From contig BCGQ01000006.1 in the NCBI GenBank assembly GCA_001599355.1, positions 248,001-312,000 of the forward strand: DNA of 64,000 bases, read 5' to 3'. A model generated the notes under the pieces. The model was not told the origin of the DNA and searched no databases. It saw only the letters and a list, made by a program, of their open reading frames with translations. Position numbers and translations under genes: made by a program. Of the stretch, positions 1 to 64,000 are shown one piece after another (position 1 is the first letter of the stretch; every line of letters starts with the position of its first letter). Origin of the DNA: Nakazawaea peltata. Lineage: Eukaryota; Ascomycota; Pichiomycetes; Alaninales; Pachysolenaceae.

Positions 1-1446
1 CACTATTTCACGACCTAAATTTGAGACACCATTTGGGAATAAGAACCCCTCTGTATCACCATTTTTGAAGAATTGTTCAATTTCAATTTTAATGGTCTCG
101 TCGCTATGTCCAGTATATGGGAGTTTGTTAAAACAGATGAAATATAGGATAAGACCCATTGAATAGACGTCACTCTTTTGATCGAAGTTTTTCAATATAT
201 CATCTTCATACCTGAAAAGAATATCTGGAGGGGTGAATTCGAGTGTTCCTGTATACCCTGACGAAACTCTTTTAGTTCCTTCGAAGGCACTTTCACCAAA
301 ATCACTTACTACGATATCGGGGAATCTCTCTAATTCATGAACTGAACGTAATATAAAATCATTGCCTAGTTTCTGCTTAAGTAAGCAGTTGGAGGGTTTT
401 AAGTCCCGGTGGATTATATGAGAATTGTGGAGTTGATGTACTCCAAAGCAAATATCTTTGAAAATCTTGAAAATCTCAAAATTATTCAAGAATTGAGGAC
501 TCAATTTAGGTTTCAACCCTCTTTTATGCAGTCTGAATCTTTCTTTTAATACCAGAGGATCATCATTATGAACTCTACCTTGAATAAATTTCTCTAAATC
601 ACCCCCATCACAATATTCGAAGAGAATAAAAACACACGGGACTTTAGGTCCAAATGTAGACAGATGATCAACTTCGATCCAAACATGATTATATTTGATG
701 AGATGTCTGGATCCATCCACTGCCATCAATAATTCCCTCGTATATTCATCCTCTATATTCGAATAAGCTGCTGAAGTGTTATCGTAAAGTTCACCATTTG
801 TTAAGTTGTATAATAACTTGACTTCTGAGATTACACGTTCAAGGTTACTCAGATATTCTCCAATCGGTATCTTTTTGAGGGCAAATATTCCTATCGACAC
901 ATCTTTAAGTGAATGCTCCACTTTGTACACTGATCCATTAGAACCGTTCCCAATTTTCTTTAAAGTCTTGAAAAATTTATTGAAATAACCTTGGTTGAAG
1001 AAAGCCTCGCTCAATCTGGCTGCTGATTCGCCAATTCCAGAAGCATTTGCAATATATTTGATATTCGAATGTTCTTGTTCCGATTTCAAATGCAATTGTA
1101 AAAGTTTGAAATAGTCATTATCAATATGATTTGGCAGATCAGTGCTTGCTATTGGGGATTCTGAACGTTGTGGTCTAAAACTTGGACTAAAAGCAAGCCC
1201 ACAATTCGGACACGTAGTAATTCCGGGATCTTCAGGATTCCTTTCCTCGAAATTAGAGGTATTTCCCGGTAATTCACCCCTCTTATTCCCACTTTGTAAG
1301 GGACTCCTTGTGTTCTTCCATCGTACGTTTCCAATCACTTGCAAAGAATTAGTATCTTGGTTGTATAAAACAAGGGAATCTTGTACTGGCAAAGACAGGA
1401 TGATTCTGTTCTCTCCGGTACTTCTTTCATATGGGACAATTGACAT
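1..1446 (-). CDS. IKS1: IKS1-like serine/threonine protein kinase (3' end outside the window)
   Basis: Reads on the minus strand from ATG at 1446 and is still open at base 1, so 482 codons are visible. The N-terminus (MSIVPYE) and a short CPNCG zinc-ribbon-like pair near residue 85 precede the kinase domain. The domain has a glycine loop (KIGNGSNGSVYKV), the ALKKI lysine, the catalytic loop HRDLKPSNCLL and SDFG. The segment between the glycine loop and the catalytic loop is long, as in the fungal IKS1 family. IKS1 is a poorly understood kinase first linked to IRA1 in S. cerevisiae; its substrate is not known. The C-terminal end of the kinase and any tail lie outside the window. The kinase assignment is certain; the IKS1 name rests on the N-terminus and the FFNQGYFNKFFKTLKKIG block. 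Confidence 0.8.
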   Translation of the reverse strand, partial: MSIVPYERSTGENRIILSLPVQDSLVLYNQDTNSLQVIGNVRWKNTRSPLQSGNKRGELPGNTSNFEERNPEDPGITTCPNCGLAFSPSFRPQRSESPIASTDLPNHIDNDYFKLLQLHLKSEQEHSNIKYIANASGIGESAARLSEAFFNQGYFNKFFKTLKKIGNGSNGSVYKVEHSLKDVSIGIFALKKIPIGEYLSNLERVISEVKLLYNLTNGELYDNTSAAYSNIEDEYTRELLMAVDGSRHLIKYNHVWIEVDHLSTFGPKVPCVFILFEYCDGGDLEKFIQGRVHNDDPLVLKERFRLHKRGLKPKLSPQFLNNFEIFKIFKDICFGVHQLHNSHIIHRDLKPSNCLLKQKLGNDFILRSVHELERFPDIVVSDFGESAFEGTKRVSSGYTGTLEFTPPDILFRYEDDILKNFDQKSDVYSMGLILYFICFNKLPYTGHSDETIKIEIEQFFKNGDTEGFLFPNGVSNLGREIV

Positions 1447-1928
1447 TTTGGAGGTGAAATCATCTACTGGTCATCGACTAGTCATCAACTAAACCCCGTG
1501 TTTAAGTCGAATTTGCTAGATCATCTTGCATTGATTGCCTGATTTGGAAATGCCGGAAAGGGAAGGAAGGTAATCGAGAAAAAGTACCCAAAAGTTCAAT
1601 TAGCTCTGAGAAAAAGGGGGCAATTCGGGAAATAGAAGGAGGTAACGGGGGGGGGGAGGACGACGGGTAGGTAGAGGGCCACTACAATTAATCAAAATTA
1701 ATCAAGAAATACTATATCTGATGACATCATTTATGTAGATGCATAAAACCCAAACATGGGTAATTATGCCTGGCGAATTAGAATAATTAAATAGTAGGAA
1801 AATATAGCAGTATCGACAAACAAGCAAATGGACAAACTGTGTAAGTTCATCATCTATATCCACCTTGTAGAACGATCATCTTGTTTATGAATCTTTTAAT
1901 TTTAATGACAATCTTTTTTTTTTTGCGT
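1447..1928. other. Intergenic: IKS1 promoter side and SSH1 3' side
   Basis: No gene seen. A run of ten G lies at 1647-1656 within a purine-rich stretch (about 1550-1680). The part nearest 1446 should be the IKS1 promoter, and the part nearest 1929 the SSH1 3' untranslated region and terminator. Confidence 0.6.
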
Positions 1929-3472
1929 TTATTGGTTTGGGTTGAAAACTTGAGCGAAACTCGAGTTCTTGTTGCCCGATTGTTGGAATTCGGAGACAAC
2001 AGTTTCCAAAAGGGTCAAACCACAGAGAACACTGACGGTAGAGGCGACGGCGGCACCATTTCCACCGAGGATCTCACTGGCAGCAATGATCGACGACAAT
2101 ACAGCGGCACCGGTGCCGGCAGCAACAGGGATGACCTTGTTTAATTCTCTAACGACGGCAACATCTCTGTGACCCAACAAAGCAATGTCTTGGTCTTTGA
2201 AAGTCTTAGCGACATCCTTGGCGGAAGAACCAGAGATCTCGGTCCATAATCTAGCGAAGATAACAGAGGTGACGACAATGTAGGCAGCGTAAGTGAATGG
2301 TCTGATCAACTTGAATAAGATTGGAGCAGTAGAGTTAGAGGATGGGGAGACAAAGTATAACAAACCACCCGTCAAAGAATACAAGACAGATTTAGAGTCG
2401 AGATCAACTTCGTAGTTGGCAACTAACTTCAAGATATCATAGGATGGGAGAGCCTTAGTTAAGGCAAAGGCAAAGATGTTCAGGTTGTACAAGACAGCGA
2501 AAGTGAACAAGATTGGCATGGCACCACAGTAGAACAACTTGATTGGGTAAACAGTGGACATGGCTCTAATCTTGGTGTTCTTGATAGACAATTCAACTCT
2601 GAAGTTGGAAAAGTACAATACGGCTAAGACAGCCAAGACAGAGACGTACAACTGAGTCAAGTTACCCAGGTTAGTTCTGGTGAACGAAGAGATGATGGCT
2701 TGACTGAAAGACTTGGTGTTGAAAGAACGGACCAAGTTGATGACAGCACCAACAGTCTCGGTACCTCTAGAAGTAACAAAACCTTGGATACCAATAGTGT
2801 TGTAGGCAAAGTTGATGGCACCGGAAACAGCAACTACGGTCAGTACACCGGAACCAAAACCGTAACCTTTGTCCAACATCTCGACAATCAAGGTGACGAT
2901 CAAGTTGGCAGCGACGATTTGGAAAAGAATAGTGACTTGAGCAGCGATACTCAATTCCTCACCAACATGTTGTTGGAAGTAACCGGAGAATAACAACAGA
3001 ATAGCGTAAATAGCACCTAAAATAACACTGGTAACTTTTTGGAGGGTTTGGAACAGTTGTCTGTCGGCCTTCAAGTTGAAGTTGACAGAAATGAACTTCA
3101 AACCAGAAATAATTTGCCAAAGGAAACCAGAGGTCAAGACCGGCAAGACACCAAACTCCAACAAAGTACCCTTCTCACTTCCAAAGATTGGTCTCAACCA
3201 GTAGAATGGATCTTGGATGCTTAATTGTTCAGATGCCTTCAATCCACAGATAGGGAACTGCATTAAGACGTACAAAGCAGCACTGATGAAAGTGAAGATG
3301 ACCTTCTCATCAAAGTCCAAGGTGTATGGTAACTCGATTTCTGGAATAATCGAGCCAAAAGGCTTGACTAAGTCGACAAGACGGACTATAAAAAATGGAC
3401 TAGTTAGTAAATTCCTGGCGAACGTCACAGGGCCCCAAGGGAACTCGAAAAATAAAGACACATACAACTCAT
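1929..3472 (-). CDS. SSH1: SSH1, Sec61-like translocon channel; two exons, the first only 7 nt
   Basis: Multispanning ER membrane protein of the Sec61/SecY family, the channel of the second (Ssh1) translocon used for cotranslational import. Exon 2 is 3385..1929; exon 1 is 3472..3466 (ATGAGTT). The intron is 3465..3386 (80 nt): donor GTATGT, branch TTTACTAAC, acceptor TATAG. Splicing gives MSFRLVDLVKPF, matching S. cerevisiae Ssh1 (MSGFRLIDIVKP), and a 487-residue protein (about 490 in S. cerevisiae). It is Ssh1 rather than Sec61 because of blocks such as PYTLDF, SGSSAKDVAKTFKDQ, RELNKVIPVAAGTGA and EFQQSGN. Without splicing the frame would start with an unrelated leader (EFPWGPVTFARN). It is divergent from TAE1. 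Confidence 0.93.
3386..3465 (-). other. SSH1: Intron of SSH1
   Basis: Spliceosomal intron of 80 nt. Donor GTATGT at 3465-3460, branch site TTTACTAACT near 3414, acceptor TATAG ending at 3386. It restores the conserved N-terminus when removed. Confidence 0.9.
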
Positions 3473-3710
3473 TATTACTAATTCAAAGCGATAATCTCAG
3501 CAAATATATAGGCAAGAATAATCGGTTTTCTACCTGCTTTTATCAGCTTGATTTGATCAACGACTTTTCTTCGATATCGATTTTTTTCACCCAATCTTTT
3601 TCCTCTCCAGTTTATCAGTACGAGCTACAGCAAAGTGGCTAGCGTCAAGATCGAGAAAGGCAAATTTTTCAACGAAAAATGGTAAATTGCTCGATACGGC
3701 ACTGGGGAAC

Positions 3711-3727
3711 TGTGCACGACCTCATTT
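3711..3727 (+). promoter_or_regulatory. CACGACC-type element upstream of TAE1
   Basis: TGTGCACGACCTCATTT, 69-85 bases upstream of the TAE1 start, in the same orientation as similar words upstream of RPS7, SSB, TMA46 and ERP3. The shared role is inferred. The site lies in the divergent SSH1-TAE1 promoter. Confidence 0.45.
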
Positions 3728-3795
3728 TATAAACGAGCTGGATATATAGAGGGATCAAGAAAGAGTAGAAGGAGGTTCAGTTGATATATGGAAAG

Positions 3796-4515
3796 ATGCC
3801 TGTTAAAAGTGCTGTTAATTCTTCCAGTTTGGCTCCGGAGGTCGACGAAAAGATCAACTATAATGATGCTGTTCTGTATTGGGACTCTATTCCTGCTACT
3901 GTGGACGGTGTCTTAGGAGGATTTGGAGAAGGTACCTCAGTACCTAAAGCTGATATAGTTGGATCAACTACATTTTTGAGGAAATTAAAGAGCAGGATGA
4001 GTGTAGATGAAGGACAGATCAAATATGGTATGGATTTCGGTTCAGGAATTGGCCGTGTCACCAAAGATTTCTTATCTAAGCAGTGTGATAAAGTGGATAT
4101 ACTAGAGCCAGCGCTGAGTTTGATTGAGCAACTGAAGGTCAATTTACTGTCGGTTTCCAATAAAGTAGGAGAATATTATCATATTGGTATGCAAGACTGG
4201 GAGCCTGAACCTAAGAAATATTACCTTCTTTGGTGTCAATGGTGTTGTGGTCAGATCGGTGATGAGCTGTTCCTCCAATGGTTGGATAAATGTAAGATTC
4301 TGATCCAAGATGGAGGTTTGTTAGTCGTCAAAGAAAATAACAGTACTACTGGAGATGATTTATTCGATGAAACTGATAGCTCAAAGACAAGAACAGATGA
4401 GAATTTCCGTAACTTATTCAAGAAAGCCGGATGGAAATTGATCTCCACCGATTTACAAAAAGGATTACCAAGGGAATTATTCCCAGTTAGAATGTATGCC
4501 TTAAAACCTGAATGA
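3796..4515 (+). CDS. TAE1: TAE1/NTM1 alpha-N-methyltransferase of ribosomal proteins
   Basis: SAM-dependent methyltransferase of 239 residues (S. cerevisiae Tae1 is 232) that methylates the N-terminal amine of X-Pro-Lys proteins such as Rpl12 and Rps25. Seen: the NTM1 substrate-binding block (NYNDAVLYWDSIPATVDGVLGGFG), SAM motif I (GMDFGSGIGRVTKDFL), acidic motif VDILEPA, the catalytic-region block LLWCQWCCGQIGD and the C-terminal FPVRMYALKPE. The start is the first in-frame ATG, giving MPVKSAV. An earlier out-of-frame ATG at 3788 overlaps it in a poor context. Bidirectional promoter with SSH1. Confidence 0.92.
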   Translation: MPVKSAVNSSSLAPEVDEKINYNDAVLYWDSIPATVDGVLGGFGEGTSVPKADIVGSTTFLRKLKSRMSVDEGQIKYGMDFGSGIGRVTKDFLSKQCDKVDILEPALSLIEQLKVNLLSVSNKVGEYYHIGMQDWEPEPKKYYLLWCQWCCGQIGDELFLQWLDKCKILIQDGGLLVVKENNSTTGDDLFDETDSSKTRTDENFRNLFKKAGWKLISTDLQKGLPRELFPVRMYALKPE

Positions 4516-5355
4516 ATGCATTAACTTATATATAAACCAGTCAAATCAATTAATACAATGATAAAAAAACTTCTGTTAACTTGTTAGTTTCAAATTTGTC
4601 CTAAAATTAAATATTCATCACTTCTTCTTAAGGATCAGATAGGGGTGAAAGACTAATTTCGATGGTTGTTTTTATCTTCATATATAGTCAGTTGAACTAT
4701 GCATAAACTTTTCATCATCATATCATTAGGAATCGGGATGAGTTGGTGTTTGTACTTACTTTTGTCGTTGTGTTAACTCAAATACTGGTTTACCATTTGA
4801 GGATCCACTTAAAGATCCATCTGAGGATCATTGAAGACCTGTTAAAAATAAATAAATGAAAGAAAAAGATTTTGGCAAATTTTTATAGAGAAAATTTTTA
4901 CATAGTTAAGGAGGAGAGAAAAAGGGGAAATTCTGAGCTTGTGAGCTTCTGAGCCTAAACTTTTGAGCTTTCTCAGTTTAAGCGAGAGTGAAGAAGTAAG
5001 CAAATAAATCTCAGTATGAAAATAGTAGAGACGAAGAAAAGGTGTATGGATATTCTTGGAGATTTTTGGTGAAATTTGGAAATTCAAGTTCCGCACGAAT
5101 ACTCACCCCGAATTGACTCTATTTATCCCATTTTGAAGTCAAATAACCTTAAACCCATCAACATATCTATCCCCCCTCTTGACCCCCCTCTTCACCCTGT
5201 CCACAGCCTTTCCATCACTACCTCTCCTTCTTAACTTCCTATTTAAGTACCTTCCCCTTTCAGGCTCATCACAAATTTTCACTTGCAAAATTTTTTACAT
5301 TTCTTTAAGCTTTACAAAGTGTAGTAGAATCACCTAGTATACCTTACGTAGGATT
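4516..5355. other. Intergenic between TAE1 and MTR4
   Basis: 840 bases with no gene seen; a minus-strand frame at 4842-5096 has no recognisable content. Short GGATC-rich repeats lie near 4798-4830. A C-rich pyrimidine tract (5165-5260) and AAAATTTT words (5272-5300) lie just upstream of MTR4 and look like its core promoter. Confidence 0.5.
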
Positions 5356-8300
5356 ATGGACGGAGACGACCTTTTCGACGTTTTTGACGAAGCTCCTGTT
5401 GATGTGCCATTGGAGATTTCTCCAGTGGTAGAACCAGAAACAGGATCGGCCAACTCCAAAAAGCGCCCTGCATCTCCTGAGCCTTCTGATGACAACAGAA
5501 GAAAGGATAAGAAGAAGGAGAATAATGTGATTAAGAAGGAAAATGACAAAGAGAAAGAGAAGGTCAACCCAGTTGTTGCAGATTCTTTGGAAATTGAAGC
5601 TTCTAGAGAAGTAGCCGAGTCCAGTGGGTTAATGAACAAGCCAGCTGCTAATGGCTCTATCGCTCCAGCTCAAGTCAAGTTAACTCACCAAGTTAGACAT
5701 CAAGTTGCCGTTCCACCTGATTACCCATATGTTCCAATTGGACAACATAAGAGACAGAATGAGGCCAGAACTTATCCATTCACCTTGGATCCTTTCCAAG
5801 ACACCGCCATCTCTTGTATCGATCGTGGTGAATCTGTTTTAGTTTCTGCCCATACTTCTGCTGGTAAGACCGTAGTTGCTGAATACGCCATTGCTCAGTC
5901 TTTAAGGGAGAAACAAAGAGTTATCTATACCTCCCCTATCAAAGCTTTGAGTAACCAAAAATATAGAGAATTATTAGCCGAGTTTGGAGACGTTGGTTTA
6001 ATGACTGGTGATGTTACCATCAATCCTGATGCCGGTTGTTTGGTCATGACTACCGAAATTTTGAGAAGTATGTTATACAGAGGTTCCGAAATCATGAGAG
6101 AAGTCGCTTGGGTCATCTTCGATGAAGTTCATTACATGAGAGATAAAGATCGTGGAGTCGTGTGGGAAGAGACAATTATTTTGTTGCCTGATAAGGTCCA
6201 TTATGTATTCCTTTCTGCCACTATCCCAAATGCTCAAGAATTTGCCGAGTGGGTTTGTAAAATTCACTCTCAACCATGTCACGTTGTATACACCGACTTC
6301 AGACCAACCCCATTGCAACATTATTTATTCCCTGCTAATGGTGAAGGTATTCATTTAGTCGTGGATGAAAAGGGAACTTTCAGAGAAGAAAATTTCCAAA
6401 AAGCCATGGCTTCGATCAGTGATAAATTGGGTGACGATCCAAATTCTCTGGATAAAGGAAGAGGTAAGAAAGGACAAACCTTCAAAGGTGGTAACAAGGA
6501 TGGTAAATCTGATATCTATAAAATCGTAAAAATGATCTGGATGAAGAAATATAATCCAGTCATTGTATTTTCTTTCAGTAAACGTGATTGTGAGTCATTG
6601 GCCTTGAAAATGTCCAAGCTTGATTTTAACACTGACGAAGAAAGAGATCTGTTAACCAAGATTTTCAATAATGCCATTGCTGTGCTACCTGACACCGATA
6701 GAGAATTACCTCAAATCAAACATATTTTACCATTGTTACGTCGTGGTATTGGTATCCATCATTCTGGTTTGTTGCCTATTTTGAAAGAAATTATCGAGAT
6801 TTTATTCCAAGAAGGTTTCTTGAAAGTGTTATTTGCTACCGAAACTTTCTCTATCGGGCTTAATATGCCTGCTAAAACTGTAGTCTTCACTTCTGTAAGA
6901 AAATGGGATGGTAACGGATTCAGATGGGTTTCTGGTGGTGAGTATATCCAAATGTCTGGTAGAGCTGGTCGTAGAGGTTTAGATGACCGTGGTATTGTCA
7001 TTATGATGATCGACGAGAAAATGGAACCTCAAGTAGCAAAGGGAATGGTTAAAGGTCAAGCTGACAGATTGGATTCCGCTTTCCATTTGGGTTATAATAT
7101 GCTTTTAAATTTAATGAGAGTAGAAGGTATTTCTCCAGAATATATGTTGGAAAATTCTTTCTATCAATTCCAAAATGCTGCTAGTGTCCCAGTTATGGAG
7201 AAAAAGATCCAGCTGTTGGAAACTGAGTATAAGAGTATCGAGCTTGAAGATGAAATGGAAATCAAGGACTATCATGATTTGAAGAAGAGCTTGGATTCTT
7301 ATAATGAGGATGTTCGTCACATTGTAACTCATCCAAGTAATGTTCTTTCTTTCTTACAAGGTGGTAGAGTCATTAAAATTAAGGATTATGGATGGGGAGT
7401 AGTTATCAATTATTCCAAGAGAGCTAATAAAAGAAACCCATCTCTGACTTATACTGATCATCAATCTTATATTGTTGAGGTATTTGTCACTTCTATGTTT
7501 ATCGACTCTCCAGTTAATTTGATTAAATTGTTTAATCCAGATTTACTGGAAGGTATTAGACCAGCTAAAGAAGGTGAGAAGACCAGATCTGAGATCATTC
7601 CAGTAACTTTAGATTCTATTCTCCTGTTAAGTAATATCAGATTGTATTTACCAAAGGATCTGAAGAGTGGTGCTCAACGTAAAACTTTGTCTAAAACTAT
7701 TTTGGAAGTTCAAAAACGTCATCCTGATGGTCTTCCTCTTTTGGATCCGGTTGTCAATATGAAAATCGATGATCCAGACTTCAAAGTTTTATTGAGAAAA
7801 ATTGAAGTATTAGAATCTAAATTATACTCGAATTCTTTAATTAACTCCACTAGATTAGAGCCATTATATGAACAATATAAGCTGAAATTAGCTATTGAGG
7901 AAGAAATCAAGGATCTCAGATCTAAGGTTTTGGAGGCTCAACTGGTTATCCAGTTAGATAGTTTAAGACAACGTAAGAGAGTTTTAAGAAGATTAGGTTT
8001 CACCACACAATCCGATATCATCGAATTGAAGGGTAGAGTTGCTTGTGAAATTAGTACAGGTGACGAGTTACTTTTAACGGAACTTATTTTCAATGGTAAT
8101 TTCAACGATTTGACTGCCGAGCAATCTGCTGCTTTATTGTCTTGTTTCGTTTTCCAAGAACGTTCCAAAGAAACTCCTAGGTTGAAACCAGAATTAGCCG
8201 AACCATTGAAACTCATGCAAGAAATGGCCTCGAGAATCGCCAAAGTCTCAAAAGAGTCCAAGGTTGAAATCGTAGAAAAGGAATATATCGAGAAATTCAG

Positions 8301-8541
8301 ACCAGAATTGATGGAAGTTGTTTACGCCTGGTGTAAAGGTGCTTCTTTTACCCAAATTTGTAAGATGACCGATGTCTACGAAGGTTCTTTGATCAGAATG
8401 TTCAAAAGATTAGAAGAAATGTTAAGACAAATGGTGGTTGCCGCAAAGACCATTGGAAATACTTCTCTCGAAGAAAAAATGGAAAAAGCAATGACTTTAG
8501 TTCACAGAGACATCGTCTCCGCAGGTTCCTTATACCTTTAG
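5356..8541 (+). CDS. MTR4: MTR4, TRAMP/nuclear exosome DExH RNA helicase
   Basis: 1061 residues, close to S. cerevisiae Mtr4 (1073). Mtr4 unwinds RNA 3'-5' in the nucleus and feeds it to the exosome, alone or in the TRAMP complex. Seen: acidic/lysine-rich N-terminus (about 1-110), Walker A in AHTSAGKT (about 165-172), DEVH box (256-259), SATIPNA (about 286), [12 protein letters not shown] motif VI (about 530-541), an arch/KOW insertion (about 620-830) and a C-terminal DSHCT domain ending ...[12 protein letters not shown] at 6649-6651 lies in [13 protein letters not shown], where S. cerevisiae has [10 protein letters not shown], supporting CUG as alanine. Pyrimidine-rich promoter directly upstream. 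Confidence 0.97.
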
Positions 8542-9126
8542 TTGCATTTACCCAATACAAACTGTTAACATCTATTTCTCCCACTGTAAATCTCGCTTAT
8601 TAGCTGTATCCCTTTTTTGAGGGGGCATGCGCACACTTATATTTCCTAAAACGGAAATATGTAAACAAGTAAAGTCAAGCCCACTCGATTTTTATCACAG
8701 GTTTGATGTAATCCTCGGATCAGGTAGTTGAAGAGGCTTATCACTTGAAAGGGAAGGAATCAGTGAGTTGAATGGGATGGATCAACTACCCCTGCTTTTT
8801 GAGAGATGGATCCTCGGGGTTGTAGAAGAGTATGGATTTAGGAATATGTTAATGGGGGTGAAGTGAGGTATATGAGGCGAGATATTGAGATAATTTAACC
8901 GCTTGTGAATATAACAATGGTAATTAGAGGTTTTAATTTGCAACCATAAAGGATGACCACATCTAATCTTGAAATTGTGCTGGTATTAGAGGATCCGAGA
9001 AAAATACTTTTTATAAATTATAATTTTAATAAATGGGAAAGAAAATTCTGCAGGAATTTGATTGTAAATTTATTTTTAGATATTCAATTTATTGAAAGAG
9101 ATAGTGACTATTGGTAGAAGGTAAGG
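8542..9126. other. Intergenic between MTR4 and the 9.1-kb membrane-protein gene
   Basis: 585 bases without a gene. Three GGATC-centred words recur (around 8715, 8808 and 8990: CTCGGATC, GGATCCTCGG, GAGGATCCGAG), a possible binding site for an unknown factor. Confidence 0.4.
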
Positions 9127-10302
9127 ATGTCTTCACCAAAGCAAAAGGCTATCAACCTTTTCAACAAGTTTGACACACCCCCAAGTAGTGGGATATTCAA
9201 GAGAAGATCATCCACCCCATCTGTGGCATCTTCAGTGGACGACACATTCAGTCAGGGATCATATGCTACTGCTTCTGAAGATGAGGAGAGTTATTTAAGT
9301 CATGATGAGTTAGCAAAGAATATCAGTGCCACGGTAAGATTACGACTGCTGAGATCCAATAGTAAAACGAGTTACAGATCAGGATCAGATCAAGATGCAT
9401 TTAGAGCTAGACCAGATTTGTCTATGTATCCACAATTGACAAGGACGGTATCCCCACTTTCCAAAGCATATACGGCAAGAGAGGATTTCTCCGAAGATAT
9501 AAGTGAAGCCGAGGACGAAGATAGTGAAGATGATCTTGACAGAAATACCAACAGAGGCAATAACACATTGGATCATTACAGTTTCTTAAAGTCATTATCG
9601 AATTTAGACTTTCTGATGCTTACAATTGCTACATTTATGATCATGAAGAATACCAGCATCAAAACCATTGATTACATCAAGTCATCCCGTTATGTTTCTT
9701 CTGAACAAACAGGTAAAATTCATTTCCAAAGCTTCTCATATGGTTTCATTGCTGGTATTTCCATGCTTGTCTTTAAACCACTGTTGGTGAATGGTTTGAG
9801 CTACATTGCCAGCATGGCAGTACATATCACTTTGATTCTTGGTTTAGTTGGAATTCTTGTGTTCTCATTCACCAAACGTGGATCAAGTCTACAAGATTCG
9901 AGATCTACATCGACTACAAAATCTCAGCATAAACCGTTTGATCTGAGGCTGGTATACGGACCAAAAAGACAGCCATTGGACCCTATCAGATCCTCCCAAA
10001 TCCCATTGGTCAACCCAATCCATTCTAAAAGATCAACTGAAGCATATCCTCTGAGACCTTCACTCTACAAGAGTGGAAACTACAGTGAGGCCTTCGCAAC
10101 CCAGCAGCTCAGATCTCGTAAGGACTCTCGGTCCACCAAAGATGACTATGACAATGATAATGACGACGATGATGACATCGTAGACGATGTACGCAGTTTA
10201 TACAGTGTTCTGACCGTGGCTGCCAACCATGGAGGAATCAACAGTAAACAAAACTACAAAAGCTTCATCGACCAAGCAAGAAGACTGCATTCTCCTAACT
10301 AG
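9127..10302 (+). CDS. Unrecognised membrane protein with acidic disordered ends
   Basis: 391 residues; I do not recognise the family. The first 150 residues are Ser-rich and acidic with many possible phosphorylation sites. Hydrophobic stretches follow at about 157-176 (FLMLTIATFMIM) and 200-247 (GFIAGISMLVFKPLLV, IASMAVHITLILGLVGILVFSF), probably two to three membrane spans. A basic segment comes after them, then an Asp-rich run at about 340-352 (DNDNDDDDDIVDD) and a polar tail. No signal peptide. It lies between MTR4 and RPS7 with its own promoter. Codon pattern and length support a real gene; the function is open. Confidence 0.75.
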   Translation: MSSPKQKAINLFNKFDTPPSSGIFKRRSSTPSVASSVDDTFSQGSYATASEDEESYLSHDELAKNISATVRLRLLRSNSKTSYRSGSDQDAFRARPDLSMYPQLTRTVSPLSKAYTAREDFSEDISEAEDEDSEDDLDRNTNRGNNTLDHYSFLKSLSNLDFLMLTIATFMIMKNTSIKTIDYIKSSRYVSSEQTGKIHFQSFSYGFIAGISMLVFKPLLVNGLSYIASMAVHITLILGLVGILVFSFTKRGSSLQDSRSTSTTKSQHKPFDLRLVYGPKRQPLDPIRSSQIPLVNPIHSKRSTEAYPLRPSLYKSGNYSEAFATQQLRSRKDSRSTKDDYDNDNDDDDDIVDDVRSLYSVLTVAANHGGINSKQNYKSFIDQARRLHSPN

Positions 10303-10542
10303 GAGAAAAAAAGTTCCTAATCGAGCCCAGAAATTACATAGTGAAAAGGATACGAATAAATAGGAGTAAACGACTAGAAAGAAAACGTAGTCTAATTGAA
10401 CTTGATCTCTACAAAGAAACATCTTAAATAAGTTTCATATTTTTTTGTTTATTATGAAAACAACCCGTATATTAAAAAATTTTTTTGTTTGTTTTGTTAT
10501 GGAGGAAGGCAACTAAAATGACTAAGTAGATACATACAACAT

Positions 10543-11112
10543 TTAGTGGGTCTCAGTTGGGATCTCGAAAACAACTTGCTTACCGGTCAACTTAGAGTAA
10601 ACGGCTTGCAAAGAGTCCAACTTGTGGTCAATGTTAGAAGAGTCCTTAGAGTCCAATAAAACCTTGGCGATCTTGTTACCACCGACCAAGTATCTGACTC
10701 TCTTACCGACAATCTCGGTTGGGAAGACCAAGTCCTCCAAGATCTTGTCGTGAACAGCGGTCAAAGTTCTGGATCTTGGTCTCTTTTGTTGTTGTCTGGA
10801 GACTCTACCTGGCTTTGGCAAGATTCTTCTCTCGGCCAAGAAGACAACGTGCTTGTCTGGGAACTTCTTCTCTAATTCTCTGGTCAATCTGATTTGAGCC
10901 TTGTGGAAAGAAGATAATAATGGGACTGGGACGAAGATAGCAATAGCCTTCTTACCACCAGCAACATCGATCTCTCTGATGGACTTGAATTGCAATGGTC
11001 TCAAGTCGGCCTTCAAGTCTGGCAAGTTAGCTTCCAAGTCAACAAAGGCTTGGGCGACTTGCAATTCCAATTCAGATGGCTCTGAGGACAAAATCTTAGC
11101 AGCAGCAGACAT
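10543..11112 (-). CDS. RPS7: RPS7, 40S ribosomal protein eS7
   Basis: 189 residues against 190 in S. cerevisiae, no intron in the coding region (the S. cerevisiae copies have one). Seen: [16 protein letters not shown], the core block [19 protein letters not shown], the basic segment [28 protein letters not shown] and C-terminal [12 protein letters not shown]. Highly biased codon use fits strong expression. Its neighbours RKI1 and ARF3 keep the S. cerevisiae order and orientation (YOR096W-YOR095C-YOR094W). The upstream region holds a CACGACC element, GAAAAATTTT words and a TTAGGGT site. Confidence 0.98.
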
Positions 11113-11222
11113 TATTTCTTTCTATACTGATCTATATTAATGTTGATGATACAATATATGAACTATTAACAAATACCTTTTAGAAAAAATATTCCATCAA
11201 GAGAAAATTTGTGAAAAAAAAA

Positions 11223-11249
11223 AGAAAAATTTTGGAAGAGAAAAATTTT
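11223..11249 (-). promoter_or_regulatory. RPS7: RRPE-like A/T elements upstream of RPS7
   Basis: Two GAAAAATTTT words match the ribosomal RNA processing element known from ribosome-biogenesis promoters (TGAAAAATTTT). They lie between the CACGACC element and the RPS7 start. Function inferred from the motif. Confidence 0.45.
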
Positions 11250-11295
11250 TGTGTGTAGAGGGGGGAAAACGAAAAAAGCAGACAAAATAGGTGGT

Positions 11296-11309
11296 AAAAG
11301 GTCGTGCAT
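11296..11309 (-). promoter_or_regulatory. RPS7: CACGACC element of RPS7 (ATGCACGACCTTTT)
   Basis: The same 14 bases occur at 55881-55894 upstream of SSB, in the same orientation and at nearly the same distance (184 against 194 bases from the ATG). Regulatory role inferred from this coincidence. Confidence 0.5.
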
Positions 11310-11371
11310 TTTGTTATTTTTAAGCTGCGCGAGTCCAAAAACGCGCAAAGAGTGGTGTTATGATGTTGGAG

Positions 11372-11378
11372 TTAGGGT
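11372..11378 (-). promoter_or_regulatory. RPS7: Tbf1-like site upstream of RPS7
   Basis: TTAGGGT on the plus strand reads ACCCTAA toward RPS7, matching RCCCTAA used by Tbf1 in ribosomal-protein promoters of Candida-type yeasts. It is a single copy, so a chance match is possible. Confidence 0.35.
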
Positions 11379-11872
11379 ATCGTGACCTAAAGCCCTGATC
11401 AATATTAGACGGAGGTTTTATTTATTATAGAAATATAGCGGCCTGTAATAGGGGGCTACTAATAGAGGACAGCGAGCAAGCACTAATGAACATAATCACT
11501 TGTATAAAAATCAATTTTGCTAGTGTGAGCTAAGATGGTGAGCTAAGATGGTGTATGGTAGTAGAGTAGGACTGTAGATAAGTAGTTTATTACTCTCCTT
11601 TCAACCTATAATCCCAAGGTCTCTTCTCTCATGCCCCTCTTAGTCTGCCCTTCCTTCAGTTTACCCTCACTATAAGTCTGCTCTTATTTTCTCTCTACTT
11701 TGTGGAGAAATAGCCTATTAACTTTCGCTTACCCACGGCAAAAAATCACCCCGAAAACTCCACCAAAAGACAAATTAGGAAAGAGATGATTCTTATTAGC
11801 GGAGCACACGCAGACGAAGTAAAAAAAGATAGTAAAGGCTAAGCTGAGAGCTATATAGGCAGTTCGATTTGC

Positions 11873-12667
11873 ATGATTGTTCTGGGATTTTTGAGAAACC
11901 AATCCTTCAGAAACCTTACATTCAGAGGAATACGCCATAACTCATCCGCTAAGATGTCTGCTGATCTCGTTGAACAAAGTAAGAAACTTGCCGCTTTTAA
12001 AGCTGTTGCTGACAACTTGAAGCAGGAGTATAAAGTTGTTGGAATAGGATCTGGATCCACAGTCGTATATGTTCTGGAGAAAGTAGGACTCTTGCCATTC
12101 AAGGAGAACCTTGTTTGTGTTCCAACTGGGTTCCAATCCAAGCAATTGATTGTCGCTAATGGCTTGAAATTGGGTACTCTTGAGCAATACCCAAAGATCG
12201 ATATCACTTTTGATGGTGCTGATGAAATTGATTCGGATTTGAACGTCATCAAGGGAGGAGGAGCTTGTCTTATGCAAGAGAAATTGGTTGCTGCTGCCTC
12301 TGATAGATTTGTTATCGTTGCTGACTACAGAAAGAAATCCGCTACAGGTAAATTAGGACATGGATGGACTAAAGGTGTTCCAATTGAAGTCATTCCAGAG
12401 TCGTATCCATTGATCATGGCTAAATTGAAGGAATTAGGTTCGATTCATGCCACTTTAAGAAGTGGAGGACTGCTGAAAGCTGGTCCTGTAGTCACCGATA
12501 ATGGTATGTTCCTCATCGACTGTCACTTTGGTGAGATCGACAATGTTAAAGAATTGCATGACAAGATCAAGATGATGACCGGTGTTGTTGATGTCGGTCT
12601 CTTTGTTGATATGGTTGAGAAATGTTACATTGGAGAATCCAGTGGAGAAGTCAGCGTATTGGAGTAA
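11873..12667 (+). CDS. RKI1: RKI1, ribose-5-phosphate isomerase, with a presequence-like N-terminal extension
   Basis: Interconverts ribose 5-phosphate and ribulose 5-phosphate in the pentose phosphate pathway. Seen: [48 protein letters not shown]. From ATG 11873 the protein is 264 residues; from ATG 11954 (MSADLVEQ) it is 237. The 27 extra residues carry four Arg and one Lys, no acidic residue, and a serine near the end, like a mitochondrial presequence, so two forms are possible; the cytosolic start is likely 11954. CTG codons at 12074-12076 and 12470-12475 sit where S. cerevisiae has Ala (VYVAERIG) and Ser-Ala (GGSAKAGP). Convergent with ARF3, 86 bases apart. Confidence 0.95.
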
Positions 12668-12753
12668 ATAAAATAAAACAAATGAACTATATTAGGATAT
12701 CTATGTAGCTATGAACACAATGGTGGTTTGAAACAGAATTGAAAAAACAAAGA

Positions 12754-13305
12754 TTATTTGCTATTAGCATTGGTGGTAATCCAACTTAAAGTCTCTACTA
12801 ATCCAGTACCATTGGTAGCAACAGTTGGAATGATACACCAATTATGAGATTTGATAGTATCCAATTCCAAAGCATCGATCAATTCAGCAGGCTTCAAACT
12901 TCCAGGAACGTCTTGTTTATTGGCTAATACACAGACCAAACAGTCCTTCAATTCTTTATCGTTCATAACTTTGTACAATTCCTTCTTAGCATTATCCAAT
13001 CTGGCATGATCAGAGGAATCCACGACAAAGATCAACAGATCTGTCCCACTGAAATAATGTCTCCACAAGGCTCTGATTCTGTCTTGTCCTCCGATATCCC
13101 ATGTATGCATCTGGATATTCTTATATTTGATTGTTTCTACATTGAAACCGACAGTTGGTACGATAGTAGTAGCCTTCCCCAACTTCAACTTGTATAAAAT
13201 AGTGGTCTTACCGGCGTTATCCAAACCAAGCATCAATAACCTCATCTCACTTGGCAGGTTCTTCAACATTGAGCTGGCGAACATTCTCGAAAATACTCCT
13301 CCCAT
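12754..13305 (-). CDS. ARF3: ARF3, Arf-family small GTPase
   Basis: 183 residues. Seen: N-terminal MG (Gly2 available for myristoylation), P-loop GLDNAGKTT, switch block [27 protein letters not shown], and NKQD. It is somewhat divergent from the main Arf1/2 group. The ARF3 name (Arf6-like, polarity and plasma-membrane traffic) rests mostly on position: RPS7-RKI1-ARF3 matches YOR096W-YOR095C-YOR094W in order and relative strand. A CTG at 13036-13038 lies in [14 protein letters not shown], where S. cerevisiae Arf3 has TTALIFVIDSS. The C-terminus is extended by TTNANSK. Sequence alone would only give Arf family. Confidence 0.85.
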
Positions 13306-13806
13306 CTTGACTTATAGTTATTGGTGTATATCAGTTCCTCAATCTCAGCCTAATAGCGCTAACTTGTAATGGTTTAATATACTCAGGTTCGAGTACCAAA
13401 ACCGCTTCTTTTTCAGGCCCGCCTTCATTTTTTCCCTTTTGATAATAAAAATTGCTTAGTTGGGAAAATGAGCTCACGCGTCATGTCGGTTTTAATGATT
13501 TGGGCGGCAGCGCAGGTGGGGTGGGGTTGCAGCAGAATGTACGGGCAAACTGAGACAGATTGAGCTGATGAAAGCAGCCACAGACCAAACGGACACAGAT
13601 CAACAAGATAAACATTCAGTGTGCTCCGAGTCGGTTTCAATGGAGAATCAGCTGCATGCATCCCTTTTGAGGCTCCCACCCCTTTGCTGTGCCTGACCTT
13701 TGTTTTCGCTGTAATGCAACTTAAATAATTTACTGAGAGCACATACATTTTTTATTTTGCTTCACCCCCTTTAGGGATGGGGGAGGGGGGATCTAATTAA
13801 ATTTTT
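13306..13806. other. Intergenic upstream of ARF3
   Basis: 501 bases without a gene: ARF3 promoter plus BZZ1 3' region. ACGCGT at about 13476 and a G-rich run at 13771-13790 are the only notable words. Confidence 0.4.
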
Positions 13807-15657
13807 CTACATAAATTTAACATAAGAGGTTGGGAACATACCCTTTCTACCGTCGACTTCACCTTGAGTCCATCCTGAACCGTCATCTTCTTGGGTGATG
13901 GTGATCTTGTCACCCAGATGTAAATCTATCTCATCAGTGTCTGCTGCCGAATAGTCATACAACAGCTCGCAATATTTGATCTTCTTGGCTCCCCTTCTTG
14001 GGGCGACTTTTGGACCTTGTTTTTTCTGTGGGGAAACCTGCGCACTGATTTCAAGGTACGAAGTTGGAACTAAGCCTTCCAGACCTTGGGAATTGACTAC
14101 TTTAGTCCAGCCAGAGCCGTCATCCATCTCGGTCACAGTGAGTGAACTACCCAGTGTAATTGAAACCTCGTCATCTCCAGTACTGTCATACAGGTAAAGT
14201 GCTTTGGCCGTGGCTACAGACGAAGATACAGTACCCAGATGGGATCCTCCTGACATTGTAGAAGCTGTACTTTGAGCTCTATGACGTAATGTGTTAAATA
14301 TCTTATTTCCTGTCCGTGTCAATGAAGTATCACTTGTATTCGTAGACACAGGGGTGGCCGATGTCTCATGACTGAGGGCATTCTTTTTGTAGTGGGGTTT
14401 CAAGAAGTTCAATCTTGATTTCTTTTTAGTTTCAAGGGGAGCATCTAATGATAAATCTTTATCACTAGCGGCATTTTGAATTGTTTCAATTTCCACTTCC
14501 AGAATTACTCTTTTAGTGTCATCTACGGCAAATCTACTAAGCAGGGTCAAATGCTTTGAAACCAATTCGTCAAATTTGAACAGATCTTCTCTTGACATCA
14601 CTTTCTTTTTATATGCCAGCTTCAGTTGTGAAATTTCTCCCAAAACGGACTTTTCATTATCACATGTTTGTTCGATTTTCTCATATTGTGGGATCAGCGC
14701 GTTCAATCTCTTCTTTAACTCTAACAATTCGTCATCGGAAGTAATCATTGTCTCATCATCATGCCATACACTGGATGGAGTATAGTAGAAATCTGCCGGT
14801 TCTGTCCATTGTCTGATGTTGTGTTTTATGAACATAGCAGTGTCCAATGAGCTGTCATTTTGTTTTACAACCTCATCAGCCAGGTTTAACAGCTTAATAC
14901 AACTCTCCAAATGCTGTTTTTCAATCAGAGAAGCAGTGAGCCAAATCAGATTCAATCTCTCGACACGAGATTCGTTCAAATCTTGCAATGAGTCCAATAC
15001 TTCTGGCAAATCTTGGTAGAAATACTTATCTTTCAATCTATTAGCGACATTGATCTTGATTAAGTAGTCATTTTTGGAGATATTCATGTCTGTTTCTTTG
15101 GATTTCAACTTCTTTTGAGTCTTATCAGAGGAACTCTTACCCAGTTTAGCTCTTTGATTCTCCATCAGTTGACACATGCTATCATAGTTCTTCTTACTTT
15201 TCAGTAAATCGTCATAGTACGAGTCTCTTTGTTTGATCAATTCGGTATTAAAACTGTCGTAACGCAGTCTAATCAGCTCATACTTCGACAGAAGCTTTGA
15301 CAGTTCATCGGAGACTTTGGAAGTCATACTGGAGGCCAACAGTTTGTGAGTCTTGGCCACGGTCTCGGTTTGAGTCAATATTTCATTCCAAGCAACAAGA
15401 GAAGCACTTTCCAAAGACCCTGGTGTGACAACAGGATCATCACCAACACTGAGATTGGTGGATATCTTCAGCTTTTTCTTGAACGACTCATTACACAACG
15501 TCTGTAATTTGGATGCATATTCCAGTTCGATTTGGGCTCTCTCACGGTAGAAATGCTCGATGTCACCTAACCAATTGATTCCATTTTTGATCCAAATATT
15601 GGTAGGTTTGTAACTGTCTTTCAATTCGTTTCCAATACTCAACAGAGCGGCACTCAT
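13807..15657 (-). CDS. BZZ1: BZZ1, F-BAR/double-SH3 actin-patch protein
   Basis: 616 residues (S. cerevisiae 633). An N-terminal F-BAR domain (about 1-290; GNELKDSYKPTNIWIKNGINWLGDIEHFYRERAQIELEYASKL) with coiled-coil helices is followed by a linker and two SH3 domains, about 480-537 (ALYLYDSTGDDEVS ... PTSYLEI) and 562-616 (LLYDYSAADTDEIDL ... PTSYVKFM). Both SH3 domains share the block MDDGSGWT / EDDGSGWT. Bzz1 binds Las17/WASP and promotes Arp2/3 actin assembly at endocytic sites. It is not part of the S. cerevisiae RPS7-ECM3 block, so it is an insertion relative to that order. Confidence 0.95.
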   Translation of the reverse strand: MSAALLSIGNELKDSYKPTNIWIKNGINWLGDIEHFYRERAQIELEYASKLQTLCNESFKKKLKISTNLSVGDDPVVTPGSLESASLVAWNEILTQTETVAKTHKLLASSMTSKVSDELSKLLSKYELIRLRYDSFNTELIKQRDSYYDDLLKSKKNYDSMCQLMENQRAKLGKSSSDKTQKKLKSKETDMNISKNDYLIKINVANRLKDKYFYQDLPEVLDSLQDLNESRVERLNLIWLTASLIEKQHLESCIKLLNLADEVVKQNDSSLDTAMFIKHNIRQWTEPADFYYTPSSVWHDDETMITSDDELLELKKRLNALIPQYEKIEQTCDNEKSVLGEISQLKLAYKKKVMSREDLFKFDELVSKHLTLLSRFAVDDTKRVILEVEIETIQNAASDKDLSLDAPLETKKKSRLNFLKPHYKKNALSHETSATPVSTNTSDTSLTRTGNKIFNTLRHRAQSTASTMSGGSHLGTVSSSVATAKALYLYDSTGDDEVSITLGSSLTVTEMDDGSGWTKVVNSQGLEGLVPTSYLEISAQVSPQKKQGPKVAPRRGAKKIKYCELLYDYSAADTDEIDLHLGDKITITQEDDGSGWTQGEVDGRKGMFPTSYVKFM

Positions 15658-16444
15658 ATTGACTGATTGTCTGATTTGATCTCAGATCCACGTTTGATTT
15701 ACCGCCCAAACCGAGGCTCATTTTGGGCCCGCTTTTTTTTTTTTTTCAGCCCGTTGTTTCCAGAAGGGGAAGAGAGCGAAATTCGAAAAATGGAGAAGGT
15801 TTCTGTTAAGGAGCGGAAAAATCCTACAAGAGAAGTTTTAAGGAGTTGGAAATGCGCCAAATGCGCCCCGGGTCTCCCAGAAGGGAGCGAAAGGGATCGA
15901 GTAGGAGATAATGCACAGAAGGGTTTGCAACCGTTAGACGAGAAAGAAGAAGGAAAGTATAAGAATGAGATCTTGCAGTTGGTAATTTGTTAGATCATTG
16001 AAAATTTATTGTATGTCTCGTATAGTATCCGTATAGTATCCGCTGCAATTAATTGTATCTACCTACTGTATCCCCTATTTTACACACTGTATCCCCCAGT
16101 GAATCCACCTAGTAAATCCACCTATCTACCATACATATTCACCCACTGTGTATCTATTTGAAGTATTATTACCCACCGAACCTTATTTTAACCTTAATCT
16201 TTGCGTGGGTCCCTTTGCGTGGGATCTTCCCGCCGTACATCAAATCATAATACCCAGATTCTTCGTGCATAAATATCATATCCGATTTAGTCTTCTGCTT
16301 TCCGGGCACTTGACGCATGAATTTTTTTCTTATTATTTAAATCGACTAGTTTTTCCTTGATCATCGCACGAGAAGATCTGGAAGGAGTTAAGACGAGGGA
16401 CACTAACGGAGACAAAAAAGATATTATTGTAGATCAGGTAAACG
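15658..16444. other. Divergent promoter region BZZ1 / ECM3-like
   Basis: 787 bases without a recognisable gene; a plus-strand frame at 15667-15993 looks like chance. A pyrimidine tract (15731-15750) and short repeats of GTATAGTATCC (about 16020-16042) and AATCCACCTA (about 16095-16120) are visible. Confidence 0.4.
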
Positions 16445-18106
16445 ATGGAAGATAAGGTGAGTTTGGGACTGCTGATTTACTCGGCCGTCAGACCTATCTT
16501 CAGACTTTACTTCATCATCCTGACAGGCTATGTTTTGGCTAAACGGAATTGGTTATCCGTCGAGACTCTGCGTAATTTGTCCAACATAGTGTTGATTTGT
16601 TTCATGCCTTGTTTGATTTTCAATGAGGTGATAACGTATATTGATAATAGTGACATCAAACAGATTGGAATTATTGTCTTGAGTGCATTCATCATGTATT
16701 TGAGTGGGTTCTTGTATCTGTTTGTATTGAGCTTCATACTTCCAGTGCCCAAGAGATGGAAAGGTGGATTTATGGTGGGATGTACATTACCTAATGTTAG
16801 CGACCTTCCAATTGCATATGTTCAAACAATGGCTGGAGGAATCATTTTCACCGATGATGAGGCTGAGAAAGGTGTTGCTTATATCATTATTTATTTAGCA
16901 ACTTATATTATTGTGCAGTTTTCATGTGGTTTATTCAGATTGGTTGAATACGATTTCAGAGAACTTCCAGAAGATAAGGAAAGCGGTCTTCTGGAGGAGA
17001 AATTACCGCCTTCTTCTGGCTCTGCCAGTGATTCAAGCAATTTAGAAATCCCTAGAGCTGAAGAAACTGTCCCACAACATAATACCACATATGGTGCTCC
17101 TCAAGTTGTGTCTAATGCCGATGATGACTACGCTATTGAAGAAAGCTCTGCCCCGCTTTCTCCAACTTCAACTTTGTCCTCAGTGCTGAGTGATGAAGGG
17201 ATGTCTACTCGTTCTAGAGCTGTATCTCTGCATAGACCAAATACTGAATTACAAGTCATTGCATTGGATGAAGATAACACCAGTGTCAGAAGAGACAGAT
17301 CAGTATCTGGATTATCAAGACGTAGAACCCGTAGGTCAAGTATGGAATCTCGTTCCACGAGATCATCTATCAGAGCTTCCAACGAGTTAGCAAGAGAATA
17401 CTCTAGATTGGAGCCATACAATACAAATCTTACGACTACTTTTTCTATTATCACCGAAAATGTCTCTTCTCAAGTTGTGAAGGAATCCGGTGCTAATATC
17501 AAATTTGTCCAGAAATATCATTTAAATTGGTTAGTTTTCATGTTGAAGAACTTCCTTAAACCTGCATCGATCCTGTTGATAGTGTCCATTACTTTTGCAA
17601 TGATTCCATGGGTCAAACTGTTGTTTGTAAAGACTACTGTATATATGCCAACAGCCCCAGATTCAGCACCTCCATTAGTATTTCTTCTTGATTTTGCTAG
17701 CTACATGGGTCAAGCAGCTGTCCCAATAGGTTTACTTTTATTAGGTGGAACCATGGCCAGATTGGAGATCAGAACTATTCCTAAAGGCTTTTGGCAATGT
17801 GTTTTAGCACTTGTAGTTTGGAGACTCTGTATAATGCCTATCTGGGGTGTCTTATGGTGTGACCGTTTGACTCAAATAGGCTGGATGAACAATGATAAAG
17901 TTTTAAAGTTCATCGTCATGTTACAATGGAGTTTACCTTCTGCCACAGTTCAAGTCTATTTTACTGCTGCTTACAGTGATCCAGAATCAGAAGACCAGAC
18001 CCAAATGACCTGTTTATCTGTATATATTTTGAGCCAATATGCATTGTTATGTATTTCGTTACCTATTTTGGTCACCTATGCCATTAAGGTGCCTTTGGGA
18101 TACTAA
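16445..18106 (+). CDS. ECM3: ECM3-like membrane transporter of the auxin efflux carrier family
   Basis: 553 residues. An N-terminal group of transmembrane segments (about 8-165), a long Ser/Arg-rich cytosolic loop (about 175-335) and a C-terminal group (about 365-550) give the two-halves layout of the PIN-like family. Diagnostic blocks: RPIFRLYFIILTGYVLAKR, GGFMVGCTLPNVSDLPIAYVQ, GQAAVPIGLLLLGGTMARL, LQWSLPSATVQVYFTAAY. The S. cerevisiae duplicates are ECM3 (YOR092W) and YNL095C; this is their single counterpart by position next to APP1. Substrate unknown; the S. cerevisiae proteins are reported at the ER. Confidence 0.9.
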   Translation: MEDKVSLGLLIYSAVRPIFRLYFIILTGYVLAKRNWLSVETLRNLSNIVLICFMPCLIFNEVITYIDNSDIKQIGIIVLSAFIMYLSGFLYLFVLSFILPVPKRWKGGFMVGCTLPNVSDLPIAYVQTMAGGIIFTDDEAEKGVAYIIIYLATYIIVQFSCGLFRLVEYDFRELPEDKESGLLEEKLPPSSGSASDSSNLEIPRAEETVPQHNTTYGAPQVVSNADDDYAIEESSAPLSPTSTLSSVLSDEGMSTRSRAVSLHRPNTELQVIALDEDNTSVRRDRSVSGLSRRRTRRSSMESRSTRSSIRASNELAREYSRLEPYNTNLTTTFSIITENVSSQVVKESGANIKFVQKYHLNWLVFMLKNFLKPASILLIVSITFAMIPWVKLLFVKTTVYMPTAPDSAPPLVFLLDFASYMGQAAVPIGLLLLGGTMARLEIRTIPKGFWQCVLALVVWRLCIMPIWGVLWCDRLTQIGWMNNDKVLKFIVMLQWSLPSATVQVYFTAAYSDPESEDQTQMTCLSVYILSQYALLCISLPILVTYAIKVPLGY

Positions 18107-18632
18107 ATACCTTATATAGTTTATAGATTCTTGCTTATAACCCCCTTTGTACGGAGCAGTATACGAATATTCAATCACCCATCACTAAAGAATCTCGAAC
18201 CCTTCTTAGCATTGTACGAATTTTGAACCCATCAAATCTGCGTAAGAGAGGTGCGAAATCCTGATAAAAAGTTGCTAAAATCCCGTTAAGACGTGTGTCG
18301 TTGAATCCTCAAGATCGATGCATCAAACTTTAAAACCACAAAGATTCAAGTTTGCAACTTTATTTTTTGTGAATTGATCCATCGTTAAGACAGCCAAAGT
18401 GAAGACCGAAACTTTAGTTCGCCTCGCAAAGACCTTCTCGGTTGTTTATAAGACCACTACTTTCCTGTATAGGTACACCTTTGGAATATTACGGAGAAAC
18501 CTGCAATTTGATAAGGCATACACCTCGGTACTGGCAAGAACAGAGCAACACAATATAATCAAGAAGATCCTCTTCCCTTCGAGGCATTTGAAATTCTACC
18601 TGGACAGACACAACGAACAGCGTCGCAGAGGT
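18107..18632. other. Intergenic and possible 5' coding extension of APP1
   Basis: 18107-18377 shows nothing recognisable. 18378-18632 is open in the APP1 frame for 85 codons without an ATG; it is Lys/Arg-rich and rich in aromatic and hydrophobic residues. See the APP1 entry. Confidence 0.4.
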
Positions 18633-20507
18633 ATGAATGATAATAGATTCATGAACCTGCAGGAGGGAACAAATGGCGAGCAGCTGCCCCAGATAGTTCC
18701 GCTGTTCCGGAAGACCGCGCAGCCGGCACTGGTTTCAAGGAGAGCCAAATTGCTCGATTTTTATAACACCACCAAGTCCGCATACATCCCAAATATCACC
18801 AATTCGATTAGCAATCTCGTTTACTCCAAAAGTGATGATTATGATTTGCCTCCAAATTCTAAGATATCTTTATATGATACATACTGTGTTAAACACTCGG
18901 ACGGCACATTCACCGTCAATGTTAATGGGTACTTGTATTGTCCTGGGACTATGAACAAGAAGAATAGATTACTCTTGACATTGCTGAGGCAGCTTACCAA
19001 GTCATCATCGAACCTGACTGCTGATCAGTTACAAGGAGAATTACATGAGAAATTGACAAATCCGGACTCCTTTGATTCGAATGGGGTCGATGATGAGTCT
19101 GTTTATTCATCTGAAAGTTCAATCGCCTCAAGTGTCGTCTCATCTAATACAGAACTGATATTGAAAGAGAGACTTGAAGGATTTATGACCAGATCTCTTC
19201 CAAACACAGCCATCAAGATCGTTGTGGGGGCGGAGGCAAGGATCCCATTTGAAGAATTGATACAACCTGAATTCATTACTGATGATAATGGTGGGTTCAA
19301 ATTAGAGTTGAAGACCAATTATAAACCTTCTGCTGTCCAAGTATCATGCATTCAGAACGAGGAAATTGTATCTTTTAAAGAGGTGAATATCATAGAAGAT
19401 CACCCCGCCGTGTCTTTGATAAGTGACATAGATGACACAGTTAAACTCACCGGGGTTGTCAATGATAAGAGAGATATGTTCAGAAATGTTTTCACTAGGG
19501 ATAATAAAGAGCTTGAAATCCCAGGGTTTGTCAATTGGTTTAACCTGCTTAAAGCCAAAGATTGTCGTATCCACTATGTCTCAAATTCTCCATGGCAATT
19601 ATTATCACCTATAAAAGCTTACTTCGACGAAGTTGGCTTACAACATGACTCTATTCATTTGAAACAGTATTCTGGAAATGTGATATCAGCATTAATGGAG
19701 CCTGCTTCGGAACGTAAGAAGTCCACCTTATTGAAGATTGTCTCTGATTTCCCTCACCGGAAATTCATTTTGGTCGGTGATACGGGAGAGAAGGACCTTG
19801 AAGCTTATTTGACTTTACTGAAACTGTTCCCTGAACAAATCTTGAAGATTTACATGAGAATGGTGCCTGGATCTTTATCAGATTTTGATGATAGATATGT
19901 TCTGCTGAATATAGCGACTCTTATGAAGAAGAGAGATGCTCATAAGAAGCTGAATGGAGTTGACTCGAATGCCGATTTAATAGATCTCAATTCTGATCTT
20001 CCAATGCCGTCCTCTCTGAAATCTAAGGTGACCAAAAAGCTTGCTCCAATTATACCTAAGAAGCCGGCTACTTTGAAAGGATACTCGATCAAAAAAAGCA
20101 AGGAGGAACCGGCCCCTAAATTACCACCAAGACGTACTCAGACCTTTGACTCAGATACGACGTCTTCCAAGACTACATCTCCTGTTCTTGAGGTCTCGAA
20201 TACTACCAATGAGTTTATACATGCCCCTGTCAAGTCGGCCACAGATACGAACTTTGCGTTAGTTTCCTACGTTAACGAGACCAATCTTGACAGCTCTCAT
20301 CTCGCACCTAATACGATATATAACACGATGAATGTGATGACCAGATTGGACGAGGATGACAAGAGAGGTGATCTTTGGAGACTGAGGACAATTAGAGTGA
20401 TGAATGAGTTACCTCCGGAGGTTGATATAGCTTTCTTCCAAGAAGTGGAGGAGGTAATTGAGGAATCTCTTACGTTGGTGAATACTTTCAATAACAATTA
20501 TAAATAA
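18633..20507 (+). CDS. APP1: APP1, phosphatidate phosphatase of actin patches
   Basis: From ATG 18633 (MNDNRFMNLQ) the protein has 624 residues (S. cerevisiae 587). Seen: SAYIPNITNSIS near the N-terminus, GYLYCPGTMNKKNRL, the catalytic DxDxT motif SDIDDTVKLTG (Asp265 and Asp267), HYVSNSPWQL, FILVGDTGEKDLEAY and a proline-rich SH3 ligand (APKLPPRRTQTF). App1 converts phosphatidate to diacylglycerol at endocytic actin patches and binds SH3 proteins. The frame is open upstream to 18378 with no ATG; GTG at 18399 with A at -3 is a conceivable near-cognate start. Position beside ECM3 matches YNL094W-YNL095C. Confidence 0.93.
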   Translation: MNDNRFMNLQEGTNGEQLPQIVPLFRKTAQPALVSRRAKLLDFYNTTKSAYIPNITNSISNLVYSKSDDYDLPPNSKISLYDTYCVKHSDGTFTVNVNGYLYCPGTMNKKNRLLLTLLRQLTKSSSNLTADQLQGELHEKLTNPDSFDSNGVDDESVYSSESSIASSVVSSNTELILKERLEGFMTRSLPNTAIKIVVGAEARIPFEELIQPEFITDDNGGFKLELKTNYKPSAVQVSCIQNEEIVSFKEVNIIEDHPAVSLISDIDDTVKLTGVVNDKRDMFRNVFTRDNKELEIPGFVNWFNLLKAKDCRIHYVSNSPWQLLSPIKAYFDEVGLQHDSIHLKQYSGNVISALMEPASERKKSTLLKIVSDFPHRKFILVGDTGEKDLEAYLTLLKLFPEQILKIYMRMVPGSLSDFDDRYVLLNIATLMKKRDAHKKLNGVDSNADLIDLNSDLPMPSSLKSKVTKKLAPIIPKKPATLKGYSIKKSKEEPAPKLPPRRTQTFDSDTTSSKTTSPVLEVSNTTNEFIHAPVKSATDTNFALVSYVNETNLDSSHLAPNTIYNTMNVMTRLDEDDKRGDLWRLRTIRVMNELPPEVDIAFFQEVEEVIEESLTLVNTFNNNYK

Positions 20508-20786
20508 TATGTATTTATTCGAGATAGAGTAGAGATTAGTCGTAATTAAATTCTTTCTCATTCAAAGAATGGCTCGATAAAGGCACTGGTGTAAACCCTC
20601 CTCATCCGGTCGTCTTGGGAAGATTTTGGCTCATAACCTTTCACGTGCTGAGCAAACTATCAAATACCAACACACTTTGAATAACCTTTCGTATTTTGAG
20701 CAAAATATCAAATTACACAACACCTTAGGCCTTCAAATAGGGCAGGTTTGAGAAGACGAGAAGACGGTGATCTCGGGAAGTTAGGC
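20508..20786. promoter_or_regulatory. TDP1 upstream region with duplicated GAGCAAA-ATATCAAAT word
   Basis: Two imperfect direct copies, CTGAGCAAACTATCAAAT (20648-20665) and TTTTGAGCAAAATATCAAAT (20694-20713), each followed by ACACAAC/ACCAACAC-like sequence. TCACGTG (20641-20647) matches a Cbf1-type E-box. Regulatory role inferred. Confidence 0.4.
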
Positions 20787-22361
20787 ATGAAACGAAGTCA
20801 GGTTCAGGATGAAGTAGCTCGTCATTGGGCTAAAAGGTTCGGGAAACCCAAAGAAGAGGAAATTACCGTGCCCACTACACAAGACAAAGAAGTAATTGAG
20901 CTTGGTGATACTGAAGATGAGGTAGAGGATGAGCCACAACATGAGGTGGAGGATAGGGGAGAAACGACAGACGAGTCGGAAGAATTGGAAGTTATAGAGC
21001 CAAGAGAAGTCAAAAGAACTAAGAGAGAGGATATAAATTCTACTCCGATGTTCAATTCGTCCAAATATTTATCACCTTCGCCCGTCCATGTGTTCAACAC
21101 TCCACTGTTAGAACCCCCAGAATCTGAGTCGATGAGCAGTATTTTTAACTCGAGGTTGTTGAAGGAGACGTATATTTTCTCGTTTCAATTGGATGTCCAG
21201 ATGATCAGATCTTCATTGAACAATGCTTTGACTACGAGAATGATGGTTATTGCCCAAGATGTGTTCAATAAAATCACGTCTCCAGAAATTGAGTATGTTT
21301 CAGTACGAGATTTAATAACCGACTGGTCATGTCATCACTCCAAGTTAGTAATAAACTTTTATAAAGATGAGACGATGCAAGTCTTTGTTTCTACCTCTAA
21401 TTTTACCCCCGAGGAGTATACACTGTTGGGGGGAGTTTTCTGGAAGTCAGGCCTTTTACCCCTCTTACCCCCAAAATCTGACACAAAACAACCGTTTAAA
21501 GAGGATTTGTTACTGTATCTCCGGGAATATAAGAAACCCTTAGTAGAAAGATTGATAGATAAAGTAAAGCTATATGATTTTGAGGATGTCAAGGCATCTT
21601 TTGTTAGTTCTACTCCAGGTTTATCATCGGGTGAATTTGGATATTTGAAATTATACAACCATCTTAAAGCTAGGAATCTCCTACCCACCTCGAATGAAAA
21701 CAAACAGTATAAATTTTTAGCCCAAGTGTCCACTATTGCGGCACCTTTCAAGAGAATGAAAGAGAATGTCTCGAATATCTTCACTCATCTTCTTGTGCCC
21801 ATGCTGTTAGATCTCAAATTCCCTCTAGATCCAGGACCTGATCTGATCTCAGCCGTATATAAAAACTATCATGTAGAGCCGATGATATTATTCCCCACAG
21901 TGGAAGAAGTGACTACTTCCAATGGTGGAATACTCGGTGCAGGGCCATTGATCTACAATAACATTTCAACTACAGGTCTGCTTCAGCATAAATATCTCTC
22001 CAAGTATCTCTATAAACGGAACCCACAAGAGACTGGCTCTTTTGTTAATAATCACTCGAAGATCTACTTATTTTCCGAGGACGATTTTGAGACATTGAAC
22101 TGGTGTTTTGTGGGATCTATGAATCTAAGTAAAGCGGCTTGGGGATATCCTGATAGAAACGGTAAGGTCTCTTGTAAGAATTGGGAATGTGGGGTATTGC
22201 TTGACCCCAAAGATTTTAATCCCGACTCGAAATTTGTCCCGGTCTTCAACACCAATAGAAGCCACAGTATCCATACACCGATCAGACTCCCATTCAAGTT
22301 TCCTCTTACAAAGTACACTACAGATGATGAGGTATGGTGTCGTTTTAAATACCAACAATAA
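20787..22361 (+). CDS. TDP1: TDP1, tyrosyl-DNA phosphodiesterase
   Basis: 524 residues from ATG 20787 (MKRSQVQDEVARHWAKRF); S. cerevisiae Tdp1 is 544. It removes topoisomerase I peptides and other adducts from DNA 3' ends. Two phospholipase-D-type catalytic motifs are seen: HHSKLVINFYKDETMQVFVSTSNF (about 183) and NNHSKIYLF with NWCFVGSMNLSKAAWG (about 421-450). The N-terminal 110 residues are acidic and disordered. No usable ATG lies upstream in frame. It is inserted between APP1 and TMA46 relative to S. cerevisiae. Convergent with TMA46, 100 bases apart. Confidence 0.95.
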   Translation: MKRSQVQDEVARHWAKRFGKPKEEEITVPTTQDKEVIELGDTEDEVEDEPQHEVEDRGETTDESEELEVIEPREVKRTKREDINSTPMFNSSKYLSPSPVHVFNTPLLEPPESESMSSIFNSRLLKETYIFSFQLDVQMIRSSLNNALTTRMMVIAQDVFNKITSPEIEYVSVRDLITDWSCHHSKLVINFYKDETMQVFVSTSNFTPEEYTLLGGVFWKSGLLPLLPPKSDTKQPFKEDLLLYLREYKKPLVERLIDKVKLYDFEDVKASFVSSTPGLSSGEFGYLKLYNHLKARNLLPTSNENKQYKFLAQVSTIAAPFKRMKENVSNIFTHLLVPMLLDLKFPLDPGPDLISAVYKNYHVEPMILFPTVEEVTTSNGGILGAGPLIYNNISTTGLLQHKYLSKYLYKRNPQETGSFVNNHSKIYLFSEDDFETLNWCFVGSMNLSKAAWGYPDRNGKVSCKNWECGVLLDPKDFNPDSKFVPVFNTNRSHSIHTPIRLPFKFPLTKYTTDDEVWCRFKYQQ

Positions 22362-22461
22362 ATTAAAGATCAACTTTTTTATTAAGCTTATCTAATAGTC
22401 GTTAAATGAATCATGAGACATTAGGTGATCATATCCACCAAATAAATATATGGTGTTTCCA

Positions 22462-23562
22462 CTAAACAGCGATCTCGGTGGAAGGTTGTAATCCTTTATT
22501 GTCCGATTGTTCCACAGGCTTTCCGGCAGGTGGTTGTGGGGCCTTTTGAGAAGCTGCAAAGGCAGTGGTTCCATCACCATAATCTCTGATTTCTTGATCG
22601 ATGTCTTCAACCTCATTCTTGAACAGAGTCAAATCGAAGGCATTATCATCATCATTCTCCTCTTCTTGGTAGAATTTGTCGGCGAACTTTTGTAATATCA
22701 CTTCTCTACCGGTCAAAGGTCTCTTGTTTTCCTTCAGAAGTTTCAGTTTATCCTCTTGCTTCTGTTTCTTATGCTTCTCCTTCCAAGCTGCAAATGTTTC
22801 TACAGTGATAGGAGTTAATTTACCCTTAGGCAACTTGTCTCTTTCGGTCTCGATGAAATCTTCCAATGTAATCTTTGGTTGTTGGTCAAGAGCCAACTTC
22901 TCCAATCTCTTTTGTTCTTTGGTCTTCAAGACGAATCCAGGAGGCAAGGCGTGTCTGTATTTACAGTCTGGTCCACCATTTGGACAAACCCAGAACCAAC
23001 CATATTTACCGTTTTCAACAGCCTCGATGAAGAACTTACAAATCTTATCGGTGGTTGTTCTCAGATTACCTTGCTTAGACAAGACAACGGATCTCAATTT
23101 CTCTTCATCCCAGTTGTCCATGGTATCGGCCTCCTTCAGGGCTCTGTCATCAGTATACAAATCCTTCTTCACCACCTTTCTTTCTATGTTCAGATCGTGT
23201 GAGAACCTACACTTCTTAGGACCCTTTGGACAGTTCAAGTTTTGCTTCACGTAGATACAAAGAATCGACTTTGGATCGACACCAAAAGGTACCTTTTGAG
23301 TCAAAACTGGTTGGAATAACTTAGCAGCCTCCAATTTAGCCAGTTCGGCGGCCTTCTTCTCGGCCAAGGCTCTCTTAGCAGCGGCGTCATCCTTCTTCTG
23401 CTGAGCCGCACTAACTTGACCTTGGACTTGATTAACGTACTGTTGAACTTTCTTGGATTTGTTCTTGTTTTTCAAACCAAAAGTCTTGTCTTCGGCAGCC
23501 TTAACAGCCTTCTTGGCCTTATTCTTCAGACTGGCGTCTGGTTGCTTCTTCTTTGGTGGCAT
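22462..23562 (-). CDS. TMA46: TMA46, DFRP1-type zinc-finger partner of the Rbg1 GTPase
   Basis: 366 residues (S. cerevisiae 345) starting MPPKKKQPDASLKNK. The upstream open frame to 23901 is untranslated by composition. A basic, coiled N-terminus is followed by two CCCH zinc fingers (CIYVKQNLNCPKGPKKCRFSH and CKFFIEAVENGKYGWFWVCPNGGPDCKYRH) and the DFRP domain (ITLEDFIETERDKLPKGKLTPITVETFAAWKEKHKK). Tma46 binds translating ribosomes with the DRG GTPase Rbg1. It corresponds to YOR091W and fits the block order. Upstream are a CACACGACCATTTT word and GAAAAATTTT, shared with RPS7 and SSB. Confidence 0.95.
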   Translation of the reverse strand: MPPKKKQPDASLKNKAKKAVKAAEDKTFGLKNKNKSKKVQQYVNQVQGQVSAAQQKKDDAAAKRALAEKKAAELAKLEAAKLFQPVLTQKVPFGVDPKSILCIYVKQNLNCPKGPKKCRFSHDLNIERKVVKKDLYTDDRALKEADTMDNWDEEKLRSVVLSKQGNLRTTTDKICKFFIEAVENGKYGWFWVCPNGGPDCKYRHALPPGFVLKTKEQKRLEKLALDQQPKITLEDFIETERDKLPKGKLTPITVETFAAWKEKHKKQKQEDKLKLLKENKRPLTGREVILQKFADKFYQEEENDDDNAFDLTLFKNEVEDIDQEIRDYGDGTTAFAASQKAPQPPAGKPVEQSDNKGLQPSTEIAV

Positions 23563-23667
23563 GATGTTCAGTAAGCAAAGACTCTCGTCGACTCTGGCGC
23601 TTCGTTTTATTTTAGGCGTTGACAAAAAGAGAAGAAAAGGAAAAAAATAGAAAAATTTTATTCTTCG

Positions 23668-23681
23668 AAAATGGTCGTGTG
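23668..23681 (-). promoter_or_regulatory. TMA46: CACGACC element of TMA46
   Basis: Reads CACACGACCATTTT toward TMA46, 106-119 bases upstream of its ATG, next to a GAAAAATTTT word. One insertion away from the RPS7/SSB form. Confidence 0.4.
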
Positions 23682-23794
23682 AATTGGGAGATGAGGAAAT
23701 GTTAGGGGAAATAACAAGGAAATTACAAGGAAATGTTAGGGAAGAATATAGGGAAAATATAGGAGAATACAGGGGGAAACTTAAGGGACAGCAA

Positions 23795-23824
23795 GGGGGC
23801 AAGGGGGGCAAGGGGTGCAAGGGG
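23795..23824 (+). repeat. Four G-runs in tandem (GGGGBGCAA repeats)
   Basis: Runs of 5, 6, 4 and 4 G separated by CAA or TGCAA. This fits the usual G-quadruplex pattern. It lies 230-260 bases upstream of TMA46 on the strand opposite its coding strand. Confidence 0.6.
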
Positions 23825-24283
23825 TGCAAGAGAGCACCAGAAGGGAACTGTATGGAACAGCATGGAGGTGAAAGCAAAGGAAAAGGCGATGAACATCTCA
23901 AATAAACTCAAACATTCACCTTTGAGTCTCCCTGGTGTGCTCTTAAATTTCCATACTAAATTACCACCCCCCCCACTGCTACCCCCTCTTCCCTCAACTT
24001 ATCCTCAGTTAACTCTTAGTTAATTCTCAGTCAGTTTTTAGTAAATAGCTCAGTTGATTCACTGTTTTTTTTCAGTCAGATCTTCAATAGTCGTGCACAC
24101 CCAATTTCCTCATCTCATTACCCCCTCTTCACAGCAATCAGCAATTTACGAAATCCACTTAATGCCACCACTAAAATTCCAAACTGATAAAAAACACGCA
24201 GGACACCACAAGTAAATGGACCAGGCAGTGTTGATCGATATCCATAGATATTCCAATCGATTGATTTATCCCAATTACAGGAA

Positions 24284-26068
24284 ATGGTGTTCGAGGCTGC
24301 TTTGAAATCACGAGGGGTTTATTTGCGTAAGGACATCATCAGAAACTTACTTCGTATAAGGTTGCAATTGAGAAGCAACAAGGAATTCCAAAGGACTGCA
24401 ACGGCGTTATTAAGCTCGGCGATATCCGCACCAAGTAACGGTTCGAGTCAATTCAATATCAATTCGTCATCAGATAGAGCTGCTTCTCAACCACCACATC
24501 TGTTTGTTCGCAATCAAGCTCATAACCATCTGCAACATCGTCATTACTCCACTTCTACAAGGAATAATAAAGATCACAAGTACACTAACAACCAGAAGCG
24601 TGGAAGACAACAACATAACGGACCTTCCGATCAGGATAGTAAGAATAACATGAAATTACTGGCGTCAAATGTGTTGGCTGCTGTGTTCTTTACGTCATTA
24701 ATTGTCGAAGAGAGTTATATGGTAAATAGAGGGAAGGGTGTCTTGAGGTATGATGTTGCCCAGTTACCTAGTAACAACCCAATAGAGGATGCTAGAAGTG
24801 AACAGATTATTCAAGTTCCTGTAGAGACAGATGAACTGGGTACTGATGGTGGTGCTATTACAGATTGGTTGTTCTTTGGTGTGTATGATGGTCATTCTGG
24901 TTTCAACACTTCTGCAAAATTAAAGAATGAGTTGATCGGTGCCGTTGTGTCTGAATTGACCAATGTATATACTTTGAATAATGAGACCAAGTTGCGTAAA
25001 GTTCCTGATGCAAATACCATTGATTTGCTGATTAGAAATGGGTTCTTGAAGTTGGATGATGAGATCGTTAATACCTCAATTGAGAAGTTATTTAATTCCT
25101 CTTTGAGTAAAAGTGACGTTTCAGAGTTGTTGATGCCTCTGCTTAGTGGTTCATGTGCATTATTATCTTTCTATGATACAAGATCCCAGATTTTGAAGGT
25201 TGCAGTCGCCGGTGATTCAAGACTGCTCTTGGGATCTTTGAATAATAACAACGAATGGACAGTCGAACAATTGAGTGTCGATCAAACCGGTTCTAATCCT
25301 ACAGAAGTTTCTCGTATGATTCGTGAACATCCAGATGAACCTGATGTCATTAGAAGGGGTCGTGTTTTAGGTTCTTTAGAGCCTACCAGATCTTTTGGAG
25401 ATGCTCGCTACAAATGGACCCAAAAAGTGCAAGAAAAAATCTATAATCAATTTTTTGGTAGAAAATCCCCTCCTAATTTATTGAGCCCTCCATATGTAAC
25501 TCTGGAGCCTGTTGTCACTACTACAAAGATTGACCCATCGAAGAATCAATTCTTGGTCTTGCTGTCTGACGGATTGTATGAAATGTTGACAAATGAGGAA
25601 ATTGTAGGTTTAGTTGTTAGATGGATGGAGAAAGAAAACATGCTTTCAGCTTCTTATCAAGAAAATTCAGGTGGTTTCTTTAAATACTTTAGTTTTGGAT
25701 CTTCTTCAGGTGATGACTACAACCTGAAAAAGTTGCCAAAGGTGAAAGATTTAACGGCTACGCCTGAATCTTCCAAACAGCTGTTCCGTAGAACCACCCC
25801 GGCTGAAGAATCGACATATCTTTTGGAAGATTCCAACGTTTCGACCCATTTGATAAGAAATGCGTTATCCAATGGTGGATCTAAAGAACATAGTGAAATG
25901 CTCGCTAGTATTCCGTCGCCTCTTTCCAGAAGATACAGAGATGATTTGACAGTGACAGTTGTTTTCTTCGGTAATGAAGGAGAGCCTAACGATTCTGGCA
26001 AATTGGAGATGAATTTCAAAGGCACAAATGAGAAAGGCGGAAATGTGGAGCCTAAACCTAAGTTATAA
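24284..26068 (+). CDS. PTC5: PTC5, mitochondrial PP2C phosphatase of pyruvate dehydrogenase
   Basis: 594 residues (S. cerevisiae 572). The N-terminus is basic and polar (KSRGVYLRKDIIRNLLRIRLQLRS) as expected of a mitochondrial presequence, with a hydrophobic segment near 130-145. PP2C motifs: NRGKGVLRYDVAQLPSNNPIED, FFGVYDGHSG, SGSCALLSFY, VAVAGDSR, GSLEPTRSFGDARYK, LSDGLYE and SRRYRDDLTVTVVFFG. CTG codons at 25223-25225 (GDSR-CTG), 25028-25030 (DL-CTG-IRNGF) and 25562-25564 (VL-CTG-SDG) sit where S. cerevisiae Ptc5 or the wider PP2C family has alanine. It corresponds to YOR090C. Confidence 0.96.
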   Translation: MVFEAALKSRGVYLRKDIIRNLLRIRLQLRSNKEFQRTATALLSSAISAPSNGSSQFNINSSSDRAASQPPHLFVRNQAHNHLQHRHYSTSTRNNKDHKYTNNQKRGRQQHNGPSDQDSKNNMKLLASNVLAAVFFTSLIVEESYMVNRGKGVLRYDVAQLPSNNPIEDARSEQIIQVPVETDELGTDGGAITDWLFFGVYDGHSGFNTSAKLKNELIGAVVSELTNVYTLNNETKLRKVPDANTIDLLIRNGFLKLDDEIVNTSIEKLFNSSLSKSDVSELLMPLLSGSCALLSFYDTRSQILKVAVAGDSRLLLGSLNNNNEWTVEQLSVDQTGSNPTEVSRMIREHPDEPDVIRRGRVLGSLEPTRSFGDARYKWTQKVQEKIYNQFFGRKSPPNLLSPPYVTLEPVVTTTKIDPSKNQFLVLLSDGLYEMLTNEEIVGLVVRWMEKENMLSASYQENSGGFFKYFSFGSSSGDDYNLKKLPKVKDLTATPESSKQLFRRTTPAEESTYLLEDSNVSTHLIRNALSNGGSKEHSEMLASIPSPLSRRYRDDLTVTVVFFGNEGEPNDSGKLEMNFKGTNEKGGNVEPKPKL

Positions 26069-28157
26069 AAATAGTAAGTTACAACCACTAAAATCCATTT
26101 TTGACTTCTAGCCCTTTTTGTTGTAGTACGTCTAATTCAAAAGGTAGACTGCAGGAGCCACGCAGATTTCACACGCAGAAGGCAGATAATTTCTTTTTGC
26201 CCCAAAAGTTTTTTTTTTGAAGTGCAGATCACTGTGACTACTTATTGTTATTGAAATGTTGGAGAGAAGGAGAGAGTGTGGTGTATGCAAAAGCTTTTTT
26301 TCGCAATTACAGAGTAGAGAGCTGGTTATCTATGTAATGAGATTGGAATGCACCAGGGAACTAGTGTGAGATCAAATAGAAGATGTGGTGCTTTGACGCG
26401 GCCGAATATTCGATTTGAGGGAAGTCAATGCACTAGAACTCAGAAATGACTCAGATCTCAGATCGCACGTAACACCATGTCACCAAACTAGCAGGCCTAA
26501 GATAAAGTTTTTTGTTGGGACAGTTTGCGTGCCAACCCGCAAATTTTCAATAAATTAATTTTTCTGCATTTAAAGTTCTGCAGAAAGGGGCATGCGAACT
26601 GCGCCAATTGCCTTTTATGAGATCTTTTACGCCTACGCAGTCACCACTATAGACATCCGAACTCAGACATGTTGGTCAACAACAAATAATAAATGTAATT
26701 TTTGGGCATGAAATGTAATATTTGGAAAATATCTCCTGACTATGTTGCCTTATGCTCAGTCTAAGGAGAAACGAATAATAAGTGACTTATTTGCCTAACG
26801 GGACTTAAGTCACATTTCCCGTAGAGGGTGACACTTACATGTCCCAGTCCGCCTTGGATAGCGATAACTCTTCTGGATAGTGGTAAAAATCACCAATGAC
26901 CTCTGTCTCATATCTATATAACTGAACAAGTGTGCTTAGCATGACGACTGTCTTGACCATAAGGCTCTGCATAGTTCCAGATCTCCTCCTTGGTCGCATC
27001 TGCCGGAAGAATGCAATGATCCGCCCAGTTTCCGATTTGCTGGGCTGAGTTCTCTATGTCGAAGAATAAAAAAAAAAAAAGCGCGTAGAGGGTGAAGCTC
27101 TATTATGCATAAAAAATATTTGAGACAGTTAGGTACAGATTTAGTTGGGGAAAGGGCAAAAAAATAGTGAGGGGGGTTCATTTATGGGCAAATGGAGGTC
27201 TCGAAGTCTTGAAAAGAGATATTAACTAAAACTTAAATTCCGATAAGAACAGAGACGAGAATAATCTTGATCCTCTGTTCACTTTCAAGAATTTAGGTGC
27301 CCATACAGTCGAGATGCCAATTGTCTTTTCTTCACAGTATAACCAGATGCATTATAAAGCTGGAGCATACATCCAAAAAAGGGCAAGAGGGCGATATAGA
27401 CGCGGCTCAATTCTGCTCGATCAGGATATTCGGCTGAGTCTTTCCTAAAGTCTATTTGAAAGGGGTTTACAAACAGTGCAGGAGCTCTCTAATTACTACA
27501 GATAAAAAAAGTCCACTTGAGGCAAAATGGAGCAACTTAGCCACCGGAACTTGCTGAGTGATACAGCATAATCTAGACTGCCAGCATATGCCCTTATCTC
27601 AAAAGGACGCGGAATTTGTAGGAGCATCGAACTGTTGCTCCTCCTGTCGAAGAATATTTGTACCCTGTCTCCTTATGCAATGTAATATTATATCGACTCG
27701 CTAGGTTGTCAACTGGATGACTAAGGTCATAGCCGTCAAACTTCGATTAGGTGACATTCGGGCAAATCCCTCTAATTATTTTATAAACAATTGCGCTCTG
27801 GGTCTGCCCGCTTAAACCTAAATAATTAGGACCCATCAAAAGACGTTATACGACCTCGCTACTGAACGATATTACCGAATTTATAGCAATACTACAATTG
27901 AGAGTTGTTGATAGAACAGCAATGAACAAATAAAATCTATTTTATAAGGGGGTGTCCAATGAATGGACAAAAAACAAACCAAAACACATATAATTAGCAA
28001 AGGTCAAAGACCAAATAAAGGATATTTGAGGTAGCATAGACTAGACTCCAACGCTATCTCGTATCATGTATATTAAAAATAAAACCATTAGTAGAACAAG
28101 GCATAGAATGACGAAGCAACATTAAAAAAAGAAACCCAAGCAGAGAGACACAACCAT
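26069..28157. other. Gene-free region of about 2.1 kb between convergent genes
   Basis: Lies between the 3' ends of PTC5 and the zinc-finger gene. The longest frame (26936-27181, minus) looks random. I found no tRNA B-box, no snRNA or RNase P core words, and no transposon protein. T and A runs (26208-26218, 27068-27080) are present. Such length between convergent yeast genes is unusual, so a long noncoding RNA or chromosomal element is possible. Confidence 0.5.
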
Positions 28158-29324
28158 CTACTGTGATTTAGGGTAAGGGAATGGTTGCATGAATGGCAAA
28201 GGATTATTAGAGTTTCCTTGCTGTTGTTGCAGATTTCCTCCTTGTTGATGAACCTGTTGATGCTGTTGTGGTTGAGTATGAGGAAGTTGAGTATTTGTAT
28301 AGGCTGGGGACAGGTTCATGGAGTGAGAACGAGAAAATTGCAATTGCTGTTGAGCATTATTCATAGCATTTGGATCCAAGTTTGAACCTTGGTTAACAAT
28401 TCCAGTTCCAAGAGTCGAGTCTGTATAATTCAATCTAGATTGTTGAGGGACAATCATTGGAGGTTGATAATAATAGTAAGGATTTTGTGCTTGTTGAGGT
28501 ACAGCAAAGAATTCAAGTTGGGGCAGCTTTTGTTGCTGCTTCATTTGTGAATAATATTGATGATCATGCATTTGGGTTTGCAACTTCTGCTGTAAAGATA
28601 AAATGTCCATATTTTGAGATGGGTTGACCTGATGATATGAGAGGTCACTAGTTTCTGTCGTGTGCATGCTGTTAGGATATAAATAAGTTGGGTCTGACAT
28701 AGTGGTGCTGACGGAATCCCTTGGTAATCCGGTAGCATCAAAGTCATGCTCCATTACTGGTCCAGCTTCGGTGATTCTTAAGAGAGATCCAGAATCAGAA
28801 ACATTCAGACTCATATTTCTTCTGTGTAAAATTCTTTGACTGGCATCTTCATAAACATAATCTTGAGTGTAATTCTTTCTGTTGAACTCATCACGATCCA
28901 TTCCATGCTTAATGAACATGTGTCTTTGTAAGTAATCCTTTCTTTTATTATAATAGTTTGGACAGATATCACACTTGTATTTGAGTAACAAATGTTTTGA
29001 CTTGACATGTCTCTTCAAAGAAGAGTTTCTTGTGAATTTCAAACTGCAATGGTTACATTGATACTTTTTCTCCCCAGATTCCGAAGAACCTTCAGCGTAT
29101 GAGTTATCGACTTCTCTGTTATTCTCTGGTGATTCAAGACCGGCATGGGGATCCATGATCTGTGGCCAGTTGCCGGCACGAGAACTTTCCTGTTTTGGTA
29201 ACCCATAATGCTTGTTGGAAGATGAAGATGTTTGAAGGTGATGGTAAGGTGTAGATGAGCTAGAGCCAATTGGTCCGTCCAGGCTTAAAGGTTTGATCGG
29301 GTGCATAATACTGATATCAGCCAT
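28158..29324 (-). CDS. C2H2 zinc-finger transcription factor, Gln-rich
   Basis: 388 residues. Two adjacent C2H2 fingers: about 90-111 (CNHCSLKFTRNSSLKRHVKSKH) and 118-140 (CDICPNYYNKRKDYLQRHMFIKH, with an extra residue spacing). The N-terminus is Ser/His-rich. The C-terminal half (about 230-388) is rich in Gln, Asn, Tyr and Pro, typical of an activation domain or a condensate-forming segment. I do not recognise a named orthologue; the paired fingers with an HLLLKYK linker should identify the family. It stands alone in a gene-poor stretch with about 3 kb upstream, a layout typical of developmental regulators. Probably a sequence-specific DNA-binding regulator. Confidence 0.85.
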   Translation of the reverse strand: MADISIMHPIKPLSLDGPIGSSSSTPYHHLQTSSSSNKHYGLPKQESSRAGNWPQIMDPHAGLESPENNREVDNSYAEGSSESGEKKYQCNHCSLKFTRNSSLKRHVKSKHLLLKYKCDICPNYYNKRKDYLQRHMFIKHGMDRDEFNRKNYTQDYVYEDASQRILHRRNMSLNVSDSGSLLRITEAGPVMEHDFDATGLPRDSVSTTMSDPTYLYPNSMHTTETSDLSYHQVNPSQNMDILSLQQKLQTQMHDHQYYSQMKQQQKLPQLEFFAVPQQAQNPYYYYQPPMIVPQQSRLNYTDSTLGTGIVNQGSNLDPNAMNNAQQQLQFSRSHSMNLSPAYTNTQLPHTQPQQHQQVHQQGGNLQQQQGNSNNPLPFMQPFPYPKSQ

Positions 29325-32300
29325 TTATGTTAAATTGAAATCAGCAATCTGTTTTGTTTCGAGATATCTGCCACTCTTGGAAGGGAGATATCAGCTCTTA
29401 AATCCTGCAATAAAAAATAACCTCGAGGGGTTTTCGGTGAAGGCGTCACAATAAAAGTCGAAAGCAAGTCCTATTAATGGATAATATTCATAAGGACTGT
29501 ACTAGAACACACTAAATGTAGATGATAACACAATTACCTCAGCGGTTGTCTTGACTGTATCAAATGGAAGGGCGTGTGTTTTCTTGGTGAATCTGCTTGC
29601 GTGGTAGAGAGGGATATTTTTTCTTCCACTGCAACTCAAGTTAATAAATAATTGTCGGTATGATTAAGATACAACTATCCTTTGATGACAAGAACATTGA
29701 TGTGACTTGTGAAAAAACGGAGATGAGGGTCGATTTTAATATCTTTTTTTGCCGTTCTCAAATTATGATGTAGTAATTTAAAAACCCTCTTCCGGTTACC
29801 ACATTTTGTAAATAATAATTTTTTTTTCACTCATTTCCTGATCGTAAGGCAACACAGGGAGAGACAAGCGCAGGAAAAAGAAAAGAGCATGCATATGGAT
29901 ATGCATGGATATAGTTCATGTAGGTGGATGGAACGATTCTTGTGCGGATTTGTCGAACGGGAGACAAACAGAAAAATAAAATTATGTGCACAAACAGAAT
30001 TTTCACGTAAGAAGAGTGAATTAAAAAATGTGCCCTTTCTTGCAACAATCATGCGCGCCTAGAGGGATTGAGAGCCAACCACGCAATACATGGCGAGACG
30101 GGCTAAAAGAAGGGTGCAACCAGAATATGGAGAAGGTGGTATTTGCGAAGAATGTAACCTAACTCTATCCAAACAATTGGCTCTTTCAATTGCTACAAAT
30201 CGAATTCGTCCTCTTGGTATTACCATAAACAGTTATTTTTGAGGCATATAGATTTCCAATTTTTACTATGTCTCACTACTTAGCTCTACGTCCAGAAAAA
30301 AAACTGAAAAAAAGAAAAGATACCTTAGAGTGTAAATTATTTGTTTACTCTTTCTAAATTTAAACTTTTTTTTGTAGCCCTGTTAATCACAGGGACTATT
30401 TTTCATGTAGTGTTAGCCCTTAGGAAATGATCGTCGGAAGAAGAGATTATTGCCCTTATTACCAAGTTCATTCTCTTGTGCGTCGCTTGGAATTAACTTC
30501 AAATACCCGAATACTAAGTCTACACGAGAATAATTATGCTTTTTACTCCTAGATGAATGTGTCAATTGAGATAGATTTAGTTTCTTGGGAGGGGCAGATA
30601 AAAAAAATGGTCAGATACTCAGTAGCAAGGCCGAGATAGATCCCTGGCCGATATTTCAACTATTGAGTTATCCGAAGTTGGATCTCCATCAATTGAGGTT
30701 CCAGACTCGGATGATCGCGATTTATTCTCCTCCTGAAGGTTATAAATGACTAGTAGCTGAACGCAAGGCTCCAATGTTTTGTTTCTAAAAAAAGCTCTAA
30801 AACCATGCACAAATTTAAATATGACGACACCTTTTTTTTCTTTCGCACGAAAAAGACGCACGGAACACAAACACTAAAAGAGATATGTGCTCAGTTTTTT
30901 TTTCGTCCCCAGCTTACTTCCCTCAACTTGTTGCATCAGTCTCGCGCAGAAGAGCCCCAAGGGGCATTAGGGGCCATTTCTTTAAACAGTATGACGCGTT
31001 CACCAACAATAAACCTTGCCACATGACTACTGTTGATCCTATTATCCTTGAAAACTAACATGATAGGGAATAATAGGCATGGCCATCGAGCTGTTCACCT
31101 ACAATCTATAAATAATTCCTACTCAACAATACTGTATGGTTTCTATAGTTGGAGATCTTGCCTTGTAACACCTTAGGCGAGGACTAAAATCTTAATTGTA
31201 GGTGCTGCTCTCCGACGCACCAGGATCTAAGTAAGGGCCAAAATAAATTTGTTGCTACCCTGAGCCTTAGTCAGTCAAGTGGCCTGAAGAATACTTTTCT
31301 CCACCTTTTTCCGCTTCGAGTTACTTATCTGGGAAATAAAACTCAATTTTTTCCCTTTTGTTCATGATGCGAAGCATAAAGTTTGTTTTGGTTCAGAAGA
31401 AAGGCGTTCGTTTGTTGTAGCTGTCTGAGACTCGCAGCAAGATCTCCTGATAGAATTGTCCATTTCTTTTGACAGAGGAGCAGGGACCAAGGAAGTTATT
31501 CTTCTTTAGGAAACTTCTGGAAGTTCTTTGATCACCGGGGAATACTTCCACCGCGTAGCTCCTTTTCTACACCTGCACCTATTATTGTAAATGACATGAT
31601 CTGTTAAGAGATCCATGGAGTGGCTAACCTTGTTGCATTTACGAGGAACCCTATCACATGTATTTTGAGAATTTTGGGCAGCACTCTATAAAATCCAGAC
31701 TTTAACGGCCACTGTCATATATTAATCGCTTGCCCTACATGCAGGTAGCAATAAATCTTGCACTCCACGGCTAGTGACAACTTAAGAATTTCTACTTCTG
31801 CGACGTGCTCTCTGATTAAGCTACCCGGGTTTCGTTTTATTCTCCACAGCAGAGTGTGTGCAGAGTGTGGGCACCGTGTGACCACACTCATTTGAAGTAG
31901 TTAAACTTTAAAATTATCTTCAGGGATCAGTTAACCGAAATTAACACTCCATTCGGAGTACATAGAACGGTTTCTTTTGGTCCCTGAGAATAATTGGAGA
32001 ACATGAGAGTGTCGCTACCGAGTGGCCTGAGTTACAGGTCCCGAAAATCCTTCTCGCGTAAATTGGCTCAACTGTAGATCGCTTAAAATGGCGCCTCTGT
32101 TGATAATTCGTATCTGTAGATTGTAATAGCTGTGCAAAATGTAGCGATTCGTAAACTCTTAGCCGCTTAAGAACTGATTCGCTTCTTAGATTCCTAATTT
32201 GTTTTGCAAACCCCGTGTTCCCACGTAGCTCCATAAACTTCTAGTAGTGATACATCTACATAATACAGATTAAAATGAGCTTTAAAACAGTTATATTGAA

Positions 32301-32372
32301 AGATAAAAAATAATAGTAAAAGGGTAATTAATGACTAAGTAGAGGGAAGAAATGAGAGAAATACAAGGGATA
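29325..32372. other. Gene-free region of about 3.0 kb upstream of the zinc-finger gene
   Basis: Holds only short frames (83, 73 and 97 codons) that look random. Contains many A/T runs (for example 29818-29828, 30822-30842, 30894-30903). No tRNA, intron signals, LTR pair or recognisable protein remnant seen. It borders VPS21 at its 3' end, so the whole stretch could serve as the zinc-finger gene's promoter and 5' leader. Confidence 0.5.
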
Positions 32373-33110
32373 CTAACATCCACAAGCATTTGCCCCACCT
32401 AAAGAATTATTTGAGGCATTCAAATCTACTCTACCCGAGTCAGCCCCGACGTTCAATCCACCAGAACTAGACGAAGCATTACCTTCAGCTCCCGGAATAG
32501 GAATCTTGTTACCAATAGCCATAAATACTTCATTCACATTGTAAGAAGTTTTAGCAGAAGTCTCGAAAAATAACAAACCTTCCTCATCCGCCAACAGCTG
32601 TCCTTCTTCAACACTAACCTTTCTGTTGGATTCCTCACCTTCACCTTCTCCATCTTCAGAAGCGACAAGATCATACTTGTTACCACACAAAGCAATGATG
32701 ATATCCTTATTCAGTTGTTCATGCAATTCTTTAACCCAATGTCTCAGCTTGATAAAACTGGCAGGTTTTGTTATATCATACACAACCAAAGCGGCTTGAG
32801 CATTTCTGTAGTACATAGGAGCTAATGAAGCAAACCTCTCTTGTCCAGCAGTATCCCAAATTTCAAACTTTATCGTCTTTTCACCAATGGTGCATCTCTG
32901 TGTTAAGAACAGGGCTCCAATAGTTGGTTCTACATTTACAGTTAGTATCTTAGTCCAGTCAAAGCCTCTCTCTTATCACTTACCCTTGTTCTCTTGGAAG
33001 TCATTGCTAACAAATCTCAATACCAATGATGATTTACCAACAGCAGCCTCTCCCAACAACACTAACTTGACTACTGTCGCGTTACTCTTACTACCCGCTG
33101 ATGATGACAT
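32373..33110 (-). CDS. VPS21: VPS21, Rab5-family endosomal GTPase; two exons
   Basis: Exon 1 is 33110..32984, exon 2 is 32929..32373; the intron (32983..32930, 54 nt) has donor GTAAGT, branch GATACTAAC and acceptor TGTAG. The spliced protein has 227 residues (S. cerevisiae Vps21 is 210). Seen: P-loop [15 protein letters not shown], effector ENKEPTIGA-x-[26 protein letters not shown] and C-terminal CGC for double prenylation. An acidic insert (GEGEGEESN) follows NKYDL, and the tail is Ser/Gly/Asn-rich. A CTG at 32912-32910 falls at the invariant alanine of TIGAAF. It directs vacuolar protein sorting and early endosome fusion. Confidence 0.96.
32930..32983 (-). other. VPS21: Intron of VPS21
   Basis: 54 nt, GTAAGT donor, GATACTAAC branch, TGTAG acceptor about a dozen bases beyond the branch A. 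Interrupts a Glu codon after phase 1. Confidence 0.92.
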
Positions 33111-33258
33111 ATTTATTATTCTCTCTAAACTTCAAGATGGATTGCCCTCTTCTCTCCTCTTCGCCTCCGCCTGTGCCTCCTTTTCTTTATCTTAAGAATA
33201 AATTAATTTTAGTTAGTTAGCGCAGAGAAATAGGGGCGTTTTGGGAATTTATACACGA

Positions 33259-34482
33259 CTAAATAGATTTACATACCCAGTATTCACATTGATAGGTGAA
33301 TTTGTTGAGGGCGGCGATATTGCCGGCATAATCGGCCTCGATACCATTCTCATACTTTAAGAATTGGAATCCCATAGTTTCACATAATTTTTTCAAGTCT
33401 TCTCTTGATAATTCTAGTCCATTCATTGGTATTTCTACAGTTTGGTTGGAGCCGGGAATTACCATTTGAGAGGTGGAGTCATCATCTTCGAAATGCCAGA
33501 GTAAGGGGCCAAAATTGATCCAAATCCCGTCTTTAGCAATGCAATGTTTGATACTTTTGAGGTAATCTATGATATTACTAGCAGTATCCAAGAAGAAACA
33601 GGTCACTATCAAATCAAATTTGTTCTTATTCTGCTCTCTGAATTCTAACAGGGACAGGTCTTCATTATACGTGCCACACCCAGCTATGTCCATGGGTCCG
33701 TATAAATCTGTGAATGACCCAGCACACATTGACATCAATTCACTGGTTTTCTCCGGATCTCCCCTAGTAAATATATCCATAGGATTGAAATCAGGGATCG
33801 ATACCTGACGAAGAATGGCTTGCCTGTTGACTTGATGAGATTGTTTATGAATAAAAGGACATATGACATGGGTTCCTATTCCATCCATGTGATTTAACAT
33901 GTAACTAGACATCAATAACATATGATAAGTGAACTCATTACCCTGACATTTATAGCCCAGATTTACAAATTCTAATACTAATCTTCCTAATCCACAACCA
34001 GGCACTAAAACTTCGACATTATCTTTAGAAACACCTTGGAAACGTTCATTAGCTTCTTGTAGAATCCGATTGTAACTGATCTCTCTCTCCAGTTCTCCTT
34101 CAATTGACCATTCCCTCACAAGTTGTTTCAAAGTAGACCTCACCTTATCGAAATCAGAGTAAGTACACCGATACCACTGCAGAGGATCGGTGGGGATACC
34201 CCATTTGGAGGCCACGTCAAGGGCCATTTTTTGTAAGAACGATTCATTCAACATGACACTCTTCTCCAAGTCATTAATATATTGGGGCATCCAAGGAATC
34301 AATGACTGGTCTTGTGAACTAAGAGAGCTCCATTTCTTCAACTTGGGCTCCAAGACTGTTCTTTTTGCCCAGTTTCCATACTCGTAGAAAGAAGTTCTGA
34401 AAGTGTTAGTAGTGGGCAGACGAGAGGTGACAATTTCAACTTACAAACAAGATGTGAGCAGTTTATACTCTTCTTGGTCCAT
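33259..34482 (-). CDS. Carnosine N-methyltransferase-like protein (YNL092W orthologue); two exons
   Basis: Exon 1 is 34482..34445 (MDQEEYKLLTSCL), exon 2 is 34396..33259; intron 34444..34397 (48 nt) with GTAAGT, CTACTAAC and TTTCAG. The spliced protein has 391 residues (S. cerevisiae about 400). Splicing adds the family's N-terminal block SFYEYGNWAKRTVLEPKLKKW. The N2227 methyltransferase core follows: VLVPGCGLGRLVLEFVNLGYKCQGNEFTYHMLLMSSY, FNPMDIFTRGDP, DLIVTCFFLDTASNIIDYL and WINFGPLLWHFEDD. The family methylates carnosine in animals; the fungal substrate is not established. It abuts VPS21 as YNL092W abuts YPT53. Confidence 0.93.
34397..34444 (-). other. Intron of the YNL092W-like gene (48 nt)
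   Basis: GTAAGT donor, CACTACTAACAC branch, TTTCAG acceptor fewer than ten bases after the branch motif. Close to the lower size limit for spliceosomal introns. Confidence 0.9.
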
Positions 34483-34974
34483 TGGTGGTGTGTTGTGGTT
34501 GGGATGGTTATGGTTAGAAGTTGTTTGGTAGTGAAAAGAATCTTAGCAATATACGAAGGATGGGATGAGGAAGGGCAGACTGTGGGAGGGTGCACTGAGG
34601 AAGGGCATACTATGAAAAGGGGGTGTCTCACTTAGTAGGGCAAAACTCAGAGGGGCAGAACCTTAAAGGAGTGGGCTTTGAGACAGAGGGGCTTAATTGG
34701 AGACGATAAAAGGGCACAAATGGACTAGTGCAGGTTATTGCTGAGAGTCACTGGAGCACACAAAAGCACCACAGTACATAGAAGTAGGGCAAGGGCTCAA
34801 AACCACTGGAAGGGCAAGTCGTTACTAAAATTAGGGATACAAACAGGTGAACAAGATTGAGATATCACTAGAGAGGAAGAGAGAGATGGAGAGAGAGATG
34901 GAGAGAGAGATGGAGAGAGAGATGGAGAGAGAGATGGAGGGAGAGATAGGGAGAGAGATGGAGGGAGAGATAGG

Positions 34975-35006
<32 letters not shown>

Positions 35007-35115
35007 TCGAGAAAGAGATGGAAAGAGAAGTGAAGAGGTAAGCAGAGAAGAAATATACATGAAGATACCTTATTAAGACTACAATACCGCTTTAGATATA
35101 TAATACATTCGATCA
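34483..35115. other. Intergenic between the YNL092W-like gene and TAF1
   Basis: 633 bases; the promoter of the YNL092W-like gene and the TAF1 3' region. AGGGCA-type words recur (34570-34800). The microsatellite listed separately fills 34871-35033. Confidence 0.5.
34871..35033. repeat. GAGAGAGATGG/GAGAGAGATAG microsatellite
   Basis: About 160 bases of tandem 12-base-scale units (GAGAGAGATGGA, later GAGAGAGATAGA). The open frames across it on both strands are artefacts of the repeat. Nearly pure purine on the plus strand. Confidence 0.9.
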
Positions 35116-38100
35116 TTACATAGCACTCATCTCCGAAGGTGCAGGAGAATTAGATTGCTCCGCATTATACAGAGGACAAACCTTCTTATTGGTACTAATA
35201 TGACCCGCAGATCCACAACGTTTACATTTTCTGGTTGTTGGTTTCTTTGTTTGCTGAGAAAATGTCAGGAACTCGTCACCTCCACCAACAGATTCATCGT
35301 CTCCCAATTTACGTTTCTTGTGAGGGCCTTTTTTCTTTCTTCTCTCCTTTGATTTTTCCAATCTTTCAATTTCTTCAAGCAAGGCTTTCTTCATCCGCTC
35401 ATTTTGTTCAGGATCAGCTGTAGGACCCAACTCTTCAGGATTCATATCACCACTGATAGAATTAACTTGATCTCTGATCTTACGTTCAATATAAGCTTTG
35501 ATAACAGCTGGATCTTTCACGATCTCTGCCTTTCTTTGTAACATTCCGTTGGAATCTCTAACCATTCTGGTGATTTTCAAGAATTTCCTATTCAACTTAG
35601 GATTGGAAGGCTCAGGATTTTTCAAATGAACTTTAGAACCTTCGCGAATCGAGTCGGTGAGATCAGAGCTGTCTATCTCTTGAATTCTATGCTTCAGTAC
35701 AGATTCATCGTATGCACTCAACGTCTTGGTTTGAGTGTACCAAACTCTGGCGATCTCATCTTCATACAGTTTCTGTTGCAATGCAACATTGTATTTATGT
35801 ACAGGTCCTTGTTTGGACTTATCTTCATCCTTCTTACGTCTTCTCTTTTTCTCCGGTTTCAGACCTGCCAGTGGAGTTCCAGGAGTTGCTGGAGTCATCA
35901 GAATAGACTCATCCCCAGTGAGAGACTTGAAACCACCTTTCATCGAGGTTCTTAAGAATGAGAATGCGGCTCCACGACCACTTGGGTCTCCTTCACCACG
36001 AATCTGTAACATCAGCTTTCCCTGAATAGCATTGAGGAAATTTCTAGTGATATTCCAAGGAGCCAACTGTTCCTCCATACTTTCTTCACCAATATTCTTG
36101 TTGTTGTAGTTGGACTTTTCTCTATTTCTTTGTTTCTGTCTTTCAATCTCCTCTTCGTCTCCATAATAGTAGGTAATATCATTCAAGTATTGATCTCCAT
36201 TCGTCATGGATTCTAACAAAGCAATGTCTTCAGGAGTAATCATATTTCTGATCTGTTCAAAGTTAGGCAAGATGTCTCCTTGCTTCACCTTCCAATAACC
36301 TTGGTCTTCTCCCGATCTTTGGTACTCCATAAACTCTTTTAGTCTTTGTCTATTCTGCATATCGTTCTGCTCTGGGAAATGCATTGAAATATCTCTCACG
36401 GAGATCCTATTGTTAGGATTTTTGTTCAAACATCTATAAACAATCATCTTCAATCTATTCTTGGAAGTAGAAGTCACTTTTCTAGAATGAGGTCCTGGGA
36501 TCTCTACGGCTGGAAGCTGTTGACCAACAGTGAATATATGTACAAGCGGTCTTAAGAAGAATCTAGGAACATTTGAGGAGCCTCCAGTGCTTCTAATCAA
36601 TAAGAAATCGGTTTCCCTCGGTTGTTGTTTGAATACAGGTGCTCTCATCATTCTATTATAAAGAGCAGGCACAACATTACCCGGCTCGACGAAACCGAAA
36701 GACCAGAATGGAGACTTATCTTGAACACCAAGGACATGAGTCTCTCCTACCAGAAGTTTAGGTCTTGTAGAGTCGTCGTCGTTTCTTTTCCTGTAATAAT
36801 TGATCAATTTAGAGGCCATACCGAAGTTAGATAATGCAAGAGGAGTCTCTTCAGTGTATTCCAAGGCAAAGAAGTTAGCACTGTCACCCAATGTCAAATC
36901 TGTTGTCTTAGAGAACACCTCAGGAATAGTCTTACCTTTATCTTTCTTGGTCTTTCTCTTCTTCACCTTATGAAATACCCATTGAGCACCAGGACGAACA
37001 TGAATTCTAGGTCTATGCAAAATTCTTGCCTGCTTACCATCGATTTTGATCTTATAGTATGGATATTGTAATCTAGTGGCAGGCATAGAATGCTCAATAG
37101 ATAAATCTCCAACGGTGGAACGTACTTTTGCTTGGTAATTTCCTCTCAATAATTCGTACAGTTGATCGTTGGAGAGATCAAATTTAGACTCGAATTCAGT
37201 ATCTGGGTTAGGAATCTTCTTCTGCTTCTTCTCTTTCTTAAAGAACAACACATGTGGATCATTTGCATCCAATTTCAAATTCAATGACTGTAAATTAATA
37301 CGACCTTCAAAGATATCATCGTCATCTATCCAATCATCCACACTATAAGGATCGATTTTGAATCTCTTAGAAGGTGGTTCCAACTCGTTCTTGATCTTAT
37401 CGTCATCACTAGATTCACCGGCATTCAAAACCAGATCATCGTCCCAATCACATGTCGCCAAAACCATATCAGGATCATAATCCTCAATATTGGGTTTCCC
37501 AAATTTGATTTCAGGCTCCTGCGGTACTAATACTTGCAAATCAGCATCAGTGATAGGGATAACCTTCTGTCCAGGCAGAGATTTAGACGATTCCTCGGTC
37601 TTCTTCTGCGTCGTATTCCAAAATGAGGCCTTAGCAGCCGGTCTAGAGAAAAGCTTTCTCTCATTAACATCAATCTCAAACTGAAGCTTAGTAGGAATGA
37701 GTGGCATATCGACCAACAGAGGTCTATGCCATGGATATCCTTGATACTTCAAGGAGGAGAATGTAGGAATCATTTTCATGGTCTTACCCACACTAAAACC
37801 AGGGTAATGTTTCAGAAGCAAGTACTCTTCTCTTTGGCGCTTAGCCAGCAGAGCCCTTTCTTGATGTAATTTGGCCTCCAATGCCAGTTGCTCTTCGTCT
37901 TGCTGATCAAGATCTTCCAAATCATCTTCCAAATCACTTTCTCCTATTTGATTTATATTCATATCATCAGGTTTATGACCAAAATTGTCCTCTTCGATGT
38001 TAACCGCCAAACCTTCCTGCTCTAACTGGTTCATCAAATCATCGTCATCACCATCATCGGCTACAATGGGCACTTCAACTACAGGAACCAGTTCTTCCAA

Positions 38101-38289
38101 ATCCTCATCATCAGCCAATTCATCTTCGTCCTCAAAATCCATGGCATCAGGAGCATGGTAAGTTTCGCCTTCTTTGAACATCGACCCAAAATCAAGATTG
38201 CCACTCATGGCTTTCTTGAATAAATCGTCTTCACCCATCAGATCACCCAGAGCCTTAGTTCCGGCCTTCTTAGGCTGCAGTTGGGTCAT
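35116..38289 (-). CDS. TAF1: TAF1, largest TFIID subunit
   Basis: 1057 residues (S. cerevisiae Taf1 is 1066). N-terminal acidic TAND-like segment (MGEDDLFKKAMSGNLDFGSMFKEGETY; acidic to about 140) that in the family binds TBP. The central conserved block runs about 420-900 (RPRIHVRPGAQWVFHKVKKRK, FFALEYTEETPLALSNFGMASKLINYYRKR, FFLRPLVHIFTVGQQLPAVEIPGPHSRKV, APWNITRNFLNAIQGKLMLQIRGEGDPSGRGAAFSFLR). A CCHC zinc knuckle lies near the C-terminus (CKRCGSAGHISTNKKVC, about 1022-1038). No bromodomain, as in other yeasts. Divergent from MED19 through a repeat-bearing 339-base promoter. Confidence 0.97.
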   Translation of the reverse strand: MTQLQPKKAGTKALGDLMGEDDLFKKAMSGNLDFGSMFKEGETYHAPDAMDFEDEDELADDEDLEELVPVVEVPIVADDGDDDDLMNQLEQEGLAVNIEEDNFGHKPDDMNINQIGESDLEDDLEDLDQQDEEQLALEAKLHQERALLAKRQREEYLLLKHYPGFSVGKTMKMIPTFSSLKYQGYPWHRPLLVDMPLIPTKLQFEIDVNERKLFSRPAAKASFWNTTQKKTEESSKSLPGQKVIPITDADLQVLVPQEPEIKFGKPNIEDYDPDMVLATCDWDDDLVLNAGESSDDDKIKNELEPPSKRFKIDPYSVDDWIDDDDIFEGRINLQSLNLKLDANDPHVLFFKKEKKQKKIPNPDTEFESKFDLSNDQLYELLRGNYQAKVRSTVGDLSIEHSMPATRLQYPYYKIKIDGKQARILHRPRIHVRPGAQWVFHKVKKRKTKKDKGKTIPEVFSKTTDLTLGDSANFFALEYTEETPLALSNFGMASKLINYYRKRNDDDSTRPKLLVGETHVLGVQDKSPFWSFGFVEPGNVVPALYNRMMRAPVFKQQPRETDFLLIRSTGGSSNVPRFFLRPLVHIFTVGQQLPAVEIPGPHSRKVTSTSKNRLKMIVYRCLNKNPNNRISVRDISMHFPEQNDMQNRQRLKEFMEYQRSGEDQGYWKVKQGDILPNFEQIRNMITPEDIALLESMTNGDQYLNDITYYYGDEEEIERQKQRNREKSNYNNKNIGEESMEEQLAPWNITRNFLNAIQGKLMLQIRGEGDPSGRGAAFSFLRTSMKGGFKSLTGDESILMTPATPGTPLAGLKPEKKRRRKKDEDKSKQGPVHKYNVALQQKLYEDEIARVWYTQTKTLSAYDESVLKHRIQEIDSSDLTDSIREGSKVHLKNPEPSNPKLNRKFLKITRMVRDSNGMLQRKAEIVKDPAVIKAYIERKIRDQVNSISGDMNPEELGPTADPEQNERMKKALLEEIERLEKSKERRKKKGPHKKRKLGDDESVGGGDEFLTFSQQTKKPTTRKCKRCGSAGHISTNKKVCPLYNAEQSNSPAPSEMSAM

Positions 38290-38628
38290 TTTATTCGAAT
38301 CTGCTTAACCGCCGACTTCTCATCAACACAAGAATCGACTCAATTTAATTCTTTTACGAGGGCGTTGAATTGTTGAGCAAAATAGCGCGTAGCATTTTAT
38401 TATTTTCATGTGCTTAGCTGAGCGAAGAAGTATTTTTTGACTCTGTTTGACTAACTCTGTTTGAGGTCTAGCTTAGCACACTATCATTTTCTAACTCTGT
38501 TCACAGTCTAGCTGAGCAAAGAATCATTTATAACTCTTTTCGAGGTTTGTTTTCTTTAGCGGTAAAAGTATCGAGTAACAGTCAGTAACAGTTTGTATTC
38601 ATCTGTATCATTGTGTATATCGTGGGTA
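38290..38628. promoter_or_regulatory. TAF1-MED19 bidirectional promoter with tandem GAGCAAA repeats
   Basis: Four copies of a GAGCAAA-centred word (starting near 38373, 38418, 38472 and 38512). The last three belong to imperfect tandem units: GCTGAGCGAAGAAGTATTTT, GCTTAGCACACTATCATTTT and GCTGAGCAAAGAATCATTTA, each followed by TAACTCTG/TAACTCTT-like sequence. Confidence 0.6.
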
Positions 38629-39261
38629 ATGAGTGGAAGACATACTTTATACGGACAGTCATTGTTGAAAAACGCCAATTCGCTGACAAATTTGTCTAGC
38701 TCAGGTGCTCTGACTACTAAGCGTTGGGTTAAGACTTGGATCAACCCTCCTAAGAAGGTAGACGCGGCTGCAACTAATGGGTTCCAATTCCCATCAGGAG
38801 TAAACTCTGGAGAGAATACCAATTCAAATGCGACTCCGCAGCCACAGCAACCTTCTGTTTATTCATTTGAATTGAATTCGTGGGTTTTGACCGAGGAAGT
38901 TGAGGATGTTGATGCTGACCAGGTAAAAGAAGAGCCTCAGTATTTAGACTTGTCGAACTATTTGTTTGACAGGGAGTCCCTGAAGGCTGCTAATTCGGAA
39001 AATAGAGGCCCTGGAGGTTTGTCTGAAGCTGATATTAGAGGTGCTGTAGGAGGTGCCGGTATGATGAGTTTTGCTAGTAGTGCAGCTCATCCTTTATCGA
39101 AGGATAGTGAGACTCCAAGAGAAGATTCGGAGGCTCCATCGGCTGGAACTCCATTGGCTACCGAAACTGATGTTGAAATGAAAACTGAAACTCCCGTCGC
39201 TGAGAGTGTAGAAGAATCTCTGCCCAAGACTGAAGAATCCGATGTTAAAATGGAAGAATGA
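38629..39261 (+). CDS. ROX3: MED19/ROX3, Mediator head-module subunit
   Basis: 210 residues from ATG 38629 (MSGRHTLYGQSLL); S. cerevisiae Rox3 is 220. Conserved Med19 core: LTTKRWVKTWINPPKKVDA near the N-terminus, and LDLSNYLFDRES near residue 105. The C-terminal half is acidic and Glu/Thr/Ser-rich. Mediator bridges activators and RNA polymerase II. It shares a promoter with TAF1, another general transcription factor gene, and ends only 17 bases from the REX1 stop codon on the opposite strand. Confidence 0.92.
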   Translation: MSGRHTLYGQSLLKNANSLTNLSSSGALTTKRWVKTWINPPKKVDAAATNGFQFPSGVNSGENTNSNATPQPQQPSVYSFELNSWVLTEEVEDVDADQVKEEPQYLDLSNYLFDRESLKAANSENRGPGGLSEADIRGAVGGAGMMSFASSAAHPLSKDSETPREDSEAPSAGTPLATETDVEMKTETPVAESVEESLPKTEESDVKMEE

Positions 39262-39278
39262 TTTAATATTATAGCTAT

Positions 39279-41063
39279 TTAGATTTTAACTTTAAAGAAC
39301 ATAAATGAATCCTTAGCTACTTCTGTAGCTCTGTGTAAGTTTTCCAAGTTCAGAGTATTCCATTCAAGTCGAATATCGTTCTTATCCTTTCCGATATTTG
39401 AATTGTAATACTCTTTTCTGTCTCTTTGTAATCTATACATTTCTGTCGGGTCCCCAATTCCTGGGGTTATGAAAACTGCTGTTTGTGATGGGATTTGAGA
39501 GTATAATTTGTCCAATCTCAGGTTCAAATTACTGAGGGCCTCTTCTACTGGGGTCAGACAGACATAATTATTATGGAAATTTCTAGCTTTTTCAACTTCA
39601 GTCAATTTAACCATCAAAAAATCGACCTCATTCACTAAGTTTATGGCCTTTTCAACGGCTTCATCGTCATTTGAACATGAATAAATATCAACCAGATCCT
39701 TGTTTCTTGTCTGAATCCTGGAGGAACAGTTAATTACTGCACTTGATTTACCCACACGATTACTATTGTTAACTTCATAAAGGACATCAAAAATCGAAGT
39801 ATCTGTAAAGTTTGTGCCAAATTTCAGTCCATTGGCTAGTTTAAGTTTTAACAATTCAATACAGGAAAGTGCATCTTGTACAGAACTATGACCATTGGAA
39901 TCGGTTTGAATATCCTTGTTACAATGTTCTTTCATCAAGTATTTCAAAGAAGGTCTTGAAGGGGGACCTCTTGGGTGATGGTAAATGTTCGAGGTATCAA
40001 TGATCTTTGGATGGCGCACTCTCATCACGGTGAGATCATTCTCAAGAGAATGACCTACTAAGATATCATTAGCTTTAACTATATTGGTGAACTCTTCTTG
40101 AATATCCTTTAATGTTTTGGTTGCATTATTTACAATTTCTTCGGTGATACCCGAATATTGAGTCACATAATCGACAATTTCGTTCTCAGGCTTAACGAAA
40201 TGGTCCATAACTGTCGATCCCTCGAAATCTACTATCGATATTCTGGTTAATTCCGAGCCTTGAGCTGATTTACACATTTCACAATCTACAGCATATACTC
40301 TTGGTTCTACATGATTAGGATCCTCTACAGTATCGACCCAAACGCCCTCAGAATCATCAAGAGGGGCCCCATGGATTGGAATCTCCAAACTCTTCATATC
40401 TTCTTTACTCATCAACATATCAGACAACTTCACTTGTGACTCCGAATCAGCCTGACGTTGTCTCTTTCTCTCGGTCTTTGTGAGAGGAACTTGCGTGAGC
40501 CCGTCAAACAGGTTATAGATTGACTCATTCGATCCTGGAGTCTGTATGGGTAACAAAAAGTCAAAAGTCTCTTTAAAGAAGCTCAACGAAGCGGAGACAG
40601 TCTCTTTATTCAAATCTTGCTTTTCCTGCGCGGTAACTAGCTCATCGTATCCAAAATCCTTTGGAATTAACCCTGGAACAAAGACAAATACCACATTCTT
40701 AATAGCAGGTCTATTATAAATTTCACACCACTTCGGGAGGTTACTTGTGTCTGTTAAAAGGGCAAGTAATAATAGACGAATAGCTGGGATACCATTCTTT
40801 CTCTTAGAAAGCCCATCCTTCAAGTCAATTCGTGGGTTGAATTTGAATTTTTTCTTCAATTCTAACCTCAGAAACTGACCAGTCTGATTCAGTGCATCAC
40901 TGGCCTTCCTCGGTTTCCTCTTCCTTCTCAGCTTTGGATCTGATTCATCCTGGGGACTACTCGTAACACCATCAAGTTGATTGGATTTTATGTCCAATGC
41001 CTTCATCTGATTCACCGTGTCATTTTCATGCGACGGCACGCTTTCAGAAGTTTCAAGTGCCAT
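39279..41063 (-). CDS. RNH70: REX1/RNH70, 3'-5' RNA exonuclease
   Basis: 594 residues (S. cerevisiae 553). The DEDDh exonuclease domain spans about 255-420: YAVDCEMCKSAQGSELTRISIVDF (Asp and Glu), YSGITEEIV, ILVGHSLENDLTVMRVRHPKIIDT, SLKYLMKEHC and HSSVQDALSCIELLKLKL (His and Asp). The N-terminus carries a basic, nuclear-type segment (RRKRKPRK). Rex1 trims 3' ends of 5S rRNA, 5.8S rRNA and tRNA precursors. TAF1 and RNH70 are also near neighbours in S. cerevisiae (YGR274C, YGR276C). Confidence 0.93.
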   Translation of the reverse strand: MALETSESVPSHENDTVNQMKALDIKSNQLDGVTSSPQDESDPKLRRKRKPRKASDALNQTGQFLRLELKKKFKFNPRIDLKDGLSKRKNGIPAIRLLLLALLTDTSNLPKWCEIYNRPAIKNVVFVFVPGLIPKDFGYDELVTAQEKQDLNKETVSASLSFFKETFDFLLPIQTPGSNESIYNLFDGLTQVPLTKTERKRQRQADSESQVKLSDMLMSKEDMKSLEIPIHGAPLDDSEGVWVDTVEDPNHVEPRVYAVDCEMCKSAQGSELTRISIVDFEGSTVMDHFVKPENEIVDYVTQYSGITEEIVNNATKTLKDIQEEFTNIVKANDILVGHSLENDLTVMRVRHPKIIDTSNIYHHPRGPPSRPSLKYLMKEHCNKDIQTDSNGHSSVQDALSCIELLKLKLANGLKFGTNFTDTSIFDVLYEVNNSNRVGKSSAVINCSSRIQTRNKDLVDIYSCSNDDEAVEKAINLVNEVDFLMVKLTEVEKARNFHNNYVCLTPVEEALSNLNLRLDKLYSQIPSQTAVFITPGIGDPTEMYRLQRDRKEYYNSNIGKDKNDIRLEWNTLNLENLHRATEVAKDSFMFFKVKI

Positions 41064-41278
41064 CCTCGATCCTACTCAGGTCCAACAGCTATACTGTTCA
41101 AGCTCCTTTTTGAAACTCATCACGAGAATATTTTTCATTTAGCCTAAAAGGGAAGTTGAATTCTGAGTTTCCGAAGAAGGAAATAAATCGAGAGATGATT
41201 TTTGACGTGCCAGTTGAGCAAAATATCATTTTATGTGACCCAAGATGTCTACAGTTGGATTTATCAATTATTAATGCA
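41064..41278. promoter_or_regulatory. REX1 promoter with GAGCAAAATATCATTTT word
   Basis: GTTGAGCAAAATATCATTTT at 41213-41232, about 150 bases upstream of REX1, the best match to the recurrent word found upstream of TDP1 and TAF1/MED19. Confidence 0.4.
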
Positions 41279-42745
41279 TTAATTAGCTTTTTCTCTAGTG
41301 AGAAGGTCGCTGAAGAAGTCTTTGAACTTGGTAGGATTATCTCCAATGGCCAAATTATCCACAAATCTAGGTTGACCTGGTGTACTTTGCAGTCCAGCTA
41401 GGATTTCATTGTCATTTTCCAAGAATTGGAGTCTAAAATCATGAAGAACACTATGAGTCTCATGGAAACTCACCATACTGACATCAGGTTCATCTGCAAT
41501 ACTGGTGCTGTTTCCCACAATTTCACGCATTGAAGAAATATCATTTTTCACAGGTGTAGATGCCTCTTGGAGATCCTTCTCAACTTGTTCTTTGTATTTC
41601 TTTTTCAACATATCGATGTATTCTTGATGATCAGTACGACGGAATGTTTGGTTAGATAAATCATTTGTCTCTGAATATGTTACATGAGGATCATTGACCT
41701 CTTCAGGGATTTTTTCGGTCATTAATTTGTTCCATTTTGTATTCCAACGGTTGAAATCAAACAGCTCATTCAAGATGGATATCTTCCCCCATGAATCCCA
41801 TCCTCTAGGGATGACAACAACGCTATTTTCATCCAGTTTTGCAACTGGCCGGGCAGTATGGGGGTCCATTATATAATTTTTAAGAGATTTCAAGACATTT
41901 CGCACTTTAGGGGTGTCGTCAAAAGCTGATGGTATGTGATATAGAGTAGAACCCGACTTTAAGGTCATCATTCGAAGCATTTGTTGCAATTTAGTCACCT
42001 CCAATTGGTTCAGAATCAATTTCGAATCGTCTGTGACACTATCAGCACCTACCGCCACAAGTGTATAATCTACACCTAGAGAACAATCACACTCACCTAC
42101 AACATTATCGAACAAGTCTGCAGATACAACCTCACTGGAAACTTCACTGTAATGGAGTTTGGATTCAAGGAATTTCTGTTTGATTTGGACCTTGGTCTTG
42201 TCAGAATCAAATACTTCCCGTAGCACCTGAGCCATCTGAGCTCTTCCTCTAAAAACCTCCTCCAGTTTCAATTCTCCGTTAGGGCCCACATGTTCCTGGA
42301 CGTTAAACAAGTCAAACACCACCAAATTGTCCATATCCTTGAATCTCTGAAGATGAATGCTATTCTGTGCAAAGTGTGTTGGGGATTTGTAGATCAAAGT
42401 ATATACATCGAACAACAAAGAATCTGTCAAATCGATGGCATCTTGATCTGGTCGTATCTTTAAATAAGTATAACCCAAGCCCAATTGGTTGTCTGGTAAT
42501 TCTGGAGCTTTCTCATCCTGATACTCTTTGGAAGCAAAAAGCACCTTCCTCTTCTCTGCTGTCTTCTTCGTGCTTTGAATACGCGTGATAAAGGCTCTCT
42601 GTAGCTCTGGTGAATTCGATAAGAGGAGAAGGGTGGTCTTTGGGGTAGGGCGAGCTAATGATCGCTCATTTTGGCTACCGTTCGCTTGTCTGTTCTTCAA
42701 ACCTTCTAAAAGCTGGTTCCAAGAAGTGGTACCCACCGCTGTCAT
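41279..42745 (-). CDS. DYN3: Dynein light intermediate chain (DYN3-like)
   Basis: 488 residues. Divergent member of the dynein light intermediate chain family. Diagnostic segments are LGLGYTYLKIRPDQD (about 93-107), the weakly kept nucleotide-fold region, DYTLVAVGADSV, and VVVIPRGWDSWGKISILNELFDFNRW (about 310-335), which matches the family block around PxGWD. A classical P-loop is not evident, as in S. cerevisiae Dyn3. The tail is disordered. Dynein positions the spindle in budding yeast. The assignment rests on these two blocks and on length. Confidence 0.75.
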   Translation of the reverse strand: MTAVGTTSWNQLLEGLKNRQANGSQNERSLARPTPKTTLLLLSNSPELQRAFITRIQSTKKTAEKRKVLFASKEYQDEKAPELPDNQLGLGYTYLKIRPDQDAIDLTDSLLFDVYTLIYKSPTHFAQNSIHLQRFKDMDNLVVFDLFNVQEHVGPNGELKLEEVFRGRAQMAQVLREVFDSDKTKVQIKQKFLESKLHYSEVSSEVVSADLFDNVVGECDCSLGVDYTLVAVGADSVTDDSKLILNQLEVTKLQQMLRMMTLKSGSTLYHIPSAFDDTPKVRNVLKSLKNYIMDPHTARPVAKLDENSVVVIPRGWDSWGKISILNELFDFNRWNTKWNKLMTEKIPEEVNDPHVTYSETNDLSNQTFRRTDHQEYIDMLKKKYKEQVEKDLQEASTPVKNDISSMREIVGNSTSIADEPDVSMVSFHETHSVLHDFRLQFLENDNEILAGLQSTPGQPRFVDNLAIGDNPTKFKDFFSDLLTREKAN

Positions 42746-43009
42746 TATAGCGTTTAGTGGTCAATTATTAGTTTGGTCTTTCTATTGGCGCTTATGTAAA
42801 CAAAGGAGAGACAAAATCTAAAATGGGTAAGAAAATAAAGTATGGGCAATTAGTAGGGGAAATTAATTAGTAGGGGAAATTAGTAGGGAAATTGGTATGG
42901 AAATTAGTATGGAAAATTAGTAGGGAAATTTATTAAGCAAAATTAGTATGGAAACTTGTAGAGAAACTATGAGAGAAAAAATATTGAAATAACCCCCTTT
43001 GGGCCCGCG
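42746..43009. repeat. GGAAATTAGTA tandem repeat upstream of DYN3
   Basis: About nine imperfect units of AATTAGTAGGGGAA / AATTAGTATGGAAA between 42846 and 42965, immediately upstream of the DYN3 start region and downstream of the secreted-protein gene. Confidence 0.7.
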
Positions 43010-43795
43010 CTAGAAAGAAACTCCATTTTCAAGAAAGATGTGAGTGGATGGGGGTTCAGAGCAGAACACATTTTCAACTCCTGTAACACAAAATGGTGCT
43101 GGAGTAATAGAAACAGGGAAATCATGGTTTTCAAAATCGGTCCACAGGGATTTCTTAAACTTAGTATCGGTTCCTGGAGCAGTATAATAAGTCCTGTATC
43201 TATAATCGGAATTGACTATCCATGGTTCGACAAAAACCTGGACAACATCACCTTTAGAAACCGAACAAGATATAGATTCTTCTCCTGATATTGAGTTGGA
43301 AATTGCAACTCCAAAAGAAAGAGTCAAAATATTTTGAATAATTGTACCTAAGTCAGGTGAAATAGAGAACCCAGTACCAACAGAAAATTGAGCAGCGTAT
43401 CCTGTGGAACCTCCGTAACCGTTGGTGCTGTCATGACACAGAGAAGCCAGGATCCGTGGCATCCTAACAAAGTTCACATTCTCCATTTGTACTTCATACC
43501 TTTTAAACATTTTGACCAAATCACCGGCCCCATCTTTGGCTGATACATCATTTCCCAGTTCCATGAAAGAGGGAGATATATATGTTCCTGTAGATTTGAC
43601 AAACACTTGTTCATTGGGGTAGAATCTTGCTTCTTCTGCATTCTCAACCTCAATATAATTTGGGAGTTCAGGAGGTGTAATTGGCATGCTTGTATTGGTA
43701 TATTGAGGAACAAAAGTGATGGAATTGGTGTCTGGATACATCAAAGCTTGTGTCAAAAGAGGCAATATTAAAAAGACAGTTGCAAAATACATCAT
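43010..43795 (-). CDS. Unrecognised secreted protein
   Basis: 261 residues from ATG 43795 (MMYFATVFLILPLLTQA), with a clear signal peptide cleaving around residue 17-19. The mature part has four cysteines (ASLCHDS, SISCSVS, APFCVTG, NVFCSEP) that could form two disulfides. A Gly/Ser-rich middle (NGYGGSTGYAAQFSVGTGFS) leads to a hydrophobic stretch (LGTIIQNILTLSFGVAIS) and then the beta-like ISCSVSKGDVVQVFVEPWIV. There is no C-terminal GPI signal, no dibasic-rich pro-region and no Ser/Thr-rich stalk, so a soluble extracellular or wall protein is likely. I do not recognise the family. Confidence 0.75.
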   Translation of the reverse strand: MMYFATVFLILPLLTQALMYPDTNSITFVPQYTNTSMPITPPELPNYIEVENAEEARFYPNEQVFVKSTGTYISPSFMELGNDVSAKDGAGDLVKMFKRYEVQMENVNFVRMPRILASLCHDSTNGYGGSTGYAAQFSVGTGFSISPDLGTIIQNILTLSFGVAISNSISGEESISCSVSKGDVVQVFVEPWIVNSDYRYRTYYTAPGTDTKFKKSLWTDFENHDFPVSITPAPFCVTGVENVFCSEPPSTHIFLENGVSF

Positions 43796-44124
43796 CCTGA
43801 GAATATTGATCAAAATACCTCACCATTTCTCCACTCTGAATCTCTCCACCCTTTTATACCGCATCCCACAGACCATATCTTCTTCTTGTGCTCTGTTAAA
43901 TCACCCCCTTCCGCTCAAGTTTCTCCGCCGCACTTCGGGAAACGAAAGAAAAAAAGTTGTGCAAGAACCAAAAGATTCCATGCGCAAGGGCGCAGAAACA
44001 GGCATGGTCCGGAAAAGGTGTGATGGCCGAGGAAGCAAGCCGATCTTACGTGAATAAATAAGTAATATTTCATTAGAGTCGTTTAGGAGTCGAAACTCCT
44101 CTGTATATAGTGTAGCATGGCGTC
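43796..44124. other. Intergenic upstream of the secreted-protein gene
   Basis: 329 bases, no gene seen. It is the promoter of the secreted-protein gene and the RHO2 3' region. Confidence 0.4.
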
Positions 44125-44685
44125 TTAACTGACAATACAACATCCTTTAGTTTCTTCATCTGGTAAGAGTAAACTTGTCCTTGCGGCATATTCAAATATA
44201 TCGTCTACTCCTTCTCCATTTAATGCGGAGCATTCGAGGTAAATTTTGGCTCCGATTTGTTTCAGTACCTGTCGTCCTCTCTCACTTTGTACACAATTGG
44301 GGTTTTTACTGTCATCTCTTAAATCTTTTTTCAACCCCACTAATATTATGGGTACGCGTGGACAATATTTGCTCACTTCGTCTACCCATTTAGAAGCTGC
44401 GTTATCCAATGAATCTTTAACATCTATGGAGAATCCAATGAGTATCACATTGGCATTCAGATATGATAATGGACGTAATCTTTCGTACTCTTCTTGTCCA
44501 GCAGTATCCCAAAGCAGAAGCTCGACACTTCTTCCATCGACTCTGCATCTTGTTGAATAATTCTCAAATACCGTAGGGTGGTACTCTGTTGGGAACTCTC
44601 CTAAGGTGAACACATATAACAACGAGGTCTTCCCACAGGCACCATCACCCACTATCACGATTTTTCTTTTAATTGAGTCTGACAT
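44125..44685 (-). CDS. RHO2: RHO2, Rho-family GTPase
   Basis: 186 residues from ATG 44685 (MSDSIKRKIVIVGDG); the upstream TTG codon in frame is not a start. Seen: GDGACGKTSLLYVFTLGEFP, effector YHPTVFENY, WDTAGQEEYERLRPLSY, LVGLKKDLR, ECSALNGEGVDDIFE and CAAX box CIVS with a preceding cysteine. These match Rho2 better than Rho1 or Rho3. CTG codons at 44515-44517 (VEL-CTG-LWD; alanine in Rho1) and 44263-44265 (QV-CTG-KQIG; alanine in S. cerevisiae Rho2) support CUG as alanine. Rho2 acts in polarity and cell-wall integrity. RHO2 and NST1 are neighbours, as YNL090W and YNL091W. Confidence 0.95.
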   Translation of the reverse strand: MSDSIKRKIVIVGDGACGKTSLLYVFTLGEFPTEYHPTVFENYSTRCRVDGRSVELLLWDTAGQEEYERLRPLSYLNANVILIGFSIDVKDSLDNAASKWVDEVSKYCPRVPIILVGLKKDLRDDSKNPNCVQSERGRQVLKQIGAKIYLECSALNGEGVDDIFEYAARTSLLLPDEETKGCCIVS

Positions 44686-45530
44686 TGACAAACTTCTCGT
44701 TGATCTCCAAACCTAAGTCGTCCGATGCGATTCACAACCGTCTATATATCACTGGGGAACTCGGCTATGAAGTGATCCGCTTCTTTTTTCTCCAAATTTT
44801 AATTTCAGGTATTTTTTCTAACTTATTTAAGCTGCGTCTCTTGATTCCCTGATTGGATTCGATTCCTCGAAGGCTTTTGAGCAAAACAATACAAAGTGTG
44901 CAGTAAGATTTTTGCTCTATTTCTCTGGGGGTGGTCGTACGAGTGCGTCAAAGAAGGAACAGAGCGTAATCAGGGTCGAGTTGTCAGTAACGAATGGGTA
45001 ACGGGTACACCTGAGACGCGTCGTAAATGGTACCGCCGTTCGACGAAGAATCAGATTTTATATGAGTGCTGGTGCTACTCTCTTCTTGTCTTCTATTACT
45101 TTAGTAAATCTTGGCAGTTCAATGCAGAGGGCAAGGGCATTTTTTTCCTTTTCATCTCCCGTAAACTTTTTCAATAGCGGAAAATGTGCTCAAAAAGGGG
45201 CTTCAAAATTAAACCATCAGACAATAAAACGACAATAAGATGCAAGTAGCAACGGGATATGATCAAGACCGGAATTTCGGTTTGCTGTGATGCACTGATA
45301 TGTATGATGGAGCATCGTACATATGTCAGTCTGTCAGGGTGAGACTCGGATTATAGCTTAAGATTCCGTTTGGCTATTGTTTGAGATCTACTTCAATAGG
45401 CCACAAGTTGTAATTAATCCCCCCTTGTATAAACTACCATTTGAAACTATCAATTAACCTACAACTATTCTCAATTAGAAAACAAATAAATACAATCTAT
45501 TTGATGCTAAGCAAAAAAGAAAAAAAAATC
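44686..45530. other. Intergenic upstream of RHO2 and downstream of NST1
   Basis: 845 bases. A plus-strand frame at 44896-45177 is not convincing. TTTTGAGCAAAACAAT (44876-44891) and, inverted, TTTTTGCTCTATTT (44911-44924) form a spaced inverted pair 190-240 bases upstream of RHO2. ACGCGT occurs near 45016. Confidence 0.45.
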
Positions 45531-48500
45531 TTATATCAGTTGGAACGAATTTTGGTTGTTCCAGATGTTGTACAATGGGTCATTAATCGAAGTAGTAGAT
45601 TGCTGAGAAGATTGTTGATTCAATCCCATGAATGGTTTCGATTGCAGTTGAGTTGGTGGTTGGGGCAGTTGGGTTGGAGCGAATTGGTCTATGGAAAGTG
45701 AGTTCAATCTGGTGCCAGAGCTCATTTTATTACCAACACGAATCAATGAAGCTGCTCCATAATCGTCATAGTGAAACTCGAACCAATGCGATAATGATGG
45801 GTTACTAAGAGCTTTCAAGAATTTACTCATATTCAAGTTGATCAATCCTTGAAGGATCTTAGCGGTTTGGTTGAATAGAGAATCCCTTGGAACCCAACTA
45901 GTACTATCACCGACAAAGATTTGTTGGAAAGCTTGAGCTGCTGCTTGTTGAATCATTGTGATGTCGGTAGCAGTCAATTCTTCATTATTCCATGGAATCT
46001 GTGATTGACTAGAGTTAGTCCCATTGGAGATGGTAGACATAGATCTGTCTCCGTTTGGTACTACCAGTTGAGGGTTGGTTTGTGGTACACCCATCAGCGA
46101 TTGACTACTCCAAATAGAGCTGGTATTCATCTCAGATGTTGGATTAGACCAAAGTGGGTTAGTCCATGTTGAATCGGTTCCAAAGTTGGAGAATGTATTG
46201 GTGACCGAGGTGAGACTTTCAAGACCGCTTACAGGGTCATTGAATACAGGCAGATGTTGAGGAGCTGGTGGGAACATGTTAGTTGGAGGAACACTTAAAG
46301 GATCAGGTTTTGACCAAGTATTTGAGTCAAGTGATAGAGGGTTTGGTAATTGTGTTGGTATCAGTTGATGTGGTTGTTGTTGTGGTTGTGACAGAAGATT
46401 GAAACCAGAACCATTCGATGAAGGTAAAAGCCCTGGTGGAACCATCTGAGCAGAAGAGAAAGAAGGAATGAAACCAACTTGAGAATTTTGGCGACTCAGT
46501 TGAAGAGAAATAGACCCATTCAATGGGGTCATTCCCCCAGCAGAGTGCTGGTTTTGAACTTGAGGAACGACATTCATAGAAAGGAAATCAGGCAGTGCAG
46601 AGTTAGTAAGAGTTTCTTCTGAATTCTTACCATATAATGTAGATAACAAATCCTTAGAATCAATTGGGCCCAGAGGCACAGCTTTAGAATCAGATTGTAA
46701 TGACATTTCGCCAATTTGTGTAGTAATTTGTGTAGTAATTTGGCTGGTAACTTGTTCCTCTGTAACTTGCTTTTCTTTCAGCTTCAGTTGTTCTTCAAGC
46801 TGCTGTTGCAGCAATAATTCCAGATCCTTCTTCCTACGCTCTTCATCTTTCTTACGCTGTTTTTCCTCTTTCTTCAATCTCTCCTTCTCAAGTTTCTCCT
46901 TCCGTATCCTTTCAGCTTCGGCTTGTTTCTTCTTTTGCTCTTCCAATTTCTTCTGACGTTTCTCTTCCTCCTTCTTCCTTTGCTCTTCGATCTTCCTGGC
47001 CTTTTCCTCCTCCAGTAAACGAGCCAGCTCCAGCTTCTCCAGCTCCTTTCTCAGTTTTTCTTCTTCCTTGGCCTGTTGTTGGAGCCTCTTCTTTTCTTTC
47101 TGCTTCTCCTTCTGTTTCTGTTTCTTTTCCTCCTTCTCTTTCTTACGCTTCTCTTCCATTTCCAATTCCTCCAACAACTTGTTGGACCTGTCATTGGCAA
47201 CCTTGAGTTTGTACTTTTCGAACAACCGTTCTAAGAACATTTTTGTGGTGAAAGCATGGATCATTCCACGAGCTTCTTCGAATCTTGCGTTTTCTTCGAG
47301 GGGATCATCTTCGTATTCTTCTTCGATTTCATATTCTTCTTCTCCTTGTTCAATTTCTTCGATGTCATCTTCGTCGTAATAGTCTTCTTCATGATGTTCA
47401 TGGCCATCTACTTCGTCAAATACATGTTCATAGCCATGACCGGCTGCGTCGGAATATCCTTGGGTGACTGCAGCTGCTAAATCGAGTTCTTGTTGGTCAT
47501 GGTCTTGCTCATGGTTGTGATCATGGTCGTGATCATGGTCGTGATCATGGTCATGATGGTGGTCGTGGTCATGATGGTGGTCATGGTCATGATGGTGGTC
47601 ATGGTCATGATGATGCTCATGCTCAAGGTCATGGTCATGATGATGCTCATGGTCATGGTGATCATGTCCATGGTGATCGTGATGATGCTCATGATCATGA
47701 TGCTCATTCTCATCTAATTCCTCCATATCATACTCATAATCATGACATAACCTCCCACATTCGTTACAAGCTCCTTCATCAGAATCCTCTCCATTCTGCA
47801 TCCTCATATGAAGCTGTCTATGGAAGAAATCCTCTCTAGCCATACGACGTTCTGCTAATTTATCCATTATATCCAAGAATTTCGATCCATTATTGCTCAA
47901 AATATCCTCAGCTATAGACATAATACCTTCTTTACTAGTGGATGTAGGAGCAGAAGTAGGTTGATGCGAATCTGTGACCTTGTGCTGATGTACAGGGTTC
48001 ATTAATGACTTGGAATGACCAGGTTGTCTCAATTGGTGCTCGTGCTGTTGTGAACTAAGAATAGAGTTGAAAATTTCTGGGAATGAAGCTTGGGTATCGA
48101 GTGGCATTGCCTGCTTGGAGTCGAAGATACTGAAAAATGAGTCGTACATCATCTGAAGTTCATGCTCGATAATATTACGTTTACGCCAACAGAGAGAACA
48201 ATCACAATTGACTTCATCGTTCTCTTTAATGGCCAGTAGGACATCTTCTTTGCTCTCCTTGAGAAGTTGACGTCTCTCATCTGCGGGGAGTGATACCCAA
48301 AAGTCTCTAACTGCAAGTTGTCCTTCATTTGATTCCTCCCAAATCTGATTTGACAGTGATTTGTCATGTCTCTTCTTCTTCTTTTGGCCCACTGTTCCTT
48401 CATTGGTGGACAAAGTGCTATTATTATTCAATGGTCTGACTACTACTGTGTTTTCGGGCCCTGTGGTGATTACTCTGGAAGTAGGGTACTCTGAATCGTC

Positions 48501-48725
48501 ATTCTCATCGATATATGTCTCTGGAGTAATCAGCAGCAGCAGCAGCAGCAGCTTGGACTTCTTCTTCTTCTTTTTCTTCTTCTTATTGGAAGTTGATGAT
48601 GCGTTGGCCAGGTCTACAGGTCCTTGTTCTGTAGAAGGCTCATAATCGAAATGCACATCATCTCCAGCGATAAACTGGTTGCTTGCCACATTGGGCAACA
48701 CTGTCGAGCCATCCACTACCGTCAT
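45531..48725 (-). CDS. NST1: NST1, large coiled-coil stress protein with His-Asp tract
   Basis: 1064 residues (S. cerevisiae Nst1 about 1240). Order: Lys run (about 49-57), seven CTG codons (59-65), conserved blocks SNQIWEESNEGQLAVRDFWVSLPADERRQLLKESKEDVL and CDCSLCWRKRNIIEHELQMMYDSFF, a zinc-binding-like CNECGRLCHDYEYDMEELDENE, a His/Asp tract of about 70 residues (about 337-410), an acidic segment, a highly charged coiled coil (about 490-640), and a Gln/Asn/Pro/Ser-rich tail. S. cerevisiae Nst1 (YNL091W) is linked to salt tolerance and P-bodies. The CTG run would read polyalanine, sensible after a lysine run, whereas seven leucines would be odd. Confidence 0.93.
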   Translation of the reverse strand: MTVVDGSTVLPNVASNQFIAGDDVHFDYEPSTEQGPVDLANASSTSNKKKKKKKKKSKLLLLLLLITPETYIDENDDSEYPTSRVITTGPENTVVVRPLNNNSTLSTNEGTVGQKKKKRHDKSLSNQIWEESNEGQLAVRDFWVSLPADERRQLLKESKEDVLLAIKENDEVNCDCSLCWRKRNIIEHELQMMYDSFFSIFDSKQAMPLDTQASFPEIFNSILSSQQHEHQLRQPGHSKSLMNPVHQHKVTDSHQPTSAPTSTSKEGIMSIAEDILSNNGSKFLDIMDKLAERRMAREDFFHRQLHMRMQNGEDSDEGACNECGRLCHDYEYDMEELDENEHHDHEHHHDHHGHDHHDHEHHHDHDLEHEHHHDHDHHHDHDHHHDHDHHHDHDHDHDHDHDHNHEQDHDQQELDLAAAVTQGYSDAAGHGYEHVFDEVDGHEHHEEDYYDEDDIEEIEQGEEEYEIEEEYEDDPLEENARFEEARGMIHAFTTKMFLERLFEKYKLKVANDRSNKLLEELEMEEKRKKEKEEKKQKQKEKQKEKKRLQQQAKEEEKLRKELEKLELARLLEEEKARKIEEQRKKEEEKRQKKLEEQKKKQAEAERIRKEKLEKERLKKEEKQRKKDEERRKKDLELLLQQQLEEQLKLKEKQVTEEQVTSQITTQITTQIGEMSLQSDSKAVPLGPIDSKDLLSTLYGKNSEETLTNSALPDFLSMNVVPQVQNQHSAGGMTPLNGSISLQLSRQNSQVGFIPSFSSAQMVPPGLLPSSNGSGFNLLSQPQQQPHQLIPTQLPNPLSLDSNTWSKPDPLSVPPTNMFPPAPQHLPVFNDPVSGLESLTSVTNTFSNFGTDSTWTNPLWSNPTSEMNTSSIWSSQSLMGVPQTNPQLVVPNGDRSMSTISNGTNSSQSQIPWNNEELTATDITMIQQAAAQAFQQIFVGDSTSWVPRDSLFNQTAKILQGLINLNMSKFLKALSNPSLSHWFEFHYDDYGAASLIRVGNKMSSGTRLNSLSIDQFAPTQLPQPPTQLQSKPFMGLNQQSSQQSTTSINDPLYNIWNNQNSFQLI
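47497..47715 (-). repeat. NST1: CATGATCATGG-type repeat encoding His-Asp/His-Glu tract of NST1
   Basis: Repeats of (CATGAC)n and related units inside NST1 give alternating His, Asp and Glu for about 70 residues. The sense is open in other frames too, which explains false frames on both strands. Confidence 0.9.
48531..48551 (-). repeat. NST1: (CTG)7 triplet repeat in NST1
   Basis: Seven in-frame CTG codons, residues 59-65. Polyleucine under the standard code, polyalanine under the code inferred here. Confidence 0.95.
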
Positions 48726-49627
48726 ATGTATGTTGTACTGTCAACGGCGTTACACTCGGGACTCGAAATCGTGGATACTCGGTGATTGGTTCTTAAGATC
48801 AGTAAGTAGACGCCTTGGGACACAAAATGGGGTTTTTTAGTTGTTAAAACGGGAAATGTGTGCTATGAGATTAGTATCTGCCTCAAATTTCGTCCTTTTA
48901 TGGTCGGTAGTGTCTACTTTTGGTGGTGTATTTGTTCGTCTTTCTTATCCGTTTGGGTTCGGATTGGGTAAAATTTTTTCCTTCTTCGGTTGTCGAAAGG
49001 AAAAAGAGTGAGGCGAATTATGGGGAGGGAGGAGGGAGACAAAGAGAGAAGGGAAGGGAAGGAAAGGGGGAAGAAGGGGAGAAAGAGATGGGGAGGGAAG
49101 CGGGAAGGGGGAAGGAGAGGGAGGGAAGGAGAAACAGTGGAGAGGAGATAGAAGGGGAAGGAATAGGAAGAAACAGGAGCAGTAGGGAGGAAGGGTGTCT
49201 CGTTATCGATTAGCTTATGATCCTACAACAGTCAATTGATCTTCTATACCACTAACCTACAGACCAAGTTCTCTCCATGTTCTCACCTTGTTCTCTCCTG
49301 CTATTTCCATCCCCTTCCACTCCACCCCCATCAATTTCTTAGCAAGTTATTTTTTCCTTTGGATCTGCGCGCATTTAACTAGCACCTTCCTTGGTCCATT
49401 TTGTAGATTGCTACGGAAACTTGAGAAGCAAGCTATTAATTGTTTTAGTTCTGCAGCAGAAGCTGCAGCTCTGCTCCTGGTGCTGTCGCTGTCGCTGTCT
49501 CTTCTCGAGACTCGCGTACCTGTCGTGTTTGCAAATTTCACCTTGTCAAATAAAAAATTTTCCCCTTTTTTGACTTGTTTAATGCCTTCAATTAGCACGT
49601 TGTAGTTGCTTTTAAATTCACTACAAG
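48726..49627. other. Divergent promoter region NST1 / YVC1 with polypurine tract
   Basis: 902 bases, no gene. 49005-49195 is nearly pure purine on the plus strand (GGGAAGG / GGAGGGA units). CTGTCGCTGTCG-like repeats lie near 49480-49500. Confidence 0.5.
49018..49190 (+). repeat. Polypurine GGGAAGG tract
   Basis: About 170 bases of G and A with very few pyrimidines, in units such as GGGAAGG and GGAGAAA. It could adopt triplex or quadruplex structure or exclude nucleosomes. Confidence 0.7.
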
Positions 49628-51595
49628 ATGTCTGGTGCTTCTGCTGTTACTACTGCTATTGACTTGTTTTCTGCTGACCATGAGGATGATGCCAACTTCT
49701 TTTCTCCAACTCCGCGTCAAATTCTCCGCATCGCCATGAATTTGAAGTTCTTAATCGATGAGATCATCCCTATTGAGTATGATATCGGTCTTGTTACTGT
49801 CCCAAAGTCACGTATCTTGAATGATCGTGTTATTAAGGCTGTGTATGATGCCGCTGGTGGTGAGGGTGATGGACAACATGGAAGTTCCTCTCATAAGTAT
49901 AGAGCTGCCCTTGTCTTTGCTTTATTAAAAGTATGTGGGTGGTACTGGGACCTTGCGGCTAGTGAATTGACAGACTATGATTTGTACAAAGTTAGAGCTT
50001 TGCTGCTGGAACAGTTGGCCAAGATCATTATTGAGAGAGAGGAAGATGAGAGATATTTGTTTATCTCCATGTTATGTCGTAGATATTCTATCAATGTAAA
50101 CTCTGAGGACTCCGAGCCAGAAAGTGCTTTGGAGTTGGCTGTAGATATGCATAGTACTACTGTTATTAGTTCTTCTGGTTATCAAAGATGTATGTCATGG
50201 CTTTGGAATGGTCATATTGTCCAGAGTCTGACTAATCCTTTGAGTTATGTCATTTACAATGGCTCTGCTGACACCAGATTCAGTGTTCATTTCAACCCGG
50301 ACAGAATTAAATCTCCATTGTACCAAAATATGTTGGAGATCTTCTTCTCTGCTGTCTTCTTACTGTTATATACTATTATCATTAACACTGATAGTGAGAA
50401 TAGAACTTTGAACTTCTTTGAGGTGTTGTTCTACATCTTTGCTGGTTCTTATATCGTTGATGATTTGATTAAATTATACCATGTCGGATCTTCTTTCTTC
50501 AGTTTCACCATTCTTTTCAATGATCTTACTTATGGGATCATTGTGTTATCTGTTGTATTCAGAGTAATGGCTTTGAACACTTTGTCCAACACTCACTCTA
50601 TCGTTTATGATCATATTTCTTACCGTATTCTTTCACTTGCCGCACCTCTTATGTGGGCTCGTATGATGCTTTACCTTGATGCTCAGCAGTTCATTGGTAT
50701 CATGATCGTAGTTATTAAACATATGATGAGAGAAAGTGCCATCTTCTTCTTCTTGATCTTCTTCATCTTGGTAGGTTTCTCCCAAGGTTTCCTTGGTTTG
50801 GACCAGCTGGATGGTAAAAGAGACGCTACTTCTTTAATTTTCTCCGTATTGTTCAGAACTGTTTTAAGTGGTCCTGATTTCGATGCCTTTGGAAACTTCT
50901 CACTTCCTTATACTTCGATTTTATACTACTTCTTCACCTTCTTGGTCGTCACCATTCTTTTGAACATCCTTGTTGCCTTATATTCTACTCTGTATTCTAC
51001 CGTTTTGGATAATGCTAATGACGAATATTTGGCTCTTGTTGCTCAAAAGACTTTGAAATATATCAGAGCTCCAGACTCGAATGTATTTGTTCCACCATTA
51101 AACATGATCGAATTTGTGTTCATTGATCTTCCATTCCAATGGTGGATCTCCAAGCTGAACTTCAAGGCCTTGAATAGATCTGTTATGACCGTAGTTTATT
51201 CTCCATTTTTGGTCTATATTGCTTACAAGGAAGTCAGAGACGCTAAGAGAATCTCCTACAACAGATCTAAGAATTTGGCTGATGATTCGAACCAAATTGA
51301 TACTCCATGGTCATTGACCGATGGTTTCGATGGTTCAACAGACCTGCTGTTCCATGATGAAAGACTCGCTCTTGAATTGAAATTGCAAAGAAACCTGGAA
51401 CAAGAAGATCCAACTTTCCAAGCCAATTATCACCAATGGGTTGCTAATGTCAAATCGTTGCCTCAACCTGTAGAGAAGGCATTCGAAGATGGTTTAGGTT
51501 GGGAGACCCATGCCCTTCATGAGAAGGTGGACGAGTTAACTCAACTTGTCAAGACTCTTATCAAAGATACTGAAGAATTAAAGAGAAAGAGTTGA
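49628..51595 (+). CDS. YVC1: YVC1, vacuolar TRP-type cation channel
   Basis: 655 residues (S. cerevisiae 675). A cytosolic N-terminal domain (about 1-225; PRQILRIAMNLKFLIDEIIPIEYD, IIEREEDERYLFISMLCRRYSI) is followed by about six transmembrane segments (about 235-460: LEIFFSAVFLLLYTIII through FFTFLVVTILLNILVALYSTLYSTV) with a pore region before the last (FRTVLSGPDFDAFGNFSLPYTSILYYF). The C-terminal cytosolic tail ends in a short coiled coil. Yvc1/TRPY1 releases calcium from the vacuole on osmotic shock. It corresponds to YOR087W. Its stop codon is 5 bases from that of ATG18 on the other strand. Confidence 0.96.
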   Translation: MSGASAVTTAIDLFSADHEDDANFFSPTPRQILRIAMNLKFLIDEIIPIEYDIGLVTVPKSRILNDRVIKAVYDAAGGEGDGQHGSSSHKYRAALVFALLKVCGWYWDLAASELTDYDLYKVRALLLEQLAKIIIEREEDERYLFISMLCRRYSINVNSEDSEPESALELAVDMHSTTVISSSGYQRCMSWLWNGHIVQSLTNPLSYVIYNGSADTRFSVHFNPDRIKSPLYQNMLEIFFSAVFLLLYTIIINTDSENRTLNFFEVLFYIFAGSYIVDDLIKLYHVGSSFFSFTILFNDLTYGIIVLSVVFRVMALNTLSNTHSIVYDHISYRILSLAAPLMWARMMLYLDAQQFIGIMIVVIKHMMRESAIFFFLIFFILVGFSQGFLGLDQLDGKRDATSLIFSVLFRTVLSGPDFDAFGNFSLPYTSILYYFFTFLVVTILLNILVALYSTLYSTVLDNANDEYLALVAQKTLKYIRAPDSNVFVPPLNMIEFVFIDLPFQWWISKLNFKALNRSVMTVVYSPFLVYIAYKEVRDAKRISYNRSKNLADDSNQIDTPWSLTDGFDGSTDLLFHDERLALELKLQRNLEQEDPTFQANYHQWVANVKSLPQPVEKAFEDGLGWETHALHEKVDELTQLVKTLIKDTEELKRKS

Positions 51596-51600
51596 ATTTT

Positions 51601-53154
51601 TTATACCACTAGAGAATATTGATTTAAAAGAATACAATCACCGCCCCGTTCAGGGTCTAAACCGAAATTGTAGAAGAAGCCATCGGAGGTTACTACCATA
51701 ACATGTAGGAGACGTTTAGTATTCAAATCACTGGTATTATCGGCACTACTAGAGGAACTTCCAAGACTACCACTTGTGTTTTCAAGGAGTACACTAGGCA
51801 CTAAATCCGATACCATATTATTTCCAATAGCAGCGACACTCTTGACTCCCTTGGCTGCTGGAACTTTCAAAGATGCAAAATGACGATTTGGTTCTAAAAT
51901 GGAGGAGAACTTTGGAGGCAAATATGTTCCCATTTTGGCGGCTGCTTTCTTGCCCAAAGTTTGTGAGGTTCTACGTAAAATACGGGCCACCGAGGCACGC
52001 GAAGAATCGATGATTGGTTCTACTTTGTCCTGTGATTCCGCACTGTTGTAGGAACCTATAGAAGAAGTAGACATACGCCTGTTGAGACGATTCAGGAGAG
52101 CGTCCACTTCTGCACTTCCACTGTTATTATTGTTGTTATCTTCATCACTATCGGATGATTCATTTTTTAAGACGATTTTCTTTGTTGGACCACCCTTTGG
52201 AGCAGATGAAATTTGAGGCAGTTGTTGGAGAGATGTCTCTTTCACAGCTTCATCTTCACCAAGTCTAAATATGTGGACAGTCTCTGTAGCTGAACTAGCA
52301 GTGAGGAATTTTCCATCATTACTGAACGATAATGAATATATTTTAGTAGGATACGTTCCTCTTCTGAATTGATAAAGTTTTACACCTGTTTCAACAGAAA
52401 AAACCCTCACAATGGTACCCTTCTCAGACAGTGTTGCCAATAAGAGACCATCCAAACTTAACAGAATGGCACTCAATGGAGTTTTATGAGCCTCGATGAC
52501 CGAAAGAGGTTGTAATGTCTTAGCGTTGAAGATGATCACGTCCCCATTTCTGATGGAGGCCACGTTTTGATGCAGTGAATTGTTATCTGGATTGAACAGA
52601 GAATTGGTACTATTTGCCTTTGGTGGAGAAGGATACAGAAGAAAATTGACGTCTGAATCGGGAGAAAGCAGGATCAATCCGTTCGGATTTGCCGGAATCT
52701 CAATCGTATGTATCAATTTCATCGTAGCAATGTCATATATGTAAATTGTCTCTTCAAGTAAGACTACAAGCCTTGTACGGTTCATTTTTATGGATAAAAT
52801 AGAGCTTGGGAATGTCAATTCGCATATCACTGACTGCCTCTTTGTGTTAATGACTTTCAATTTACGGGGGGAGAGCGATGGCTCATCACCCAACCCGACA
52901 ACAGCTAACAATGAGGTGGAGAAAAGCATTTGTACGATGCCCATAGCGCCATCGGTCTTTTTATAGCAATTTGCAAACGGATCACACGTGAAGATCTTGT
53001 ACCCATTGTTATACGCCACCGACAAACAACTGTTATCTTGATTAAAACTGACAAAATTGATCGTCTCGGGACTAGTATTAAGAGCGTGGGCGCCTTCGGA
53101 AGCAGCCTCGGCGGCAGCCGTGGACAGAGCAACAGCGATAGGATTGGTGGCCAT
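51601..53154 (-). CDS. ATG18: ATG18, PROPPIN phosphoinositide-binding protein
   Basis: 517 residues (S. cerevisiae 500). Beta-propeller with the PI(3)P/PI(3,5)P2-binding FRRG motif at about 264-267 ([20 protein letters not shown]). Diagnostic blocks: [56 protein letters not shown] and the C-terminal [18 protein letters not shown], which matches Atg18 rather than Atg21 or Hsv2. The N-terminus has an extra Ala-rich stretch of about 25 residues. CTG codons at 52429-52431 (AT-CTG-SEKGT) and 52462-52464 (AI-CTG-LSLDG) sit where S. cerevisiae has alanine. It acts in autophagosome formation and vacuole size control. Confidence 0.96.
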
Positions 53155-53845
53155 ATTGATGGATATTTGAGAGTGGACTGGAATCGGATGTCGATTTCAG
53201 GCTACAGCGCGGTGGCGAATTGGTTTGCGATGGTTTTCAACCCCAGCTCTAATCTTCCCCAGACCTCCTTTACACGTTCCTTTAAAGGATAGCAAAAACT
53301 AAACAAAAAAGAAAAAAGTGAGAGGAAACGCTCAACAAAAGGAGGAGGGGAGAAGGGAGTGGAGAAGAGGCGATTAATAAAAGCTGAGCAGGGGAAGGAG
53401 AAAGCGAGGTGGGAGGGAAGGAAAAGGGATAAAAATATTCGTAAAGGGGGTAATTAGCGCATTAGGTGGCGGGGACTGAAGTGTGTAGGGGTAACGATTA
53501 GAGGTGATTGAGGAGTGAGTAGGGTGGTGCTGGGGTGGCAATTGGGGTGGCAATTGGGGTAGAACAGATATCGAAAAGCAAAGCTACTCAATGTGAAGAC
53601 AATAAGTGGTGTTTCTTGAATGTTGATCTACAACTTCAGTATGTCCTACATTGACCCCCTTGGTATACCGTAGTTAGTATTAACGAAGTTCATATAGCCC
53701 AATTAATATTGACAGTTCATTTAGCGCAATTTACAGACCAATTTCCTACACTCCCCGCAATACCCCTGCGCCATTCTACAAAATCTACAAGTCTCTATAA
53801 AAATTATGTCTTATATTCATTTTCCCTCCTTAAATTTATAATAAC
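53155..53845. other. Intergenic upstream of ATG18, downstream of SSB
   Basis: 691 bases without a gene. Purine-rich at 53320-53440. A GGGGTGGCAATT direct repeat lies at 53522-53562. The rest is AT-rich. Confidence 0.45.
53522..53562 (+). repeat. Three tandem GGGGTGGCAATT units
   Basis: GGGGTGGCAATTGGGGTGGC and flanks. Three to four G-runs in 40 bases give quadruplex potential. About 370 bases upstream of ATG18. Confidence 0.6.
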
Positions 53846-55274
53846 TTAACGAGTGGCCATAGCCTTGGTGACAACTCTCTTCAAAGCCAACTCAGCCTTT
53901 CTGTAGTCATCGGCAGTAGACTCCTCAATCTCCAAAGTAGCCAAAGCGTTAGACAAAGCCTCCTCGATCTTGTCCTTGTTGTTCTTCTTCAACTTAGCAG
54001 ACAAGACTGGGTCGGTGACGGTGTTCTCGATAGAAGAAACGTAAGCCTCCAACTTTTGCTTGGACTCGTGTCTCTTGGCGAATTCCTCATCGGCCTTCTT
54101 GAACTCATCAGCGTTGTTGATCATCTTCTCAATGTCCTCAGTAGACAATCTACCGATAGAGTTAGAGATGGTGATGTTGGCGGAACGACCGGTGGACTTC
54201 TCAACGGCGGTAACCTTCAAGATACCGTTAGCATCGATCTCGAAGATAGCTTCCAAAACTGGCTCACCAGCAGACATTGGTGGGATGTTCTTCAAGTCGA
54301 ACTCACCCAACAAGGTGTTCTCAGCACAGTTAACACGCTCACCTTGGTAAACTGGGAATTGAACGGTGGTTTGGTGGTCCTCAACGGTGGTGAAAGTTCT
54401 TCTCTTGATGGTTGGAACAGTGGTGTTTCTTGGAACAACTGGAGCAAAGACGTTACCTTGCATGGCAACACCCAAAGACAATGGGATAACATCCAACAAC
54501 AACAAGTCCTTGGTCTCGTCGGAGGTAGATTGACCGGTCAAGATAGCACCTTGGACGGCGGCACCGTAAGCAACGGCTTCATCTGGGTTAATAGATTTCT
54601 CTAATTGCTTACCGTCGAAGAAGTCAGACAACAACTTTTGGACCTTTGGAATTCTGGTGGAACCACCAACCAAGACAACTTCGTCAACCTTGGACTTGGA
54701 GATAGAAGCATCCTTCATGACTTGCTCAACTGGAGACAAGGTAGACTTGAACAAAGCAGAGTTGATGTCCTCGAATCTGGCTCTGGTGATGTTAGCGGAG
54801 AAGTCCTCACCCTCGAACAAGGAGTCGACCTCAACGGTGGTTTGGGTAACAGAAGACAAAGTTCTCTTAGCACGCTCACAAGCGGTTCTTAATCTTCTCA
54901 AAGCTCTGGCGTCACCAGAAATGTCCAAACCGGTCTTCTTTTGGAACTCAGCCTTGAAGTGGTTCAACAAGTTAGTGTCGAAATCTTGACCACCCAAGTG
55001 AGTGTCACCAGCAGTAGCCTTAACGGTGAAAACACCACCGGTAATGTTCAATAAGGAAACATCGAAAGTTCCTCCACCCAAATCGAAGATCAAAACGTGC
55101 TTCTCCTTTTCGGACTTACCAGCACCCAAACCGTAAGCAATAGCAGCGGCAGTTGGCTCGTTGATGATACGCAAAACGTTCAAACCAGCAATGGCACCAG
55201 CATCCTTGGTAGCTTGTCTTTGAGCATCGTTGAAGTAAGCTGGGACGGTAACAACGGCCTTCTCAACCTTTTGA

Positions 55275-55309
<35 letters not shown>

Positions 55310-55687
55310 CAAAACCATAGAGGAAATTTCTTGTGGGGAGAAAGTCTTGGTCTCTTCCAAGTATTCAACCTCAATGAGTGGGTTACCGTTGTTCTCGATA
55401 ACCTTGAATGGCCAGGTCTTAATATCCTTTTGGACAGAGTCGTCAGAGAAAGCACGACCGATCAAACGCTTAGCATCGAAAACAGTGTTCTTTGGGTTCA
55501 AAGCAGCTTGGTTCTTAGCAGCATCACCAATCAATCTCTCTTCTGGAGTGAAGGCAACGAAGGATGGGGTAACTCTGTTACCTTGCTCGTTAGCAATAAT
55601 TTCAACAGAGGAGTCGTAAGTAGCGACACAAGAGTAGGTAGTACCTAAATCGATACCGATAGCACCTGGGAAAACACCGTCAGCCAT
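53846..55687 (-). CDS. SSB1: SSB, ribosome-associated Hsp70
   Basis: 613 residues, the same length as S. cerevisiae Ssb1/Ssb2 and nearly identical through the ATPase domain ([80 protein letters not shown]). The Ssb-type substrate domain and C-terminal [11 protein letters not shown] follow. It lacks the EEVD tail of Ssa, as expected. Ssb binds nascent chains at the ribosome exit with the RAC co-chaperone. Codon use is strongly biased. The promoter has a 14-base identity with that of RPS7 and a palindromic TGAAAAATTTTTCA. Several long antisense open frames across this gene are composition artefacts. Confidence 0.98.
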
Positions 55688-55784
55688 TTTGTTTATAGTC
55701 TGAATAGATATAGAATATAATTCCTATTTACAGAAACAAATATATAGAAGGAATTTTATATTTTTGCGAAAAAAAGAGTTAAAT

Positions 55785-55798
55785 TGAAAAATTTTTCA
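55785..55798 (-). promoter_or_regulatory. SSB1: RRPE-like palindrome TGAAAAATTTTTCA upstream of SSB
   Basis: Contains the exact RRPE core TGAAAAATTTT; 98-111 bases upstream of the SSB ATG, between it and the CACGACC element. Confidence 0.5.
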
Positions 55799-55880
55799 CC
55801 TGGGTGAAAAAAAAAAATTTTTAGGGAACAAAAATTTTTTTGTTAGGAAAAGATGCGATGAATCTCAGTACTTAGGGGGG

Positions 55881-55894
55881 AAAAGGTCGTGCAT
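55881..55894 (-). promoter_or_regulatory. SSB1: CACGACC element of SSB (ATGCACGACCTTTT)
   Basis: Identical over 14 bases to the RPS7 element, same orientation, 194-207 bases upstream of the ATG. Confidence 0.5.
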
Positions 55895-56075
55895 ATTGGG
55901 GAGATATATGCAGGAGTGAGCGTTACCCGGTTTTCGGGGGACACGATGGCAGATGAGTGATGGGGTACGTGCAAATAGTGGGAAGGGAAAGAAAGGTAGG
56001 GGAAACACCCCTTTTTTATGGGTGGGATGGGAGGGTTTCTGTGGGGGTAGGAGTGAGTGTATTGGTGGGAGAGGG

Positions 56076-57055
56076 TTACCAGATATTTCCAATGCCTAGA
56101 AGTTTCTTTTGGACTTCAATTTCAATGAGATTCTTAGCCAGTATCGTTTGTCTCGGGGTTCCTGAGATGATTATTTTCTGTAACAGTTTTCTTGTATTTA
56201 GTAGAAATAAATTCTCATTAGTGAGGGTATCAGGATCGAGTATTCTAATCAGAGCACCGCTTGATGCTCTTATGGATTCAATTCGCTGTCCTCGTTTTCC
56301 AATTAGGAACAGAATACAGGATTTGGGATATGAGAGCTCAATTGAATGTCGGAGTGTGATTTCAGGTAGTGCTTGATCAGTAGGTGTTGTAGATTCTGGT
56401 GGGTGATATGCTGCTCTGAGGAATGGGGCATTCATTTGGATGGATATCGGGAGAGATTTCTTGATTTGGATATGGTTTATAAGATCTTCTAGATCTAAAG
56501 AATGGAGATGTTTTGGATGTTCGAAGAGCTCAAGAAGTGTATGAATTTGTATCCCCTTCCTAAGTTTCACTGAGCATTTGTATCCTGGAACAATATGATG
56601 ATACAATTGAGATACCGTGAAAGGGTGTGATTGTTCAGTAAGAGTTCTCATGTTAATGAAGACTCTCGCTGACTCGGAAACAAACACCACAAGATCTTGT
56701 ATAATACATTTCTCAATAACCTGTAATTCAATGTTAGAAATAAGATCAAATCATCAGTCTTCTAAAAACTCACCTTGTATAAAATATCCTTCTCAATTCT
56801 AACTAACCAATTACCTTCCTCATATTCTACACAATGAATGAGGTAATCCTTTGGAATTCTAAACCTATGAATTTCAATTCTCTCACCCAATATAGTTGTC
56901 ATTATAAATTGAAGAACCACCACCAATTCATGACTGGTTAATGAAATATTGAAAAATATTGGAGAAACCATTGGCGATGAACAAATACTGGGCTCCTCAG
57001 TGCTTGTGACACTGAATTGATCCCCTGAGCCCATGAACGACCTGATCTGATTCAT
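56076..57055 (-). CDS. MER1: MER1-like KH-domain protein; two exons
   Basis: Exon 1 is 57055..56774 (94 codons, phase 0), exon 2 is 56720..56076; the intron (56773..56721, 53 nt) has donor GTGAGT, branch TTTCTAAC and acceptor TTACAG. The spliced protein has 308 residues. A KH domain lies near the C-terminus (CILFLIGKRGQRIESIRASSGALIRIL; I-G-K-R-G-Q loop), and an upstream part may hold a degenerate KH. S. cerevisiae Mer1 (270 residues) activates splicing of meiotic genes with weak donors. The name rests on the KH domain plus position: S. cerevisiae MER1 (YNL210W) lies just upstream of SSB2 (YNL209W), as here. Confidence 0.75.
56721..56773 (-). other. MER1: Intron of the MER1-like gene (53 nt, GTGAGT donor)
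   Basis: Donor GTGAGT and branch TTCTAAC both deviate from the GTAAGT/GTATGT and TACTAAC forms in the other three introns of the window. In-frame reading without splicing stops four codons after the donor. Confidence 0.88.
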
Positions 57056-57110
57056 CCTAATTTTTTACAAATAATCTATAACTAATCGTTTCTTTCTTAT
57101 AGAAAATTAA

Positions 57111-58058
57111 TTAACTATGTAAATCTAAGTAATATTTCCTTAAGCTTTCATAAATGAAGAGATACTGTGCAAACCTTTCAACCATTAATAAACGTTGCTC
57201 TCTTAATTGGTAAACGACAGCTTCGATCAAATCAGTATCGTCATCGATCTCGGCAGATTCCGAGTTGAATATTTTGGCCGACGTCAATAAATAATTCAAT
57301 GTTATAAAAGTACCAGTCCGACCTACACCAGCAGAACAATGAACAAATATTGGGTCATCTTTAGAAGATGATGATATTTGTGAAGTTGCATAATCAGATA
57401 ATTTCTTTAACGGTTCAAGAGCAACAGGTCTTGAAAAGTCTCTCCATTGATCATAATACAAATGATAAACTGTCTTAGAAGAGCCATCAAGATTATTGGT
57501 CAATGAAAGCTTGGAGACCACAAAGTCACCCTCAGAAAATTGATCCAATGGCGTTAAAATCAAGTCCCTGTTATTGAACAGACTACCTCCTTCGATGACT
57601 TGTTGACCCTTTGTTGGCCAATATTTGTAGCATTTTTCATACCCATTCTCCTCTAATGGAGTCACCATTACAATGACTATATGATCACCCTCAGTTTCAT
57701 CAAAACACATCTGCCAGAAGATGTCTGTGGTATTCCTTGTTGGACCCTGAGATACAATATAATGCTTGGGTTGGAAACTGTGAGTAGAACCCAAATCAAT
57801 CTTCACTTTTGATGCATTTATATAGTCATCATGACCTCTAGAAACCTTCAACTTGACTCTTGTCCTATCATAGGGCACAATATTAGTGTATCTATTTCTT
57901 TCGTGGTTCAAGCCTGCCTTGATTGACCATTCACTGGCTGGATTTTGAGAACCCAGAGTCAATCTTTTTACTTGAAGGGCCTTGATAGCTTCATATTTGG
58001 TTTCTAACACTGAAGCAGGTGTACTCAAGAACAGTGGGATTGACATCTTCTTTGACAT
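57111..58058 (-). CDS. PTP1: PTP1, protein tyrosine phosphatase
   Basis: 315 residues (S. cerevisiae 335). Classical PTP domain: NRYTNIVPYDRTRVKL, DYINASKV, QGPTRNTTDIFWQMCF, the WPD-loop region (YDQWRDFSRP, with W-R-D in place of W-P-D), the signature HCSAGVGRTG (about 239-248) and a final helix with the conserved Gln (VYQLREQRLLMVERFAQY). The catalytic cysteine and arginine are present. It is 55 bases upstream of MER1 on the same strand. In S. cerevisiae PTP1 (YDL230W) lies just upstream of SSB1 (YDL229W). Confidence 0.95.
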   Translation of the reverse strand: MSKKMSIPLFLSTPASVLETKYEAIKALQVKRLTLGSQNPASEWSIKAGLNHERNRYTNIVPYDRTRVKLKVSRGHDDYINASKVKIDLGSTHSFQPKHYIVSQGPTRNTTDIFWQMCFDETEGDHIVIVMVTPLEENGYEKCYKYWPTKGQQVIEGGSLFNNRDLILTPLDQFSEGDFVVSKLSLTNNLDGSSKTVYHLYYDQWRDFSRPVALEPLKKLSDYATSQISSSSKDDPIFVHCSAGVGRTGTFITLNYLLTSAKIFNSESAEIDDDTDLIEAVVYQLREQRLLMVERFAQYLFIYESLRKYYLDLHS

Positions 58059-58271
58059 TTAGAGACACTAAATAAAGACTAATAAAGACTAAGAGACTTG
58101 CTAAGTCTTGAAAGATTCTTTTTTACGCGATTAGCCACATATTTTCCCAGTCAGCAAAATGCGGCATCGCTCAATTGCGGATTTATGTAACGTCAGCGCA
58201 TATTTTAGAGATCTTTTAAATTTTTCAGATATATATTAAATATACATAAAATGCAAAGGAATTAAATGAAG

Positions 58272-60146
58272 TCAATCTAAATTGACATCTTCATCTTGAT
58301 CATTTCTCAAATCTTTGAAGAATGGCATAGCCAATGCTTCGTCAGCTGATATTCTTTTATAAGGATTGGTTTCAAAACAACGATCCAAAAGAGCAATGGC
58401 CTCTTTAAACTCTCGGCCGATTTGCTTGTCCAAATCTAACTTTCCATTAGAGTCGATGGCCTCTAATGTTTCTAAAGCAGGAGAATCTTCAGCAAAGGTT
58501 TCATTTGTGGCATCCAAATAGACTGCCCATTGAATAATTTGGGCCATTGGATAACCAGAATTGGCTTTTAATTTATGAATGCTCGTATCTAAACCTAAAC
58601 CATGCAAATTGGCACATTTTTTCATGGTATCATAACCAAAAAGTGTAGTCAATTCAACCAATGCATCAGCATCATCAGGAGAATTGAAAAATGTGAATCT
58701 CCTGGAGAGTAAAGTCAAAAGTAAAACACCTGCTGACCAAATATCGATCTTAGTAGTCTGATTGGCACATTTGAATAATACTTCTGGAGCTCTGAAACCT
58801 CTTGTTCCAGCTCTATTAGCTCTTCTACCTGGTCTAGCATCATCTTTAGGATATCCTTTAAGGTGAGACTCGGAGGCTGTTTGTTGTAGTTCATAACATT
58901 CATGAATCTTGTTTTGATAATGATTACGATAACAAAGGCAGTTGCTAGTATTTGAAGAATCCAAAATCAACTCCTTCTCAGCCAATCCAAAATCAACTAA
59001 TACTCCTCTTCTTCTAAATGGATCGTATAAGAAATTTGTAGGTTTGACATCTCTATGAATAATGTGATGAGAATGTACAAAACTCAACAGTGAGAATAAT
59101 TCATGCATGTAAATCTTGATCCCATCAATAGACAAATCACGGTAGAAATATCTGAAATCGGAATGACGATAGTAAGGTAATACGGCAATGACTTGATCTT
59201 GATATCTTAATGCGTCGATCAATGGAGCCACTTTAGAGCATCCAGTCAACGTATACAACAAGTTCAACTCATTGTAAATTCTTTGAGGTGATGAGGTGAC
59301 ATAAATTCTTTTCAAAGCAACGTATTTGACTTTTCTACGTGACCTTTGAGGCTTAATTACCAGTGATGAATCGGATGCTTTGAGTCTCTTGATAGGTGGG
59401 GAACTCCATATATTGATATTTTGAATCTCAGGGGTCAATACCTTGGCTCTATATACACTTGAAAATGTTCCCTCACCAATTTTATCGAGTAATTGATACT
59501 TTTTATCTAAATTTTTGAACGATCTATTGATACTTTCGATTTCTTCACGAACAGTATCGGAGAGGTCATCGTTTTCTTCGGCATGTTTCTTCTTTTGTTT
59601 TGGGAGTTTAGGCAGGGAGAGGGACAGAGTCAGGGATTGGGTTTGGGTCTGTGCCTTGCTCTTGGTCTGACCATCACTACGACCCAGTCCTAACTCTTGC
59701 CCCTTAATCTCAACCTCCTCCTCAGTATCCTCATCCTTCATCTTATCTGTAGAACCCCCCTCCTCAAAATTATCCTCCTTCTGAATCACCCTCTTACTCT
59801 CCCCAAGACTAATCTTCTGATGAGTCTTCCCACCAATTGTAGTCTTCTGTTTCTTAGCCAACATATCTGGGACTCTAATGAAATTCTCCCCTATATTCTT
59901 CGCGCTATTGATATCCTTATCAGTGAAAGGATCATCCTCATACTCAATATCAATCACACTCTTTTGAAGCAACGGAATTGACGACTCCCTTAGATCAGGT
60001 ACCGCGTTATTCTGTTGTACCGCGTTACTCATTTTACCCTTGTCGTAAACGATATTTTCTTTCTCGGCATTCACACTTTCAGATTCACTTCCCTTTCCTT
60101 GTGTCGAAGGTGACGATGTGAATATGCTTTTAATCGCCCCTAACAT
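58272..60146 (-). CDS. CDC7: CDC7, replication-initiation kinase (DDK)
   Basis: 624 residues from ATG 60146 (MLGAIKSIFTSSP); the frame is open farther upstream but has no ATG there. S. cerevisiae Cdc7 is 507, so the disordered N-terminal extension (about 1-210, acidic and Gln/Thr/Ser-rich) is long. Kinase features: YQLLDKIGEGTFSSVYRA (about 215), catalytic loop HRDVKPTNFLYD (about 363), DFGLAEKE (about 383), a kinase insert of about 60 residues, GTRGFRAPEVLF (about 450) and GYDTMKKCANLHG. With Dbf4 it phosphorylates Mcm2-7 to start replication. Divergent from ERP3, as YDL017W is from YDL018C. Confidence 0.95.
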   Translation of the reverse strand: MLGAIKSIFTSSPSTQGKGSESESVNAEKENIVYDKGKMSNAVQQNNAVPDLRESSIPLLQKSVIDIEYEDDPFTDKDINSAKNIGENFIRVPDMLAKKQKTTIGGKTHQKISLGESKRVIQKEDNFEEGGSTDKMKDEDTEEEVEIKGQELGLGRSDGQTKSKAQTQTQSLTLSLSLPKLPKQKKKHAEENDDLSDTVREEIESINRSFKNLDKKYQLLDKIGEGTFSSVYRAKVLTPEIQNINIWSSPPIKRLKASDSSLVIKPQRSRRKVKYVALKRIYVTSSPQRIYNELNLLYTLTGCSKVAPLIDALRYQDQVIAVLPYYRHSDFRYFYRDLSIDGIKIYMHELFSLLSFVHSHHIIHRDVKPTNFLYDPFRRRGVLVDFGLAEKELILDSSNTSNCLCYRNHYQNKIHECYELQQTASESHLKGYPKDDARPGRRANRAGTRGFRAPEVLFKCANQTTKIDIWSAGVLLLTLLSRRFTFFNSPDDADALVELTTLFGYDTMKKCANLHGLGLDTSIHKLKANSGYPMAQIIQWAVYLDATNETFAEDSPALETLEAIDSNGKLDLDKQIGREFKEAIALLDRCFETNPYKRISADEALAMPFFKDLRNDQDEDVNLD

Positions 60147-60410
60147 CTTGTCGATTCCTCTTCTACTCCAATCGCTCTGTGACCCCCTTCTTTTCTTTAT
60201 TTTCTTTCTGAGCGCTCTGCGTAAACAGCGCCAATTCCAGCGCGAACGCTCACGCTGTGCGGACTCTCTGCGCGAACGCTCTGCGCGCGTCAAAATAAAC
60301 AAACTTTTTACACGACCTTTTCTCCACCTGAGGAAAAAAAAACACGTCGATCAAAGCAAGTCTGTAAAGGGGTGAAATCAAGGTGGGATCCATACTGATT
60401 AAACTACAAG
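60147..60410. promoter_or_regulatory. CDC7-ERP3 divergent promoter with GCGCGAACGCTC direct repeat
   Basis: GC-rich island at 60210-60292 with two copies of GCGCGAACGCTC (60240-60251, 60270-60281) followed by TGCGCGCGTC. ACACGACCTTTTC (60310-60322) lies on the ERP3 side. Similarity of the GC words to MCB/E2F-type cell-cycle sites is inferred. Confidence 0.45.
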
Positions 60411-61031
60411 ATGTTCAAGTTGATTAGTGTTTTAGTCGCTTTAATTACCTATGTGCATGCTTCTGCATTGACTTTTGTGTTAGAAGCCCAGGAAAAATCC
60501 TGTTATTACGTCACCACCGACAAGCCTAACGTCAATGTTGGCTACTACTTTGCTGTGCAATCAGGAGGATCATTCGACATCGATTATCTGATAAGAGCTC
60601 CTAATGGAGTCATCATAGTGAGCGAACAGAAGCAAAGACAAGGTGACTGGGTATTTACTCTGGAAACCCCAGGTGAATACGAGTTCTGTTTCGCTAATGG
60701 TATGTCTACTTTTGCTGAGAAGGTTGTTGATTTCGAGATCAAATTGGACAACGATTTCAAAGCCGAATTGCCTAAATCCCCTGATCAACCTGTTGCCGTT
60801 GAAGGAATGCAAGCTTCTATAGACAGAATTGAGACCAAATTGAACGAGTTGATTAAATCGCTTCAATATTACAAGACCAGAAATAACAGAAATCAATCCA
60901 CCGTCAAGTCCACCGAGTCAAGAATCTTCTACTTCTCTTTCTTCGACGTCTTATTAATGTGTGGATTAGCCGGTATGCAAATCGCCGTCGTCCAACTCTA
61001 CTTCAAAGGCTCCAGAAAGCAACTTGTTTAA
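60411..61031 (+). CDS. ERP3: ERP3, p24-family ER-Golgi cargo protein
   Basis: 206 residues. Signal peptide (MFKLISVLVALITYVHASA), GOLD domain (about 20-120) with the two conserved cysteines (EKSCYYV and YEFCFAN), a coiled-coil helix (about 130-160; IDRIETKLNELIKSLQYYKTR) and a C-terminal membrane span (about 175-196) before a short cytosolic tail KGSRKQLV. p24 proteins form heteromers in COPI/COPII vesicles. Sequence alone gives the Erp2/3/4 group; ERP3 is chosen because YDL018C sits divergently beside CDC7 in S. cerevisiae. It ends 200 bases from the convergent PRC1. Confidence 0.88.
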   Translation: MFKLISVLVALITYVHASALTFVLEAQEKSCYYVTTDKPNVNVGYYFAVQSGGSFDIDYLIRAPNGVIIVSEQKQRQGDWVFTLETPGEYEFCFANGMSTFAEKVVDFEIKLDNDFKAELPKSPDQPVAVEGMQASIDRIETKLNELIKSLQYYKTRNNRNQSTVKSTESRIFYFSFFDVLLMCGLAGMQIAVVQLYFKGSRKQLV

Positions 61032-61232
61032 AAAAATAGAAAATATTTTATCTCATTTTATCACTATTTAAAAAGTAAAAAAACACTAACACTAAATATC
61101 ACCTTCAGACCCACTAGGGGTCAAAGTGTTCGGGCCCTTGCTAACGATAAAGGAAAAAGTATAAAAAATGATATAAAAAAGGACCCAAATTAATCATGGT
61201 ATCGATTGTGTGCTTTATTGCGCACGGGATGC

Positions 61233-62873
61233 TTATTTGGTACCGAAAGAGTAGTCACCGCTCAACCAATCGTTGAAGAAAGCAATAGAACTTTCTGGGA
61301 CATCATAAGGAACCATATGACCACCTCCGTAGACTCTTAAGAAAGTGAAAATACCGGCATTCTTGACAGTACCAGCTTCTTCACCGTTGACATCCCAAGG
61401 TTTGACCTTAGCAGAGGCAAAGTCATCGGATTTCTTGTACTCCAAGACATTAGTCCAAGCTTGGTTACCCAACCAGTTACAGATGAAGTCCTTGTCACCG
61501 GCGTAGATCAAAACTGGAACGTCCAGGTCTAACAAAGTGGTGACCTTCTTGTAATAAGGCTTCATCCAGTCACCGGCAAACATGAAGTTTCTGTTGATAT
61601 CAAAGTTACACGATTCATAAGTATCGATTTCAACACCTAAGGCCTCCTTGACGTAGTCCAAGTTTAAGTAATCACTAATGTACTCCAAACCAGTGTAACA
61701 CAATGAAGAACCTTCACACATCTTTCTAACATCGTAGACATTTCTACCAGTCTTTTGGTATGGAGCCAATTGACCGTTGTTACAGTAGATAGTAGCAGGT
61801 AAACAAGACCAAACAGACTCACTTTCGTAACAAGACTCAATCAAAGACAAACATCTTGGTAAGTTGTCCAACATAGCTTCACATTCAGCTGGTTCCAAAA
61901 CAGCATCGGCTCCGGAACCTTCACCACAAGCCATTGGCTCATAAGAACTGTATTGGTTTAATGGGTCGGTCAAACCGTTACCAATCAAGACAGAAGTCAA
62001 GTTGAAGTTTCTCTCAGGGTGCTCCAAGATCTCGGAAGCAAAGACTGGGATGTAATGACCAGCGTAAGACTCACCGGCAATGTGGAATGGCAAGTCAGAG
62101 TACTCTGGGAATTGTTGGAAGAACAATTGCAAGAAAGCATAAACATCTTGACCGGCAGCGACGGTGTTGCTAACTGAAGAACCAGAGTAAGAGTAACCAA
62201 CATTGACAGGTTGGTCTAAGAAGATGACAGATGCATTGGAGTTCCAAGAGTGAGGGTTATAGATTGGCTTGAGGTCCTCACCGATAGAAGATGGACCCAA
62301 TTCGAAGAACAAACCAGTCAAAGAAGAACAACCTGGACCACCGTTCAACCATAAAACGATTGGATCGTTCTTTGGGTCATTTCTAGATTCAAAGAACCAG
62401 TAGAAGAAATGCTTGTCTTCGTCTTCGACATCGACATAACCAGAGTATTGCTTGACGTCATCGACACCCAAATCAATTGGAGTATTCTTGACTCTCAATT
62501 TGTGGTTTGGCAACTCCTTGTTGGTGACGGTGTAATCCCAATTGTTGTGTTTTCTGCTCTTATAACGAGGGTGGGACAAAAGGTTCATCTTACTGACGGT
62601 CTCTGGGAATTGCATGGTCATCTCAGCCCAAGTAGACTTGATGTCATCACTGATACTGTCAATTGATTCACCCAAGACAGAACTGACTTGGTCCAATAAA
62701 GTGTGACCGAATTTCTGTGCGGCTCCCTTCAAAGTCTGTTTGACTGGCTGCTGAGTTTCTGGGGCATTAAATTGCAATGGCTTTTGAGCTCCCTCAAACA
62801 AACCATCAAGCGACAAAGCTTGTGTAAAAGTAGTGGCCAAAATGGCGGTAAGTAATGTGTTGGACAATCTCAT
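61233..62873 (-). CDS. PRC1: PRC1, vacuolar carboxypeptidase Y
   Basis: 546 residues from ATG 62873 ([19 protein letters not shown], signal peptide); S. cerevisiae is 532. The propeptide carries QKPL near residue 30, the counterpart of the QRPL vacuolar sorting signal. The mature serine carboxypeptidase begins before [27 protein letters not shown]. Catalytic Ser in [10 protein letters not shown] (about 266), Asp in [14 protein letters not shown] (about 463) and His in GGGHMVPYD (about 516); the oxyanion block [15 protein letters not shown] is present. Biased codon use fits high expression. Confidence 0.97.
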
Positions 62874-63413
62874 CTTCAATCAAATCGAATGCTCAACCTT
62901 ATCTTATTCCAATAAATAATTTTAATCTGCGGAGGCAACTTGCTTTCTATATATAGTCTGAAGTTTCTTTTTTTTGGCCTGTGTATAATTTCCTGTTTTG
63001 GGGTGAAAAGCAGCCCAAAACGAAATGCTGGTTTCCCAATCGGGTAATCGGCCGTCCTTCAATCTCATCCTCTTTGCCCCTCTTGTAGGAACGGCATCTA
63101 ATAGTACCTGAGCAGTTTATCACAAATTCTATTTTGGGAAATATGTTGTTCTTGACTGAAACTTCTTTTTTTGGCACAGAAGGAAAATTTTTTTGAGCTT
63201 TGTGAAACAAGCAGAGGACAGAGGTTGTTTAAAGATCGAAGGAAGTTTGTCGAAGAATAGTTTTGGGGTATTTGAATGGTTGTGATTTTGGACGTTTGTT
63301 TAAACTGTTGATCAGAATTGAAATCATCATAAAGAAACTCCCGTTTTTCCCCTTCAGATCTTTGTCATAAACGCGTCATTACCCTCTTTTTTACCATTTA
63401 AGTTGAGTTAGAG
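62874..63413. promoter_or_regulatory. PRC1-CHS7 divergent promoter
   Basis: 540 bases without a gene. TATATATA (62948-62955) lies about 75 bases upstream of PRC1 and is a good TATA box for it. ACGCGTCA (63371-63378) lies about 40 bases upstream of CHS7 and matches an MCB-type word. Confidence 0.5.
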
Positions 63414-64000
63414 ATGTTTGGTGATTTCCAGTCAATTTGTGAGAAGACACCCCTCCCTTTCTGCTCGGTTGTCGACCTGTCATCAGGAGAAATAAATAAA
63501 TACTTTCCTACAGGTGTGATGACAACATGTTTTGCCAGATCGGTCGAGTTAAGTAATACAATGATTTATCAGGTGGGAAATGCCATTATCAATATTGGAG
63601 GATTGATCGTATGTTTGATAATAATTTTCCATATCAGATCCAAATATACGGCAATTCTGAGATCAGAAATGTGTGTCTTATTTTATCAGTTCACACTGCT
63701 TCTTATTTTGACCTTGATCTGTGATTGTGGAGTAGCCCCTCCAGGAAAACTGGTTTATGATTATTTCGTCGCAGCCCAGGTGGCCCTTGCAGGAAGTTGT
63801 TGTTGGGCCTTACTGTTCAATGGATTATTGTTTTTCCAAATATGGGAGGATGGAACTAGAAGATCTGTTGCACTGTTAAACATCACCTCGTTACTTATCG
63901 GTGCTGTTAATTTCGTCATAGCTCTCTTGACTTTTAAAGGTTGGGCTGGTAGCTCTCTTTCAAGATCTCATACTACAGGTTTATTTACCCTCATGTACAT
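63414..64000 (+). CDS. CHS7: CHS7, chitin synthase export chaperone (3' end outside the window)
   Basis: Starts at ATG 63414 (MFGDFQSICEKTPLPFCSVV) and is open to the window end, 195 codons visible. Matches the Chs7 family: KTPLPFCSVV near the N-terminus, TTCFARSVELSNTMIYQVGNA, IFHIRSKYTAI, CDCGVAPPG, FFQIWEDGTRRS, and at least four membrane spans in the visible part. Chs7 is an ER membrane protein needed for exit of chitin synthase Chs3. In S. cerevisiae Chs7 the full length is about 316 residues, so roughly the last 120 are missing. Confidence 0.92.
   Translation, partial: MFGDFQSICEKTPLPFCSVVDLSSGEINKYFPTGVMTTCFARSVELSNTMIYQVGNAIINIGGLIVCLIIIFHIRSKYTAILRSEMCVLFYQFTLLLILTLICDCGVAPPGKLVYDYFVAAQVALAGSCCWALLFNGLLFFQIWEDGTRRSVALLNITSLLIGAVNFVIALLTFKGWAGSSLSRSHTTGLFTLMY

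Follow-up and report, generated by a model that had tools for sequence, protein, structure and literature searches.

The question raised by the 64,000-nucleotide stretch of DNA analysed here (the window) is which amino acid the codon CUG specifies in its genes. In Pachysolen, Nakazawaea and Peterozyma, CUG is known to be decoded as alanine (PMC5951914). The initial annotation had proposed the same reading for this DNA from a list of CTG codons that it placed at conserved alanines. When read from the window, all 13 codons of its 12 coordinate entries are CTG on the strand of their gene and lie in frame, in the case of VPS21 once a 54-bp intron (32930-32983) is removed. This list is a selection and does not comprise all CTG codons. 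The alignment test covered ten genes. In each translation CTG was replaced by X before alignment with a single close homologue whose structure is known, and 58 of the 82 CTG codons in these genes were aligned and entered the residue tally.

Alanine is by far the most frequent residue opposite CTG, with 26 of the 58 sites, and neither Leu (4/58) nor Ser (4/58) dominates; the remaining sites face Ile (4), Lys (4), Gly (4), Pro (3), Glu (2), Asp (2), Met (2), Thr (1), Arg (1) and Asn (1). At the 23 CTG sites with well-conserved surroundings, Ala is found 18 times and Ser once, while Leu is absent. The frequency of Ala opposite CTG is well above chance, because the corresponding rates are far lower for Ser codons (36/316; Fisher p 2e-8) and for the other Leu codons (5/390; p 3e-21). 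GCN codons in the same alignments face Ala at 120 of 241 sites, and CTG occupies Ala positions about as cleanly as they do. Nine of the ten genes tested have Ala opposite at least one CTG, the one without being SSH1 (discussed below).

A reading of CUG as serine (NCBI table 12, as in the Ser1 and Ser2 clades), with the Ala columns explained by the easy exchange of Ala and Ser, comes second best in both the alignment test and the Pfam test described below. However, Ser is the residue opposite genuine Ser codons at 144 of 316 sites, in contrast to the 4 Ser and 26 Ala found opposite CTG, and the conserved surroundings with their single Ser against 18 Ala (n=23) also speak against it. A purely exchange-based origin of the Ala columns was rejected, since the genuine Ser codons of these alignments have Ala opposite them at no more than 36 of 316 sites. 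Ser as the meaning of CTG is disfavoured, less strongly than Leu, and we give it a slim chance.

For the individual sites of the initial annotation, its claim of Ala at nearly all of them held for ten of the 13 codons, namely those in VPS21, PTC5 (25223 and 25562), RKI1 (12074 and 12473), RHO2 (both), ATG18 (both) and MTR4, with one further codon facing Ser; the codons at 25028 in PTC5 and 13036 in ARF3 fall outside the alignment. The description of these alanines as conserved applies less widely, as two of the ten, RHO2 44263 and RKI1 12074, vary among the chains. In the RKI1 gene (11873..12667, plus strand), three of four CTG codons were aligned, and the expected Ser-Ala pair was recovered, with Ser at 12470-12472 and Ala at 12473-12475. 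The third, at 12074-12076, faces Ala in 1xtz, but of the four further chains shown two have Ile at this position, one Leu and one Val. In the RHO2-like gene (44125..44685, minus strand), the three CTG codons face Ala (44515-44517), Pro and Ala (44263-44265) in 9pe1, and the last of these positions is Ala in three RHO1 chains and Arg in two other Rho1 chains, including the top-ranked 6jik. The VPS21 (Rab5) gene (32373..33110, minus strand) has four CTG codons, of which three face Ala (32910-32912, 32745-32747 and 32712-32714) and the fourth Lys; the first lies in the motif TIGA-x-FLTQ, where x is Ala in all five chains shown, as had been anticipated. The same is true of the GDSR-x motif in the PTC5-like PP2C gene (24284..26068, plus strand; 11 CTG), where both chains shown have Ala at x, and all four PTC5 codons that align to 3mq3 face Ala (25139-25141, 25223-25225, 25502-25504 and 25562-25564).

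Ala also faces three of the nine CTG codons in the MTR4/DOB1 helicase gene (5356..8541, plus strand; 6649-6651, 7444-7446 and 7942-7944), and two of the six aligned among the 21 in the TAF1 gene (35116..38289, minus strand; 36013-36015 and 35767-35769). The ten CTG codons of the YVC1/TRPY1 gene (49628..51595, plus strand) face Ala four times, Gly three times, and Ser, Lys and Leu once each. Eight of nine were aligned in the ATG18 gene (51601..53154, minus strand), with Ala at five, 52429-52431 and 52462-52464 among them, and Leu, Lys and Asp at one each.

Likelihoods for CTG, learned from the remaining codons in the ten-gene alignments, were +37.9 bits for Ala, +1.7 for Ser, -56.6 for Val and -113.1 for Leu, which gives Ala a lead over Ser of +36.2 bits (+32.3 with the other RHO2 homologue). 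When the top-ranked RHO2 homologue was swapped in, Ala stood at 25/58 sites and +31.6 bits. Ala ranks first among the 20 amino acids whichever single gene of the ten is dropped, and is best in 968 of 1000 gene bootstraps, in which the interval for Ala minus Ser, -1.1 to 68.8 bits, just spans zero. Per site, the margin of Ala over Ser is ~0.62 bits for CTG, near that of GCT (0.66), whereas it is negative for the Ser codons TCT (-0.94) and AGT (-0.76). Applied to the other sense codons with at least 10 sites, the procedure ranked the standard residue best for each, ATG and TGG excepted, which the leave-one-codon-out design is unable to test. CTC (27 sites) is among those recovered, though at -1.1 bits, and the standard residue was missed for CTA and CGA, where numbers are small (5 sites and 1 site, respectively).

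In the Pfam test, which is partly independent of the alignment test (the one with the other codons as control), 32 domains were scored under NCBI tables 26, 1 and 12. Compared with table 1, table 26 is better for 29 domains, worse for 2 and tied for 1, with a summed advantage of +134.2 bits; over table 12 the sum is +32.4 bits. By domain count, Ala is ahead of Ser in 17 and behind in 13, with 2 ties (Wilcoxon p 0.07), which is not decisive alone; 11 of the 13 Ser-favouring domains do so by <1.5 bits, the largest difference being that of YVC1_C (4.3 bits). The ARF3-like gene (12754..13305, minus strand; 2 CTG), assessed by Pfam score only and not residue by residue, gives 226.2 bits for Ala, 225.0 for Ser and 223.9 for Leu with the Arf domain. 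The F-BAR/SH3 protein gene (13807..15657, minus strand; 27 CTG), which we take to be BZZ1-like, scores 87.5 (Ala), 82.6 (Ser) and 74.6 (Leu) bits with SH3_1, and 69.7, 70.9 and 65.5 bits, respectively, with FCH. Alignment tallies and Pfam scores thus both support the reading of CUG as alanine.

The counter-example is SSH1, a Sec61-family gene (main exon 1929..3263, minus strand), whose five CTG codons face Leu (3054-3056), Ile (2997-2999), Met (2841-2843), Leu (2667-2669) and Ile (2481-2483), two sites being Leu in all three homologues shown. Leu, Ile or Met lies opposite 5/5 CTG against 3/39 of the gene's own GCN codons (p 5e-5, for a comparison chosen post hoc). This pattern would fit the standard code, under which CUG is Leu and the examples of the initial annotation were lucky picks, as would the Y_phosphatase and zf-CCHC_6 domains, for which the Leu reading is ahead by 0.5 and 1.6 bits, respectively. 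Against this stand the 4/58 sites, the likelihood of -113 bits, the Pfam sum 134 bits below Ala, and the SecY profile, which even at the five SSH1 codons has no net Leu preference (L minus A: +0.5, -0.9, -0.7, +0.9 and -0.2). Leu as the general meaning of CTG is excluded, and the lucky-pick explanation has practically no probability left. Because these site-by-site scores are near zero, SSH1 was dropped as proof of Leu decoding and is kept as a caveat only. A foreign or contaminant segment was also considered and rejected, as the adjoining NTM1 (N-terminal methyltransferase) gene (3796..4515, plus strand; 6 CTG, one opposite Ala) favours Ala over Leu by 11.1 bits (Ala 274.1, Ser 271.5, Leu 263.0), and the SSH1 segment is therefore not obviously foreign.

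Ser2-clade yeasts retain tRNA-Leu(CAG) alongside tRNA-Ser(CAG), and by analogy CUG could be read mainly as Ala and partly as Leu through a second retained tRNA. The SSH1 pattern is in line with such dual reading, as is an excess of Leu, Ile and Met opposite CTG over the ten genes (10/58 vs 15/241 for GCN, p 0.014), but this excess is not significant without SSH1 (5/53 vs 12/202, p 0.36), and all three residues are absent from the 23 well-conserved sites. Moreover, a changing membrane protein could tolerate Ala at these positions, or they may be former CUG-Leu sites turned Ala. Dual reading is very improbable. That some genes, with SSH1 as candidate, keep CUG at ancestral Leu sites, either as fossils of the old code or with partial Leu reading by a retained tRNA-Leu(CAG), i.e., ambiguous decoding, is very unlikely. 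The passages of literature examined held no report of ambiguous decoding in the CUG-Ala clade.

The DNA of the window is almost certainly nuclear and from a budding yeast in which CUG codes for alanine (NCBI table 26), and table 26 would be the proper table for its proteins. CUG would be read by a putative alanine-type tRNA whose anticodon is CAG; within the window, no tRNA gene was found by ARAGORN (bacterial-code setting) or by Rfam at gathering scores, the latter finding one snoRNA. The code suggests that the source organism belongs to the Pachysolen/Nakazawaea/Peterozyma clade, the known CUG-Ala clade, and hence probably to the order Alaninales, whose phylogenetic place is next to Pichiales. 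Among structure chains from outside Alaninales, ATG18 matches 5ltd best (637 bits), presumably an Ogataea species protein, followed by 6kyb (428 bits).

Translation of these genes with the standard code would place a wrong Leu at ~1.6% of codons, to the detriment of annotation, predicted structures and heterologous expression. Counted as Ala, CTG makes up ~23% of Ala codons, and it is absent from two genes for which strong expression is expected. CUG-Ala decoding is correct here and already known; the published code change is confirmed, and the share of CTG among Ala codons, its absence from two genes and the SSH1 exception are added.

The closest known system is the CUG-Ala code of Alaninales (table 26), with the same codon and meaning in budding-yeast nuclear genes. 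In that clade, the CUG tRNA derives from a pre-existing tRNA gene through anticodon mutation, which is workable because recognition by alanyl-tRNA synthetase does not depend on the bases of the anticodon (PMC5951914). The GC content of the window (~40%) is near the 42.3% of Nakazawaea ambrosiae, a non-discriminating likeness (PMC10106607). The CUG-Ser1 and CUG-Ser2 codes (table 12) likewise reassign this codon to a small residue, but the CTG columns here hold Ala 26 times and Ser 4 times (n=58). In Ashbya mitochondria, CUU and CUA are reported to be read as Ala, so that Leu-box codons are taken by Ala as here (PMC3874161); that case differs in being mitochondrial and in involving other codons, whereas CTT in the window is Leu at 34 of 63 sites.

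The initial annotation had read CUG as alanine from 13 CTG codons, all of which are correctly positioned and in frame (in VPS21 after removal of an intron at 32930-32983). With CTG masked, the homologue residue opposite is Ala at ten of them and Ser at one, namely the first member of the RKI1 codon pair, where Ser-Ala had been expected; the remaining two (PTC5 25028 and ARF3 13036) are not covered by a homologue. Two of the ten Ala matches are weaker than they appear. At RHO2 44263, three RHO1 chains carry Ala, but two further ones, the highest-ranked among them, carry Arg. At RKI1 12074, 1xtz alone has Ala, and the other four listed chains show Leu, Ile, Val and Ile. Since the 13 codons are a selection, every CTG codon was tallied in ten genes for which a suitable homologue with a solved structure exists, one homologue being used per gene. 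In eight genes this was the top-ranked chain, in MTR4 the fifth (the same protein) and in RHO2 the second. To avoid biasing the alignment towards any reading, CTG was replaced by X; the residues opposite every codon were then counted. Of 82 CTG codons, 58 could be aligned and the 24 unalignable ones were dropped. Ala stands opposite 26 of the 58, followed by Ser, Ile, Lys, Gly and Leu (4 each), Pro (3), Glu, Asp and Met (2 each), and Thr, Arg and Asn (1 each); in this tabulation, of the kind the initial annotation had proposed, neither Leu nor Ser is dominant. For comparison, Ala is the facing residue at 120 of 241 sites of GCN codons and at 5 of 390 of the other Leu codons; at the 316 sites of Ser codons, Ser occurs 144 times and Ala 36 times. 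In well-conserved surroundings (at least 70% identity among the neighbouring residues, five per side), CTG faces Ala at 18 of 23 sites (Pro 3, Thr 1, Ser 1, Leu 0) and GCN at 74 of 105.

Each codon was then scored for all 20 amino acids, the distributions being derived from every codon but the one in question; CTG obtained +37.9 bits as Ala, +1.7 as Ser, -56.6 as Val and -113.1 as Leu. When the top-ranked RHO2 chain is swapped in, Ala is opposite 25 of 58 codons and the scores are +31.6 (Ala), -0.7 (Ser) and -113.9 bits (Leu). As a control, the standard amino acid ranked first for all other sense codons with at least 10 sites, ATG and TGG excepted because no synonymous codon remains to learn from; for CTC (27 sites) it did so at only -1.1 bits, and for CTA (5 sites) and CGA (1 site), where numbers are small, it was not first. 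Ala stayed first of 20 whichever single gene was dropped, and won 968 of 1000 gene resamplings (Ser 25, Leu 4, Val 3), with a 95% interval of -1.1 to 68.8 bits for Ala minus Ser under whole-gene resampling.

The exception is SSH1, a Sec61-family gene. Opposite its five CTG codons the best chain (2ww9) has Leu, Ile, Met, Leu and Ile, and at two of the five sites all three homologues listed carry Leu. GCN codons of this gene face Leu, Ile or Met at 3 of 39 sites (Fisher p = 5e-5, for an effect spotted post hoc among ten genes). At the family level the effect is weak, because the per-site preferences of the SecY Pfam profile are small and split, favouring Leu at two sites (0.5 and 0.9 bits) and Ala at three (0.9, 0.7 and 0.2 bits). 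A partial reading of CUG as Leu at these sites is conceivable; our preferred interpretation is that a changing membrane protein has diverged there, or that these positions were once CUG-Leu and have turned to Ala. The listed SSH1 ORF (1929-3263, minus strand) lacks about 45 N-terminal residues. In the stretch upstream of it, to about 3500 (minus), the frame reads RLVDLVKPFGSIIPEIELPYTLDFDEK and is preceded by the intron-end-like TTTACTAAC...TTTATAG, so that an intron probably sits directly behind the start codon.

Pfam scores were computed for thirty genes (13,301 residues), translating CTG according to table 26 (Ala), table 1 (Leu) or table 12 (Ser). Two genes without a family, a zinc-finger gene scoring equally under the three tables, near-constant scores (e.g., DSHCT, DEAD, Sec61 plug and carboxypeptidase propeptide) and families outscored by an overlapping one were dropped from the sum; some dropped rows favour Leu or Ser, among them MMR_HSR1 on ARF3 (Leu 28.6, Ala 27.6, Ser 26.6) and Arf on RHO2 (Leu 38.5, Ser 38.3, Ala 38.0). 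The 32 retained domains include Helicase_C, whose stretch contains no CTG, and RNase_T, both barely informative with differences of at most 0.6 bits. Ala exceeds Leu by 134.2 bits and is ahead in 29 domains (Leu in 2, one tie), and Leu is excluded as the general CTG reading by these scores. Over Ser, the Ala sum is +32.4 bits (bootstrap interval 5.9 to 60.9), with Ala ahead in 17 domains, Ser in 13 and two ties (Wilcoxon p = 0.07); the case against Ser lies in the size of a few clear Ala wins, in PP2C (8.4 bits), PROPPIN (6.6) and SH3 (4.9), together with the alignment tally. Both the placement of CTG at Ala positions and the reading of CUG as Ala therefore hold, given the 26 of 58 codons, the +37.9 bits and the Pfam sums.

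CTG accounts for 233 of the 14,299 codons counted over 30 ORFs, a frequency of 16.3 per thousand. Two ORFs, 10543-11112 and 53846-55687, have none among their 802 codons, an outcome with a probability of 2e-6 at the average frequency. They probably encode a ribosomal protein (RPS7) and an SSB-type HSP70, both presumably strongly expressed; such avoidance would be expected of a codon with few tRNA copies. A large protein of low complexity, presumably NST1-like, has seven consecutive CTG codons (48531-48551, minus) after a stretch of lysines and also carries a long His-Asp repeat; the seven codons form a poly-Ala tract by table 26 and a poly-Leu tract by the standard code. The window is budding-yeast nuclear DNA of 64 kb (GC 37-44% in 4-kb steps) with a majority of single-ORF genes, named from Pfam families and chains of known structure. 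It cuts a protein kinase gene (1-1446, minus), which we assume to be IKS1-like, and a Chs7 chitin synthase export chaperone gene (63414-64000, plus). A C/D-box snoRNA, snR60/Z15 (4627-4730, minus; RF00309, 65.9 bits), is the sole Rfam match at gathering scores in the whole window. The 261-residue ORF at 43010-43795 (minus), whose start resembles a signal peptide by eye, has no Pfam match whichever of the three codes is used. Two intergenic gaps of 2-3 kb each (26069-28157 and 29325-32372), long for so gene-dense a window, contain no ATG-started ORF of at least 100 aa.

Decoding of CUG as Ala is an established phenomenon, and the finding is hence of modest interest. Three CUG changes are described in budding yeasts, with an Ala clade of Nakazawaea, Peterozyma and Pachysolen (PMC5951914), and NCBI taxonomy places the family Pachysolenaceae within the order Alaninales. 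Codetta is reported to match the known CUG assignments in 453 of 462 yeasts and to leave the remaining nine open (PMC8629427). The paper on the three CUG changes notes a tendency of CUG, in clades with a changed code, to lie in poorly aligned regions (PMC5951914); the bias is milder here, CTG being alignable almost as often as GCN (58/82 vs. 241/313). In the in-frame CTG and Pfam tests run here, the window agrees with the CUG-Ala code (table 26).
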